Positions 1 through 64,000 of a stretch of DNA of 64,000 bases are shown here, piece by piece. Within the stretch, counting starts at the first letter, position 1. The number at the start of each line of letters is the position of its first letter. Position numbers and translations under genes: made by a program. Source of the stretch: Anodontia alba (lineage: Eukaryota; Mollusca; Bivalvia; Lucinida; Lucinidae); assembly GCA_964016985.1 (NCBI GenBank), contig OZ024823.1:134622112-134686111 (forward strand). The letters are read 5' to 3'. A model generated the notes under the pieces. The model ran no database searches, was not told where the DNA came from, and was given only the letters and a program-made list of their open reading frames with translations.

Positions 1-141
1 AGGAGTCAAATTACATGTTCATTTGTTAAATGTGGTTGTTCAATTTATTGTTTTCCTCACTCTTAACTCTGATATGTCGAAGTACGGGTATCTCGAAGTG
101 TTTCAGTGATTCCCTTGGAATTCGAGATAACGGGTCGACTG
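1..141. mobile_element. 3' end of a pogo/Tigger-like MITE (truncated by window edge)
   Basis: The segment matches, with substitutions, the right halves of two fuller copies at 34851-35154 and 47896-48547. Shared blocks include the stretch after AGGAGTCAAATTACAT and the terminal CGAGATAACGGGTCGACTG, followed by TA at 142-143. The inverted counterpart CAGTCGACTCTCGTT starts the copy at 47896, so this is the right terminal inverted repeat. A TA target site and CAGT ends fit the pogo/Tigger group. It has no coding capacity. Confidence 0.7.
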
Positions 142-143
142 TA

Positions 144-478
144 TTAATGCCGAGTGGACTCTTCTATCTTGATTGTTTGGAAAGCTCCATTGCCAATGAT
201 AGGGGTGCCATTTTTATTATCATCATGTTTTATGAAAATTCCTGTTTTAATGCAAACAGTGTAGATCCTGATCAGACGCAGCGTTTTCGCTTGGCTTATA
301 TAATAATTAGTAATATTAGTAAACATTAAGTCTAAGAAAACATTCTTGCGGACTGTCAGCTTCGGTTCCGAACTCGGAGGTCTTGTGAAACCCAGTTTGC
401 CCAGTGTTCACGATCTCGCCAGCAGCCTGGACAGTACGGTAAATCGTAAGTGGAAATAGCATGTAGAATCCTCACAAT
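144..478. other. Mostly featureless stretch with half of a GATCAG hairpin repeat
   Basis: I see no coding signal. Positions about 249-285 carry TGCAAACAGTGTAGATCC followed by TGATCAGAC, the left half of the hairpin family described at 43913-43982; the right half is missing. The rest is not recognised. Confidence 0.5.
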
Positions 479-543
479 GACATCATTTTAATGCTCAGCT
501 CGTTTGGTGAAAATTTTAGAAAACAACAATCTAAATTATTTTT

Positions 544-1524
544 TATGGAAGCGTCCTAGTGTCAGGTGAAAAAATTATTTGTCCTACGTAAGAGATAATA
601 AGTCCTACGTAGGAGATAGTAACTCCTAGGAGATAATAAGTCCTCTGTAGGAGATAGTAAGTCCTACGTAGGACTTAGTAACTCCTACGTAGGAGATAAT
701 AAGTCCTACGTAGGAGATAGCAAGTCCTACGTAGGAGATAATAACTCCTACGCAGCAGATAATAAGTCCTACGTAGAAGTTAGTAACTCCTACGTAGGAG
801 ATAATAAGTCCTACGTAGGAGTTACTGACTCCTACGTAGGAGACAATAAGTCCTACGTAGGAGTTACTAACACCTACGGAGGAGTTAGTAACTCCTACGT
901 AGGAGATAATAAGGAGATAAATGACATCATTTTAATGCTCAGCTCGTTTGGTGAAAATTTTAGAAAACAACAATCTAAATTATTTTTATGGAAGCGTCCT
1001 AGTGTCAGGTGAAAAAAATATTTAAGTCCTACGTAGGAGATAATAAGTCCTACGTAGCAGATAATAAGTCCTACGTAGGAGATAGTAACTCCTACGTAGG
1101 AGATAATAAGTCCTCTGTAGGAGATAATAAGTCCTACTTAGGACTTAGTAACTCCTACGTAGGAGATAATAAGTCCTACGTAGGAGATAGTAACTCCTAC
1201 ATAGGAGATTATAACTCCTACGTAGCAGATAATAAGTCCTACGTAGGTTAGTAACTCCTACGTAGGAGATAATAAGTCCTACGTAGGAGTTACTAACTCC
1301 TACGTAGGAGATAATAAGTCCTACGTAGGAGTTACTAACACCTACGGAGGAGTTAGTAACTCCTACGTAGGACATAATAAGTCATACGTAGGAGATAGTA
1401 TGTAGTTATAAATAACTACTTACTACTAAATCCTACGTAGGAGTTACTATCTCCTACATAGGAGTTACTATCTCCTACGTAGGACTTAAATATGTTTTTC
1501 ACCTGGCACTAGGACGCTTTCATA
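544..1524. repeat. Palindromic TCCTACGTAGGA minisatellite bounded by inverted repeats
   Basis: About forty copies of a unit near 21 bp, each centred on TCCTACGTAGGA or a variant, which is its own reverse complement, joined by GATAATAAG or GTTACTAAC-like spacers. A ~98-bp leader (about 479-577) is repeated at 922-1020, so the array contains a ~440-bp direct duplication. The left boundary GGAAGCGTCCTAGTGTCAGG (about 549-568, again near 992) reappears inverted as CCTGGCACTAGGACGC at 1502-1517. The whole looks like a non-autonomous inverted-repeat element whose interior has become a palindromic satellite. Because the unit is about 21 bp, reading frames stay open on both strands; I do not regard them as genes. 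Confidence 0.8.
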
Positions 1525-1785
1525 TTTTTTCTTCTTTTTTTTTTTCAGGAAACTTTATGTTTTGACATTTCATGCAAAATTGTTTTCTTAGACGACAATG
1601 TAAGGAGACAATTTGCTTGACTGAGAACAGGTTTCAAATTGCCGTTGCTACCGCTACCGTTACACTTGGCCGGACGAACAGCAGAATCAGTGAGGAACAA
1701 ACTCGAAGAACATAGCGTAAAAATGTATGCGTCCCTACCATGGCCAGGTTCCAAAGCGCCGTCATCGACTTAACATATTTTTAGG

Positions 1786-2394
1786 TACGTCAGCATCATA
1801 ATTGGACTAGAAACCAATGACATTCCATCTTATTTACTGATGAATCACGTTTTTGCCTTCAACGGATAGATCGGCATTCCAGAGTCTCAGTGACCGACGT
1901 CGAAGGGAACGCTATTCCGACCCCTCCGTGTCCGACCCCTGCGCACGTGAAATGAAACTGGTTGGTTTGGTGGTGTAGCGTTGTGTGAGGGCAGTATATA
2001 ATTCAACAACCGCACGCAACTCGTCATTGTCAATGGCAACTTTGCAGGGAAACATTACCGAGATGAAACATTGGCTCCAGTGGTTGTCCTGTACCTTAAC
2101 CCCAAACAGAAACGTCACGTCATACGGCATGTGTCTCTGTCGAATACCTTCAGCAACAGAACATTGACTTAATGCCGAGGTCAGCACATTCATCGTCACC
2201 CACAGAGCAGTAATGGGCCGTTCTTGATCGACGTGTAAGTCAACGTTAGCCGCAGACAGTTGGTGATCTGCGTGAAATTTCTGGTGCAGGAATGGAGCCG
2301 AGTCCTTCAGCAGCAGATTAGGTCTTTGATCAACTCAATGCGATGTCGATGTATAGCTGTTCGTGATGTTAACGGAGGCCATCCAAGTTATTGA
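1786..2394 (+). pseudogene. Tc1-like transposase relic
   Basis: The catalytic half of a Tc1/mariner-superfamily transposase, broken by frameshifts and stops. Starting near 1834 one reads FTDESRFCLQRIDRHSRV, the block around the first catalytic Asp. About 2030-2110 in another frame gives NGNFAGKHYRDETLAPVVV, the usual stretch before the second Asp. From 2281 one reads LVQEWSRVLQQQIRSLINSM and then GGHPSY and a stop at 2392-2394, the typical Tc1 C terminus. The DNARPH block is not readable. The N-terminal DNA-binding half and clear terminal repeats were not found, so this is a dead fragment. Confidence 0.85.
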
Positions 2395-2538
2395 CAGCTT
2401 GTGTGCATTTTGGTCACCTTCAACAGCTGTCCATTTAGCTTTCTGTTTTACTAGTTATGATTAAGAGTGGCATCGGGACCCAGGGTGAAGTTAGTCGGCT
2501 GTAAAAGTGCTTTAAACCCCCGGTGGTTTATTCTACTG

Positions 2539-2600
2539 ACCGTTCTGGTACCATGCTAAGCCAGTCCGAAGGACAAATATTACAGGACATTATGGCTGAG
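2539..2600 (+). repeat. Detached fragment of the retrotransposon endonuclease region
   Basis: The words TGGTACCATGCTAAGCCAGT and GAAGGACAAATATTACAGGA recur with few changes at about 3201-3245, where they lie inside the endonuclease part of the non-LTR element. This upstream copy is therefore a small duplication or a scrap of a second copy. Confidence 0.5.
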
Positions 2601-2705
2601 CAAATTAATTAATAATAATTAATAGCAAAGAACATCTTTCCGAGAAATGTCGAAAGGACAGTAATCCTTTTTTTACTAAAGGTCTAATCAAATGGAACAA
2701 ACCTG

Positions 2706-3535
2706 ATGGTTCTTCTGATCTTGGCCGGGGACATCGAAACAAACCCCGGTAAAGGATTGAAATTTTGCAGTATAAACATCAATGGTATCAGAGACAAAAT
2801 CCTGGAACTTATGGCTGTTCAAGATACAAAAATTGACAGCACAATTACAACTTCTGAACTGGTCCCGGAAACGTGTACATGTATGTATAGTGTGTACAGA
2901 AAAGGTAGAAATTCTCATGGTGGCGGGGTGATGCTACTCATTCATAGAGACACCTCTCACATGGCAATCATAGAATTGGAAAATAACTCTGAATCAGTTT
3001 GGATAAAAATATTCGCGTACAAATCTTCTTACTATGTAGCAAGTGGTAGTGACAGCCAAACGGGGCTGTGGAAGACTTACAGTTGTTTCGAGATCAGCTT
3101 GATCATATTAAGTCTCAGCATAAGCGTAAAAACTTCCATCAGTCCATGTACCAGGTGAGTTTAACTTCAGAGATATTGTCTGGCCTGCTAGGCGTACAAA
3201 TATGGTACCATGCTAAGTCAGTCGGAAGGACAAATGTTACTTGATATTATTGATGCTCATGGCTTGGCGCAAATGATACAATTCCCTACTTGTGATAAAA
3301 CACCTTGGTCTTGATTCTTACCTCTTTACCGGGCCAATTTCAGGATATTCACTCTCCAGACAAACTTAGTGAACACGACATTGTTTCAGGATTTTTAAGA
3401 ATCTTCATTCTACATATAAAGAAACCTCGGAGGAAAGTGTATTTATATCAGAAAGGTGATCGAATGCCGCTTAAGCCGGTGCTAGGGTGGGGGTGGGGGG
3501 GGGGGGGGAGGGGGGGGGGGAGGCGTATGTAGCCT
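2706..3535 (+). pseudogene. Non-LTR retrotransposon, endonuclease region with 2A-like N terminus
   Basis: The open stretch 2706-3158 starts MVLLILAGDIETNPGKG and continues with KFCSININGIRDK, the opening beta strand of an APE-type endonuclease, then HGGGVMLLIHRD. Downstream pieces in other frames read LLDIIDAHGLAQ (about 3238-3273) and SEHDIV (about 3368-3385), the latter near the endonuclease C terminus. GDIETNPG resembles the 2A-like motif known from some invertebrate non-LTR elements, but the final Pro is replaced by Lys. Frameshifts and a 35-bp G-rich tract at 3486-3523 break the frame. It belongs with the reverse transcriptase part at 3801-5160. Confidence 0.8.
3486..3523 (+). repeat. 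G-tract, candidate G-quadruplex
   Basis: An almost pure run of G with isolated T and A, with more than four runs of three or more G, which meets the usual G-quadruplex pattern. It sits inside the decayed retrotransposon and interrupts its frame just after the KPPRK-like segment (read here as KPRRKVYLYQKGD). Confidence 0.7.
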
Positions 3536-3800
3536 AGCAAACTACAGTGTTGCATATGAAGAGACTCAATCAAACCGATTTTTTTTTTCTGATTTTGTGT
3601 GTTCTTTGTTTCCAAAGGCAATCCTTTTTTGATTTATTTGAAACTATGAGAAAGGATGCGTTAGGCAAGGTATTCCACCCCTTAAAAAGAGGGAGGAAAT
3701 AGAGTTGCAGAATTAGACTGAAAGCGCAGAGGAACTAATTGGTCAATTCAATGATGCATTCAATAAAACTCAGTACAATGAGGTTCCATTAACCAGAAGA

Positions 3801-5160
3801 TTGGCCCCTTTCATAAATAGTATTGTGGTGTCTTCAGAAGGAGTGATTAAGTTCCTCAAAGGCTTGAATCCCTCAAAAGCACCTGATGAGCTTCATCCTA
3901 GAATTCTAAAGGAGTTAGCCAATGAACTAGGTTCAGTATTTGCGCATTTGTTTCAACAGTCTCTTGATACGGGTGAAATCCCCAAGGAATGGCTTCTTGC
4001 AAACATTTGTCCTCCCTTTAAGAAAGGGGATAGGGCTTTTGCTTATAATTATTGCCCCGTGTCCCTGACATGCGTGCCATATAAGTTGCACGAACATATA
4101 GTAAGCTCAAATATCATGGCTCACTTGGATGAATATCAGCTCTTGTCTGACAGGCAAAATGCATTTAGGAAAAGGCACAGTTGTGAAACTCAGTTGACCA
4201 CTGTTATAAATGATAGGGTAAAAATCTTGGACAAAGGAGGACAGGTTGACACATTTATTCTGGACTTCGAGAAAGCTGTTGGCACCCCGCCTCACGAACT
4301 TCTTAAAAGCAAATTATTTGGCCATGGCATTAGCGAACAGACACTCAGGTGGATAAATTCCTTTCTTTGCTACAGAATACAACGAGCTATTGTAAACGGT
4401 GAAACTTCGGAGTGGGTTCCAGTTTTGTCAGGTGTCCCACAAGGGACCATTATAGGTTCGTTAATGTGTAAATAAATGATATTTCCACATAAATTGACTC
4501 AAAATTAAGACTTTTCGCGGATGACTGAGTTTGCTATCGTGAAATCAGAGATACAGAGGACTCACTGAAACTTCAGAAGGATAGAGATAGATTAGGATGT
4601 CAGGCCAGAAAAACGGAGTATGAGATTTCAGCAAGTCAAATGCAATATAATGCAGATAACTAGGAAGAGAACAAATAAGATTGAGGCTTCTTACACTTTA
4701 GAGGGTACGGTCCTCGAAAATGTGGATTCCATTAAATACCTAGGGGTAACAATCACACATGACTTGAGATGGAATACACATATCAGCAACATGTGTACTA
4801 AGGCATTTATAATTGGTTTCCTCTGACGAAATCTTTATCAATGTCCTCAGGAAGTAAAAGAGGCAGCATATAAGGGACTTGTTCGCTCCATTTTGGGATC
4901 CCCAAGGCGTGGTTCTTCAACAAAAAACCGAAAAAGTTCAGAATAGGGCTGCTAGATTTGTAACTAGGAATTACTGCTTTGAAACTGGGAGTATGACTGG
5001 AATACTGGAAAAACTAAAATGGGAGTCTCTCAAGAAAAGGAGGAGAGACAGTAGACTGATTCTTTTGTACAAAGATCTAAAGGGTGCTGCCAGCATTCCA
5101 ACAGATGATCTTATCCTCCCTCCCAAATTAGGCGCAGTAGAAATCATCACTAATTGACTT
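3801..5160 (+). pseudogene. Non-LTR retrotransposon reverse transcriptase (jockey/CR1-like), degraded
   Basis: The frame 3801-4475 carries reverse transcriptase landmarks: LNPSKAPDELHPRILKEL, PPFKKGD, a YCPVSLT block (usually NYRPVSLT), QNAFRKRHSCETQL, then SGVPQGTIIGS. The FADD catalytic box follows near 4513-4524 in a shifted frame and is immediately followed by a stop. The LDFEKAVGTPPH block replaces the expected LDFSKAFDxVPH, so one catalytic Asp is lost as well. Later pieces at 4620-4826 (KYLGVTITHDLRWNTHI) and 4879-5157 (QNRAARFVTRNY) are the post-RT segment. At least three frame breaks make the copy dead. I assign it to the jockey/CR1 branch by motif style only. Confidence 0.88.
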
Positions 5161-5400
5161 TTCATAACCCCGCTGCAGGAACTGACATTTACAAGGGCTT
5201 ATTCTACTCTTAAACAATCAGAGATTGTAGTGCCCTTCCAGATTCGATTATTACCTCTGCTGAAGGTGCAGAGGATGGTGTGGCTAGGTTTACCTCTCTG
5301 GTATGTGCTAAGGACTAACGCCCCATATCACAGATCCTGGTGCATGAATGACATTAGACGTAACACCAGTAAAATATTTGATTCTGATTCTGATTGTCTA
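5130..5400 (+). pseudogene. Retrotransposon 3' coding end, first copy
   Basis: Continues the element above: the terminal coding block (ACATTTACAAGGGCTTATTC, then TGCCCTTCCAGATTCGA) leads into a non-coding tail ending in repeats of GATTCT at about 5379-5396. A second, divergent copy of the same block lies at 5740-6010. The tail is followed by CTAAAGGGTGCTGC (5398 on), which duplicates 5078 on, so part of the 3' region has been copied in tandem. Confidence 0.7.
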
Positions 5401-5589
5401 AAGGGTGCTGCTAGCATTCCAACAGTTGAACCTCTCTCCCCCCCACCCCCCACGCAGCCCCCCCCCCTCTATATTTTTAGGGGGTAGACACTAGCTGCTG
5501 AGGCCAAGCCTAAGTAACAGACAAAATGAAGAATACCCCCACTGAGGTTTGCACCTTCACTGAGGCATAGTGCTCATATAAAATTACAT

Positions 5590-5655
5590 TGATGGTGTGT
5601 GTGTGTGTGTTTTTGTTTTGCTTTCTTTTTAGTGTGTGTGTGTGTTTTTGTATGA
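5590..5655. repeat. GT microsatellite
   Basis: Two runs of GT (about 5596-5611 and 5632-5645) separated by a T-rich spacer. Confidence 0.8.
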
Positions 5656-5739
5656 CCCATTGTGACCAGTTCTGACATCTGTGCCACTCACAGAGAGGGT
5701 TCGATGGGTTTGACTGAACCCCATTTTGAATTATATTAT

Positions 5740-6010
5740 ATCTGCCCCAATAAGGCTCAGCAGAAATCGCAACTCATTGACTTTTCAGAACCCCATTACA
5801 AAAACTGACATTTACAAGGGCCCATTCTTCCCTCAAACAATTAGAATTGGATTCCCGGGATTGGAATGCCCTTCCAGATTCGACCAATTCCTCCGTTGCA
5901 GAAGATGGTGTGGCTAGGTTTACCTCTTTGATGAGAGCTAGGGACTAATTTCCCATATCACAGATCGTGGTGAATGAGTCATTAGACCTTTTACCAGTAA
6001 AAATTGATGG
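5740..6010 (+). pseudogene. Retrotransposon 3' coding end, second copy
   Basis: Aligns with 5130-5380. Readable pieces include FQNPITKTDIYKGPFFPQTI followed by the DWN.LP-type ending usual for this retrotransposon branch, the Trp-Asn block being shifted by an indel near 5850. It is a 5'-truncated second insertion or a duplicated tail of the same element. Confidence 0.7.
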
Positions 6011-6179
6011 TATTGGGAGAATGATTGGGACTTTTCAAAAAGCCTGTACTTGTAAACTTGTATAGTCTGGTTCAAGCTTTTACCTTAATATGTCGTAAAT
6101 AAAGCGTGTTGGAGTAGTTGTTTTATATATCTGTTAAAGTATCAAATATCGTATTCTAGCCATACACATTCAGCTGATG

Positions 6180-6206
6180 CGCTATATATATATATATATA
6201 TATATA

Positions 6207-6289
<83 letters not shown>
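6180..6289. repeat. TA dinucleotide microsatellite, ~110 bp
   Basis: Almost uninterrupted TA repeats; self-complementary and prone to cruciform extrusion and length change. It separates the retrotransposon debris from the vasohibin 5' flank. Confidence 0.95.
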
Positions 6290-6290
<1 letters not shown>

Positions 6291-6510
6291 CAACTTAGTA
6301 ATAATCTGACGTGAGTTTATTTTCGCTGACGTCGTAAAGTTATCGACTGCTTTTTAATAGCAGACCACTTTTCGATAACAACCAAAATGTAAACAACAAT
6401 CATGACAATTCGCACAGTCAAAAAAATTGGCCGTTCCGACCATTTAACATCCCCACTTTTTCGGAATCAACTCTCACTTATCTTACATACATGTTGTTGT
6501 TGGGGCGGTT

Positions 6511-6696
6511 GCACTTTACCGGGCACTACTATTCATCTGATTTCATAGTTACATTTAGTTGGGGGCTGCTGCCCCCAAACCCCTGCAACATATCGTCTGG
6601 ATCATATGTTCCAGTCGTACACAATTCATAAGAAAATATTAAGATGCAAACCTACACATATAACCTAGTCAAAATTAGAAGTGCCCGGTAAAGTGC
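6511..6696. mobile_element. Small inverted-repeat element, 186 bp
   Basis: Perfect 16-bp terminal inverted repeats: GCACTTTACCGGGCAC at 6511-6526 and its reverse complement at 6681-6696. An inner hairpin GGGGGCTGCTGCCCCC lies near 6560. I could not see a convincing target duplication. It lies about 230 bp upstream of the vasohibin start codon, so it falls in the promoter or 5' UTR. Confidence 0.6.
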
Positions 6697-6893
6697 ATTC
6701 TAGCCTAGTTGTTGTCACTGCCACATCCATCATTTTGAATATTTTTAGAAAATCTTTAGGCCCTTAGAATCTGTCCACCACTATTCGTGCTGGATTCGGA
6801 CAGAAGCGCTGAATTCAGAAGATACCTAGCCTGTTTGCTGTCGACAGATAGAGCATTTAAAGAGGAACATTTATTAAAATAGGTAAAATCAAG

Positions 6894-6965
6894 ATGATGA
6901 AACGTGAAATGAAGTTTGTGTCACAATGTCACAATTTGAACCTCTCCCACCATTTGGAACACTGA
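6894..6965 (+). promoter_or_regulatory. Overlapping upstream ORF of the vasohibin transcript
   Basis: ATGATGAAACGTGAAATG opens a 23-codon frame at 6894 that ends at TGA 6963-6965, past the main start codon at 6926 and in a different frame. If the transcript includes this leader, ribosomes starting here would bypass the main start, so the frame would be expected to damp vasohibin translation. The transcription start is unknown; a splice acceptor downstream of 6894 would remove it. Confidence 0.4.
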
Positions 6966-7246
6966 TCAGAGTATCAGAACCAATTGAAGAGGAAAAACCA
7001 AGGAAAGTTTCACGAAAGAAACTTAAAATGAAGCGCAATGTTACTCAGATTTCATTAAGAGATTCAAAATCTCGAACTGAGAAAACAGAGACAAATGAAG
7101 ATAATGGTGTTTGGTTTTTAGTAAACAAGAATGGATTTCCTGTTGATGACACCACATGGGACAGAATGTGGGAACATGTAGCAAAGATACATCCAGATGG
7201 ACCAAAGAAATTTCACAGTGTTAGAGGAAATACAGACCTCCCACAG
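6926..7246 (+). CDS. VASH: Vasohibin coding exon 1 (residues 1-107)
   Basis: Begins MSQFEPLPPFGTLIRV, a basic and acidic low-complexity N terminus, then the conserved block NGVWFLVNKNGFPVDD and HVAKIHPDG (residues 60-92), ending DLPQ. The donor CAG/GTACTA at 7247 falls after a complete codon (phase 0). The open frame runs a few codons further into the intron to a stop ending at 7261. Confidence 0.95.
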
Positions 7247-10200
7247 GTACTATCTTATTGAGCAGAGAATATCTGACTTTGCCTTTTCTACACATTTATC
7301 TATGGTCTAGTTGCTATTGATCTACAACCATATGTTGTCCATCCTGCGAAAATCAATCCCATAACCTCTGCTTCTTCCAGATCCACAAGAGTTGATTTCT
7401 ATAGATACTCCTTCTATCGACTCACAATCAGGCTCACGCTAATGTCCGTGATGTTCGGGATGTAATGTCCGGGATGTATGGGGTAGTGGTGTGTTGCACT
7501 CAATATTTCTGCTGGTAGTGGTCAGAATTTAATAAAGTTGGTATCATTTGAAAATTTAAGCTCCATTCTAAATGATAATTAAAAAATATTTTTCAATTTT
7601 TATCCCCTTAAAGCCAATTTTGGACTTTGAAATGTCCGGGATGTTCCAGATGCAATGTCGGGGATGTAAGGGTAGTGGTGCAATGTCCTTAATATCTCAA
7701 CTAATAATAAACAGAATTTAATGAAGTAAGTATTATTTGAATGTTAAAGCTCTGTTCTAAAAGAAAATTAAAAAAACATTTTTATTTTGTACCCTCTTGC
7801 AGTCCGTTTTTGACTTTAAAATGTCGGGATGTCTATTTCGGACTTTAAAATGTACGGAATGATCCCAGGTGTTAAGTGGGATTGACATTTTTCTTTAATA
7901 ACATTCATAAATGTAGTCTTTTATGTATCACATTAACTTGTAACTACAAACTTATAAAAATGTTAAATTTGTAAAACAAATATCTTGTGAAATAAACTGT
8001 GCAAAAAAATTTGAACATATATGATGATTTCAAGCGTTTGGTATATGTCCGAGATCATTCAGGATCACCATTATGTTGCAGAAGTAAAACAAAAAAGGTA
8101 ATATAAAATGCTATATGGTATGTTCAATTAGAAAAATTAGATATTTATTTATTTATTTATTTATTCTCTAAAACATAGATTATGGGTACGAGTAGTTTTT
8201 TTTTTCTTGAGTGTGCGGACAGTCTCAAAAACTGCACCCAAAAAAGTAAATAAAGTTTTCAGAATTGTTTTTTTTTTTTTTTTTTTTTTTTTTCTAATTT
8301 CTGCTCAAAGCATAGATTGTGGATACTTTACCCAAAATCTTGGTTTTAGAGCATAGATGTTGTATTTTTTTTGTTTATACAGGTTCGTCTGAGTAATTTT
8401 ACAGGTCATTAACTTAATGACGGTGTTTAACGACTTGTGAAGCTTTAACGACTTACTTAATGATGGTGTTTAACGACTTGTGAAGCTTTAACGACTTGTT
8501 TGCTAATTGCATTAACTCTTAATTAATTGGACACATGCCGCAATCGAGTTATGTGTTGATTGATGCGTTTAACTGATGCTCATTCCAAATGATCTTATCG
8601 ATAAACATGATAAATATATTTACAATGTTCGATTTTCTTCTAAAATGTGGTCTTGATACAAGGGCAGGTATACGTGAAGATAAATAATTCAATAGGTAAT
8701 CGAGTTATATCCCTTCTATAGTAAAATCATTAACCATTGTTCATAGATCATAGATCAATAAATGCAGTCATTAAGCACCAAGTAAAAACGTGTATGGGAA
8801 CAAACTGCTGCTGATCAGTTTTATCCGTGGCAAATTTTTTATTATTATGTCGAGTTTTCCGAGTTTTCACCGTTTCTGTAGTCCGTCCATACGTCATTCC
8901 GTCCATCCTTTTGTACAAATAACAACATTGACAGTGTTGCAACTTGTGGATCTCTCTCTCTCTGTGTCTCTCTCTTTCTCTCATGGGAATTCCAAGCTAC
9001 GTAATATTCAGTAAGCAGTCATTGATTTATATATGTATAAAATCCAAATCCAACAAAAACACTCTGGAACATTAAATTTCTATTTTACAACAACCGTTGT
9101 ATGATTCTGCAATTGAATGGGGTTAATTCAGTTGTCGCAAATTTATAAAAATGACGCATCTAAGGCATTGCAGGTCAAAATTCCGTGCGTTCAACAACAG
9201 CCGAATTCTTATGATTGTGGTCTTTTTGCAATAGCGAATGTGGTAGAGTTTTGTTTTTCTCCTGATTCTTTTAATCCCAGAATAATATACGACATATCAA
9301 AAATGAGACAGCATTTGATTGAATGTTTGGAAAATGGAAAAATGTCAGCATTTCCCAAGGAAAAAGAAAAGAGCAGAGGTAAACTTAATTCATTCACTTG
9401 CAAAAGCATAAAAATTCCAGTCTGGTGCTATTGCAGAATGCCCGAATGTATTGATGACATGATTTACTGTGATAATCGTAAGTGCAAGACTTGGTTTCAT
9501 AGAAAACGTGTAGGTTTAGGTTCCACAGCAAACGAGTGGTGATGTCCCTCTTGTGAACAGCAGCATATGTAATACATGTACAAGTAACAGCATCTATTTC
9601 AGATTGTTTCTGTTATCTTTTCATAACATATGTACAAGTTTTATTTGCTGATTTTAGTATTTGATTTTTTTAGTTTGATTTTTTATATATATATAAAACG
9701 CTAAGTATTATACTCTAACCTGTAGACTACAGTAACTGAACCCATTTGGATGTCTTAAATATCTCTTATTTTAATTTGAAACCCCATAAAGTAATAGGTT
9801 TTTTTTTACTTTAAAACCAGTTTGCATTTATTAAAAAGTAGTAATTGGTACCATTTTTATGAATTACGACAGGCAAAAGTCAATATCTTAAAGATACAAT
9901 ACCATTCCAATACATCCCACCAGCGTTCGCGGATCATCCCCGACATTTCAACGTCAACAATGGACTGCAAGAGGGTAAAAAATAAAAAATGTTTTATAAC
10001 TTTTTTTTATATTAGAGCTTTAAAATTGAAATGATACATATTTCATTACATTCTGGTTATTATTAGTTGAGATATTACAGGCAATACACCACTCCCCATA
10101 CATCCCGTACATTGCATCTGGAAATCCCACTAGCGCTTGCGGATCATCCCGGACATTTCGACGTCAAAAACGGACTGCAAGAGGGTAAAAAATAAATAAT

Positions 10201-13200
10201 GTTTTTTAATTTTCTTTTAGATTAGAGCTTTAAAATTGAAATGATATATATTTCATTAAATTCTGTTAATTATTAATTGAGATATTATAGACAATGCACC
10301 ACTACCCATACATCCCGGACATTGCATCCATAACATCCCGGACATTTCAAAGTCCAAAATCTGCTTTAAAAGGATAAAAATTGGAAAATATTTTTTATTT
10401 ATCATTGAGAATGGAGCTTAAATTTTTCAATGACACCAAGTTTATTAAATTCTGACCACTACCAGCAGAGATATTGAGTGCAACGCACCACTACCCCATA
10501 CATCCCGGACATTACATTCCGAACATCCCGGACATTAGTGTGCACCTCACAATCATGCAATGGAATTGGCTGCCACAAAACATTTCTTTACTGCTCACTT
10601 TTGACTCTTTCAAATGGGCAGTGTGCATGGTCACACACCATAAATGCCAGCGCATTGTTTTTAACCTCTCACTGTCAGCTTGACTTTTAACATTTTAACT
10701 CTCTCATCGTTTATTCCACCATCACTAACATTTTTATGGGAATTAACTTTTTAATTTTATAACTTGATCTTCTACTGACATGCACCTGCACACAATTATG
10801 CGAGGGGGTGATGTAGTATCGATACATACATACATACAAACATTAGATCATATTTTTCTATTACACCTTTTTGGGGAAAAGTGTGAGACATGGTTTTCAG
10901 CGTTCCATCATTCTGTGATTCTGTAGTTCTGTGATTCCACATTATCAGTCAGAGATCTTGTGTTGGGTGCTCATCTTAGAGCTTTTGCTTAATGGCTTTG
11001 AAATTGCAGTGCTTTGGTTCTGTTCTGAAAATGTGCATGTGACATCAGATATATTTTATCTACTTTAGTTTGGGGTGGTGTGGGGAGGACAGGTATTTTT
11101 ATTTTTTGGGGGGTTTCTGACTGTCTTTATTTCTGAAGATTTTTGTTACTTAATGTATACCTTGTTTGATAACTCTTGCTAGTTTCTTGACTGATTGATT
11201 TGAAACTGTGCAGATCTGAATCTGAATTCGTTGCAATGACTCATCAAAGGACATTCATTCAGTGAGGTGCGCAACTGGAAGATTAATCTAGACCAGGCCA
11301 GTGTCTTATCCTCAGAAACTTCATCTGAGCATTATTTAGTTTTTTATCTGTGTATTTAAATGTGGCAGCATCATTAATAGTCTTTGTTTTACAATACTCA
11401 GACTGTTCCTTAACTGTAATATCTGGGCAAAAATCAGAGATCAGCTTTACCTTCATATATACTTTACTGCATGTGAATATGTCCAAGACCAAAATTAAAA
11501 AAAAGAAAAAAAGAAAAAAAAAAAAAAAAACACAACAAAAATCAGGATGTGAGTATGTTTGCATTCATGTGTACATGCATATGTGTTCTGAAGTTAAGTT
11601 TTAAATATTACTCACACTGACTTAGTGAGTAACAGATTGTTAAGATTTTACTGACAGGTTCATGTATTTACTTAAGGAAAACAATGAAATGTTCAAAAAT
11701 GAATTCCTGATCAAATATAATGACTACTTTCTTTTAAATTTCAGATGCCTTACCCAACACCACCAGTCAACTTCTCACCAGTTCTATCAGTGCTAGAGAG
11801 ACTTGAGAAAATTCAGTATTACATGAATGCTCTTCAGTATCCTTCTATTTCAAATACATTTGAGCTGTATCATGCATAAGCGTCCATCAAATACATGCGG
11901 ACAGCAGACTGCATTTGTCCACATTCACATTGGGAACCTGTACTCCTGTTCTGGAGGAATTCTGGTAGTTATGTCCCATTGATTGATGATAATAACTGAT
12001 CAGTCACTTATGCCTCTTGTGAATTATTATTGGAAAGAATTTTCATAGCTGACAAATCCAAAAATTCTGTTTTCAGTGGCATATTTTTTCTCACTTTTTA
12101 TTTTAATAGACAAATTATAAAAATGTAATACTAAGCTGTCTGTATGGGTTGTTTTAGATATATGGTGAATAAAGGTGAAGAAATTTTATAGAAATGGCCT
12201 GAACTAAGCACTGAAACCTGGGGCCGAGCTGAAATAGAATGAATATATTTTCTGCAACAATTATTAGTCAGTCATCAGTCTTACCAAAATGAAAATGTTG
12301 CGGCAATATTGCAGCAGTATTGTGGCCATATTTCTCTAATATAAACTTGTTGCCAGAAAGGCCAAATTCTTGAAGCTGCAATATTGCCATAATAGTGGCA
12401 ATAACAAGCCAGGCTTCTGGCAATATTTTATTGCCACAACCACCTCATTTCTGGCAATAACTTATTGCCAGAATATGACCACTCTTGCAACAATTTATTG
12501 CCAAAACTGGAGCATGGTCATTAGGTACTTTTTGTGTCACTTCCTTTGATAATTTTGGAGGGAACTGATGCAAAGAAAGAAAATGTGTTAAACTTTATCT
12601 GTTTCCAACATGAACAGGAACACATTTGCCAAGTGTTTTTGATACAAGTGTGTGTTCTTCAGATAGTTTGCTTATTGTCCAACACTGTTTTTATGCCCCC
12701 GCCATTTTTAATGGGGGGTGGGGGCATATAGTAGCACTGAGGTCTGTACGTCCGTCCTGTCCGTCCATTTTTAATGGGGGGGAAGGAGGGGAGGTAGGAG
12801 CATATAGTATCACCACTGTCCCTATGTGTGTCCGTCCTGTACGTAACACAAATGGTTTCCGTGTGATATCTTTGAAAAGATTGGTGTGTTGGATTGAAAT
12901 TTTATACACAGGCATATAATCATAAAATGTAGGTCAAGTTTGATTTAGGGTGAAATCCACCAATTATTTTGGGAGTTATGGCCCTTTTCCAACTTTGAAA
13001 AATGGTTTCGGTTCCATAACTTTTGAAAGGATTATTTTGAAAGTTTATTGGATTCATATTTTATACACCAGCATATAATTATAAAATGTAGGTCAAGTTC
13101 GATTTGGGGTAAAATCCACAAATTATTTTTGGGGTTAAGGCCCTTTTTCAATGCTGAAAAATAGTTGAAAAATGGTTTCCATTCAATATCTTTTGAAAAG

Positions 13201-16200
13201 GTTAGTGTATTGGATTCAAATTTTATACACAGGTATATAATCATAAAATGTAGGTGAAGTTCGATTTAGGGTATAATCCATTGATTATTTTGTGAGTTAT
13301 GGCCCTTTTTCATCTTTGAAAAATGGTTTCTGTTCCATAACTTTTGAAAAGATTAGTGTATTCAATTCATATTTTATACACGAGCATATAATTATAAAAT
13401 GTAGGTCAAGTTTGATTTACGGTAAAATCCACCAATTATTTTTGGAGTTAAGGCCCTTTTTCAACGTTGAAAAATAGTTTCTATTTGATATCTTTTGAAA
13501 ACATTAGTGTATTGGGTAAGATTGGTGTATTGGATTCTTATTTTATACACAGGTATATAATCATAAAATATAGGTCAAGTTCGATTTACGGTAAAATCAG
13601 CCAATTATTTGAGAGTTATGGCCCTTTTTTCAACTTCATTTTTTTGCAAAATGCCTGCGTGCAGATGAGGATGACCCCTGGGCAGGGGCATCTGTGTCAT
13701 ATTGACACATTTCTAGTTCTAATGATAGCTATAGATATTTCTAAAACTGATAAGTTCTTTTGTTCTGCATGAATTCTGGAAATTTGCCTATATGCCTTAC
13801 TAAAAAACCAGGCAGTGAAAATAGGAAATAAAAAATTATTACATTTTCACAACAGCAGAGTGATGGATAGTTTCAATTAAGAAAGGAGACATAAGGACAT
13901 TTGACATTTTGTGCTCCATGTAAGATGATAGTTTTACTGTTAAAACCAGGCCGGCTTCTTAAGAAACTTTTTCTGTGATAGATGAGTTTGTTAAGTAAAT
14001 TTCATGCATGCAATTTTCAAGTTCATTGGTATTACTAGCACATTCCCTGACTCAAGCAAGTCAATTAAGCTTATAGTATTTCTAGTTTTTTGCATATGTT
14101 GGAATTAACAGGAAACTGAAAACACATGCAGTTAAATGCTATATTGTGGTGAGAATACTTTTCTTGTGGCAATATTGCTAGAATTCTGATAGTATTACCA
14201 TACTGCCAGAAATTTATGTTTTAGTTCATATCTGGAAGGTTTTGGCAGTATTGCAGCAATATTGCCAGAAAGGATCATAATCTGGCAATATTGCGGGAAA
14301 CTAGTTGCATACAAAACCCAGTATTGCCACAATATTGCCAGAATATGTTGTGGTAATATTGCTGCAATATTGCCACAATATATTGCCAGAAGCCCTGTAT
14401 TTTGGTAATTGCAGTCAATTTTGTAAAACCGATGAATGACCATGAAAATTTTGGCTGATTCCCAACACTAAATCCTGGATACTGTAGGATCTTTTATTGC
14501 ATTTACCCAAAATATTTGAACATTTAGCTCCTTTAAATACTAAAAACTTGACTTAAAATTTGAACAAGATAACTACCTGTTCATGCGCCTAAAACTGCTG
14601 GATGATTGGTAAATAATGTAGACCCTGATCAGAGGCCACATTCTGTGATATCTGATCTGGGTCTACACTATCTGTTTCAATTCTCAAGGTAAATACTTCA
14701 AGTTCTGTAACAGAGGAATTGTTAGGAGGAGTATTTGGTGTTAATTCTGGAATAACATTTCTTATTTTTTCATAAAAAACGTGGTACTTACTAAGGCATT
14801 TCTCATGAGTACCCACAACATATGTGTTAATGGAGTACTGGGAAAAATTATCCCAGAATTATCATCAGATACTCCTTCTTAACCGTTGTCATGCTGAATA
14901 AATTAAGATGCCACACCCACTTCTAATTTCTAGCCAATCAGATTACTTGATTCGGGTTTTTGATAGAAATGACAAACAGTGCAGATCAGTTGGCTTCTTC
15001 AGAAGCCAACTGTTCTGGATCTACACTGTTTACTAAGACAGGGCATGTCATGTTTAGCAAGAGAAGGGTCAACAAGTCCTCCGCCTGAAACCCATTTTGT
15101 ATGATGCAGCTTATCCATAAAAGAGTTGTATCAAGAGAAATGATGTGTTACTGTTCAAATTATATAGTTTTTTTTTAGCCAAAAGTGTCAAGTATTTATC
15201 AGCATTTTAACAGTTTGAGTAATCAGATTATTAGAGAATTTGAACTGTTAGAGTGATCAGATTATTGGAGAATTTGAACTATTAGAGTGATAAGGTTATT
15301 AGAGAATTTATCATACTTCTTTAATTCACTGTCCAGATACAATCATACAGGAACTCAGTTCTTTGAGATCAGAAAGAACAGACCTCTCTCTGGGTAAGAC
15401 TCCTATTTAGCTCTGTATAAAATACCTCTTTAAAGAATTATTAAGGATTCAATATCCTACATAAGTATCCTGCATGTAGTAAGATAAATTATCTTATTCC
15501 TAACAAAAACATGTTAACAGTATACCAATGATATTGACAGTATACTAACAGTATACCAATGATATTGACAGTATACTAACAGTATACCAATGATGTTGAC
15601 AGTATACTAACAGTATACCAATGATATTGACAGTATACTAACAGTATACCAATCAACTTCTCACCAGTTCTGTCAGTGCTAGAGAGACTTAAGAAAATAC
15701 ACCATTACATGAATGCTCTTCAGTATCCTTCTATTTCAAAATCCATTTGATCTGTATCATGCATTAATGACCATCAAATACATACGGATAGCAGACTGCA
15801 TTTGTCCACATTCACATCGGGAATCTGTACTCCTGGTCTGGAAGTGGAGAGGGGATTATAGGTAAGGCCTTCTTTTGTCTGTCCATCTGTCTGTCAGAGC
15901 CCAGATGGGCATATATTTGGTAGGGCATATATTGGATACTTTACATAGCTCAAGTTTGCTTGATTTCATCCATAACAATGATAAAAATTAGGGGGTCATT
16001 TTTTCTACTGTTGGGTACTTTTACATTTTTTTGTCTATGGAAATTTAACATCAGTACCCAATAAGTGTCACTTGTGAGGAGGTCCATCTGTCTGTTGGTC
16101 TGTGCATCCATCTGTCCATCTGTTAATGCTTTCCTGTCAACTCCATATCTCCTAAACCCTTTCAAAGATTTTCATTAAACTTTGGTCAGATGTTCACCTC

Positions 16201-19200
16201 AGTGAGACTATGTGCAGAACTCATAACTCAGCCATGCCGACTCAAGGTCAAGGGCACAATTGAAGTTCATTAGTTTGAGTCTTTAATTTCTTGTCCACTC
16301 CATATCTTCTTTACCCCTGGAACGATTTTTATTAAACTTTGGTCAAGTGTTCACCTCAGTGAGATGATGTGCAGAATCCATAATTCAACCAGGCTGACTC
16401 AAGGTCCAGAATACAATTGAAGGTCATGAGTTTGAGCCTTTAATTTCATGTCTGCTCCATCCCCTTTATCCCTAGAAGGATTTTCATTAAACTTTGGTCA
16501 AATGTTCACCTCACAATGTGCAGACTCCATAACAACCATGCCAACTCAAGGTCAAGGTCACAATTGAAGATCACAAGTTTGAGTTGAATTTCGTGTCTGC
16601 ACCATGTCTCCTTTACCCCTGGAAGGATTTTCATTAAACTTTTGTCAAACATTAGCCTTAGTGAGATGGTGTGCAGAACCCATTACGCAACCATGCAGAC
16701 TCAAGGTCAAAGTCACAATTGAAGGCCATGAGATTGAGCCTTGAATTTCATGTCTGCTCCATATCTTCTGTACCCCTGGAAGGATTTTCATTATACTTTG
16801 GTTGAATAGTGGCCTCAGTGAGATGATGTGCAGAATCCATAATTCAACCATTTCAACTCAAGGTCAAGGAAACCATTGACAGTCACGAGTTTGAGCCTTG
16901 AATTTTGTATCTACTCTATATCTCCTTTACCCCTGGAATGGTTTTCATTAAACTTTGGTCAAACTTTTGGAGAATGTTTTTTGTCAAAATTCATGTACAT
17001 TGTTCCGGTAGCCCAGACTGACAACAAAAACATTCTTCGAATGTTCTCGTGAATTAGACCAGATCGCAGAATAGCACTTACACCACCAGAAAGAGCTTGA
17101 TTTTCCACATACTCTGCGCTTTATTTGAACAAATTTTATTTGGTATGAATAGAGATGTTCTAAAGAAATCCTACCGTATGCGGAGCTATAAATAGTAACA
17201 AACTCCGTGTACCTAGTCATTTGGTCACGTGGATTCCCCACACTGATGATAAACAGTGCAGATCCAGATCAGTTGGCTTCTTCAGAAGCAAACTGATCGG
17301 GATCAATGCTGTTTGCAAAGGAAGGGATATCTGGGCTCAGCAAGATATTTTATCAAAAAAAAAAAAAAAAAAAAAATGTTCAATTTTATCATTTTCTGAA
17401 GCAAGTGATTATGTTTTGAGAACAAGTACGGTATACAAAAGGGTTCCTTGATTGGACGCTATTTGTGCTTACATTTGTATATATGTATATATTATATATA
17501 TATATATATTTTTTTTTTTCAGCCTGATGGAGTGTGCTAAGGATATGATTAGAGAGTCACTGCCAATCAAATGTTTAGAAGCTGTTATTTTGGGAATGTA
17601 TCCTTTTCTTCATAGTGATATCAGTGTCTTTACTAGACTGGCTCTGGTCCTTAGTGACTAAATGTATTAATGTTTATAATTCTCTTTGAAATTATAAAAC
17701 AAAGCCAATATTAACATGCTAATATTATGAAGCACTGGTCACTACTGATCAGTGCTTCATAATATTAGCATTTTAATATTGTCTTGATTTTACTTTAGTG
17801 TCTATATCAAAGAATTATAAAAAAGTTAATAAGCCACTAGGGACTGGAGCCAGTCTATATCTGTACAAAATATTGAAATAAAAATAAAAATAACCACATT
17901 CTTTGGTTGAAAAAGAAAAATGTCTTTTTTGGAGCTATGATAACAGTGGTATTAGAACTAGTACATACAGTAAACCCTCGTTACAACGACAGCATTTGTT
18001 CCCAAAAACGTTGCCATTAAAATGAATTTGCTGTTGTACAGAATACTGAAAGAGCAGATTGATATGTAAGAAAGGTCTTGTTTTGTTCTTGTTTTCTCAT
18101 AGAACATATATTTTGGATATTGGTTAGAATTGCCTCACTGAGGTGATTCTAGCAAATATCCAAAGCATATGTTTTTTTAAAGTATTAAATACAATATTCT
18201 TGCATAATTTCTGACTAATTGTAAGCATCTTAACCCTTAAAGCGCCAATCACAACTGCAGCAGACGACACTTTTAAATTTATTTTTTTCTATTTTTTTTC
18301 CTAGAAAATACCCAGCTAGCATTCTACGTAAATCTACATCGGGCCGTCATCGGCCCGTCAGCTACCCTGATGGGCCGATGACGGCCCGATATAGATTTAC
18401 GTAGAATGCTGACTGGGTAAGTCATGACATTTCATGTGAATTGTCTGCCAATATTAATATTTCCACTTTATAGTGTGGATAAAAGGAGAATTTTTTTTTC
18501 AAGTTCATGCAGAACTTTTTATGCAGTATAAATAATTGATATATCGTAAGATAAGAAATTGAAATTAGGTAAAAAACTGAATATATTACAGCGAGATATA
18601 TAATTCAGTGTAAAAGAAACAAGTTTTTGAAAAATTGTCAATATATTATGAATAAAAATGTAGCATTTCACAAGTATGTTTGCAGAGGGGGTTCATGGAG
18701 TTCAGTCAAACCCCCACTACTTTGACTCAAAAGGTCAGTTTGGGTACCGTATTTACTCCAAAATATTTGCATACCTGACTTTTTACCTTGTAATTCTAAA
18801 ATTTCAACAAGATCATTTTACTACCAATAAAAACACATTTAAAATTACTGGATGAGTTGCCAGCCATATAGACCATGATCAGATACCATGTTCTGCGGTA
18901 TCTAATCTGGGTCTGCATTCTTTGCCAATAACCCTTTTGTGGGTTTCCATACTAGAATGGATTAAATTAATCCATTTTCATGTTTCTGTAACAGACTATA
19001 GAATATCTCTTGTTGCAATAAATTCAGTATTTGATTTTTTTTTCTGTCAAAAAAAGGACCAAAAAAATGTTTGGGTTTACAACATTTCTAACCGGTCATA
19101 TTTGTGACAAATACAATGTACTGGTAATACTGAAGAAAATATAGACTGGCTCCAATCTCTAGTGACAAAATATTTTTCTTATAATCTGTTTGAAATATCC

Positions 19201-22200
19201 ACTAAAATAAAACCAAAGTAATATCATGACTATAAAGGCTGGTCACTAGAGACTCTAGTGACCAGGCTTAATAGTCATGATATTGCTTTGTTTGTTTTTT
19301 TTAGTGGATTATTGAACAGATTATAAGGAAAAAAATATTTTGTCACCAGAGACTGGAGCCAGTCTAAAGAAAATACTGTATTTACCCTAAATATTGGGAA
19401 GTACAAGTCTGAGCAAACTGCTGATCCAGATTGGATGCCACGAATTAGAGGCTGTATAACTTGCCGTTGACCTAGCAGTTTTTACACATATCAACAGTTA
19501 ATCAAAGAGACCTGTACTAATCTTAGCAGAAGTATGGTAAATGTCCTAAAATTTAGAACACTATTCCATACTTTTTTTTGCATAAATTTTGCTTTTTATG
19601 CAGCTGTTTCTTAAAATACTTACCATAGTGGAATGGCAAACAGTGTAGACCCTGATCAGACTGCTCCTTTAGGAGCAGTCTGATCTGGGTCTGCACTATT
19701 TGCATATGCCATTTTGCCAACATCTTTGGTGTACAAAAGTTTAGGACATTTACTGTAGTTTAAGGATTCAGAATTTCCCAATATTTAGGGTATTTACAGT
19801 AGTTTAATAATCCTTTGTCTTTAACTAGTAATACAGATATTTAACAAATGGCATGATGGGGGTGGAGAGGTTTGCAATCAGTTTCAAGACAGCATTCAAC
19901 GGTAACACTCACCGCCATGTTGTTCTGGGCATCTACCACAGTGGTCGCTATGGTGCCCTTGGAATGAGCAGGAGAGAAGATCTCATGTATAAACCCCTTG
20001 TTTACAAGGTCAGTCATGGTCTTATTAACCTTCAGCACTCTGTAAGTGAAATGACCGCTGACAGGTATATGATATTTTTATCATTTTTACAGAAATGAAT
20101 TACCAAGATTATTTTATGGGATATTTAAGAAAAGTATTTTTAAAAATTCATTTGCTGATATATAAATTCAATTTTTAATGGCAAAAGAATGTGCACAAGT
20201 ACTGGTTAACTTCTTAGAGGACTAAGACTGCCAAGGGAAAAGTGTGATTAGGTAAACTGACCGGCTCAACATAACCTTGATGGGTGAAACCTCAACTAAA
20301 AAAAGAAATCTCAACTATTTCCCAGAAAACAGCTCCTTGCACTTCCTTGATTTAAATTGCCATACCTTATTTACAGGGAAGAAATGGTTCACTAATTCAA
20401 ATATTGTTTGCTAATTTAACTTACTTGCTTATTTTTCTGAGAAAAAAGTATTTGACATCTCACTTAGATTGCCGCTTTTGGTGATGATTTAAATGCTATG
20501 TCAGCTTTATTGGTAGGAAAAAAAATCTCCTGTAAGTTACCAGTTAAAAAGTCCTAGTCCACATTCCTTAGTAATCTTATCATGAAATTAACAGACAAAA
20601 AAATTGTGATGCTTGACATTTCATATGAATTGTTTCAGTTTTGAGCTCGCCAGTACAAAAGTACAGGTAGAGCTAGAGGAATTGTTAAGGAGGAGTATTT
20701 GGTGATAATTATGGGATAATTTTCTCCAGTTCTCCATAAAAACATATTTTGTGGGTACTCATTAGAAGTGCCTCAACGAGGCACTTCTAATGAGTACCCG
20801 CAATACATGTATATGTTTTTTGAGAAATAAGAAAAAATATCCCAGAATCATCACCGAATACTTCTCCTTAACAATTCCTCTGGGTAGAGCTATATCAGTC
20901 ACCACAGTGTCAGTGTCGGCGTCTGTTGGCATCGGCTAAAGTTTTGGTTAAAGTTTTGAAAAGGCTGAAGTTCTGGACCAAAGTAGCTTATACTTGCTTA
21001 TTCTATGTTGTACCATCCTGACCCACATGAATGACCTTGAGGTCAAGGTCACAGAATTGGAAAAATCTGTTGTTAAGTTTTTGGTTAAAGTTTTTAGAGG
21101 CAAAATGCAATTAGGCAAGCTATGCTGTACTGCAACAACTGATGTTCTTATTTTAACATAATGTGCTTTTTTTTTCAGAGTCTTTCAGAGGTTGTGTTTG
21201 ATTTTGAGAAGTCTTATAAGAAGTGTAAGTCAGTTTCATATGATACTAGGCTTTAACAGGGGTGGATCCAGGATTTTTAGATAGGGGATTCAAGTTTGCT
21301 AAGGGGTGTTCAATTTGACCATTTTACTAGCATTTTCTCAAAATTCACCATGGAAATGAAATAATTAAGACTCCAATGGGGGTTCAACTGAACCCCACAA
21401 AACCCTCTAAATTTGCCACTGTTTGACTTGTATTTCATATACATGTTTGTAGGAGAAGAAAATATTAAGCCTAGCTTTGGTTCTGATCCTAATATTAATT
21501 TGCATGTCATAATGTGTATGTTGTAAAATATTTGAAGATTAATAAAATTTGTTTAAACAGAAGAAAAAATTGCAGCCTTGATACATGGCATCAGATAAGA
21601 GCGGTACTGGGAAAATATTTTTCTTATTTCTCTATGAGGCACTTCTAATGAGTACCACAGCATATGTTTTCAGGGAGACATAAGAAAAATATTAACTTTT
21701 GGTGGAAAAAAAAAAAGCACCTTATCTGGAGCTATGCTACATATCATCATTTCTGTTACAGACAGTAAGGCTTGACATTTCATGTGAATCACTCATAGCG
21801 GAGGATTCACTCTGTCACGTGATCGGACGAGCGTTGGGCACGGTGACGATGGACTAGACGCAATCACAAGCAATCAGAGGATAAACACAACACTTTGTAA
21901 AACAAAAACAAGCATGTATTTAAAAAGTTCAAAAAAAATAAAACTATAATTAAAAGTTCAAATTTCCATGTTCCAATTTCTATGTTCCGAAGCTTCCATA
22001 ATCCACAGGTACTGTTAAACTTCATAATGTGAAAAAACTATTTAATTATATTTCCATAATTAAATATAATATAAATTTAAAGTAATTACGTAACTGTCCA
22101 CGGATGTATCCTCCATGATATTTCCGGTTAACACTTGTTCCTATAGAACTTTGAACAAAACTTGCCGGAAAACATTTGATGGTCAATCATAGTGACGATA

Positions 22201-25200
22201 ACAGTGGTGAAACAGATACATAAACGGGTACGGATATGAATACGGGACCTGAAAATAAGTATCATGTCCTAGAACTCTCGATATCAAACATGACAAGATA
22301 TTTCCTTATTAATTTCCACTAGATATACAGAGTGTGTACGCCAAATGTTATAAATGCGACAAATCCGTTGCAATTGATTATTATATAGCAAAATCAGATC
22401 CTAAAACCACATGGACGCTGTTAATGACATATAATATTGTAAAAAAAAAATCTAACACAGGCAGACACACAGTCAGAATATATCTGACATCCGTATTGAC
22501 TAATCGGAGGAATGGCATCTCGACGATTACACATTCTTACAGGAAGAACCCATGCGCCTTCCACTGTAAGAATCCCTTTAGAACGCTAAAGGCTAAAATA
22601 AATTATAACTGCCATTATACCACAATGATTACACGATCACACATCGTCCCCACGTAATCATTGGGTACAATATCAACATGCCATCGTCATAGCCTCAAAC
22701 ATGACTCCTCGCTGCTTGAGCCATTTCACCGTAAAATATTCTAGTAAACAGACTTGTGATTAAAATAAAAAGGACCTCTGTATATGTGTTCAAGGTGAAT
22801 ATAGTCTTTGTCATTTGTGTAAATCGCGCTAATTAATGAATGTGTATGCAGTTAACATAACGCCTAACGGTAGCGTCCTTTTACGCGTATATGTACGGTG
22901 TGTGCAGTTAACATAACAACATAGCGCCTAACTGTGTCTTACATTTAAGCGTATATGTCTGGTATGTACATGTCAGATGAGAATATGTAATATCCATTTA
23001 TCTTATTCAAATAAAAATATTAATGATTGCATTCTGATCAGGGTCTACAGAACCTATCAGACTCACCAGACTGATCAGGATCCATAGAATCGATCAAACT
23101 TAACCTCCCTATTTGGTTTATAGTTTACACACCCGACACGGCTTATTCGTCTGATCAGGGTCTACACATATAACCAAAGTATACACATCTGATCAGGGTC
23201 TATCTACTTATCATGCCGGGTTTGTAAGTACGAATGATACATAAAATCGCAACGTAGTAAAGCAATAAATTTACCTTCTCGAATTTTAGCTGCGGTAAAG
23301 ACGAGCAAGAATATTGCAAGAATAAAATTAAAATAAATTATTGACTTAACATGGTCAGATTCCTCAGATACAACACAACATGAAGATTAGAAAAAGGAAG
23401 ACAAGGATCAGTCTTCGATGAAATGAATTTGTAGTGTGTATCGTTCTATTCAACCAGGGAACTTTTATAGTAATGTGGCACGTTTTGAAACATTGTGTCC
23501 ACAAGTAATCCGTGAAATTCAAGATCTAAAAATAATATTCACAAGAATACCATGATAGTCAAGATTTAAAATAACCTGTTCTATTGTCCGAATGGTGCAA
23601 AGTTTCACACAGCAACTGCTAAAACTATGAAGTAAAAAACATTTTTCTCTCGGAACGCTACAAAACTGCAAAATTACGACAGAAAATTGTCTCCCCTTTC
23701 AAAAGATAGCCTTGAGACGAAAATCAATCCCAGAACAGTGAAGATATTGATCACCAAACCTAGGTTCACTCGGAATATATAGTGTTCTGGTAACCGCTCA
23801 AGTATATAGACGTGAATAATCAAATACACCCTCAGCATAACTGTCTCGTGATTACCGTAATACCGTAACTTGACAGCTGAAGTGTACCTACTTGCTAAAA
23901 AAGTAAAACTGTCATCATAATCAGCGCTCCAGTTACAAATGCATTAATCTAACCTGGTTTATAAAAATTGATACAAACTTCTTTTTATACTATGTACATG
24001 TAAAATATATTCAAGATAAAACAGGGACGTGACACACTCGGAGTGCTAAATCTTATTTTCTCTGAAAAATAATTAAAAAAAAAGAATGATGTATTGCTAC
24101 AATTTTGCTTAGCACTTTAACCCTTGTCTTGCTGAACCCGGATATACTCTGCCTTTGCAAACAGTGTAGATCCAGATCAGTTGGCTTCTGAAGAAGCCAA
24201 CTGATCTAGATCTGCACTGTTTGCAATTCAGTATTTGAATTTGTATCAACAACTTGGATCAAGTAATCTGATTGGCTGAAAATTGGGAGTGGGCGTGGCA
24301 TCTTAATTTATTCAGCAGGACAATGATTAAGGCTTAAATAATTTCTTATTACAGTTTTGTCCATTAGTTACATAAGGCACTTCTAATGAGTAGCCACAAC
24401 ATAGGTTTTCATGGGAAAATAAGAAAAATGTCAGTAGTTTTCAGTTGAAAAAAGTGCCTTATCTGGAGCTAAATATTAATGGTAAATACTGTAGCTGAAT
24501 TGCTGGTATAATAGGAGCTTATTTTCCCTAAAATTGCATTGTTTTCTGTCTAACAGAAAGTTTTATTGTCATTTTAGAATTTTTTAGTTCCTCATTAAAT
24601 ATTCAAAATGGTGGCACCCATATTGACAATTTCAAAAGCTAAAAACTTCAATAACTTCCTCATTTCTTGATGGACTTTGATAAAACTTGCACCAAAATGT
24701 TCAGTTTGTAAATATCTTGAACATCAGACATATTTCATATTTTGTGAGTGTTTCCCTTTAAGCAGAAATAGTATTGAATAAAATGTTTGAAGTTTTAGGA
24801 CATTTAGTGTATGCTTTTTAATGTTTCAGACTGGCATGAGGTAAAGAAAATCAAAATAGGACTGCCTGTACCACATGATCCTCACAGCTATGAATTTATT
24901 CAGTGGAAGGTAACTTAACAGGATATTAAGGGGAATTCATGCACTTGGTAGATTTTCCTCCATTTTTGACAGGGGAGACAACTTTCTATGTCTTCCTGTT
25001 TGCTTTCCTGCATACTAGTCCTCTTCTGAAAAGAGGTCTACTTAAAAGGAAAAAAAGCCAAGCCCTTTCAGAAGGGAAGTAAAATGATTTTGAATGAGTT
25101 ACCACCCTTGAAGGTGTATCACCTCCCTTGATTATAGCAGCTTGACTCTCTCACAGGTGGAAATGAGGAGAGCTACCTTGAAATTGAGTTAATGAGAATT

Positions 25201-28200
25201 TGTTCCCATGTCATATCCGGGACTACTCTAGGTAAGTTGGAACTAGCAAAACAGTGTTGGAGCTACATTGATAGTCTGGGAGCAGCACACCAGAAAATTT
25301 TGGCATTACCAGTATTTCTTCATGGTGAAAGTATTGGCTATTTATTCTTACGTTGCAATGATAAATTGTAGGTCAGGATTATCATGCTGAGAGTCAAATA
25401 CTCCCATGCTCATTAAAATTTGACAAAATATTACATAATTTATCTGTGATGTCAAAACACTGCAAAAATGCAGATCCATGGTGATGGTTGCCCTCTCAAA
25501 TTATATACTGTTAAATGTCTTGTTTGGCCTGCATAGAAAGTTAAATCATATTTACATGGACTTGCATTGCCGAATTCTGAGTAATTCGCTCTTCCTTCTG
25601 AAATACATTAAAAAAAAACAAAAAAACGATGGAGTACCTGCCTTTGTTTACCAAAAATTTGATGTTGTCACTACCTCCAGAGGTCTCAGATATGGCGTGG
25701 GAATAAATTCACGTTAACACAATTTCGTGGTAGTTCCCCTGTTTTCCACCATGTGTTATATATTTTAAAACAAGTTTGGTTAAAAGACCTTGTTATTTAC
25801 TCAAGTTTTCATCCAGAAACAAAAATATGGTCGTGTCTCGGGCAGATAACTCCGTAAAAATTTGATGAAATTTGCCCATTAGCAATTCCAAAACAGAGCT
25901 CCTTCATGTCAATGCATATAGCAAGTTTGGTTAAAATCCCATGTTATTTACTCAAGTTATTGTCCGGAAACAAAAATTTAGGGTATGTCTTGGGCAGATA
26001 ACTCCGTAAAAATTTGAGGAAATTTGCCCATTAGCTATTTCAAACCAGATCTCCTTAATGTCAATGCATATAGCAAGTTTGGTTAAAATCCCTTGTTATT
26101 TACTCAAGGTATCATCCGGAAACGAAAATATGGGCGTGTCTGGGGCAGGTAGATGTAAAAATTTGCCAAAATTTGCCCATTAGCAATCCCAAACCAGATA
26201 TCCACAATATCAATGCACATACCAAGTTTGGTGAAAATCCATTGATGTTTACTCAAGTTATTATCCTGAAATGAAAAACAGATGGACGGACAGTCGGAAG
26301 GACAGACATATGACTGATGGACGGATGGACAGACACAGAGATCCAAAGTGAAACCATAATACCCTGCCACTATTGTGTGGCGGGGTATAAAAATCAGTGT
26401 CTTACTGTGCAGACTAAACCTGAAAGTGTGCAGAATTGTTGATAAATGATCATGTCCCCTGTAGTAAATTGCATGGTAAGCATCACAAGAAAAAAAGACC
26501 TTTTGCCAGTTGCAAACAAGGAAAGTTCAGATCAGCCTGTGCATTTCTGCTCTTTGCCCAGGGTCTTCTCTGTTCATCAATGCACCCAATGATTTCTAAA
26601 CAAGCAATGGAGGCCCATATCAGGTTGCCAATGCATAGGCTGATCCAGGGCTTTGTTGGCCACTATTTCATAGAAACAGTGAATTACCATATTAACCATA
26701 AGTATTCTGACTGATAAGCCAGAGCAAACAGTGTAAACCCTGATGAGATGCCATGTTCTGTGGCGTCTCGTCAGGCTTTGTTTGCCATTCATCCAGCAAT
26801 TTTTAGACAAAACATCAGGTCCAAAATTGTACATGTTCAAATTTTAGGACAAGTGTTGTAAGGAGTTGAGGTGTTGGAATACCTAGGGTAAATATGGTAG
26901 ATGATTTATCTGCTTTAAAAAATGGATCCTAAAACTGTTGTATTTAAACAAAACTGTACAGAATATGTAGGAAAAATAACCATGTATGATCATTTTGCTT
27001 TATAATTTATACATTTTTGTTGAACCACTGTAGTAAGTCAACAACTAGAATGTTTTTGCTTTTGTCTGCATCAGTAGTTTATATAGAGGTTTTGATGTAT
27101 CTTCTGTATTTTACAGTCATTGGTGTTGACAAGAAATAAGATGACACAACAGGAAGTGAGCAGAGAGGTTGATAGTCACTCTAAACTTATTAGAAGCAAG
27201 GTGGGTAATTCTAATGAAACATATACCTTTTCAAGAAATAGTTTACATGTATGTAGGCCATTTTTTTAAGTACATGTATTTTTATTCAAGGATAATTTGT
27301 GAAAAACATTTTATTTAATCTGGCCATCTGAAAAGTTGTGACTGGGAAAAACTACTTTGTTACATGATTTTGTCCCTTCCTAATGGTTCAATTCACTTTT
27401 GATTCATCAGTAGCATAAAAATTATTTGTCGTTGGTGAACAACTTGTGTATTGTTTGCCATTGAGGTATAGAGGAGATATTTCTATTGTGCCTTTTTTAT
27501 ACTTGTTTTCTGTTGCAACATGCACGGGCCAGCATAGAAAATCTTTCCAGTTCTTTGGCACAATATTTTGAAAAGCTAACACTTGTTGTTTTTATTACTA
27601 TTAACTGTATTTACATATTCATAGCTTGAGATAAGGTGCTTGTTTCTCCATTAAAATATATGATGCACAAAGTATGAAAAGGGACCTTATGCATTTTGAA
27701 GACAATGAAGGCTCAGATCAGCCTGTGCATTTGCACAGGCTGATCAGGGCCTTCATTGTCTGCTTACAGAATTAATGGATACTGTAGTATATGTCAACAA
27801 ACAGAGAATGCTTAGATCAGACTGCACAGATGCACATGCCAGTCTTGACCTACATTGCCCACACATTGCATAAGGGCTTTTTACTTCGTTGCACATCATT
27901 TTTTCCCCACATTGCATATCATGTGTTGTGGGTAATTGTTGTAAAGGCTTTTCAATAGAGCTTCTTAACAGTAACCACAATATATACTTTAATGGAGAAA
28001 TAAGAAAATATGCCCTTTTGGTATTGAATTTTCTTCACAAGCTTTTTAAGTTTAGCTCTACTTCATTAAATACCTGTCACTAATGTAGCAAAAAAAAAAA
28101 AAAAAAAAAAAGTCAGCACATTCGACAGCAAAATGGAGGATGATTGTTTCACTTAGTTGCTATTTTCAAGTGTCTGTAAATTGCCTGTGTTTGAAGTTTT

Positions 28201-31200
28201 AAAATTAATTATGTATTTTATATTTAATATGAGAAAAATTTTGCAAGATTTTTGGCCAGGTGATTTTATATGTGGCATTTGTTTTGTCATTGTTCATCAT
28301 CTGTCCTTTTTTGGTGCCTTGGGAAGGCTGTGTTTCATGATTGTGCTGTTTTCTGGGTATCTTCACTTATATTTTTTATATGCCTTTGGGTTGTATTTAT
28401 GGAACACAAAAATGTGTTCTACATTGCATCTGATGCTGCCTCTGACAAGGCAATACCCGGATTTATATTACTCTGGATAAGGTTCTCTTTGCGTCCAGAA
28501 AATATTAACCCTTGTCATGCTGAATAAATAAAGATGTCACGCCCACTTCTAATTTCCAGCCACTCAGATTACTTGATCTGGATTTTTTGATAGAAATTCA
28601 CATATTTAATGACAAACAGTGCAGATCCAGATCAGTTGGCTTCTTTAGAAGCCAACTGATCTGTATCTACACTGTTTGCTAAGACAGGGCATGTTGTGTT
28701 CAGCAAGAGAAGGGTTAATATTTTTTTTGTTTTTGTTTCTCTATGAAAACATAAAATATGAGCATTCATCAGAAGCACCTCAGCAAGGTTTGTAGAATGA
28801 GTGCCCACAGCATATGTTTTCATGAAGAATTAAGAAACAGGATTGTGGATACCCATTCAGTGTAGAGCTACAGGTTTGTTTTGCAGTCAGAGTATACCGT
28901 ATTTTACCCTAAGTATTGGGATGCCTTATCTACTTACCATACTTGTCCTAAAGATTGAAATAGTCAATTCAGACAATTCTACTGTTGATGTGTTAAAATA
29001 TTGCTCTTTGTATGGCAGACAGTGCAGATCCCTGATCAGGTGCAGTGTTCTGTCTGTCCCAGTACTCACAATATGGTAATCTGAGCCAAATTATGATAAA
29101 CTCTTTAGATCAAGGTTACAGACTTAGAACTTTGATGTTTAATTTTTTATTACATGTACTTCTATGAGAAAAGATATCTTTGGGGAATAGACATGAAGCA
29201 AAGACTGCCATGCAGCCTGATGAGGAATTTTACTGCCCACCTACAAAAATCAGAGACTCTGATTAGACTGCATGTATATATACAGACCGATCAGGACCAC
29301 CACTGTTTGCATATGCCTTGAAGAAACATTTTCCTCATGGCATGGATCATTTTTGGATTAAAGTAGAGAGCAAAACAAGTGAAAAAATGCTCATTCATAG
29401 ATCCAAATAAGGCATTTTTCTCTGTCAAAAATTATCGATATTTTATCTTATTTCTACATGAAGAACATTTTAGGTCCTCATTAGAAGTGCTTCTGCAAGT
29501 CATTTCTGAGTTCTAACAACATATGCAGTGCAACGCACGAAAAGGACCCTCTTGCAATTTGGGTACAACGCAGGCCCTGATCAGCCTGTGCTTATGTGCA
29601 GGCTGATCAGAGCCTGCATTGCCTGCTTACAGAATCAATGAAAATTGGTAGTGTATGTCGACAAACAGAGAATGTCCAGATAAGACTATGAATCTGTACG
29701 CTCATTTGGATCTTTGCTGTTTGCTTATGGCATAAGGGCCTTTTTCCCCATGTTGTGCATCATATGTTTTCTTCACTATTTATCTGGATATCTCTCATAT
29801 ATTTGCTATGCCAATACCTTAGTGTACTTAAAATATATGTCATAGCTCTAGATAGGAGGAAAATTCAGATAGCTTTTTTTCTTTCAGAAAACCTTTTTTG
29901 TGGGTACTCATAAGAGTCACTTCACCAGGCCCTGAGGTTATAAAAATTTTCATGCTCAACTCCCCTGAACATGAAATTTGTCCTGCTAATAAATCTCAAA
30001 TTACTAACAATTGCTAATTCTTTCTTGCTAAACATAGCTGAGCATGAAAATTTCTCTGCTAATAAATATGAAAATGCCAACAATAGCATGAAAGAAGTTT
30101 TGTAACCTTGGAGCCTGACTACTATTAATGAGTACCACACTGTATATTTCATGTTTTGAAACATAAGAACAAATTAGTACTTTTTCATTGAAGAAAGAAA
30201 TCTTATCTAAAGCTCTGAAAGGATCTTGAACAAGCTGCACAGGTTCTGAACTTGGTCTTTGCATTTTTGTTATTAAATGCAATAAAATATCCTTCTGCTT
30301 GTTGCATCCTTCCCGGTTGCATCTTTTTTTTTCTTAACTTATATACTCAGAATAATTGGACACCTTAACCTGAACCATACATGGGGTTAATTGAGCAGAT
30401 AACAAATTAATGATTTTATTTTCTTATTTTTTCCAGAAATAAGGCTTTGAGATTCCATGCAAACTTTCTCTTTAGCAGACAGTTTGACTGCAGTCTCAAA
30501 GCTTATTTATCTGGGAAAAGTAAGAAAACTATTTCAAAATGTTGTCTGCTGAAAATTTTACCCAACATACTCAGCCTTAACAACATGTAATTAAAACTGT
30601 ATTTATCCTCAAGTTTGAATGTCCATTTGATTTCTTGATGAGGTGTGTAAAAATTGCTGGCTGAACATCAAACAGTGCAGACTCTGATCAGAGCAGTTTG
30701 ATCTTAGTCTACACTGTTAACTCAGGTTGGGTAACTATTATATTTAGGATGGAGTTTTCTTTGATAAATATGTTCAATATAATTTTGCTAGGTTAAAATT
30801 GCATGGAAACAACATGGGGAACCAATTATATTTCGTAAGGTAAATAATTGCACGGGTTGAGGAAAATATTTAGTGATATTTTGAGTTCATGCATGAGTTG
30901 TGTTCTTGAGTTGTTTTATAGATGTTAGAAAAAAAAAAAAAAAAAAAAAAAATGACCGATGGTCTGAGATTATCTGTATGACATTGAAATGCTTTTGTTT
31001 GTTGATATTACTAGATGTTTTGTGCGCTTAGTTGAAATGCTCTTAAAAAAAATAAAATTACCATATTTGATCCATTTACCGCACCTACCCCTATAAGCGC
31101 ACAGCTTATAGTCTTCAGATTACAGGCCATGTATCTTCTTTATAAAAGCAAATGTTTTTGGTGCTCATTTGCTTTGCCTCAACAAGTCTAGGCAATTCAA

Positions 31201-34200
31201 ATGATTTAAAGTGTCTACCTGTATTTGGAGGATATTTTACGACTAGTTTTTCTAGTGGCTTTTGAAAAAAAAACCCAAAAAAACAAGCGCACAGTGCGGT
31301 AATTAGGGTGATTACGGTAAATGAGGTAAGATAATGTGGGTGCACCAAACGGTTAAAAAAAAGTATTGTACAACTATGGTTTATAATGATTTTTTAATTT
31401 TTGTTTTAGCAAACTCTGGGCTAATTCAGCAGATAACAAATCAATATTTTCTAATTTTTTTTCCAGAAAATAGGGTTTGACATTTCGTTCTTTGTTTGTT
31501 TTGAGGTTTTACGGCCCAGTCAATCCAATGGGGTCATGTCGAGCGCGGTCAGTTTACCTAACCACACGTTTACTGGGCAGGCTTAGTCCTCTAAGCGGTT
31601 AACCAGTAATGTGCACATTCTTTCGCCAGAAACTGACAACTGCCCTTCTTGAATCAGCGGAAGGAAGAGAATGACCGTAGAAAATATTTCACGATCAATC
31701 TCCACGAAAGAATGTTGCCTACCTCAGTGGGGGTTGAACCCGCGACCTCCTGGTCTCCAGTCGGACAGCGCATCCAACTGAGCCACCAAGGCCGGCAAAA
31801 TGTCCTCTATGAAAGATATTTTAAAATATAGTCTGCTGACTTTTTTACCCAGCATGCAGAACATGAATATAGAAAGCCAGCATTTTTCAATTTGTAAATA
31901 TACAGACCAGTGTGACTTCAGATTGCATTTTAATTGTGCTTGAAGACTCTTGCTTATTTACCCTAAATATTGGGACACCATAACTCCTTACCATATTTGT
32001 CCTAAAAATTGAAAAAGTCTATTTTACTACCTGGATGTGTCTAAAGTAGTGCTAGGTGAATGGCAAACAGTGTAGACCCTGATCAGATGCTGTGTTCTGG
32101 GTCTACACTGTTTGCTCATGGCTTGTCTGTCCCAATATTCAGGGTTATTATGGTAGTTCCCCTGATATCCCACTTGAGGACACTGTGCATAACCACAGAT
32201 TACTGAAGCCTGCCTAAGGCCACAGAAAATAAATTATTAGATTATCACCCATTTATTTATTTATCACTGTATCCCCCACAAACTATGTTTGTAGGTGTAT
32301 ACTGTTTGTCAGTCCATTACATTTTAGTTTCTGAGCAGGGGTATCTAATAAGCACTGCTTATTGATATTTCTTGTTAGTTTTATTTCTGTGAAATATTTT
32401 GACAAGATATTTCATGAGAATAACTACACATGAATGATAAGAGCGGTTCTTATGATACGAGGGTCATCTGATAAATAGTGAGAGTTGCTTAATTTCTAAA
32501 ATATGATCAAATGTACTTACATTTTTGTGTTTACATTCCCTCAATATAATCTCCCGCCGATTCAGTCATTGACTCCCATCTCCGTGGTAATTCCTTAACA
32601 CCCATTGCTAGGCAACACCTGTTTATGTCGCACGCGACTACGTTCACGGCCCTATATAGCTCGTTCAAATCATCATAGCGTATTCCTCGAAGTATTTCAT
32701 TCAATTTTCGAAACAAATCATAGCCAGGTGAGCTCAAGTCTGGACTATAAGATGGGTGTTTTAGAACTTCCCAGTGGTACTCCTCGAATACGGCCTTTAC
32801 TAAAGCAGCTTTGTGTGGAGTGGCCTTGTCATGAAGAATTAACGGCGTCACCCTTAATAATTCCGGGCGCTTGCGGCTTATTGCTGGACACAGAATTTTC
32901 CACAAATATGACTCGTAATATTCTTTATTCACTGTTGTGCCATCTGGAGCATCGTAAGCAAATATCATCATTTTTGGATTGTTCATGCTTCTTCGGAATT
33001 TTACCAGTCTTGGTGAATTTGGAGTGTACCATTCAGCACTTTGGTGCTTTAACTCCGGTTCAAAGGACCTAATCCAAGTTTCTTCTGTTGCTAAAATATG
33101 TTTCAACATGTTTTCATCCTCAATCATATATCTGTGTAAATGTTCAGAGCATATTTCCACCTGTTGTTGTTTTTCAGTTTTTGACAAAAAGTGCAGGACC
33201 CACCTAGCCACTATCTTTCTCATGCCTAGCCAGTCAGTCAAGATAGTGTGAATGGAACTATGACTTATACCAGTTTTATGGGCAATCTCTTCACAAGTGA
33301 ATCATTTATCTTTTTTAAGAATTTGAGCTACAATCTCTGTGTTTTCTTCAATTGTAACTGAAATTGACCTACCGGAGTACTTTTGCGATGCCTGGGATCT
33401 ACCATTAGTGAATTTTTGCACCCATCTGCAAACTGTGCTAAATCCAATGTCACATGTTGGGTCAACTTCTTGAAGTGCAGCTAAAATCTCAGTCACCTTC
33501 TTTCTGCGCAAACTTTCAATCTTAAAATACGGCAAAATTTTGTCACACATGAGCACGAACACACTTTCAACCATGATGTTTTCTTAAATGATATCATGAC
33601 ACGTGACATGATGTCATGACATCCATTTTCCCATGTGCTTATGCGGGAAGGATTGACAGTTATGTGAAGTTTCATGACACTATGTGCATCCTGTCAAAAA
33701 TATTAAAAAACTCTCACTATTTATCAGCTGACCCTCGTACATAGTTACTTTTCATGGAAGAAGCAGAAAACACTGCTAATGGTTGTTTTCGTTTTCAGGA
33801 GAGGATTTACTTTAGTCTCAGCCTAATATTGTTTTTGTATTCCAGCTACATTATTTTTATTATCATCAAATAAACAAGATCAGGAAGGCAACATTTTCAT
33901 ACATATATATATATATATAAAAAAAAAAAATAAATAAATAAAAATTGAAAAAAAAAAAAATTGCTTGAAGTATTTTGAATTTTACCATACTGTAGACCAG
34001 TCTAGAAATTTGGTATATCCTTCTGTTGAATTCTCGTAGAGAAGAATTGTAGACTAGTCTAGAAAGTTCTCATATTCTATGGAATTTATGTGCAGATATA
34101 CATGTATATAAATATTTTTCCCTAGGCACTGAATAGAGATTCTGAGTCTCCAGCACCAATGTACTCTTCTGGTAGGAAGGTAGGGATAGGCATAGCAAAG

Positions 34201-37200
34201 GTTGTTGGAAATCTTTGAAATGATGTGCTCCGAAAGTAGCATGTGTAAGCAGTGCTCCAAATAAAAGGGCTCCAAAATAAACATTTCTCCACTATTACCC
34301 TTGTCATGCTGAATAAATTAAGATTCCACACCCATTTCTAATTGTCAGCCAATCAGATTCCTTGATCCAGATTGTTGATATAAATTCACATACTGAATGG
34401 CAAACAGTGCAGATCCAGATCAGTTGACTTCTTCAGAAGGCAACTGATCTGGATCTACACTGTTTGCAAAGGCAGGGTATATCCGGTTTCAGCAGGAAAA
34501 GGGTTAAAAGCATATTGAGCCTGTTAATATATTTCCATTCAATGCTCTACAAAGTGGGTGTCAGGATAGTTTGTTCTTATTTCTCCATGAAAACATACAT
34601 TGTATACAGTATAGGTATATTGTGTCTACAAACTAGAATTATCTTACTGAGATGTTTTAATGAATACTCTGTATTATTGGCAAAAAAGCCTTATCTAGGG
34701 CTGTGCCCATTATGTTTTGATGGAGAAGTAAGAAACCTTTTGGTCAAAATAAAGCATCTGCTTCATAGCTCCAGATAACTGACGGTATCCGCATAATATT
34801 TTTTTTTTTCATCAAAACATATGTTGTAGGGACTCATTAGAAGCAGTTAACAGTCAACTCTCATTATCTTGAACGCGCTTATCTTGAATAACCACTTATC
34901 TTGAAGTGAAAATCTAGTCCCTGTTTTAACATGGAAATGTAACAACAGGTAACAAAATATTGTGGAAAAGGAGCAATTTCTCCTCTTTTCCACAATATTT
35001 TCAATATATCTCTAACTTCAGGAGTCAAATTACATATTCATTTGTTAAATTTGGTTGTTGGATTTATTGTTTTATTCAATCTGATATGTTGAGGTACGGG
35101 ATATCTCGAAGTGTTTCAGAGAATCCCTTGGACTTCGAGATAATGCGTCATCTGTACAGTGAACCCTCATTACAACGATAGCATTTGTTTCCAAAGATGT
35201 TGCCGTTAAAATGAATTTTCTGTTATAAAGAATCTTTAATGGACAGAATGTTATGTAAGAAAGACCTTGTTTTATTATGAGTTCCTCAAAGAACATATAT
35301 TTTGCTTATTTGTTAGAAATGCCTCACTGAGGCAGTTCTAACAAATATCCAAAACATATGTGGCTTGAAGTTTTAATGCAATATTCTTGCATAATTTCTC
35401 ATTAACCATCATCTCTTGAGCGAAGGTTTCATGATGTTCAAATTGTTATTATAACGAATTATATTGTTGTGTCGAGTGTCGGTATAAAGAGGGTTGACTG
35501 TATATGGTTTTGTTTAGAAATAAGAAAACTATCAGTGTTTTTTTACTTGAAAAAGGCAACTTATCTGGAGCTGTACCTTTTTATATGGAGTCCTGTGTAA
35601 ATGTGTATGTTTGTATGAGAAACATGTGTTTAATTATTAAAGATCTTGATGTACCAGCTAATTATTATCATTATAACTAGATCAGAAAAGTTCTAACTGA
35701 ACTCACACTGTCTTCAAAGGACTTGTTAACCCTTAAAACGCCAAGAAAACCTGCATCTGAAAATGTTGTCTGTTTATGTCGTCGGCTGAATATTCTTGCA
35801 AACTTTTCAAACCTATTTTTGCATACCGACAAACAGTGTGGACCCAGATCAGACTGCTCCTAGAGGAGCAGTCTGATCTGGGTCCACACTGTTTGCAAAA
35901 ATGACTTTCAAAATCACAAGCAGATGACAAAGCAGATAACAATTGTTGTGATTGATAGTTTAAAGGTTAAGGAGAAGTATTTGGAGATAATTTTTGGATA
36001 CTTTTTCTTACTTTTCCATAAAAGCATCTGTTGTGGGTATTGACATTAGAATTAAGTGTCATTATGGAGAATGGGAGAAAATTATCCCAAAATGTTCACC
36101 ATAACAAGTCCTTGGCTGTCCGTAAGCTTTTATTAATAAAGTTAATTTATTATTTAACTGGAAATAATAAACAATAAATTTGGCTTATATTGAGCTGAAA
36201 TAAGTATAGTAAAGATTTGAACTCCAATATTTTTATCGATGTTTGTTACTGTAGCATTGCCTGGCGCAATCCAGGTATGTGCTCAGAAAAAAAATTGATG
36301 ATAATGTTACTTTTCGCTTTAAAAGAGGTTCATTTTTTTTCTCTTTTTTAAAAGCTTTTCATAACCTATTTGTAAATAATTCTGTAAAATGTTTATTTCT
36401 AATCAAGATATTTTTTGTTGTAATAACAGACCAAATGTCAGATCAGACAACAACAAGAGTGCCTAATTGATCATGCCAGAATTTCATCCACAATATTAGT
36501 GTATTATTCGACTGTATGTTTTGAAACATGCTAATTTTAGAAACACCATGACAGTTACAGAAACTGATGCTGTGTTAAATTATCTCAGTTTGTTCTATGC
36601 AGTTAATCTCATTATGTCTGATCATAAAATGTGTGTAAATTGTGCTATACGCACAGATTACAACTGAATTAGTTTCTGCAATTTTGGATAAAAACGCATC
36701 GAAAGATTATCATTAAGTAATGTTCTGACTGCATGAAGTCTTCGTTCAATCCAACAAAATGACAGGAAAATGTATCTATAGTTTTTAGATCAGATGTTAA
36801 AACTAAATAAAACTGTCACAATTTTGAGCTTTACAAGCCACAATTTAACATGTATAGAAACTTGGAAAAATCTCTTTTCCACAGCCATTTTGTCATTTTT
36901 TATATTACGCACCATAGTTGCTAAACACCAAAGTATATCTTGGAGTTGTACACTTTTCGTCACAAACAAAGGTAAAAACTTTCAAGAAAGAGTTAACTTG
37001 CACAGACTGAATGATGGTTATAGCTGCAGTGTAGCCTGACAAATTGACGATAAAATTCCATCATTGCCAGGAATACAACCAAAACCTTTCAGAAAGCCAT
37101 TAAAATTTACCTAGTAAATGACATTACTTTACCACAAAGATTAGTTTTAATTCTTACTCTATTATATTCTGACAGCAGTTACACAATGTTAAACAAATAC

Positions 37201-40200
37201 TAACAGATGTAAAGCGACAACTTCCTATTCAATTTCCAGCCACAAACCCTATCCAAAAATGGCTGTGAAACATAGCTCTCACGGATTCTTGTAACAAACA
37301 TGAACTAACAAACTTTGGGGAGAACTGAATCTCTTGTTTACTTAATTTTAGTATTGATTATGCATTTAGAACCTAATTTTGACCTCGTTACAAGTACTAT
37401 GGAACCTGCAGTATAAATTGGGCTGCACTATTAATGGCAACATTGGTTTTAGTGACAGTTTACTCTTTTAGTAAATATATGTTTGGTTGTAGTGTACCTA
37501 TTTGTGTAGAGTGGTGCAAGCTAGTTTCTTCAGTAAATGTATGTAACATTAAGAATGTAATATGTTAAAACTGCTGTTTTTAAGTTGTTGCTTGGATCTT
37601 ATTTTTAGTATGTGTGTGTGTGTTTGTTTATCTGTTTGTTTATTTTCTTTAGCAGTTCTAATGCTTGTATTGTTTGATTTGTGATTGTATGTTGATTGCT
37701 AATAGATATAACATTACTTGAGGAATAAAGCCAGACTTGGGAAAATATTTTTTTATTAGAATAGAGACAGTATAAAAGCTTAGCCACCTAGCATGTGCAC
37801 AGTGTTGGATGGGGTCTTCACTGTTTGTCTGCCTTACAAACTAACTTTGTAGAATCAGACGGTTAGAATTATGACATAGTAATTGGACGGGTTTTTTACG
37901 TAAAAATTCTGTCCTTTAAAATAGTGATGTAAGGAAGGGGGAGCAGGTGATCTGGCATCATCAGAGATTTACCTTTTGGTTAATCTTTTTTCAAAGTGAT
38001 ATGTTCCTTTATTCTTCAGTGGATTGCTTTCATGTTAGGACTGTTTGTTTCATGGGGTATCTGTTTCATATACAAGCCATTAATAGCACCAAGGACCAAA
38101 AGTTTGGTTTAAAAAATTGGGCTACCTTTATACGTTGTCCGAGGTTTACCTTTTTTCAAAGTGATATGTTACCTTTATTCTTTAGTGGATTGCTTTCATA
38201 TTAGGGCTGTGGCTTCATTGGATGGACCTCTTTCATATACAATTCATTAATGGTATCAAAGACCAAAATTTTGGTTGAAAAAAAAATGCCATTTTTCAAA
38301 ACATTCATTTCAGGTTTACCTTTTGGTTAAGCTTTTTTTCAAAGTGCTATGTTTCCTTTAAATTTCAGTAGATTGCTTCCGTATTTGGACTGATCCTCTT
38401 TAGAGGGACCTCTTCAGTATACACACCAGTGACTCCATCAGTCACCTAAATGTTGGTTTCAAAATACTCATTAGAGGGACCACTTCAGGATGCACACCAG
38501 AGACTCTATCAGTCACCTAAATGTTGGTTTCAAAATACTCATTAGAGGGACCACTTCAGGATGCACACCAGTGACTCCATCAGTCACCTAAATGTTGGTT
38601 TCAAAATACTCATTAGAGGGACCACTTCAGGGTGCACACCAGAGACTCTACCAGTCACCTAAATGTTGGTTTCAAAATACTCATTAGAGGGACCACTTCA
38701 GGATGCACACCAGAGACTCTACCAGTCACCTAAATGTTGGTTTCAAAATACTCATTAGAGGGACCACTTCAGGATGCACACCAGTGACTCCATCAGTCAC
38801 CTAAATTTTGGTTTCAAAATACTCATTATAGGGACCACTACAGTATTATACAAACCAGTGACTCCATCAGTCACCAAAATTTTGGTTTCAAAATACCCAT
38901 TAGAGGGACCACTTCAGTATACTACACACCAGTGACTCCATCAGTCACCTAAATTTTGGTTTCAAAATACTTACAGGGATCCCTTCAGTACACACACCAG
39001 TGACTCCATGTCACCTAAATTTTGGTTACAAAATACCATTTTTTGTAGATTTGTGCAAATTTCCATGTTATGCTTTTTTGGTAACCTATTTCCAAAGTGC
39101 TATACTTCTACATTTTCCAATGTATTATTTATATGCAGGTTGTAGCGTCAGTGGCTGAGCCTCTTCTACATATTTACCAGTGACCACAGCAGTAACCAGC
39201 AGGAAACAGATTTTCTTTTACTTGTACAGGTTGTAGCTTCTGTGGCTGAGCCTGTTCTATATACTTACCAGTTGCCACATCAGCAACCATTAGTAATGTC
39301 TGTCCTCCATCCGTCATTAACTTTTCACATTTTTGACAGGTCCTCCAGAACAGTGAATCAGACTGAGCTGAAACTTGGTGGGAGGCATTGAGGCATTGCC
39401 AGAGTATGTACCCTGTTCCAAAACAGTACTGGAAACTTGTCCATAATGCCATTAGGCATTTTTCTTCTGTTTATTTTTATGATTAGGCTGAAACAAGCCA
39501 TAAATTAAATGTACCTACCAGCAATAGCAAATGCACCCGAAGAATACTCGGATCAGCCTGCACATTCCCATAGTCTGAGCACTCTCACTGTCTGCCTTAA
39601 GACACTGGATCATTGGCTGTTCACAGAGCACCCAGTAAAGACTGATCAGCCTGTACATCTGCACAGTCTGATCAGTGTCACTGTCTGCCTGAAGAAGTGT
39701 TGGATTCTTGTCTATCCAGAGATCACCAATCAGCCTGAGTGAGTGCACAGGCTGATCTGTGTCTTTGCTGGGTGTACATGACATTGTCAAGAGGATATTT
39801 GCTTACATTTTGGCTCAAATGTTCTTTTTGACATTAATTAAATGTTTCATAAACCTTTGTAGGCCAAGTCCTGGTCTCTACCACAACCAAGTTCGCCGAG
39901 GAAGTCTTTGTCATTTGTTGATCTGGAGTCGATGAAACATTCCAGGATTCATTCTCTACCAGGGCATACCAGTCTTAGTCAAGCTATGAAAGTGTACCAA
40001 GGGTAAGCTGATTAACCCTTGCCTTGCGGAATAAATTAAGATGCTATGGCCACTTCTGATTTCCAGCCAATGAGATTACTTGATCTATTTTTTTGATCTA
40101 CACTGTTTGCTAAGACAGTGTATGTCATGTTAAGCAAGAGAAGAGTTAACGAGTATAATTACACATCAGATTTTCTGCCATTGTTTTTAGTCATTTTTGA

Positions 40201-42332
40201 GCTCAAATAGTATAGATAGTGGGTACCTTGTGGACTCAACTCCTAAAGTTGTAGACGGTTTTTTTTGAAACTGTGCAGGTGTATTTTGCCATGGTCTGAA
40301 GATATGCATGTGCTTTTGTGATATTCCTGAATTTATTCTTATCACTTTTTCCGCATTTTGAATTAAGTCATTTTTTACAGCTTATAAATATAATGTGCAT
40401 AGATAATTGGTACCTTGTGGAGGCAACTCCTCTTAAAGTTGTGGACTTTAAAAGCACATCCAGTTGTCTATTTGAGTTGTAGTTCATGTACTTACAAAAG
40501 GCGGGGGACATAAATTCCTTTTGGAATTTGCTTATTTCCCCTGAAAACAGACCTTGACATTTCATTCAGAATGCCTTTTTAGGAGACAGTGTGAGTTGAA
40601 TGCCAACATCCATTTGAATATAGTTCAAACGAACTGGGCCTATTTTCAGGCCCTGAGGTTATAAAACTTTTGTCATGCTCAACTCAGCTGAGCATGAAAT
40701 TTGTCCTGCTAATAAATCTAAAATTACTAACAACTGCAAATTCTTTCTTGCTAAACATTGCTGAGCATGAAAATTTATCTGCTAGTAAATATGAAAATGC
40801 CAACTATTGTTGGCATTTTCATATTTATTAGCAGAGAAAATTTTCAAACTTGACTTAGAAATCATCAAGACAAACATTTTGAGCAAGATCCATGATAATT
40901 GCTTCAAAAATGTGAATGCTAGAGTGTTAACAAGGTTTTCCGTTGATTTGGCCCCGGTGACCTGGTGTTTGACCCCATGTGACCCAGTTTTGAACTTGAC
41001 CTAGAAATCATCAAGACAAACACATTGAGCAAGATTCATGATGATTGATTCAAAAATGTGACCCCTGGAGTGTTAACAAGGTCTTCTTTTGATTTGGCCC
41101 GGTGATCTAGTTTTTGAACCGAAGTGAGCCAGTTTCGAACTTGACCTAGAAATCATCAAGACAAACATTTTAAGCAAGATTCATGATGATTGCTTCAAAA
41201 ATGTTACCGCTAGAGTGTTAACAATGTTTTCCTCTGATTTGGCCTGGAGACCTAGTTTTTGACCTCAAGTGACCCAGTTTCAAACAACCTAGAAATCATC
41301 AAAACAAAACATTTTGAGCAAGATTCATGATGATTGCTTTAAAAATGTGACCTCTAGGGTGTTAACAATATTTTCCTTTGGTTTGACCTGGTGACCTAGT
41401 TTTTGACCCCAAGTGACCCATTTCAAACTTGACCTAGATTTCATAGGGGCAAACATTCTGAGCAAGTTTCATCAAGATCAGGTAAAAACTGTGGCCTCTA
41501 GTGTGTTAACAAACTAATTGTTGATGATGGACGACAAGCGACAGAGGGCGATCATAATAATGGTTGGAAAAGCAAAGTGCTTTATCTTGAGTGATGAACT
41601 AGAAGTATACATTTCACTTACTGTGCTTTCCATATCCTTTGAAAAGACATTTTTTATTTGGCGTTTTATTCTAGATGGAAAAATTGATTTGTGATTGACA
41701 ATTACTCATCAAAAACCATATGTTGTTCCTGTTCAGTGCTTTATTTTCAAATATTTACTGAAAAATTAATTTTATTGCCAAAAATGGGTCTGGACATGCA
41801 TTTTCTGTAGTAAACTAGATTTTTTTTCTTTTTTTCTTTTTTTTGTTATCAAAAATTTTTTTTTGCTTTTCCTCATTAATTTTAAGTCATTGATGTTCCA
41901 CAACAATATTGTGAAAATTTCAGAAATTTTAAACAAATGAAACTTGTTGAAAACCTGCATTCAAACTACCTACCCTATTGATTTTTGCATAATTTGTGGT
42001 CATTTTTACTGTGGGAAAGATGGATTTTTTCAATTTTTTAAAAAAATTACTGAATAGAAGAAAACTTTTTGTGCATAGGTAGTTGCAACAAAAAGGTTTC
42101 GCATTGAATCATGACAAAAATTTGCCAATTTACTTTTTCTGAATAATGTGCCATGCAAAAAAACTACTTTCTAAAAGCTGTCGAAAGCATAGTAGGTTAA
42201 CATTATGCAATGTCAGGTGAAACACATTATTTCTACTATTTTTTTTTTCCCAGGTCTGAGTCTGCAAAGAAGAAAAGTGCTGAGAAGAAAAGAGAGCATA
42301 CAGATATAGGGGAATATCAGATCAGAATATAA
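6926..42332 (+). CDS. VASH: Vasohibin (tubulin tyrosine carboxypeptidase), ten coding exons
   Basis: Transglutaminase-like cysteine protease that, with its small partner SVBP, removes the C-terminal Tyr of alpha-tubulin (family knowledge). Joined exons: 6926-7246, 11745-11836, 15337-15393, 17523-17597, 19837-20008, 21179-21224, 24830-24909, 27117-27200, 39863-40002, 42254-42332; every junction is GT-AG and phases agree, giving 381 residues (human VASH1 365). Residues 60-92 contain the conserved VNKNGFPVDD...HVAKIHPDG block. The triad is visible: Cys174 in LPIKCLEAVILG, His209 in HRHVVLG, Ser226 in GRYGALGMSRREDLMYKP, with the 35- and 17-residue spacings of human C169/H204/S221. The C terminus ends GEYQIRI, like vertebrate GYQIRV. 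The start is the first ATG after an in-frame stop at 6905. Residues 19-59 are Lys/Arg/Glu-rich and variable. Introns total about 34 kb and are full of transposable elements. Confidence 0.96.
8259..8294. repeat. Poly-T tract
   Basis: Homopolymer T run within the interior of the long-TIR element, preceded by a TTTA microsatellite at about 8143-8164. Confidence 0.85.
8424..8500. repeat. Two-copy direct repeat, ~40 bp unit
   Basis: GGTGTTTAACGACTTGTGAA followed by GCTTTAACGACTT occurs twice, about 42 bp apart, inside the long-TIR element. The motif TTAACGACTT recurs within each copy. Function unknown. Confidence 0.75.
9117..9573 (+). pseudogene. Ulp1-like (C48) protease C terminus fused to a PHD finger, transposon-borne
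   Basis: The frame 9117-9542 contains VQQQPNSYDCGLFAIANVVE, the Gln...Asp-Cys-Gly active-site block of Ulp1/SENP-type cysteine peptidases. Just upstream, in a different frame, LYDSAIEWG resembles the strand preceding it. The C-terminal part is a PHD finger: WCYCRMPE, MIYCDNRKCKTWFH, then EW, a TGA stop at 9540-9542, and CPSC in the same frame. One zinc ligand is lost (Arg in RKRVGL where Cys is usual). The frame break upstream, the internal stop and the lost ligand mark it as a decaying remnant. Its place inside long inverted repeats indicates a transposon gene, not a host exon of vasohibin. Confidence 0.75.
10556..11744. other. Rest of vasohibin intron 1, no gene seen
   Basis: No recognisable exon or element. 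Contains a short run of ACAT repeats (about 10823-10840), an A-rich tract at about 11495-11531 and a G-rich patch near 11070-11112. The last bases before 11745 form a pyrimidine-rich acceptor ending TTTCAG. Confidence 0.6.
11745..11836 (+). CDS. VASH: Vasohibin coding exon 2
   Basis: Acceptor TTTCAG precedes ATGCCTTACCC; the frame reads MPYPTPPVNFSPVLSVLERL and then EKIQYYMNAL, matching the vertebrate segment before YNHTGTQFFEI. The donor is CA/GTATCC, so the exon ends after two bases of the Gln138 codon. A partial second copy lies at 15652-15841. Confidence 0.93.
11767..11957 (+). repeat. Parent copy of a 190-bp duplicated segment (exon 2 plus intron)
   Basis: Exon 2 from GTCAACTTCTCACCAG through about 120 bp of the following intron is repeated at 15652-15841 with roughly 85-90% identity by eye. 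The acceptor and first 22 bases of the exon are not in the copy. Confidence 0.9.
12290..12500. repeat. GGCAATATTGCC-type palindromic cluster
   Basis: Repeated short palindromes such as GGCAATATTGC, TGGCAATAACTTATTGCCA and TGGCAATATTTTATTGCCA. The same motif family forms a second cluster at 14155-14400 in the same intron. Confidence 0.75.
12690..13720. repeat. Tandem array, ~160-bp units, with GCCCCCGCC hairpin cap
   Basis: Starts with ATGCCCCCGCCATTTTTAAT and GGGGGGTGGGGGCATA, an imperfect hairpin, and then holds about five units that share TTTATACACAGGCATATAAT, AAAATGTAGGTCAAGTT and GTTATGGCCCTTTTTC-like words. Ends near ATGACCCCTGGGCAGGGGCA. The same cap-and-array design recurs at 25790, 49300, 54990 and 57130 with different unit sequence. 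No coding role seen. Confidence 0.8.
14155..14400. repeat. Second GGCAATATTGCC palindromic cluster
   Basis: Contains GGCAGTATTGCAGCAATATT, CTGGCAATATTGCGGG, CAGTATTGCCACAATATTGC and GGTAATATTGCTGCAATATT. Many of these words are 10-12 bp self-complementary. Confidence 0.8.
14611..15080. repeat. GATCAG hairpin, TACTC-type MITE and a ~190-bp composite hairpin repeat
   Basis: 14611-14675 is a GATCAG hairpin. 14700-14890 is an inverted-repeat element running from GAGGAATTGTTAGGAGGAGT to the inverted CTCCTTCTTAACCG. 14880-15080 joins ATGCTGAATAAATTAAGATG, CCAATCAGATTACTTGAT and a hairpin with arms CAGTTGGCTTCTTC/GAAGCCAACTG, and ends near GTCAACAAG. The last type recurs at 24120, 28509, 34300, 40015, 47517 and 62350. 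Confidence 0.7.
15200..15312. repeat. Short tandem repeat, ~33-bp unit, three copies
   Basis: Three consecutive copies of a unit containing CAGATTATTAGAGAATTTGA or close variants, just upstream of exon 3. Confidence 0.75.
15337..15393 (+). CDS. VASH: Vasohibin coding exon 3
   Basis: Acceptor GTCCAG, then A completing Gln138, followed by YNHTGTQFFEIRKNRPLS; donor GG/GTAAGA. At 57 nt it is the second-shortest coding exon after exon 6. YNHTGTQFFEI is a near-invariant vasohibin block. Confidence 0.95.
15510..15655. repeat. 31-bp tandem repeat with TACTAAC words
   Basis: About four and a half copies of a unit reading ACAGTATACCAATGATATTG plus ACAGTATACTA. Every unit contains TACTAACAG. The last unit abuts the duplicated exon 2 segment and supplies an AG at 15643-15644 directly before it. 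Confidence 0.9.
15645..15722 (+). CDS. Possible in-frame cassette exon (duplicate of vasohibin exon 2)
   Basis: 15652-15722 copies most of exon 2 and retains its donor CA/GTATCC. If the AG at 15643-15644 is used as acceptor the exon is 78 nt, enters and leaves in phase 2 and so could sit between exons 3 and 4 without shifting the frame. It would read IPINFSPVLSVLERLKK and IHHYMNAL. A TACTAAC word 34 bp upstream could act as branch point, but there is no pyrimidine tract. The frame contains no stop. Use as an exon is speculative; a silent duplication is the simpler reading. Confidence 0.3.
15652..15841 (+). repeat. VASH: Second copy of the exon 2 segment in intron 3
   Basis: Near-collinear with 11767-11957, including ~120 bp of intron sequence (for example GACTGCATTTGTCCACATTC in both), so it arose by DNA duplication and not by retrotransposition of spliced RNA. 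It begins exactly at the end of the 31-bp tandem repeat. Confidence 0.92.
15870..16975. repeat. Tandem array, ~140-bp units (about six)
   Basis: Units share TTTTCATTAAACTTTGGTCA, GAGATGATGTGCAGAA, CTCAAGGTCAAGG and CTCCATATCTCCTTTACCCC. A flank of CTGTCTGTC/CCATCTGTCTG words precedes the array. Non-coding. Confidence 0.85.
17251..17318. repeat. GATCAG hairpin repeat
   Basis: AAACAGTGCAGATCCAGATC ... GATCGGGATCAATGCTGTTT with inner arms GTTGGCTTCTTC/GAAGCAAAC. A member of the family described at 43913-43982. Confidence 0.8.
17523..17597 (+). CDS. VASH: Vasohibin coding exon 4, with catalytic Cys
   Basis: A poly-T acceptor ending TTTCAG is followed by LMECAKDMIRESLPIKCLEA and VILG; Cys174 is the catalytic nucleophile by alignment with vertebrate LPIKCLEAVILG. 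Donor AT/GTATCC. The upstream TA microsatellite and T run form an unusually simple acceptor tract. Confidence 0.95.
17635..17865. mobile_element. Full-length palindromic MITE, ~230 bp
   Basis: Ends AGACTGGCTCTGGTCC... and ...GGACTGGAGCCAGTCT are inverted repeats, and the centre TATTATGAAGCACTGGTCAC / GATCAGTGCTTCATAATA folds back too. Same family as 19142-19373. It begins only 38 bp after the exon 4 donor. Confidence 0.8.
17968..18230. mobile_element. Pogo/Tigger-like MITE, left part
   Basis: CAGTAAACCCTCGTTACAAC preceded by TA is the left end seen complete at 35157-35500 (CAGTGAACCCTCATTACAAC). An internal hairpin lies at GAATTGCCTCACTGAGGTGATTC. The right terminal repeat is missing. Confidence 0.7.
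18310..18418. repeat. Large palindrome, two 47-bp arms with 15-bp loop
   Basis: Left arm 18310-18356 starts ACCCAGCTAGCATTCTACGT; right arm 18372-18418 ends ACGTAGAATGCTGACTGGGT and pairs with it along the whole length, with only a few mismatches. The arms contain GGGCCGTCATCGGCCC, itself nearly self-complementary and far more GC-rich than its surroundings. Confidence 0.9.
18420..18850. other. Intron 4 stretch without recognised features
   Basis: AT-rich sequence, no exon signal. A short repeat scrap GGTTCATGGAGTTCAGTCAA near 18690 resembles one near 21375, on the opposite strand. Confidence 0.5.
19142..19373. mobile_element. Near-perfect palindromic MITE, ~232 bp
   Basis: Arms start TAGACTGGCTCCAATCTCTA and end ACTGGAGCCAGTCTA; the centre CTGGTCACTAGAG / CTCTAGTGACCAG is a perfect inverted pair. 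Almost the whole element folds into one hairpin. Sister copy at 17635-17865. Confidence 0.88.
19378..19805. repeat. Composite element with CCCTAAATATTGGG outer ends and GATCAG hairpin core
   Basis: TATTTACCCTAAATATTGGG at about 19380 is inverted as CCCAATATTTAGGGTATTTA at about 19777. The core 19637-19704 is a hairpin: CAGTGTAGACCCTGATCAGA, inner arms GACTGCTCCT/AGGAGCAGTC, then TGATCTGGGTCTGCACT. Similar outer-plus-core units occur at 31955-32157, 43797-44018 and 59380-59555. Confidence 0.75.
19837..20008 (+). CDS. VASH: Vasohibin coding exon 5, with catalytic His and Ser
   Basis: Acceptor ATACAG, then YLTNGMMGVERFAISFKTAF and NGNTHRHVVLGIYHSGRYGA followed by LGMSRREDLMYKP. His209 and Ser226 complete the non-canonical Cys-His-Ser centre. 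Phase 0 donor AAG/GTCAGT. With 172 nt this is the largest internal exon. Confidence 0.96.
20660..20885. mobile_element. Inverted-repeat MITE with GTACTCATTAGAAGTGCCTC core
   Basis: Outer arms AGAGGAATTGTTAAGGAGGA and TCTCCTTAACAATTCCTCT; centre GTACTCATTAGAAGTGCCTC / GAGGCACTTCTAATGAGTAC, perfectly inverted. This is the clearest copy of a family with many partial copies (14700, 21590, 24360, 28740, 34550, 42690, 43000, 45690, 47260, 54790, 56890, 60000, 62640). Confidence 0.85.
21179..21224 (+). CDS. VASH: Vasohibin coding exon 6
   Basis: A strong poly-T acceptor precedes SLSEVVFDFEKSYKK, matching vertebrate TLSELVLDFEAAYGRC; donor T/GTAAGT. At 46 nt it is the smallest exon and could be missed by automated annotation. 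Confidence 0.93.
21813..24034. mobile_element. Solo LTR of an LTR retrotransposon, 2.2 kb
   Basis: Begins TGTCACGTGATC and ends GGGACGTGACA, i.e. TG...CA with inverted TGTCACGT/ACGTGACA tips, flanked by the 5-bp direct repeat CACTC (21808-21812 and 24035-24039). No gag, protease, integrase or reverse transcriptase coding was seen inside, and no internal copy of the ends, so a solo LTR left by recombination is the simplest reading; a non-coding LTR-type derivative is the alternative. Four copies of CTGATCAGGGTCTA or close variants lie at 23034, 23071, 23151 and 23189. It interrupts an older hairpin repeat in intron 6. Confidence 0.78.
24120..24320. repeat. Composite hairpin repeat (GTTGGCTTC type)
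   Basis: GCAAACAGTGTAGATCCAGA ... TCTAGATCTGCACTGTTTGC with inner arms CAGTTGGCTTC/GAAGCCAACTG; followed by AAGTAATCTGATTGGCTG and CATCTTAATTTATTCAGC, the inverted form of the arrangement at 14880 and 28509. Confidence 0.85.
24830..24909 (+). CDS. VASH: Vasohibin coding exon 7
   Basis: Acceptor GTTTCAG, AC completing Tyr255, then WHEVKKIKIGLPVPHDPHSY and EFIQWK, matching vertebrate WHVLKKVKLGQ.VSHDPHS. Donor AAG/GTAACT, phase 0. Confidence 0.95.
24930..25145. repeat. GAAAAG.GGTCTACT hairpin element
   Basis: CTTCTGAAAAGAGGTCTACT and CCCTTTCAGAAGGGAAG are in inverted arrangement. A second copy is at 43565-43800 (GCTTCTGAAAAGGGGTCTAC ... ACCCCTTTCAGAAGGGAGG). Confidence 0.7.
25790..26392. repeat. 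Tandem array (~130-145 bp units) capped by CCTGCCAC...GTGGCGGGG hairpin
   Basis: Four units share AAATTTGCCCATTAGCAAT, ACCAAGTTTGGTGAAAATCC and TTTACTCAAGTTATTGTCC. The right end is a hairpin ATACCCTGCCAC/GTGGCGGGGTAT near 26360-26388, preceded by GGACGGACAG-type words. Confidence 0.85.
26726..26792. repeat. GATCAG-type hairpin repeat (GATGAG variant)
   Basis: GCAAACAGTGTAAACCCTGA ... CGTCAGGCTTTGTTTGCC with inner arms GAGATGCCA/TGGCGTCTC. Confidence 0.7.
27117..27200 (+). CDS. VASH: Vasohibin coding exon 8
   Basis: TTTTACAG acceptor, then SLVLTRNKMTQQEVSREVDS and HSKLIRSK, corresponding to vertebrate HSVLDVERLGRDDFRKELERHARDMRLK. Donor AAG/GTGGGT, phase 0. This closes the catalytic domain; what follows is the variable C-terminal tail. 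Confidence 0.9.
27700..27767. repeat. Variant hairpin with CAGCCTGTGCA arms
   Basis: AATGAAGGCTCAGATCAGCC, TGTGCATTTGCACA loop, then GGCTGATCAGGGCCTTCATT. Same GATCAG logic as the main family but different arms; relatives near 29573-29635 and 46150-46228, all close to CAGCAAAG/CAATGAA words. Confidence 0.8.
28090..28111. repeat. Poly-A tract
   Basis: Homopolymer A run in intron 8. Comparable A runs lie at 17356-17377, 30930-30951 and about 33920-33960. Confidence 0.9.
28509..28720. repeat. Composite hairpin repeat (GTTGGCTTC type)
   Basis: CATGCTGAATAAATAAAGAT, CCACTCAGATTACTTGATC, then hairpin ACAAACAGTGCAGATCCAGA ... ACTGTTTGC with inner arms CAGTTGGCTTCTT/AAGAAGCCAACTG, ending CAGCAAGAGAAGGGTTAA. 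Confidence 0.85.
29923..30117. mobile_element. CAGGCCCTGAGGTTATAAAA element nested in another repeat
   Basis: Runs from CAGGCCCTGAGGTTATAAAA to the imperfect inverted end TTTTGTAACCTTGGAGCCTG. It interrupts a GTACTCATTAGAAGTG-type MITE whose two halves continue at 29900-29922 and 30118-30200. A second copy lies at 40645-40850. Confidence 0.65.
31062..31335. mobile_element. MITE with CCATATTTGA.C / GTAA...GGT ends
   Basis: ACCATATTTGATCCATTTAC and CCCCTATAAGCGCACAG at the left, with AAGCGCACAGTGCGGTAATT near the right in inverted order. A second copy lies at about 44877-45222 (CATATTTGACCTAATTACTG ... TTATAAGGTCAAACATGG). Confidence 0.6.
31490..31796 (-). mobile_element. tRNA-derived SINE, full length
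   Basis: Read on the minus strand it begins GCCGGCCTTGGTGGCTCAGT, with an A-box-like TGGCTCAGTTGG and a B-box GGTTCAACCCC, and ends with GGCCGTAAAACCTC followed by an A-rich CAAACAAA tail. Nearly identical copies lie at 47955-48262 and 55048-55355, and a 5'-truncated one at 61321-61467. The target duplication is not clear for this copy. Confidence 0.88.
31955..32157. repeat. Composite CCCTAAATATTGGG element with short GATCAG core
   Basis: TATTTACCCTAAATATTGGG at the left and CCCAATATTCAGGGTTATTA at the right. The core reads GCAAACAGTGTAGACCCTGA ... TGGGTCTACACTGTTTGC, with a shorter loop than other copies. Confidence 0.75.
32458..33737 (-). mobile_element. Mariner element, inactive
   Basis: Terminal inverted repeats CGAGGGTCATCTGATAAATA (left) and its near complement TATTTATCAGCTGACCCTCG (right), flanked by TA (32456-32457, 33738-33739). 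The transposase runs on the minus strand from 33574 to 32531, broken by one in-frame TGA at about 33287-33289. Element length 1280 bp is typical. It sits in vasohibin intron 8. Confidence 0.92.
32531..33574 (-). pseudogene. Mariner transposase with mutated catalytic residues
   Basis: The N-terminal part (MVESVFVLMCDKILPYFKIE ...) carries a helix-turn-helix region with STVCRWVQKF; after one nonsense codon the frame continues EEIAHKTGISHSSIHTIL and then the catalytic domain. The first acidic site reads ATEETW (Glu where DETW is usual), the second block LHDKATPH (Lys for Asn), and the third SPDLSSPGYDLF, where Gly replaces the Asp expected at the DD34D spacing. Three changes at the active site plus a stop make it dead. 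It has no relation to vasohibin function. Confidence 0.9.
34300..34510. repeat. Composite hairpin repeat (GTTGACTTC type)
   Basis: CATGCTGAATAAATTAAGAT ... GCAAACAGTGCAGATCCAGA, inner arms CAGTTGACTTCTTC/GAAGGCAACTG, ...GATCTGGATCTACACTGTTT. Same family as 14880 and 28509. Confidence 0.85.
34851..35154. mobile_element. Pogo/Tigger-like MITE
   Basis: CAGTCAACTCTCATTATCTT at the left and a right end matching the copy at window position 1-141 (CTTCGAGATAATGCGTCATC). Contains the inverted pair AAATATTGTGGAAAAGGAG / TCCTCTTTTCCACAATATTT. It abuts the next MITE with only TA between them. Confidence 0.8.
35157..35500. mobile_element. Second pogo/Tigger-like MITE, adjacent
   Basis: Starts CAGTGAACCCTCATTACAAC and ends AAAGAGGGTTGACTG, flanked by TA (35155-35156 and 35501-35502). 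An internal hairpin AGAAATGCCTCACTGAGGCAGTTCT lies near 35310. A partial relative is at 17968. Confidence 0.82.
35727..35965. repeat. Hairpin element with AACCCTTAAAACGCC ends
   Basis: AACCCTTAAAACGCCAAG at the left; the right end GTTTAAAGGTTAA is a weak inverse. The core 35831-35898 is one of the best GATCAG hairpins: ACAAACAGTGTGGACCCAGA, inner arms GACTGCTCCT/AGGAGCAGTC, TGATCTGGGTCCACACTGTT. Confidence 0.75.
36120..37900. other. Repeat-poor part of vasohibin intron 8
   Basis: About 1.8 kb in which I recognise no repeat family and no coding exon. It contrasts with the repeat-filled flanks. The reading frame 36794-37039 has no recognisable domain and no convincing splice context. Confidence 0.5.
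38395..39045. repeat. Minisatellite, 71-bp unit, about nine copies
   Basis: Successive TTAGAGGGACCACTTCAGGA words start at 38471, 38542, 38613 and 38684, a strict 71-bp period; each unit also contains CACCAGTGACTCCATCAGTC and ATGTTGGTTTCAAAATACTC. Central units are nearly identical, outer units degenerate, with a gradual indel drift after 38820. Confidence 0.93.
39540..39780. repeat. Cluster of GATCAGCCTG hairpin variants
   Basis: GATCAGCCTGCACATTCCCA, TGATCAGCCTGTACATCTGC, ACAGTCTGATCAGTGTCACT and AATCAGCCTGAGTGAGTGC, then GCACAGGCTGATCTGTG. Tandem relatives of the 27700-27767 hairpin. Confidence 0.65.
39863..40002 (+). CDS. VASH: Vasohibin coding exon 9
   Basis: Acceptor TTTGTAG, then a Ser/Pro-rich tail: AKSWSLPQPSSPRKSLSFVD and LESMKHSRIHSLPGHTSLSQ, ending AMKVYQG across the junction. 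The phase-0 acceptor matches exon 8 and the phase-2 donor GG/GTAAGC matches exon 10. Vertebrate vasohibins have a comparable Ser/Arg/Pro-rich C-terminal region, so identity rests on phase, frame and position. RKSLSF and PSSPRK look like phosphorylation-prone sites (inference). Confidence 0.82.
40015..40150. repeat. Composite hairpin repeat, internally deleted
   Basis: AACCCTTGCCTTGCGGAATA ... CCAATGAGATTACTTGATC followed directly by GATCTACACTGTTTGCTAAG; the left half of the hairpin is missing. Starts 12 bp after the exon 9 donor. Confidence 0.75.
40645..40850. mobile_element. Second copy of the CAGGCCCTGAGGTTATAAAA element
   Basis: Collinear with 29923-30117 up to ATATGAAAATGCCAAC, then runs into an inverted copy TGGCATTTTCATATTTATTA instead of the usual right end. 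Confidence 0.7.
40840..41575. repeat. Tandem array, ~145-bp units (five)
   Basis: Units share ACTTGACCTAGAAATCATCA, GAGCAAGATTCATGATGATT, GAGTGTTAACAAGGTTTTCC and CCTAGTTTTTGACC. Ends near GACGACAAGCGACAGAGGGC. Confidence 0.85.
41576..42253. other. End of intron 9, no gene seen
   Basis: AT-rich with a T-rich patch at 41820-41870; ends in the T8-CCCAG acceptor of exon 10. Confidence 0.6.
42254..42332 (+). CDS. VASH: Vasohibin coding exon 10 and stop
   Basis: T-rich acceptor ending CCCAG, then SESAKKKSAEKKREHTDIGE and YQIRI, stop TAA at 42330-42332. The Lys-rich run and final YQIR(I/V) are shared with vertebrate vasohibins, which fixes the C terminus. Confidence 0.93.
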
Positions 42333-42480
42333 ACCAAAATATCCAAGTGTTCAACTTCATCATAGCTTCTGATGAGGCACATTTTCCATTACCAAAACAC
42401 GCCTATTCAAATATATTGAAAATTTTACAACCAGAAAAGGAAATTTTCAGATGAAAAATTCTGAAATTTTTCATATTCCT

Positions 42481-42571
42481 GCTCAAAATATAGATTGTGA
42501 GAACTGGTTAGAACTGCCTTGGTGAGGCAGTTCTAACGAGTACCCACAATCTATGATTTTTAGCAAAATGA
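42481..42571. repeat. Palindrome with AGAACTGCCT/AGGCAGTTCT centre
   Basis: TGCTCAAAATATAGATTGTG ... TTAGAACTGCCT TGGTG AGGCAGTTCTAACG ... CACAATCTATGATTTTTAGC. Lies in the likely vasohibin 3' UTR or just beyond, ~150 bp after the stop. Confidence 0.8.
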
Positions 42572-43564
42572 GAAAAAAAAATGTATACCCCTGTAAACCC
42601 CAGTTTTACTATATAAAAGTAGGGTTTAAGGGGGTCAGAATTATATAAGCGTGTTTTTGTGATATAAACAAAAGATATATTGATATTTTTCTTATTTGTC
42701 CATGAAAACATATAATGTTAGTATTCATAAGAAGCACCTCACCAAGACTTTTCTGATGGCTTACATAACATATGTTTTTTATGGACAAATAATAAAAATA
42801 TTACCTGGATACTCCTGTCTGTAGCTATGGTTTATGTAATATGATTATCATGTCATGTTGCACGAATAAGAGAAAAGAGCATACATAGGGTTGTGGATTT
42901 ATCAAATTTTATTACTTGTCCACGGACAAGTAAATGATCAAAATCCACTTGTTCAGCCAAGATTTTCCTGCCCAAAAATTGACATTTTTCTTTTTTTCTC
43001 CAAGAAACATATTGTGGGTACTCATTAAAAGCACCTCTGTGAGTCACTTCTAATGATTATCCACAACATATGTTTTCTTTGAGAAATAAGAAAAAAAATT
43101 ATCCCATAATCTGGATACTCTTCTTAGCTAGAGCTATGAAGTCCTTTTCCCAGGACAAGTAAACTTGAAAGTCTTTACTTGTTCTCAGAGAAATAGGACA
43201 AGCTGGACAAGTCCCAGATCTGACTGGAGTTGTGTTGTAATAGTTTAGTTGGATTCATTTTGGTGCATACAGAATCTCAAGATAGTCACTTGTATAAATC
43301 TTCATGTTTTTATCAATCAATCAAGCAGATTTTTAACGTAGCCGGGCAACAAAGTCAAATAGGGCTACATCTCTTCATGTTTTATTTGTTCCCTAAATCC
43401 TAAAAGGGCCATTCAAAATTGTAGCAGACAATATTCTAAAATATTTTGTTTTTATTTTTCAGAGAAAATAAGGCCTGATGATTCATGTGCCTTGTCAAGC
43501 CTTTTTTTCTCTGAAAATATTAAAAAAAAAATATCTGAGAATGTCATCTGCTGGTGTTGTGACT

Positions 43565-43800
43565 GGTGCTTGAAGGAGACATAATACATTTTGTAGATTT
43601 TCAGCCATTTTCTACATGGGAGCTAACTTTTGTTAGCTTTCCTTCATAACAAGACCCGCTTCTGAAAAGGGGTCTACTCTAAAAGGAAAGAATTTGCTCC
43701 CAAGCCTTTAGAGAAGACCCCTTTCAGAAGGGAGGCAAAAACAGTTTTACAGAGTTGCCTTCCCTGAAAGTATCAAGTCCTCTTAAGGAGTTTATTGTAT
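43565..43800. repeat. Second GAAAAGGGGTCTACT hairpin element
   Basis: Matches 24930-25145; the pair GCTTCTGAAAAGGGGTC/GACCCCTTTCAGAAGG is better preserved here. Confidence 0.7.
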
Positions 43801-44018
43801 TTACTCTAAATATTGGAACACTTAACTAATTATCATACTTGTCCTATAATCTGTAAAAGTCTGTTCCACTACCAGTCCTGTTGATGAGTTTAAAATATTG
43901 CTGGACAAGTGGCAAACAGTGTAGACCCTGATCAGATGCCACATTCTGTGGCATCTGATCTGGGTCTACACTTTTTGCTAAGGCCTATCTCTTCCAACAC
44001 TTAGGGTTATTATGGTAC
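43797..44018. repeat. Composite element with best-preserved GATCAG hairpin core
   Basis: Core 43913-43982: GGCAAACAGTGTAGACCCTG, ATCAGATGCCACATTC, TGTGGCATCTGATCTGGGTC, TACACTTTTTGC. Outer ends TTTACTCTAAATATTGG and CCAACACTTAGGGTTATTAT are inverted. I count more than twenty such hairpins in the window: 14611, 14972, 17251, 18862, 19637, 24158, 26726, 28614, 30670, 32060, 34401, 35831, 43913, 46686, 47556, 54503, 57946, 59388, 63708 plus variants at 27700, 29573, 39540, 46150 and 48590. Confidence 0.85.
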
Positions 44019-44338
44019 CTTCATCCTTCTGAAGATAAATCTTGTGGTTGGCAAATCAGTGATTCTTGTCCTATTTTTCTATAAGTCCATGTAATTATAT
44101 GATATATCTTGACTCGCAATGGCTCAAATAGATGCTCTACATATTTGATACAAAAATACACTGTGGTCTATCTACAATTTCTGTTTTGTCGCTGAAAACA
44201 GTATTACAGTAAACAAATGGAGTCCTGGACTTATGGGATTTTGCAAGTTTTCTATTGCCTAAATCTTACATTTGAATACAAATTATCATTTGTGCAATAA
44301 TTTCATCTTGAGTAATAAGTGTTTATGTTTTTATCAGC

Positions 44339-44441
44339 TAATTATGGAGAATTCATCTTTCCGGTTTCGTCAGGAAGCAAGAACATTTCATGACCAAACA
44401 GGAATTAGCAATTTCTTGTCTAACTATGATTATGTGATACT
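44339..44441 (+). CDS. Candidate exon of an unidentified + strand gene (first of two)
   Basis: Acceptor TTTTTATCAG, 103-nt open frame reading IMENSSFRFRQEARTFHDQT and GISNFLSNYDYVI, donor CT/GTAAGT. Its phase-2 end joins the next candidate exon after a 149-bp intron. The composition is protein-like and no repeat family covers it. I do not recognise the protein. Its entry phase does not match the phase-2 donor of vasohibin exon 9, so it is unlikely to be an alternative vasohibin end. Confidence 0.5.
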
Positions 44442-44590
44442 GTAAGTAGAATGCCCTTTTCATAATATGATCTGAAAATTTGACAATTAAATAACTATTT
44501 TATAATCAAAAACAATCAGAACTAAGTGTTTCAGTTTCCTTATCTTCCTGTCATTATGAAATGTTTTTTTTACCTCAACACCTGTTTCAG

Positions 44591-44677
44591 GAATGAAACA
44601 GAAGTAGCCAGTGTTGATAGACCACAGTTAAATTACAAACATTGCTTCACTCTTGTTGGAGCATTAGTCTATTTTAG
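44591..44677 (+). CDS. Candidate exon of an unidentified + strand gene (second of two)
   Basis: Acceptor CCTGTTTCAG; the frame continues NETEVASVDRPQLNYKHCFT and LVGALVYF, 87 nt, donor AG/GTCAGT (phase 2). The final FTLVGALVYF is hydrophobic and could begin a membrane segment or core strand. I could not find the next exon with confidence. The alternative is a chance open frame with good splice words. Confidence 0.5.
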
Positions 44678-44876
44678 GTCAGTAGTTAGTCATATTATAT
44701 TTTAACCCTTGGTATACAAAATGCAAAATTTAGCAGACAAGAAATTAGTGGTATTTTCTTCTATTTTTTGTTTTTTATGAAAAAAAAAACAACAAAAAAA
44801 CAACAACTACAAAAAACAACAACAACAAAAAACTCAATGGGAGAAAAATTATATAAATGAATAAATATCATATTTG

Positions 44877-45222
44877 ACCTAATTACTGCACATACCCCTA
44901 TAAGTACACAATCAAGCAATTTGGTAGTCTTCAGATTACAGCCAGTGTACTTCTTGTCTACTTCTTTATGAAAGCATAAGTTGTGGGTACCCATTTGAAT
45001 TGCATTGACAAAGCCATTCAAATGAGTACCCACTACATATGCTTTTATAAAGAAAATCAGCAAAAAAAGCAACACAAAAATATTGCATATAAGCATCATT
45101 TGATAAGCCCTTCGCTGATCTTTTAAAGAGAAAGTATAGGTAGTTACATATTTTATGACAAGATTTCCCAGTATTTTTGAAGAACCTAAGCGCACAGTAT
45201 GTTTATAAGGTCAAACATGGTA
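44877..45222. mobile_element. Second copy of the CATATTTGACCTA MITE
   Basis: CATATTTGACCTAATTACTG and CCCCTATAAGTACACA at left, GCGCACAGTATGTTTATAAG and GGTCAAACATGG at right. The centre GTGGGTACCCATTTGAATTG / CATTCAAATGAGTACCCAC is an inverted pair. Confidence 0.75.
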
Positions 45223-45796
45223 ATCATGTTGGAGTTCTCCTTAGGCCAGTACACATGAACTGCTGAGTACTATAAGGTGACGGTTCACATGAAATGGCAA
45301 ACTTTTCTTTGAGGTGGGTGGGGTGATATTTTAGAAATGTTTAAGTGCCTATGATATTGCATCAAATAAGCAAAGTATTTTGATATTCTTAATACAGAGT
45401 CTTTAAATATCAGTGTTGGCTAAATGAATTTGTTGAGAGGAATATAGAAAAATGGAAATATTGAGGGCATATTTCATTGTAGCTTTTGAAGTGTTTTTAA
45501 CATATCACACTTTTTCTATTTTTAAATATATCACATTTTTATTTATTTTCAAATATATCACATTTTTATATCTTTATTTTGTTATTGTTATTTCTATAAA
45601 ACCGATACCAAGGAAATCTTTTTCTTTGTGTCAGGTCTAAAAACAGCTCCAGATAAAGCATTTATATGGCCAAGAATTATTGATATTTTTCTTATTTGTT
45701 CACAGGAACATACATTGTGCGTACTCATTAAAGAGCCTCACCAAGGCACAACATATATTTTCATGGAAAAATAAGAAAAGTATTTATCTGAATACT

Positions 45797-45969
45797 TTTT
45801 TTTTTTTTTTGATTTGGGTTTTACGGCCCTTTCAAGAATATTTCACTTATATCGAGCCGATCATTCATCGAAGGTGGGCGAAAACCGGAGTACCCGGAGA
45901 AAAACCACCTGACCATCCGTAAGCAGAACTTGGCTTTCCCACATATGACCTGAGCTGGGCTCGAACCAC
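45797..45969 (-). mobile_element. Second SINE family, 5'-truncated, with 15-bp target duplication
   Basis: Flanked by ATTTATCTGAATACT at 45782-45796 and 45970-45984. On the minus strand it begins at a B-box GTGGTTCGAGCCC, has a body containing TTTTTCTCCGGGTACTCCGG, and ends GGCCGTAAAACCC plus a ~16-base A tail. The 3' word GGCCGTAAAACC is shared with the other SINE family in the window although the bodies differ. Confidence 0.88.
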
Positions 45970-46394
45970 ATTTATCTGAATACTCATTTTATCTGGAGGT
46001 AAGAACTTTTGACAGAATTTGGTTTGAATTCCTAGTTCTGTCTCGTAAGAAAGTTTGAAAGGTAAACTTGTTTTCTTGACTTGGGTGCTCTTTCCTATAG
46101 TTTTATCCATGTATTACAAATTATCATATGGACCATGTAAAAACGTGTCTTCAGGCATATGCGGACAGCAAAGTCTCAGATCAGTCTGGGTACCAGTGCA
46201 GTCTGATCAGGACCTTTGCTGTCCACTAACAGAATCATTGGACACTATAGAATGAATCAATGGGGCATAAATGCCTGGATAAGACTTTGGGCATGCGTGT
46301 GATGAATCTGAATCTATGCATTTTGTGCATGCTAGAAGACACGTTTTTGCTTGGTGCAGTCCATATTTACCCTAAATATTCATACAGACATGCC

Positions 46395-46607
46395 TGAACA
46401 AATCAGATCAAGTCTCAGTTGTTCAAAGCATTGTTAATGTTGTAACAAAGGTATTTTCGAATACATTGATGTTTTTGCTGTAAAAATGTGAAAAGCTACT
46501 CAATTTTTTTCTGCAAAAAATATCAATGTATTTGCCATATTTCAAGATAGAAATTTTAACGTCACGTTAGCTAACAACTTTGTTAAGTTTTGAACAACTG
46601 GGCCTTG
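46395..46607. mobile_element. CAGTTGTTCAAA palindromic MITE, divergent copy
   Basis: CTCAGTTGTTCAAAGCATTG at left and TTTTGAACAACTGGGCC at right; inner pair GTGAAAAGCTACTC and flanking TATTGAT words. Better copies at 50869-51107 and 56629-56872. Confidence 0.75.
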
Positions 46608-46968
46608 ACTGCTAAATAAGCAGTTTTGACCTGGATCTGTATTGCTTGTTATCAGCCAATTATCTTAGACACCTCACTAGGTAGGCAAACAGTGAACCCT
46701 GATCAGGTACCATATTCTGTGACATCTGATCTGAATATACACAGTTTTCTCAAGCCTGTCTGTCCCAGTACTTAGTTATTTTAGTACATCATGTTTTGTG
46801 TTTGTACTTAGCATTTATACTAAATACCTTAATAATATGCACCTCCTCTTTTTACATACATGTACATGTAGATGTTTATAAATTGTTGCATTTTTGATAG
46901 AATTTATGTTGTTGTGATTATATATAGAGCTATAAGAATTTTTCTTAAACCTGCCATATTTTTGTTTT

Positions 46969-47157
46969 TTGTTTGTTACTTTTATATTACTGTGTGTAAA
47001 GAATAACACTTCAGTGTTGAAATATCTAATGGGGGAGGTGCAGCATCATGACAAAATTTTGAAACTTCTAACACACCATTGTTCAGAATGTCACAGACAC
47101 AACTGTTACAGTCCTACCCAGACATTACTATGTAAGCACCCAGACATTACTATGTAA
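46969..47157 (+). other. Unassigned open frame, possible terminal exon
   Basis: The frame after about 46999 reads NNTSVLKYLMGEVQHHDKIL, KLLTHHCSECHRHNCYSPTQ and then a stop; a 22-bp tandem duplication (ACCCAGACATTACTATGTAA twice, 47118-47157) creates the end. A GTAAAG just upstream could act as an acceptor, but its phase does not fit the candidate exon at 44591. Probably chance. Confidence 0.2.
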
Positions 47158-47516
47158 GCCAAATCTACCTTTGTAAGTTCAACATCTCAAACCATACTCC
47201 CAAACAGTAGCATGTGAAATAGCTCCAGATAAGGCTAACAGTCATCCGAAAAAAAAAATAGGTTTCTTATTTCTCAGCAAAAATATAGGTGTAGTACTCA
47301 TTAGAAGTGCCTCACTGATATATGTTTTTGTGAAGAAATAGAATACTACGAGTACTTTTCTGTGAAAAATAAGTTTTATCTAAATCTATGATAATGATGA
47401 TTTCAAGAGCTGATCTAGATCAGTCTGTATCATAATTCTACATTAGATGTTTTTCATCCAAAAAGTATTGATAATAATTTTCTTATTTCTCCATGAAAAC
47501 GTATGCTTTGGATTCT

Positions 47517-47680
47517 TAACCCTAGTCCTACTGACCCAGACATACCCTGCCTTTGCAAACTGTAGATTCAGATCAGTTGGCTTCTGAAGCCAACTAATCT
47601 GGATCTGCACTGTTTGCCATTAAGTATGTGAATTTATACCAACAATCATCTTAATTTATTCAGCCTGACAAGGGTTAACA
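47517..47680. repeat. Composite hairpin repeat (GTTGGCTTC type, shortened loop)
   Basis: CCTTTGCAAACTGTAGATTC, inner arms GTTGGCTTC/GAAGCCAAC, TAATCTGGATCTGCACTGTT, then ATCTTAATTTATTCAGCCTG. Confidence 0.8.
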
Positions 47681-47895
47681 GAGGTGCCTCACCTACTAAT
47701 GAGTACCAAGAACATATATTTCCATGGAGAAATATGAAAATTGTTTGTCTGGACTGCATATTTATTGTTTTGTCTGGGTCTGTATTCTAAGTTGGTCTCC
47801 AAGATCTCTCTCCTATTGCCAACTGTGATAAATAGTTTAATAAACTGATGATAAGATCATTTGGCTTTCATTTTTATTTTATGCACCTGTCTATA

Positions 47896-48547
47896 CAGTC
47901 GACTCTCGTTTTCTCAACTTTGCTTATCTGGAATAACTGCTTATCTTGAAGTGATTTGTTTGTGTTGAGGTTTTACGGCCCGGTCAACCCAATGGGGTCA
48001 TGTTGAGCGCGGTCAGTTTACCTAACCACACATTTACTTGGCAGGCTTAGTCCTCTAAGCGGTTAACCAGTATTGTGCACATTCTTTCGCCAGAAACTGA
48101 CAACTGCCCTTCTTGAATCAGCGGAAGGGAGAGAATGACCGTAGAAAATATTTCATGATCAATCTCCACGAAAGAATGTTGCCGACCTCAGCGGGGGTTG
48201 AACCCGCGACCTCCTGGTCTCCAGTCGGATGGCGCATCCAACTGAGCCACCGAGGCCGGCTAATCTTGAAGTGAAAATCTGGTCCCTGCTTTAACATGGA
48301 ATTCTAACAATAGGTAACAAAATATTGTGGAAAAGAGGAGAAATTGCTCCTAAGGAGCAATTTCTCCTCTTTTCCACAATATTTTCAATATATCACTAAC
48401 TTCATGAGTCAAATTACTTATTCATTTGTTAAATGTGATTGTTCGATTTATTTTTTCCTCAATTCTGCAAATCTGGTACGTCGAGGTACGGCTATCTCGA
48501 AGTATTTCAGAAAGGCCCTTGGACTTCGAGATAACGAGAGTCAACTG
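47896..48547. mobile_element. Pogo/Tigger-like MITE interrupted by a SINE
   Basis: Left CAGTCGACTCTCGTTTTCTC, right ATAACGAGAGTCAACTG, flanked by TA (47894-47895, 48548-48549). Without the SINE and one target copy the MITE is about 332 bp. Its centre is a long perfect hairpin: GAGGAGAAATTGCTCC / GGAGCAATTTCTCCTC within a 30-bp inverted pair. Confidence 0.88.
47955..48262 (-). mobile_element. tRNA-derived SINE inserted in the MITE
   Basis: 308 bp, flanked by the 12-bp target duplication ATCTTGAAGTGA (47943-47954 and 48263-48274). Minus-strand head GCCGGCCTCGGTGGCTCAGT, B-box GGTTCAACCCC, tail GGCCGTAAAACCTCAACACA. The insertion postdates the MITE. Confidence 0.93.
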
Positions 48548-49299
48548 TATTTGGGCTGCACCATGTAAAAACGTGTCTTTGGGCGTATGTGGACAGCAAA
48601 GGCCCAGATTAGCTGGTGCATCCAGGCAGTCTGATCCAGGCCTTCACCATCTACTAGCAGAATCATTAGGTGTTACAGAATGTAAAGCCCAGATGATACT
48701 TTGCACAGGTGCACAGGATGAGTTGAATTAGTGCATGTTCAAAGACACTTTTGCCCTTTACGCTGCCCATTTACAATATCCAGTTCTTCAGATAGATGAT
48801 TTTGCAATACAATACAAAAAAAGAATAAATTTGCCTGAAATATTGGAAGTAAGTTGCCCGAAGTACAGTAATAACTCTAAATATTGGGCAGTGTCTGTTC
48901 AGGATCTACACTGTGTGCCTCTCATCCAGCACTACTTTAGACACATCAACAGTAAAAATGACTTTTTTCATATTTTAAGACAAGTATGGAAAGGAGTTAA
49001 GGTGTCCCAATACTTAGGGTAAATACGGTATTGGAATAGACATCCTGAAGAAATTGAATACCCAAATCAGACACCAACTTGTATGATCAGAGTCTACATT
49101 GCCACTCATCCCAAAGATGTTAGACACATAGAAAGGTAGTAAAATGGGACTTGTTGTTCATTGACAAACAAAACTTTTGTCATGTCTGGATATCCACCCA
49201 ACACACTTCCATTGTAGATCTGTATCTTGTGAAAAAATTGATCATTACTGATCAAATTTTGACTGGTGCAGATGTTCCAAACTGGGACTGTTACCTAGT

Positions 49300-49945
49300 T
49301 TTTATTCCCCGCCACATAATAATGGCAGGGTATTATGGTATCACGTTGGCTGTATTTTCATTTCCAGATAATAACGTAAATAATTGTCAATGGATTTTCG
49401 CCAAACTTGGTGTGTGCTTTGATATTGTGGAGACCTGGTTTGGGATTGTTAATGGACAAATTTCGTCAATTTTTGACAGTTATCTGCCCGTGATATGTCC
49501 AAATCTTCATTTCTGGATGACAACTTTAGTAAATGTCAGTGGATTTTCACCAAACTTGGTGTTCATTGATATTGTGAAGATCTGGTTTGGGATTGCTGAT
49601 GGGCAAATTTCGTCAATTTTTTACAGTCATCTTCATTTCTGGATAATAACTAGTACATATCAATGGATTTTCACCAAACTTGGTATATGCATTGTATTGA
49701 TATTGTGGTGATCTGCTTTAAGATTGATAATGGGCAAATCATCAATTTTTGACTGAATTATCTGCCCACAGTACATCCATATTTTACTTTCAGGACAATA
49801 ACGAGTAAATCTCAATGGTTTTTCACAAACTTGATATGTGCAATGATGTTGTGGAGATTGACTAGGGATTGCTCATGGGCAAACTTTGTCAATTTTAGAC
49901 AGAGTTATCTGCCCGCAACATGACAATGGCGGGGTATTATCATTT
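49300..49945. repeat. Tandem array capped by CCCCGCCAC hairpins
   Basis: Left cap TTCCCCGCCACATAATAATG / GGCAGGGTATTATGG; units share CAATGGATTTTCGCCAAACT, ATTGTGGAGACCTGGTTTGG and ATGGGCAAATTTCGTCAATT; right end ACATGACAATGGCGGGGTAT. It is the reverse orientation of the arrays at 25790 and 57130. A long frame (49151-49711) through it is only the array read in phase. Confidence 0.85.
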
Positions 49946-50339
49946 CACATTTTATTTCATTTTTTTTGGCGAGTTTTCAACAAGGTTATGGCCCTTGAAA
50001 AGTGTCAGAAAATTATTTCTGTTCGATATCTTTAGAAAGAATCAATAGATTTATCTTATTCTGCATATGCAATGATGCTGATCAGTTCTATGTTGATCAG
50101 TTGTTATTTTGCATTTATCACCACATTTCAGTACAGTTTCATCTCCTGAATCAAGGAAATGGTTCTCACTCATTATCTTCAGAAACAATCAATGGATTTT
50201 GGTCAAACACTGTTGCTGGCCAGACCTAAAATGAGACTAAACCTCCTGATTAGTTAGAACTCAGTATCTTTAGTGGATTGGACTTTTTTTGTCAAATTTG
50301 GCATCTGCACTGATGCCGACGTCTGAATTGGGATTAGCT

Positions 50340-50868
50340 TCCTTAAATGTTAAAAAGTGATGATTTGTTTTGTTTATATCATGGGCAAGCAAAAATGGAT
50401 GCAATGTATGAATGTCATGACATTACATAGACGTTAATGCGACATTGTATAAATGTCATGGGCCTGCTGGGTATGCATCAGTACAGGGCTAGTCAGGTAT
50501 TTGAACTCTGCTGAATCTAAAAGCTAACAATGAAGACTCTGCACCAGAATGCAGAGATATGAAGGCTGTTCTGGGGGATTAACCTTTACCGTCTTGGTTA
50601 ATTTTATCAAGTCGTGGGCATTGTTTAAAGCATGGTAAGCACTGATTGTTTTACCTTTATATACATGATCAATACTTACCTTGTTGGTAAAATTGTTGAC
50701 AGACAACATTTTGATGCAATTTCATGCAAATTTGTCAAATTGTATTTTCTGGAAAAAATAACAATATGTCATCTGCTGAAGTTTATACACAAGTAAATAT
50801 CAAAATATTGTTTTGACTTTGAAAACTGAATACAACTGAATTAACGGTTCATTTGGCGCTCTGGGCCC
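50340..50868. other. Intergenic stretch without recognised genes
   Basis: Contains a short direct repeat of GAATGTCATGACATTA/AAATGTCATGGGC words at about 50410-50462 and a weak inverted pair TAACCTTTACCGTCTTGG / ACCTTGTTGGTAAAATTG. Nothing coding is supported. Confidence 0.45.
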
Positions 50869-51107
50869 AGTTGTTCAAAGCATCGTCAGCTTAATGAGCT
50901 CATTAGTGGTCAAAATGTTAACTGTTCTAGTAAGTACAATATCTAATTCACAGGTATTTTTGCTGAAATAATGTGAGCAGCTTTTGCAAATGCAAAAGCT
51001 ACTCACATTTTTTCAGCAAAAATATAAGCGTATTTGCTATATTTAATGATGAAAGTTTTAACGATACGGTAATTAACGACATCATTAGTTTTGAACAACT
51101 GGGCCCT
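50869..51107. mobile_element. CAGTTGTTCAAA palindromic MITE
   Basis: GGGCCCAGTTGTTCAAAGCA and TTTTGAACAACTGGGCCC are exact terminal inverses; the inner pair GTGAGCAGCTTTTGCA / TGCAAAAGCTACTCAC closes the centre. Confidence 0.9.
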
Positions 51108-51365
51108 GATCTTTGACTGGATTAAAAAAAAAAATACTATAAACAACTGCATATATAGTAGTCAAAATTTTATTTATCCATAAATATTACAAATCCCACA
51201 AACAAAGTACATGTCAGAGCTCAAGATAAGATTCTAGAAACTGTGTCTTGCCATAGAACCCTAAATATTCGGATACTATCACTTCAAATGTAACATAAAA
51301 TTTAAACTATAGTTCCGAGAATCAGATGTGTCGCCTGCTTAAACTACCAACCATTTTGTTAAGTA

Positions 51366-52851
51366 TACTGAAAGGAAAAAGAAATGCATAACTAAATTAA
51401 TTTAAGTATATTTCATGAAGAATAGTGTTTTAATTCAAACGACTTTTATTCCAAATTCATTTTTAAAGAAATTCTCGAAATTTCAATAGCACGTAATGCG
51501 AAATCAATGCACATTGTCTGTTTAATTACTCCAGGGTATGATGTGTCAAAATTAAAATCACAATTCAAAGTCAGTATTGTGTATGCTTGCCATTTGCGTG
51601 TGTTGCTTCATGTATCCTGTTAGCCATGGAATTGATGAGTGTGTTGATCTTTCTCAGAGGCATATGGTTCCACTCTTGCTGTAAAGCATCCGTCATTTCC
51701 TGGACATTTTTGGGAATGGGACATTGTGAGTGAATCCTTCTGTCAAGTTTGTCCCATAGGTGTTCTATGGGGGAAAAAAGTCAGGACTGTAAGGTGGCCA
51801 ATCAAGCGGAATTACATTCTGAGCTAAGAAGTCATGGCAAACTCGAGTAACATGCAGCCTGGCATTATCTTGTTGAAATGTCAGCTTGTGCTGCTGCACA
51901 AATGGAACCATGTTTGACAGAGAATTCTGTGTATTGAATGGCGTTTAAGTTTCCGTTGACCACAATTAGAGGCATTTTGAGTCCATGGGTAATGCTGCCC
52001 TACACCATTACCGAGCCACCATCAAATCTGTCAGTTTCCATGACGCAAGGGTCTGTGATTCGTTCGCGCCAACGTCAATAAAGTTTACGTCCGTCAGCAC
52101 GGTAAAGGTTGGACTCATCACTAAACAAGACTTGTCTCCACTGATGCATACGGAACTGACTAAGGCTGTAGTTGCAACCAGTTCAACCTATTCTGGCATC
52201 TTCTCTGCGTTAATGTAGTAAGGTCACCTGGCATTCAAGCCAACTTCCTTCAAACGGTTTCCCACAGTTTTGGGATGAATCCTGTTGTTGTGAGGTCCTG
52301 ATGTGTTTGCTGCTGTTTCCATCGCCGTCCTCAACCGGTCGCACGCTGATGTACCAAACGTATCCCATGACCTTGACATCTGGTTTCTCACAGGGAAGTC
52401 CACTAAGAGTTCTGTCCACTAACAGCCCTGTCGCACGTAAACGTTGCCAAAGTCGGCTGCCAGTTGATATGGCAACACCAAGCTGCCTAGCGACCTGTGA
52501 TAGTGTGAAACCTTGCATTAACAAGTGAACTGCATGTACTTTGTCTCTTTTGGGTAGCCGTGGCATTTCATGACATTACGAATCCAAACAAATTTTAATG
52601 GAATTGACTCAAACAATGTAAAGGATCTGTGATATGATTATTCACTGCGTAAAGTCTGCGGCTTGCGAATTGCAGGTGTTGAGGGTGAAAAGTGCTAATC
52701 AGTGGATTACGTGTGAAATTGTGACGGTTCAACATGTTGTTGCAATTTGTATACACAATATTAGTCTATGGGCAAATTTTAATTCCTCTGTTATTGGTAG
52801 TTAAACAATTACGCAAAATTAAAACCTTTGAGTTTCTTTTTCCTTTCAGTA
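51366..52851 (-). mobile_element. Tc1-like transposon, degraded
   Basis: Terminal inverted repeats TACTGAAAGGAAAAAGAAA (51366 on, and inverted at the right end to 52851), flanked by TA (51364-51365, 52852-52853); length 1486 bp. The transposase is on the minus strand: an N-terminal frame at 52566-52210 and catalytic remnants downstream in shifted frames. Confidence 0.9.
51560..52566 (-). pseudogene. Tc1-like transposase pseudogene
   Basis: Starts MPRLPKRDKVHAVHLLMQGF, then LSQVARQLGVAISTGSRLWQ, a helix-turn-helix DNA-binding domain. About 51870-51910 the minus strand reads LTFQQDNARLHVTRVCHDFL and then LDWPPYSPD, the second and third catalytic blocks of a DDE transposase, with SPD reading on into a frameshift. 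Several frame breaks lie between the two halves. Confidence 0.85.
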
Positions 52852-52854
52852 TAA

Positions 52855-53620
52855 ATAAAGGGCTATAATTTGACCAAAATTTTTTGGATGATTATTAAAA
52901 TCAAACTTGACCTGTATGTTGTAGTGATATACCATTCTGCAAACTTGGAATGATATCAATGCAGCCCTTCAAAAGTTAATGAGGGGAAACAATATCTTTA
53001 CCCTGTATTTTCCATCATCAAAAAACCTAAGTCAAAAAAGGGACAAAACTTGGCAAAAGGTTTGCGGATGATTACAAATATAAAACTTGATATGTATCTT
53101 ACAATGATATATCCTTTTGCAAGCTTCGAATGAAATCAATGCATCCCTGCAAAAGTTATTGAGTGGAAACCAATATCAACACAACAACAAAAACTACATC
53201 AAAAAAGGGCCATAACTTGGCCAAGAGTTTGCTGTTGATTAGCAATATACAACTTGGCCTGTATTTGACAATGATATACCCTTCTGCAAAATTCTGATGA
53301 AATCAATGCATTCCTTCAAAACTTATTGAATGGAAAACAATATCTTAACCCAGCAAAAAAAAAAAAAAAAACCCCAAAAAAAACCCAAAAAACTAAGTCA
53401 AAAATGGGCCATAACTCAGCCAAAATTTGGCAGATGATTACAAATATGGAACTTGCCCTGTATTTTACAATGATATAAACTTATGCAGACTTCGAATGAA
53501 ATCAATGCATACCTTCAAAAGTTATTGAGGGGAAATGAAAGTGTGACGACCACAGAGATGACACAGACGGACAACATGATCCTTATGTGTCTGCCATGCT
53601 ATGCAGGCAACACAATAATC
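52855..53620. repeat. Tandem array, ~170-bp units (about four and a half)
   Basis: Units share GGCCATAACTTGGCCAA, TGATTACAAATATAAAACTT, GACAATGATATACCCTTCTG, GAAATCAATGCATCCCTTC and GTTATTGAGTGGAAAC. Ends in ACACAGACGGACAACATG. An A-rich run lies at 53352-53390. Confidence 0.85.
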
Positions 53621-54480
53621 TGACTACCTGATGTTTTACAAATCTCTGAGTGAAATGAAAACAGTTGTGGAGACCCCATCATAGAAGGGGTAGATACAGG
53701 AAGATTTCTGAGGGGATTTGATTTGAATGAAATACAGTACTTATGGACAGGCCCCAGCAAAATGTACGCCCAGATTAGATGTGGCAGAATACAGCATCCA
53801 ATAGGGTCAACACCGTTTACCACTCACTCAGCAATTTTACACATATTCACAGGCAGTAAAATGGACTTGCTGAATAACAGTATATTAAGATAGTGGGTAA
53901 AGGGTGTGAATATTTATGCTAATACTGTATCCCATATTTACAAGTATGTTATCCGAAATTTATCAAATTTATTTAAAATTTCCCATGAAAATGAAATTCT
54001 GAGTCAAAGCAGGGTTCAACTTAACCTGCAAATCCCGCTCTGAATCAGCCCCTGCATATTGCTCCTTTATAAGTAGGATCTTGGTCTACAAAATTGTTCT
54101 GAATACTTACTGTAAATATAGTATATCTTTATGGAAATATACTTTCTCGATTTGAAATCTTGTAGGAAATTCTAAAACTCTCTGGGCAAATAGAGCACAC
54201 ATCAAACATTTTCTTACTTTTCCAAGAAAATGAGACTTGACTCTACAAAGTTTAATGGCAGTACAAACTAAATCTAAATACACAACTTCTCAGAAGCTCT
54301 GACAATATAGCAAAAACTTTTAAAAGGAAAGGCAAGGTCAACAAAGAATATAAATGAAATAAAAAAAAAAAATGGATCAAAGTTGGATGACAAATAAGAA
54401 AGCCATTAAGGCTTAAAGATATCAAAAATTTGCTTTCATTGGTGTCACCTCTTTAAATATTTAACCCATTTAAGCCTAGC
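53620..54480. other. Intergenic stretch, no gene seen
   Basis: No conserved frame or clear repeat. A 10-A run lies at about 54361-54371. Confidence 0.5.
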
Positions 54481-54902
54481 ATCCCATAAAAGGGACATTT
54501 TCAAACAGTGAAGACCAAGATCAGATGCTGTGGAATGAGACATCTGATCAGGGTCCACACAGTTTGCATTAAGATCTGAAATTTCTACAAAACATGATTA
54601 TAATAAAAATTATCCAGACACTCCTTTTATAGGAAATGGACCTGTCCAAAGAGTTAAGGTAGAAAAGTCCACTCAGCATAATTGGGTTAATTAAACTTTT
54701 ATGATGTCATTAAACCTTAATTAAATATGCAAAACCTAAATAAATAATATTTACAATATTTTACCTCTGTAGTTACGCAAACACTTTTTTCTCAGGACAT
54801 ATCATAGCTCCAGATAAGGCATGTTTTTCAACTAAAAAAGTAATATTTTTCTTATTTCTCCAAGAAAACATGTATTGTGTGCAATGAAGCACAATAGTTA
54901 CG

Positions 54903-54965
54903 AGTTGAATTCCGTCTCCAGCTGGATTTGAACCAGAGACCTCGTGATCCAAAGACGCTTCAGTA
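54903..54965 (-). repeat. tRNA-like fragment (possible SINE scrap)
   Basis: On the minus strand CGAGGTCTCTGGTTCAAATC then CAGCTGGAGACGG resembles the T-arm and 3' half of a tRNA with a B-box GGTTCAAATCC. There is no matching 5' half, so it is not a tRNA gene. Confidence 0.4.
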
Positions 54966-55047
54966 AATAAACCATAAAACCATAATACACTACCATTATC
55001 CTGTTGCTGCAGGTAACTCTGTCAAAAATTGATGAAATTTGCCCATT

Positions 55048-55355
55048 TGTGTTTTTGTTGAGGTTTTATGACCCAGTCAACCCAATGGGGTCATGTCAAA
55101 AGCGGTCAGTTTATCTAACCACACGTTTACTGGGCAGGCTTAGTCCTCTAAGCGGTTAACCAGTATTGTGCACATTCTTTCACCAGAAACTGACAACTGC
55201 CCTTCTTGAATCAGCGGAAGGGAGAGAATGACCGTAGAAAATATTTCACGATCAATCTTCACGAAAGAATGTTGCCGACCTCAGCGGGGGTTGAACCCGC
55301 GACCTCCTGGTCTCCAGTCGGACGGCGCATCCAACTGAGCCACCAAGGCGGCTTA
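55048..55355 (-). mobile_element. tRNA-derived SINE inserted in the array
   Basis: 308 bp flanked by the 13-bp duplication AAATTTGCCCATT (55035-55047 and 55356-55368). Same head, B-box GGTTCAACCCC and tail as 47955-48262; one base is lost in the head (GCCGCCTTGG instead of GCCGGCCTTGG). Confidence 0.92.
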
Positions 55356-55436
55356 AAATTTGCCCATTAGCAATTCCAAACCAGATCTCCACAATATCAA
55401 TGCAAATATCAAGTTTAGTGAAATCCATTGAGATTG

Positions 55437-55757
55437 CTGATTGATTGTGTTGGGGTGTGATGACACGACAACCCTTGTGGGTCATTTTTGTGTCGTCTCC
55501 CAGAGAAAGGGAGAAAAGAGACAGAAGAGATAGTGAAAAGAGATAGAAGAGATAGTGGAGGAGATAAAAGAGAGGGACAGGGAAGAGAGAGGAACAGTAA
55601 TGAAAGTTAAGTAACAGAAGAAATAAAAACATTCCCCCTCTACCCTTACCAGATACAAGGATACATGTAGCAGGCTTTGCCCAATTGTAAGCCAATATCA
55701 GTTGGACGCCCCGGGGACATAAGATACACAATTTCGCCAAACCCGACCCCACTGTCT
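55437..55757. mobile_element. Unclassified ~320-bp insertion
   Basis: The array sequence CCATTGAGATT is cut before GCTGATTGATTGTGTTGGGG and resumes as GAGATTTACTCAAGTTATTG after ACCCCACTGTCTAAT. The insert carries a purine-rich tract (GAGAAAAGAGACAGAAGAGA and similar, 55510-55600) and an inverted pair GACACGAC/GTGTCGTC. GAGATT may be the target duplication. I do not recognise the family. Confidence 0.45.
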
Positions 55758-56628
55758 AATGAGATTTACTCAAGTTATTGTCCTGAAACGAAAGTATGGA
55801 TGTGTCCCAGGCAGAAAACTCTGTCAAAAATTGACGAAATATGCCCATTAGCAATTCCAACCCAGCTATCCATAATACCAATGCACATACCAAGTTTGGT
55901 GAAAATCCATTGATATTTACTCATGTTATCTTCTGGAAAGAAAAATACGGACATGTTGCTGGCAGACAATTGTCAAAGAGTCACAAAATGTAGCCATTAG
56001 CAATCCCAAACCAGATCGACAAATTTCAATGCATATACTAAGTTTGGTGAAAATCCATTCAAATTTACCCAAGTTATCTCCCAGAAACCCAAATACATAT
56101 GTGTCATGGGCAGATAACTATGTCAAAAATTTGGCCATTAGCAATCCCAAACCAGATCTCCACATTATCAATGCACATACCACGTTTGGTGAAAATTCAC
56201 TGACATTTACTCAAGTTACTGTCCGGAAACAAAAATATGGATAGATATATGACAGATGGATGGACACATGGACAGACATACAGACAGCCAAAGTGAAACC
56301 ATAATACCTCGCCATTATCATGTGGCAGTGTATATAAAGAATGGACTATCTTAAATGCTAGGAAAAGTATGGTTTACTGAAAACATCCTCGAATCTTTGT
56401 GGTAAACAGGTCCCCCAATTTATTAGTGTTGTCCAGTTGATTGATTATATTCGATTATCAGTCACTTTTGTAAATTTGGTGACTAATAATCGGAAAGAAT
56501 TTTCATAGTTGACTAATAGGAAAATTCTATTTTTAAGAGCATAATTTTTTTGCGTTGTAAAAATATGAAATACCAACCTGTCTGTTTGGGTCATTTTTGA
56601 TAAGGCTCTATTCAACCGAAAAATAATG

Positions 56629-56872
56629 GGCCCAGTTGTTCAAAGCATCGTTAGCTTAACAAGCTCATTAGTTGTCAAAATGTTAACTGTTCTAGTAAGT
56701 ACAATATGTAATTCACGGGTATTTTTGCTGAAAAACTGTGAGTAGCTTTAATGCAAAACCTACTCACATTTTTTTCTGCAAAAATATTAGCGTATATGCC
56801 ATATTTAATGATCAAAGTTTTAACGATACGTTAACTAACAACATCGTTAGTTTTGAACAACTGGACCCTGAT
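56629..56872. mobile_element. CAGTTGTTCAAA palindromic MITE
   Basis: GGGCCCAGTTGTTCAAAGCA at left, TTTTGAACAACTGGACCC at right; inner pair GTGAGTAG.TTT/AAACCTACTCAC. Nearly the same length as 50869-51107. Confidence 0.9.
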
Positions 56873-57129
56873 ATTTTTCTTATTTCTACATGAAAACTTA
56901 CATTGTGGGTACCCATTAGAAGTGCCTCTTCATAGCATTTGTAATGAGTATCCACACCATAGGTTTTAATGGCGATATAAAAAAAATATTATGTAGATAT
57001 CCCATCTTATCTGGAGCTATGAATAAGTACCTAAGTGGGCTAAAATAAGAATCAATACACTTTCTACAATTAGTTGATGATCAGTCGGTTTTGCAAAACT
57101 GACGACTGACTATGAAATTCTGGCTGATT

Positions 57130-57880
57130 CCCAAAACTACCATTTATTGAATAATAGAACATGACACTATAATACCCTGCCATTATCATGTTGCGACAGA
57201 CAACTCTGTCAAAAATTGACGAAATTTGCCAATCAGCAATCCCAAAGCAGATCTCTACAATATCAATGCACATGTCAAATTTGGTGAAAATCCATTGAGA
57301 TTTACTCAAGTTATTGTCCTGCAATTAAAATAGGGATGTATTGTGGGCAGATAACTGTCAAAAATGGACGAAATTCGGCCATTAGCAATCCCAATGCAGA
57401 CCACCACAATATCAATGCAAAAACCAAGTCTGGTGAAAATCCATTGATATTTACTAAAGTTATTGTCCAAAAATGAAATTATGGATGTGTTGCTGGCAGA
57501 TAACTCTGTCAAAAATTGATGAAATTTGCCCATGAGCAATCCCAAATCAGATCTCCACAATATCAATGCATACACCAAGTTTGGTGAAAATCTATTGATA
57601 TTTACTAAAGTTATCATCCTGAAATGAAAAATGCTGACCTATTGGGGCAGATAACTCTGTCGAATATTAACGAAATTTGCCCATTAACAATCCCAAACCA
57701 GATCTCCACAATATCAATGTACACAGCAGGTTTGGTGAAAATCCATTGACATTTACTCGTTATCATTCGGAAACAAAAATACAGAGGGACGGACATACGA
57801 CAAACGGATGGATGGGCACACGGACAGCCAACGTGATACCATAATACCCCGCTACTATCGTGTTGCGGGGTATAAAAAGT
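57130..57880. repeat. Tandem array capped by CCCCGC hairpins
   Basis: Left ATACCCTGCCATTATCATGT, right ACCCCGCTACTATCGTGTTG then CGGGGTAT; five units with the words listed for 54990-56340. It ends ~145 bp downstream of the ANGEL stop, so it may lie within the ANGEL 3' UTR region. Confidence 0.85.
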
Positions 57881-57945
57881 TTGAGAGAGGAGACCCTTGA
57901 TCTGATTCTATATTTACCCTAAGTATTCAGACAGATGGGTCTTAA

Positions 57946-58014
57946 CAAACAGTGTAGACTAAGATCAGACACTGCAGAACACAGGATCTGATCAGGTTCT
58001 ACACTGTTTACCAC
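57946..58014. repeat. GATCAG hairpin repeat next to the ANGEL stop codon
   Basis: ACAAACAGTGTAGACTAAGA, TCAGACACTGCAG, GGATCTGATCAGGTTC, TACACTGTTTACC. It ends 9 bp beyond the ANGEL stop codon and would therefore be transcribed in its 3' UTR. Confidence 0.8.
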
Positions 58015-58023
58015 TCATCTGAT

Positions 58024-58982
58024 TTATTTGAGTAAAAAGCTTGTGAGAAGTGATACATGATCTGATGCCAGATGTTCATTTGGAAGACCTCCCATCTGTT
58101 GTAGTTCATGATCAGCCAACAAACCATATCTGCCCAACAGATGCAATGGTCCTTCTTCAACATTCCTTGTTTCTACTTCCCCTTTCCAAAATCTTACTTC
58201 TTTATACCTCACTCCATAAAATATATAATCTACAGTGCAAGAAGCCTTATTATGATAGGTAGTTATTTCTCTGTGCCTGTGCCTAAGTCGGCTTATCCTG
58301 TGTTTATAGGCTGACAGTAAATGAAAATCATGACTTAAAGTGCCAGTTCCTTGCATACCTGTCATCTCTATATCTGAATCAGGTGTGTCCTCTTTCAAAG
58401 TCCGTTTTCTTTTGGAAAGATTATGACGAGATTTTAAAACATCTAAATACTGACACGTATCACTTATGCCTACTTCTGTAGGGATAAAACGTTTGCCTAG
58501 AGATATATTATTGCCCCTAAAAAGTCCCTCTTGCTGTCCAGAGACAACTCGACAAAGGAGGCCATCATACAAGAGTCTACCCATTGTTAGTAACTTGTAG
58601 AGGGCACTATGTGGCTCAGAATTAAAATCTCCACACATTATTAAAGCATGGTAATTGTCTGGCTGAGAATCACTTACATATCCACATTTGTCTAACTCAG
58701 CCAGCAGCACCATTATTTGAGCTAGTTTAACATCACCACGGCGTGGATTGAACAGTAAATGAGTATTTGCAACACACACTCTTCTGTCTGAAGGCACATG
58801 TTCTGACAAGGGTTTTAATTTCACAATCAGGGCAACATTGTCTCTGTCCAACACCCCACCTCCACCTGGATGATAATATTCTATTGGAATGGACTTCTCA
58901 ATGTAAAATTTTGATTTTTTGACAAAAGTAGCACACCCATCCTGTTTGTTGCCAGATCTTTTAACAAATGCACTGTCATAGC
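58024..58982 (-). CDS. ANGEL: ANGEL last coding exon (319 codons with stop)
   Basis: Minus-strand acceptor TTATCTTTTTTCAG just above 58982; the exon begins with GC completing a Gly codon, then YDSAFVKRSGNKQDGCATFV. It holds most of the catalytic domain in a single exon, with a family-variable insert (KSRHNLSKRKRTLKEDTPDS and following) between SDTCQYLD and the VDYIFY block. The stop TAA at 58026-58024 is embedded in AAATAAATC, which contains an AATAAA hexamer; whether it serves polyadenylation is unknown. Confidence 0.95.
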
Positions 58983-61900
58983 CTGAAAAAAGATAAATTA
59001 AATTCATTAATGCTTAGCACTCCAGTAAAAATTTCAGCAGACAACATTTTGAAATATTTTTCTTATTTTTATCAGAAAACAGGTTTTGACATTTCGTACA
59101 TAATGTCGCCAATGGATACAATTTGCATGAACTGCCAAATTCTGATTTTTGGGAAAAATAAGAAAAATGTCATCAATTTATCATCTGCTGAATTAGCCCA
59201 GAGAGTGGTATATAGAACAGGCTAATCAGAGTTGAAAAGATAATCGATTATCAGTCCTGCCATTGTGATCGATAATGGATTAGTAATCATCTAAGATTTG
59301 GTCATAATTTTACCTGTCTGTCTTAGCATAACTCTTACTATATGTTATACTTAACTGTACAGATTTGGCCAGACACATGCCTATGCAAACAGTGTAGACC
59401 CAGATGAGATGCAGCATATCATCAGGGTCTACACTGTTTGCCTCTCATTCAGCTGTTTTAGACACAGCATTGGGTAATAAATTGTACTTATTCAAATTTT
59501 ACATAAAGTATGATAAGTAGTTAAGTTGTCTGAATACTAAGGGTAAAAATACAGTAAAGTAACAGACACAGAAATCAAATGATCTATTATTAGCAAATCT
59601 GTAACGATAATCATTTTTTGAAAAAAAAAGGATAACCAACAATGGACTATTTTAACAAGGTGTGTTTATTATCAACTGATTTTGGTCATACAATGTCCTT
59701 TCTCAAGATACTCTAAATCAGAAAATCTGTCACTGAAGTATGCAAAAATGGATTAATTCTGTCACGTGATGGCTAAGTAACGCCATGTGATCTTAATTGT
59801 TCTAAATCATTTCTGTGGAATTTATCTATCAATTAATCGATTATCCAATTAATTGTGCCAGCTTTAGTGGTAAAGGTTAAAACAAACAGTAGGAGAAAAC
59901 TAACATCAGAGGACTTGTTAAAGTGTATTTAGTGACAATTCTGGGATATTTTTTGTCTCTCCACAAAAACATGTTACATGGGTACTTACTAGAAGTGCCT
60001 CAGTGAGCAACATAAATTTTTGTTTTACTGTTCATGCAATGTAATATCAACACACTTATATAAAATTTATGTTGTTTAGCCATATATAGTGTTATACCCA
60101 CCTCCCACTCACCAATTACATTTTCCAATTTCTCCATTGATACATACACATATTTTGGGTAGTGAGTACTCATTAGAAGTGCCTCACAATACAGTAGGCA
60201 GAAAAATGTTCTAGTAAAAAAAAAAAAAAAAGCATCTCTCTTGAGTTATGAGGACAGTGACAGCTGGCCTATGCAGCCTTTGACAAGTCATTTTTGCCAT
60301 TAAAAAAATCTGGTTGATTATCCCATGGTATCTTTGTTGATCTTTGTTATGCCATTACCAAACATCACCTCATCCTTTTCCTCTAATTTAGCAATGAGTT
60401 TTACTGAAGTAAAACTCATTTCTAAATTAGAGGAAAAGGAAGTGGGTTTTATTGATGTGTATACTCTGATGAATCACTCGCAACCTTAACATAAAGCCCT
60501 GAGTGACTTGCCAGAGCTTACCTTTTGATGTTAAGCATGTGAGTGATTTACCAGAGTTTACAGATTGATAAAATCTACAGAAATAATAATTCACTTGTTG
60601 TAACTCCAACTTATGTCATCAAAATGTTACAAAAATGTCAATATTTTGAGATGGACGAAGGAAAAAAGATCTGATGGATTCCTGAGTTTATTGAAGTGTA
60701 AAAATTTTCCTTCAATCAATCAAATTGTACGAAGTATGTATAAAGATGAGGAGTTGAAAATATTAGTATGTGCACAACCAGGTTCACACATACGAGGGAT
60801 GTTCGAAATGTATTGCCTATTTCTATCTGGAGACTTTAAATTTCAAGTTAGCCCAAAAGTACTCATTTCATGCCCTCGAAGTACTCCCCATGGCTAGAAA
60901 TGCAAAGTTTCAGCCGATGTATCCACTTCTTGAAGGCGTCACGGTACGCTGATTTGGGCACAGTAGTAAGGTACCGATGAATGGCAGATCCAAGTGCCTG
61001 TCGGGACTGGTATTTCCGCCCAGCAAGGAATGTTTTCAATTTCGGAAACAAAAAGAAATCACATGGGGCAAGGTCTGGGGAATACGGGGAGTGAGGCAAA
61101 ACAGTTACTTTTTCTTTCTTCAAAAACGCCGTAATTATTGCGGAGGTATGAGCAGGGGCATTGTCATGTAGAAGACGGACATGTTTAAAACCAGTGGCAG
61201 GGCGTCGTTTCTGGTAATACTTTTTCAGTTTCTTCAGTACTACATCTTTGTAGTACTTTCCGGTGATGCTTTTGCCCTTTTTCACTGGCACTTTTATTGC
61301 GACTCCTTCACCAGAGAAGATTTTGTTTGTTTGTGTTGGGGTTTTACGGCCCAGTCAACCCAATGGGGTCATGTCGAGCGCGGTCAGTTTACCTTTCCAC
61401 ACGTTTACTGGGCAGGCTTAGTCCTCTAAGCGGTTAACCAGTATTGTGCACATTCTTTCGCCAGAAACACCAGAGAAGAAGATTGCATACAAAACCTTCT
61501 TTGTACTCAAAGAACGTTTGGCAATTATTGGGCGTTTGCTGTGTTTAGTGGCCCAGATCTTATTGCTAACCTTTCTGACGGGCTCAAAATAATGGACCCA
61601 GGTTTCATCACCTGTGACGACATTGGCAAACTGCTTTTTGTCATATTTTGGAAACATTTGAAGCAGCTTTTTGGCCACTTTAACCTGTTGCCTCTTTTGC
61701 TCGTCAGTCAACAGATGTGGCACCCATCTAGCAGAAATCTTTCTGACTTTCAAATACTTCTTCAAAGTAAGGTGAACCGTTGATAGTGATATGCCTACCT
61801 TTCTTGCAATATCACGAACTGTAAATCTGGCATCTCCTTCAATGATTTCCTTTATTTTGGAAACGATTTCTTTACGAGATGCAGATTTTGGCCTACCTGA

Positions 61901-62569
61901 TTTCGGTGCATTTTTGATGGACTCAAATTTCTTTTTCCACCGCCGAACTGTGTCATAAGACACACAAGAAGGTCCAAAAGCAGTAGAAATTTCAGTCATC
62001 AGCTTCTTCAAAGAACAACCAAGTTTTAAGCCAGCTTTGATGTAAGCCCGTATTTCATCTTTTTTGTCGACGCTTCTACCAACCATTTTTACTGCAGTGG
62101 TCAATGACTGCGTGTATTCAAATGGCAAATTTTATGTCTTACACTTAGTCTTTTATGTCTTACACTTAGTCTAACATGTACATTTATACACCATTGTGTA
62201 GATATTGAATAGCACTATACAGGTATGTATTGATTTTTATCGTGACCCACGTGGATATCGAGCTAGAGGACAAGCTTAATTCATTTCGAACATCCCTCAT
62301 AGGCAGTATATTTACACTTCATGCAGCTACAAAGACAATATTGATGCTTTTAACGCTGAATGAATTAAGATGCCACACCCACATCTAATTGTCAGCCAGT
62401 CAATTAGCTTGATCCAGGTTGTTAATACAAATTCACACACTTAATGACAAACAACGCAGATCTAGGCTCAGCAGGACCAGGGTTAATTACATAGCTTACC
62501 TAACTTCCGAAGCTCTGGTTGGAAGTAGTCTTCATAGTGAGATTTCTGAACTTCTTGAAGACAAATTAC
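58024..62569 (-). CDS. ANGEL: ANGEL homologue (CCR4-type nuclease family), 3' two exons
   Basis: A member of the endonuclease/exonuclease/phosphatase (EEP) superfamily; vertebrate ANGEL2 acts as a 2',3'-cyclic phosphatase on RNA, and the family is related to CCR4 deadenylases (family knowledge). Visible parts: exon 62569-62500 (VICLQEVQKSHYEDYFQPEL, with the metal-binding Glu in CLQE) joined in phase to exon 58982-58024. The latter contains GNKQDGCATF, LDRDNVALIVKLKP, CVANTHLLFNPRRGDVKLAQ, IMCGDFNSEP, CTVDYIFYG, GLPNEHLASDHVSLLTSF and the stop. The Glu, Asn/His, Asp-Asn (GDFN), Asp (VDYIFY) and Asp-His (SDH) residues of the EEP active site are present. The 5' exons lie beyond 64000. The gene converges on vasohibin. 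Confidence 0.94.
59030..59190. repeat. TTGACATTTC hairpin repeat in ANGEL intron
   Basis: CAGCAGACAACATTTTGAAA ... GTTTTGACATTTCGTACA ... AAATAAGAAAAATGTCATC ... CATCTGCTGAA; arms are inverted. Relatives at 30425-30580 and 43440-43560, and one at 21770 that is cut by the solo LTR. Confidence 0.65.
59380..59555. repeat. GATCAG hairpin with short loop and outer arms
   Basis: GCAAACAGTGTAGACCCAGA, loop, ATCAGGGTCTACACTGTTTG; outer word CTGAATACTAAGGGTAAAAA at the right. Confidence 0.75.
60370..60441. repeat. Perfect-type hairpin, ~31-bp arms
   Basis: CCTTTTCCTCTAATTTAGCA ATGAGTTTTA, loop CTGAAG, TAAAACTCATTTCTAAATTA GAGGAAAAGG. Only one or two unpaired bases. Confidence 0.85.
60863..62128 (-). 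pseudogene. Mariner (DD34D) transposase, split by a SINE
   Basis: N-terminal half 62128-61468: MVGRSVDKKDEIRAYIKAGL, VSYDTVRRWKKKF and RDIARKVGISLSTVHLTLKK (two helix-turn-helix regions), then VVTGDETWVHYFEP. C-terminal half 61308-60863: KGKSITGKYYKDVV, LLHDNAPAHTS and PYSPDLAPCDFFLFPKLK. The catalytic Asp residues of DETW, HDN and CDFF are all present, the last two at DD34D spacing. Leaving out 61309-61467 (159 bp, a multiple of three) gives an uninterrupted 369-codon frame including the stop, so the SINE is the only break I can see. Confidence 0.93.
61321..61467 (-). mobile_element. 5'-truncated tRNA-derived SINE inside the mariner
   Basis: 147 bp matching the 3' half of the 308-bp SINE (GGCCCAGTCAACCCAATGGG, GCGGTTAACCAGTATTGTGC), flanked by the 12-bp duplication CACCAGAGAAGA at 61309-61320 and 61468-61479. 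The tRNA head is absent, as expected from incomplete target-primed reverse transcription. Confidence 0.94.
62350..62490. repeat. Composite hairpin repeat, internally deleted
   Basis: TGAATGAATTAAGATGCCAC, GTCAGCCAGTCAATTAGCTT, then ACAAACAACGCAGATC and TCAGCAGGACCAGGGTTAA. The hairpin core is gone. It ends about 10 bp before the ANGEL exon donor. Confidence 0.65.
62500..62569 (-). CDS. ANGEL: ANGEL penultimate coding exon
   Basis: Minus-strand acceptor CAATTTTTCAG, 70 nt reading VICLQEVQKSHYEDYFQPEL and RKL plus one base, donor G/GTAAGC. CLQE supplies the metal-binding Glu of the EEP fold; vertebrate ANGEL proteins read CLQEVQEDHY at this place. The split codon G+GC gives the Gly of LGYDS. 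The preceding exon was not found in the window. Confidence 0.93.
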
Positions 62570-62725
62570 CTGAAAAATTGTTACACCTACATATGGAGAT
62601 CTGAAATTCTTTCCATAGCTCCAGATAAACTGTACTGATGTTTTTCTATTTCTTCATGAAAATGAATGTTGTGGGTAACATGGCACTTCTAATGAGCACC
62701 CACAACATACATTTTCATGGAGATA

Positions 62726-62945
62726 CACTACAACCTCTTTATACCACAGTTTGTTATAACACGGTTTTGGATATAACATGGTTCAAAGATGGATCCCAAA
62801 AATGTATAGATTATATTGAAAAATGACTATAAATGGTCATTTTTCAATATAATCTATACATTTTTGTTTGGATATAACACGGTTGTTTAACTAGCACAGT
62901 TTATGCTTTGGACCCGAACAACAGTGTTATAAAAAGGTTGTGGTG
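62726..62945. mobile_element. Pogo/Tigger-like MITE with long central hairpin, 220 bp
   Basis: Ends CACTACAACCTCTTTATA and the near inverse TATAAAAAGGTTGTGGTG, flanked by TA (62724-62725, 62946-62947). The centre AATGTATAGATTATATTGAA / TTCAATATAATCTATACATT is an exact inverted pair. It lies in an ANGEL intron. Confidence 0.9.
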
Positions 62946-62949
62946 TATA

Positions 62950-63700
62950 AGAAAAATATTTAACTAGATAGTCCTCTTATTGAGAACTAGGGTTAATGTT
63001 CTAAATGCTTGTACACCAAAGATTCTAGCAAAATGGTTAAACACTGTTTGCCATTCCAGAAACTGTTTCAAGAAACAAGTGCATACAAAGTTTAGGCAAA
63101 AAAAATTATGGAATAAAGACTAAGTGTTTGAAATTTTATGACATTTACCATTTGCTTAACATTTGAAAACTATTTGCAGAGACATTCTAAGCAATGCAAC
63201 TCCTATGATCTTATATTGCTCCATAGGAGTCAACACTCTTAGCCATTCAGCCCACACTATTATATTATCCAAAATATTGGCACACCTTAGCTCATTTCAA
63301 TCCCTTCACTTCAGCTACTTAACATCAACCCTGTTTAACTCTTTGCATACTGGGTAATTATGCATACTGTTTGTTTTCTGTAGATTTTTTTTTTTAAATT
63401 AACTTTTTCAAAAAAAATCTTTCAGGAATACCATCAGAGTGTCAGATCAGGGCTGACATTTTGACGGGCCTGACCTGGGTCCAAACTGTTTGTAAAGGTT
63501 ATCAGCAGATGGCAGAAGTCGCCACTAGCGGGGAAAGGGTCTGGGGGTTATGTTATAAAACTGTCATTATTTTACAAATTTTAACCCATTTTAGACTGAA
63601 TAAACTCTCCCAGCACTACATGTATATATTGGAAGAGCCTAATTTCAATTTAAGCTATGTCAGGCTATGTGATTTAGATATTCCCAGAGAAAAATGGCTA
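62950..63700. other. ANGEL intron stretch without recognised features
   Basis: Searched on the minus strand for the exon that should end just before VICLQE; no convincing candidate. AT-rich, short open frames only. Confidence 0.5.
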
Positions 63701-63707
63701 AACTATA

Positions 63708-63776
63708 TATGCAAACAGTAGAGAGCCTAATCTAATGCCACATTCTGCAGCATCTGATCCAGGTCTGCACTGTTAG
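63708..63776. repeat. GATCAG-family hairpin (CTAATCTAATG variant)
   Basis: GCAAACAGTAGAGAGCCTAA, inner arms ATGCCACATTC/GCAGCAT, CTGATCCAGGTCTGCACTGT. Confidence 0.7.
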
Positions 63777-63839
63777 CTAATCTCCCCTTTGGAGTTCTCC
63801 AGACAAATATGGGTTGAGGAACAGATCTTATTGATACAG

Positions 63840-64000
63840 GTAAAGCCTGTTTTACAATAATCTACATCAGATGTATGATTACCTACACTAGCTGTATGAT
63901 AACCCACATCAGGTATGTGATAACCTACATCGGGTGTACAATAACCTACATCAGGTGTATGATAACCTACATCGCTGTACAATAACCTACATCAGGTGGA
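63840..64000. repeat. 21-bp minisatellite running off the window end
   Basis: About seven units of ATAACCTACATCAGGTGTAT plus one base, several with ACATCGGGTGTAC variants. Because the unit is 21 bp the minus strand stays open as a seven-residue repeat (DVGYHTP). More units probably follow beyond 64000. Confidence 0.88.

What the first reader, a model, noticed from the sequence alone, without database searches (positions are those of the whole stretch)
42332..58026. Vasohibin and ANGEL are convergent neighbours, as in vertebrates
The + strand VASH gene ends at 42332 and the - strand ANGEL gene ends at 58024, tail to tail. From general knowledge, human VASH1-ANGEL1 (14q24.3) and VASH2-ANGEL2 (1q32.3) are also adjacent pairs. 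If this window is a mollusc, the linkage is older than the vertebrate duplications and has been kept over more than 500 million years despite heavy transposon load here. That invites the question of a shared regulatory element or 3'-end interaction.
Basis: partly seen in the sequence, partly recalled or inferred. Interest (0 to 1): 0.85.

Follow-up and report, generated by a model that had tools for sequence, protein, structure and literature searches.

The report
Anciently linked VASH and ANGEL genes
In this clam-like genome the vasohibin and Angel genes lie tail to tail as nearest recognisable neighbours, and the same two genes are also linked in many other molluscs, in acorn worms and in vertebrates, so the pairing is very old; nothing found here shows that the two genes need each other.

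Summary
A 10-exon vasohibin gene (381 codons, + strand) ends at 42332. A 4-exon ANGEL gene (703 codons, - strand) ends at 58024 and starts at 70302, beyond the window. VASH and the main ANGEL exon have no other match in the 1.86-Gb assembly. Trees place both genes among molluscs; VASH lies outside the vertebrate VASH1/VASH2 clade.

Protein-database rows allowed a linkage test. In 12 of 17 invertebrate species (10 of 13 molluscs) VASH and ANGEL lie on a record of identical length. These include a 286-kb Saccoglossus scaffold and consecutive locus tags in Patella caerulea. VASH2 and ANGEL2 share a record in 5 of 5 vertebrates; cross-species control 0 of 1495. The pair very likely goes back to the bilaterian ancestor.

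It is not universal: 5 of 17 do not match. The 15.7-kb gap is at least half repeats, and early poly(A) signals on both sides give no support for overlapping 3' ends. Most likely this is inherited adjacency kept mainly by slow rearrangement; selection for shared regulation is possible but unshown. Ten paper searches listed no study of the pair.

The parts
6926..7246 (+). VASH coding exon 1 (MSQFEPL... to ...TDLPQ)
   Evidence: gene model; Pfam Vasohibin 47.9 bits over 7112-7249
11745..11836 (+). VASH coding exon 2
   Evidence: best of all AG..GT candidates against the human VASH1 segment (score 54; best candidate elsewhere 23); aligned to P0001
15337..15393 (+). VASH coding exon 3 (YNHTGTQFFEIRKNRPLSG)
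17523..17597 (+). VASH coding exon 4, with the cysteine of the SLPIKCLEAVILG block
19837..20008 (+). VASH coding exon 5, with the His and Ser of RHVVLG...GMSRRED
   Evidence: (85.7 bits)
21179..21224 (+). VASH coding exon 6 (SLSEVVFDFEKSYKK)
24830..24909 (+). VASH coding exon 7 (WHEVKKIKIGLPVPHDPHSYEFIQWK)
27117..27200 (+). VASH coding exon 8; a second donor at 27248 also keeps the frame (397 codons)
   Evidence: the 27200 end fits P0001 and P0008 better, the 27248 end fits P0002 and P0003 slightly better, P0005 equally
39863..40002 (+). VASH coding exon 9 (serine/proline-rich tail)
   Evidence: frame and splice phases fit; aligned without gap to P0001
42254..42332 (+). VASH coding exon 10, ending GEYQIRI and stop
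42333..58023 (.). Space between the two stop codons, 15.7 kb; 55% has a second copy within the 304 kb held
58024..58982 (-). ANGEL last coding exon (most of the endonuclease/exonuclease/phosphatase domain)
62500..62569 (-). ANGEL coding exon 3 (VICLQEVQKSHYEDYFQPELRKL)
   Evidence: exons 2 (65659-65891) and 1 (69453-70302) lie beyond the window in L005

Best explanation
The two genes are the single bivalve orthologues of VASH (tubulin tyrosine carboxypeptidase) and ANGEL (RNA-processing phosphatase of the endonuclease/exonuclease/phosphatase superfamily). [quoted passage not shown] The block was copied in the vertebrate genome duplications (VASH1-ANGEL1, VASH2-ANGEL2) and has stayed together here, while other genes of the same ancestral linkage group lie megabases away. 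Shown: orthology, single-locus status, tail-to-tail arrangement here, and linkage in molluscs, hemichordates and vertebrates. Inferred: ancestral origin by parsimony. Inferred, less sure: retention is mainly inertia (few breakpoints fell between two adjacent genes), perhaps with weak constraint, rather than a dedicated functional link.
For: Gene models and PDB matches (12, 13). Trees of 39 of the 120 listed VASH and 34 of the 172 listed ANGEL proteins plus the window's: VASH is sister (100/98) to five heterodont bivalves, vertebrate VASH1+VASH2 one clade (100/99); ANGEL in the mollusc clade (99/90), next to Mercenaria/Mya/Dreissena with weak support (86/56). Linkage test: 12 of 17 invertebrate species have VASH and ANGEL on a record of identical length: Mercenaria, Mya, Dreissena, Solemya, Argopecten, Pinctada, Gigantopelta, Littorina, Babylonia, Patella, Saccoglossus, Ptychodera (tallied in 69). 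Tight cases: Saccoglossus, both on a 285,712-base scaffold; Patella caerulea SNE40_010959/010960; Solemya ScPMuIL_013722/013725. Vertebrate VASH2/ANGEL2 5 of 5. Controls: cross-species 0 of 1495; VASH1 against ANGEL2 0 of 4. Vertebrate neighbours in papers: ESRRB ANGEL1 VASH1 on human 14, FLVCR1, VASH2, ANGEL2, RPS6KC1 on dog 7, angel2, vash2, flvcr1 on salmon 15. Same linkage group, scrambled order: PROX 50 Mb away and presenilin 7.2 Mb away, both on C3, which is 7.7% of the assembly.
Against: The pair is not shown linked in 5 of 17 invertebrates: Glandiceps and Branchiostoma lanceolatum (chromosome-size records of different length; for Branchiostoma perhaps two assemblies), Potamilus and Lottia (different contigs), Mytilus edulis (rows from contig- and chromosome-scale assemblies). 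In Pinctada the locus tags are far apart (FSP39_021676/015000). Among protostomes only molluscs could be tested. Equal record length shows one chromosome, not adjacency; adjacency outside this window rests on Patella, Solemya, Saccoglossus and the vertebrate passages, and tags are assumed to follow gene order. Orientation was seen only in this window. Inertia was not tested against a genome-wide distribution of pair retention.
Confidence: 0.78

Rival explanations
1. The pair is kept by selection because regulatory elements of one gene lie in or beyond the other (genomic regulatory block with a bystander). Breaking the adjacency would harm expression, so inversions between them are removed.
For: Retention in 10 of 13 molluscs, 2 of 3 hemichordates and in vertebrates, although Simakov et al. 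2020 (PMC7269912, passages) state that gene order within linkage groups is largely scrambled. Robert et al. (PMC8851819, passages) cite increasing evidence that some conserved pairs are such blocks. VASH spans 35 kb here, mostly intron, and could hold elements.
Against: Neither gene is a developmental regulator, the usual target of such blocks (established knowledge). The pair is split or not shown linked in 5 of 17 invertebrates. No conserved non-coding element could be sought, as no second animal genome was available as DNA.
Confidence: 0.17
2. The 3' ends interact: convergent transcripts overlap and regulate each other by antisense or transcription interference, which keeps them tail to tail.
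For: Tail-to-tail order here. A human list of genes near one variant names an antisense RNA VASH1-AS1 beside ANGEL1 (PMC12174371, passage).
Against: The stops are 15.7 kb apart, 55% of the space is repeated within 304 kb, and the first AATAAA lies 459 bases after the VASH stop; on the ANGEL side one overlaps the stop codon and the next is 0.9 kb on. Overlap would need 3' UTRs of many kilobases. No transcript was seen.
Confidence: 0.04
3. The adjacency here arose anew, by chance or by misassembly, and only resembles the vertebrate arrangement.
For: Genome order is scrambled over such times, and linkage is not universal.
Against: Chance adjacency of two named genes is about 0.5-1 in 10,000. Linkage recurs in 12 of 17 invertebrates from other assemblies.
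Confidence: 0.01

Closest known systems
Ancient conserved microsynteny / bilaterian-ancestor gene neighbourhoods (e.g. Robert et al. 2022, PMC8851819)
   Same: Unrelated genes kept close from the bilaterian ancestor; the passages seen report that lophotrochozoans kept 93% of the blocks new in that ancestor.
   Different: That study counts blocks of three or more genes; this is a pair, and VASH-ANGEL does not appear in the passages seen.
PDI/RhoGDI gene pairs (Sci Rep 2017, PMC5722932)
   Same: An ancient neighbour pair whose paralogues in human each keep such a neighbour (abstract start).
   Different: The PDI/RhoGDI cluster is reported disrupted in molluscs and annelids (passage), while VASH-ANGEL is kept in molluscs; that paper's title reports a functional interaction, none is known to me for VASH-ANGEL.
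Genomic regulatory blocks with bystander genes (e.g. wnt7-atxn10, a hypothesis discussed in PMC8851819)
   Same: Deep retention of a pair of unrelated genes.
   Different: No developmental regulator here, and conserved non-coding elements could not be sought.
Vertebrate VASH1-ANGEL1 and VASH2-ANGEL2 loci
   Same: Same two genes as neighbours.
   Different: Single unduplicated copy here, with a 15.7-kb gap; FLVCR1, the vertebrate neighbour, was not noticed in the 47 kb left of VASH (only ORFs of 75 codons or more outside local repeats, by eye; shorter exons would be missed).

Membership tests
Vasohibin (VASH) family | Vasohibin domain homology | tested here: met
   Pfam PF14822 hits over cut-off on 4 exons; PDB VASH1 252 bits; tree
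Vasohibin (VASH) family | Catalytic Cys, His, Ser (recalled as C169/H204/S221 of VASH1) | tested here: met
   Aligned conserved blocks SLPIKC, RHVVLG, GMSRRED; roles and residue numbers recalled
Vasohibin (VASH) family | Carboxypeptidase activity with partner SVBP | not tested
   SVBP was not searched; activity needs the bench
ANGEL subfamily of the CCR4-type EEP proteins | Closer to ANGEL than to CCR4/CNOT6, PDE12 | tested here: met
   193 bits to ANGEL2 against 47, 45 and 39; most named rows among the 120 listed say Angel, two tick rows say 'ccr4 related'
ANGEL subfamily of the CCR4-type EEP proteins | Catalytic motifs of the EEP fold (MSYN, LQEV, GDFNS, SDH; motifs recalled) | tested here: met
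   All present in the model; core letters invariant in the seven Angels
Ancient conserved gene pair (bilaterian microsynteny) | Adjacent in this genome | tested here: met
   no other gene recognised between them, small unknown exons not excluded
Ancient conserved gene pair (bilaterian microsynteny) | Linked in both protostomes and deuterostomes | tested here: met
   10 of 13 molluscs, 2 of 3 hemichordates, 0 of 1 amphioxus on one record; 5 of 5 vertebrates for VASH2/ANGEL2
Ancient conserved gene pair (bilaterian microsynteny) | Direct adjacency and same orientation elsewhere | tested here: inconclusive
   Consecutive tags in Patella, three apart in Solemya, same 286-kb scaffold in Saccoglossus; orientation not visible; far-apart tags in Pinctada
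Genomic regulatory block | Conserved non-coding elements and a regulated target gene | not testable with these tools
   No second animal genome held as DNA; only Rfam was run (0 hits at gathering threshold)

The most novel reading that the evidence does not exclude
VASH and ANGEL form a functionally constrained pair: shared cis-regulation, or a common need in one tissue or process (microtubule detyrosination and RNA end repair), has preserved their tail-to-tail adjacency since the bilaterian ancestor and in both vertebrate ohnologue pairs.
Probability: 0.18. Interest if true: 0.72.

Novelty: new member of a known kind. Interest (0 to 1): 0.46.

Why it matters
It adds a well-documented pair to the set of gene neighbourhoods that predate the split of protostomes and deuterostomes and that passed through vertebrate genome duplication with partners intact. 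It gives a clean, single-copy system in which inertia and selection can be told apart by counting retention across chromosome-level genomes and by looking for shared regulation.

Tried and rejected
Rejected: that ANGEL might be a CCR4/PDE12 relative; that the tRNA-Ser hit at 48181 is a gene (it lies in a 305-base element with a 94% copy at 55050-55353, so read as a SINE); that the gap hides a known gene (7 of 8 ORFs scanned) or a known RNA. Sequence shared between the VASH side and the ANGEL side of the gap was looked at as a possible regulatory match; the strongest shared blocks lie in the SINE and the tandem-satellite blocks, and the many short weak ones are read as dispersed repeats.

Led nowhere: papers on VASH-ANGEL synteny. 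Of ten searches, named the genes, named vasohibin (20 of 2,385 papers listed), and searches were general. No listed title or abstract start concerns this pair in evolution, and one search found 0 papers with both 'angel homolog' and 'vasohibin'. Of ten papers only passages were seen. Orientation in other animals, other genomes' DNA and ANGEL1 sequences could not be reached. Left flank: only 40 kb, no gene recognised by eye apart from retroelement pieces.

Full report
What is there. The window is G000:C3:134622112-134686111 of an assembly of 1.86 Gb; C3 is 143.4 Mb. On the + strand a vasohibin gene was rebuilt exon by exon: 6926-7246, 11745-11836, 15337-15393, 17523-17597, 19837-20008, 21179-21224, 24830-24909, 27117-27200, 39863-40002, 42254-42332. 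All nine introns are GT-AG, the phases fit, and the frame gives 381 residues ending GEYQIRI. The unnamed database protein P0001 (387 residues) aligns to this model through all ten exons with a single gap, near the start; a second donor at 27248 would give 397 residues and fits two other relatives slightly better. On the - strand ANGEL has four coding exons: 69453-70302, 65659-65891, 62500-62569 and 58024-58982; the first two lie beyond the window in locus L005. The frame gives 703 residues; the start codon is a prediction.

Identity. A composite of parts of VASH exons 1, 3, 4, 5 and 7 hits human VASH1 and VASH2 structures (252 bits for the best). The ANGEL last exon hits human ANGEL2 at 193 bits and its cousins CCR4, PDE12 and CNOT6L at 47, 45 and 39. 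Pfam Vasohibin rings only in this locus (4 exon hits), and the ANGEL exon has one match in the assembly. In a maximum-likelihood tree of the window protein and 39 of the 120 listed VASH proteins, the window gene and P0001 are sister (100/98) to Mya, Dreissena, Mactra, Mercenaria and Ruditapes; vertebrate VASH1 and VASH2 form one clade (100/99), so this gene is co-orthologous to both. In a tree of the window protein and 34 of the 172 listed ANGEL proteins it falls in the mollusc clade (99/90) next to Mercenaria, Mya and Dreissena (86/56). That tree does not follow the species tree throughout: Octopus groups with these bivalves (95/85) and Potamilus lies outside the other molluscs. No ANGEL1 was available. 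I infer a heterodont bivalve outside the sampled clams; its species was not identified.

The gap. Of the 8 stop-to-stop ORFs of 100 aa or more, seven (107-195 aa) were scanned; one carries a transposase-type HTH, the others match nothing in Pfam. Rfam finds nothing in the window at its gathering thresholds. By self-comparison within 304 kb, 55% of the gap has another copy, against 42% in the VASH intron span, 37% left of VASH and 32% in the ANGEL intron part of the window; these are lower bounds on repeats. A tRNA-Ser hit is read as a SINE. The first AATAAA after the VASH stop is at 42791; one overlaps the ANGEL stop and the next on that strand is at 57148. Overlap of mature 3' ends is therefore unlikely here, though no transcript was seen.

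Linkage elsewhere. No other animal genome was available as DNA, but the protein search lists for each protein cluster the length of the longest contig that carries it. Where one species' VASH and ANGEL rows show the same length to the base, I take them to lie on the same record. I took every species named first in a row of both the VASH list (120 of 670 hits shown) and the ANGEL lists (120 of 1667 and 120 of 1229 shown). Of 17 invertebrate species with a length for both, 12 agree: Mercenaria mercenaria, Mya arenaria, Dreissena polymorpha, Solemya velum, Argopecten irradians, Pinctada imbricata, Gigantopelta aegis, Littorina saxatilis, Babylonia areolata (one of two ANGELs), Patella caerulea, Saccoglossus kowalevskii and Ptychodera flava. 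That is 10 of 13 molluscs, 2 of 3 hemichordates and 0 of 1 amphioxus. Five do not agree: Potamilus streckersoni and Lottia gigantea (different contigs), Mytilus edulis (rows from contig- and chromosome-scale assemblies), Branchiostoma lanceolatum (31.7 and 33.1 Mb records, possibly two assemblies) and Glandiceps talaboti (24.1 and 33.9 Mb), which looks like a real separation. Left out: Lytechinus pictus and a second Saccoglossus VASH row, which have no contig. Controls: 0 of 1495 cross-species comparisons agree (42 VASH and 36 ANGEL species; most tick and all scorpion ANGEL rows were not entered). In vertebrates VASH2 and ANGEL2 agree in 5 of 5, and VASH1 against ANGEL2 in 0 of 4. The naive binomial odds printed ignore shared ancestry and are not used.

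How tight. Same chromosome is expected if linkage groups are old and says little about adjacency. Three cases are tighter: both genes on a 285,712-base Saccoglossus scaffold; consecutive tags SNE40_010959 and SNE40_010960 in Patella caerulea; tags ScPMuIL_013722 and 013725 in Solemya (tags assumed to follow gene order). Against this, Pinctada tags are far apart (FSP39_015000 and 021676). In vertebrates, passages of papers list the genes together: ESRRB ANGEL1 VASH1 on human chromosome 14 (PMC3732286); NSL1, TATDN3, FLVCR1, VASH2, ANGEL2, RPS6KC1 on dog chromosome 7 (PMC8414704); angel2, vash2, flvcr1 within 250 kb on salmon chromosome 15 (PMC7896726); a salmon candidate list, order unclear, with VASH1, ANGEL1, ESRRB, PROX2, TGFB3 (PMC6786245). 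That the vertebrate pairs are convergent is recalled, not seen.

The wider block. Two other genes that in human lie on 14q and 1q with VASH and ANGEL (human places recalled) were sought genome-wide and answered: Prospero/PROX at C3:84.6 Mb and presenilin at C3:127.4 Mb. Both are on C3, which is 7.7% of the assembly, but 50 and 7.2 Mb away. Three further families were asked and not answered, and no control family was run. Upstream of ANGEL on the same strand lie EGF exons from 51 kb, G2F from 74 kb and NIDO at 89 kb past its start codon, read together as a nidogen; nidogens are likewise on human 1q and 14q (recalled), but this was found by looking nearby and is not an independent test. This fits an old linkage group whose internal order is scrambled, as Simakov et al. 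describe for amphioxus and scallop (PMC7269912, passages), with the VASH-ANGEL pair surviving.

Mechanism. I hold descent from an ancestral neighbour pair as very likely. Why it survived is open. Robert et al. (PMC8851819, passages) infer 256 blocks new in the bilaterian ancestor and report that lophotrochozoans kept 93% of them while vertebrates lost 84%; survival of one pair in bivalves is thus not by itself surprising, and its survival in both vertebrate copies is somewhat more so. The pair appears to break in some lineages, so it is not indispensable. I put inertia first, regulatory interleaving second, and 3'-end interaction a distant third.

Novelty. Ten paper searches listed no study of the VASH-ANGEL pair in evolution; the library holds open-licence papers only, so this is a weak negative. 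The kind of thing (ancient neighbour pair) is well known; this is a new, well-supported member.

Changes after re-reading the calls: which VASH exons the PDB composite held, the number of ORFs scanned, the alternative donor of exon 8, the tree sampling and its conflicts, the nidogen distances, and the wording on Angel names. None of them required a change of odds.

Noticed in passing
63857-63998 and L005:3-602, L005:1550-1672 (window numbering 64003-64602, 65550-65672): A 21-base minisatellite in ANGEL intron 2 runs into the end of exon 2, and its units repeat the exon 2 splice donor; 10 perfect copies of the 14-base donor word were counted on that strand, the real donor included. The array seems seeded by the splice site and offers many decoy donors.
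   Followed up: partly
60866-62131: Tc1/mariner-type transposase remains in ANGEL intron 3, split over two open frames: HTH_23 over its Pfam cut-off, DDE_3 just under it.
   Followed up: partly
32531-33301: A second Tc1/mariner-like transposase fragment in VASH intron 8, recognised by eye, not scanned.
   Followed up: no
9117-9542: ORF that by eye looks like an Ulp1-type protease followed by a PHD finger, in VASH intron 1; probably transposon-derived.
   Followed up: no
48181-48258: tRNA-Ser(gga)-like hit inside a probable SINE; a 94% copy lies at 55050-55353.
   Followed up: yes
49357-49896, 55837-56257, 57197-57757: Blocks of a tandem satellite with a unit of about 130-150 bases, the first inverted relative to the other two, between the two genes.
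   Followed up: partly
581-1488: 21-base minisatellite with a palindromic core TCCTACGTAGGA, about 37 copies in three stretches.
   Followed up: no
L010-L014 and L021-L024 (about 121-159 kb and 232-256 kb in window numbering): A nidogen-like gene (EGF, G2F, NIDO domains) and further EGF and VWA exons upstream of ANGEL, same strand (8 exons scanned).
   Followed up: partly
Babylonia areolata proteins P0157, P0167: Two ANGEL proteins in this caenogastropod, only one on the record that carries VASH; perhaps a duplicate that left the pair.
   Followed up: no
Glandiceps talaboti proteins P0050, P0161: VASH and ANGEL on two chromosome-size records, while Saccoglossus and Ptychodera keep them on one; a candidate recent split.
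   Followed up: partly
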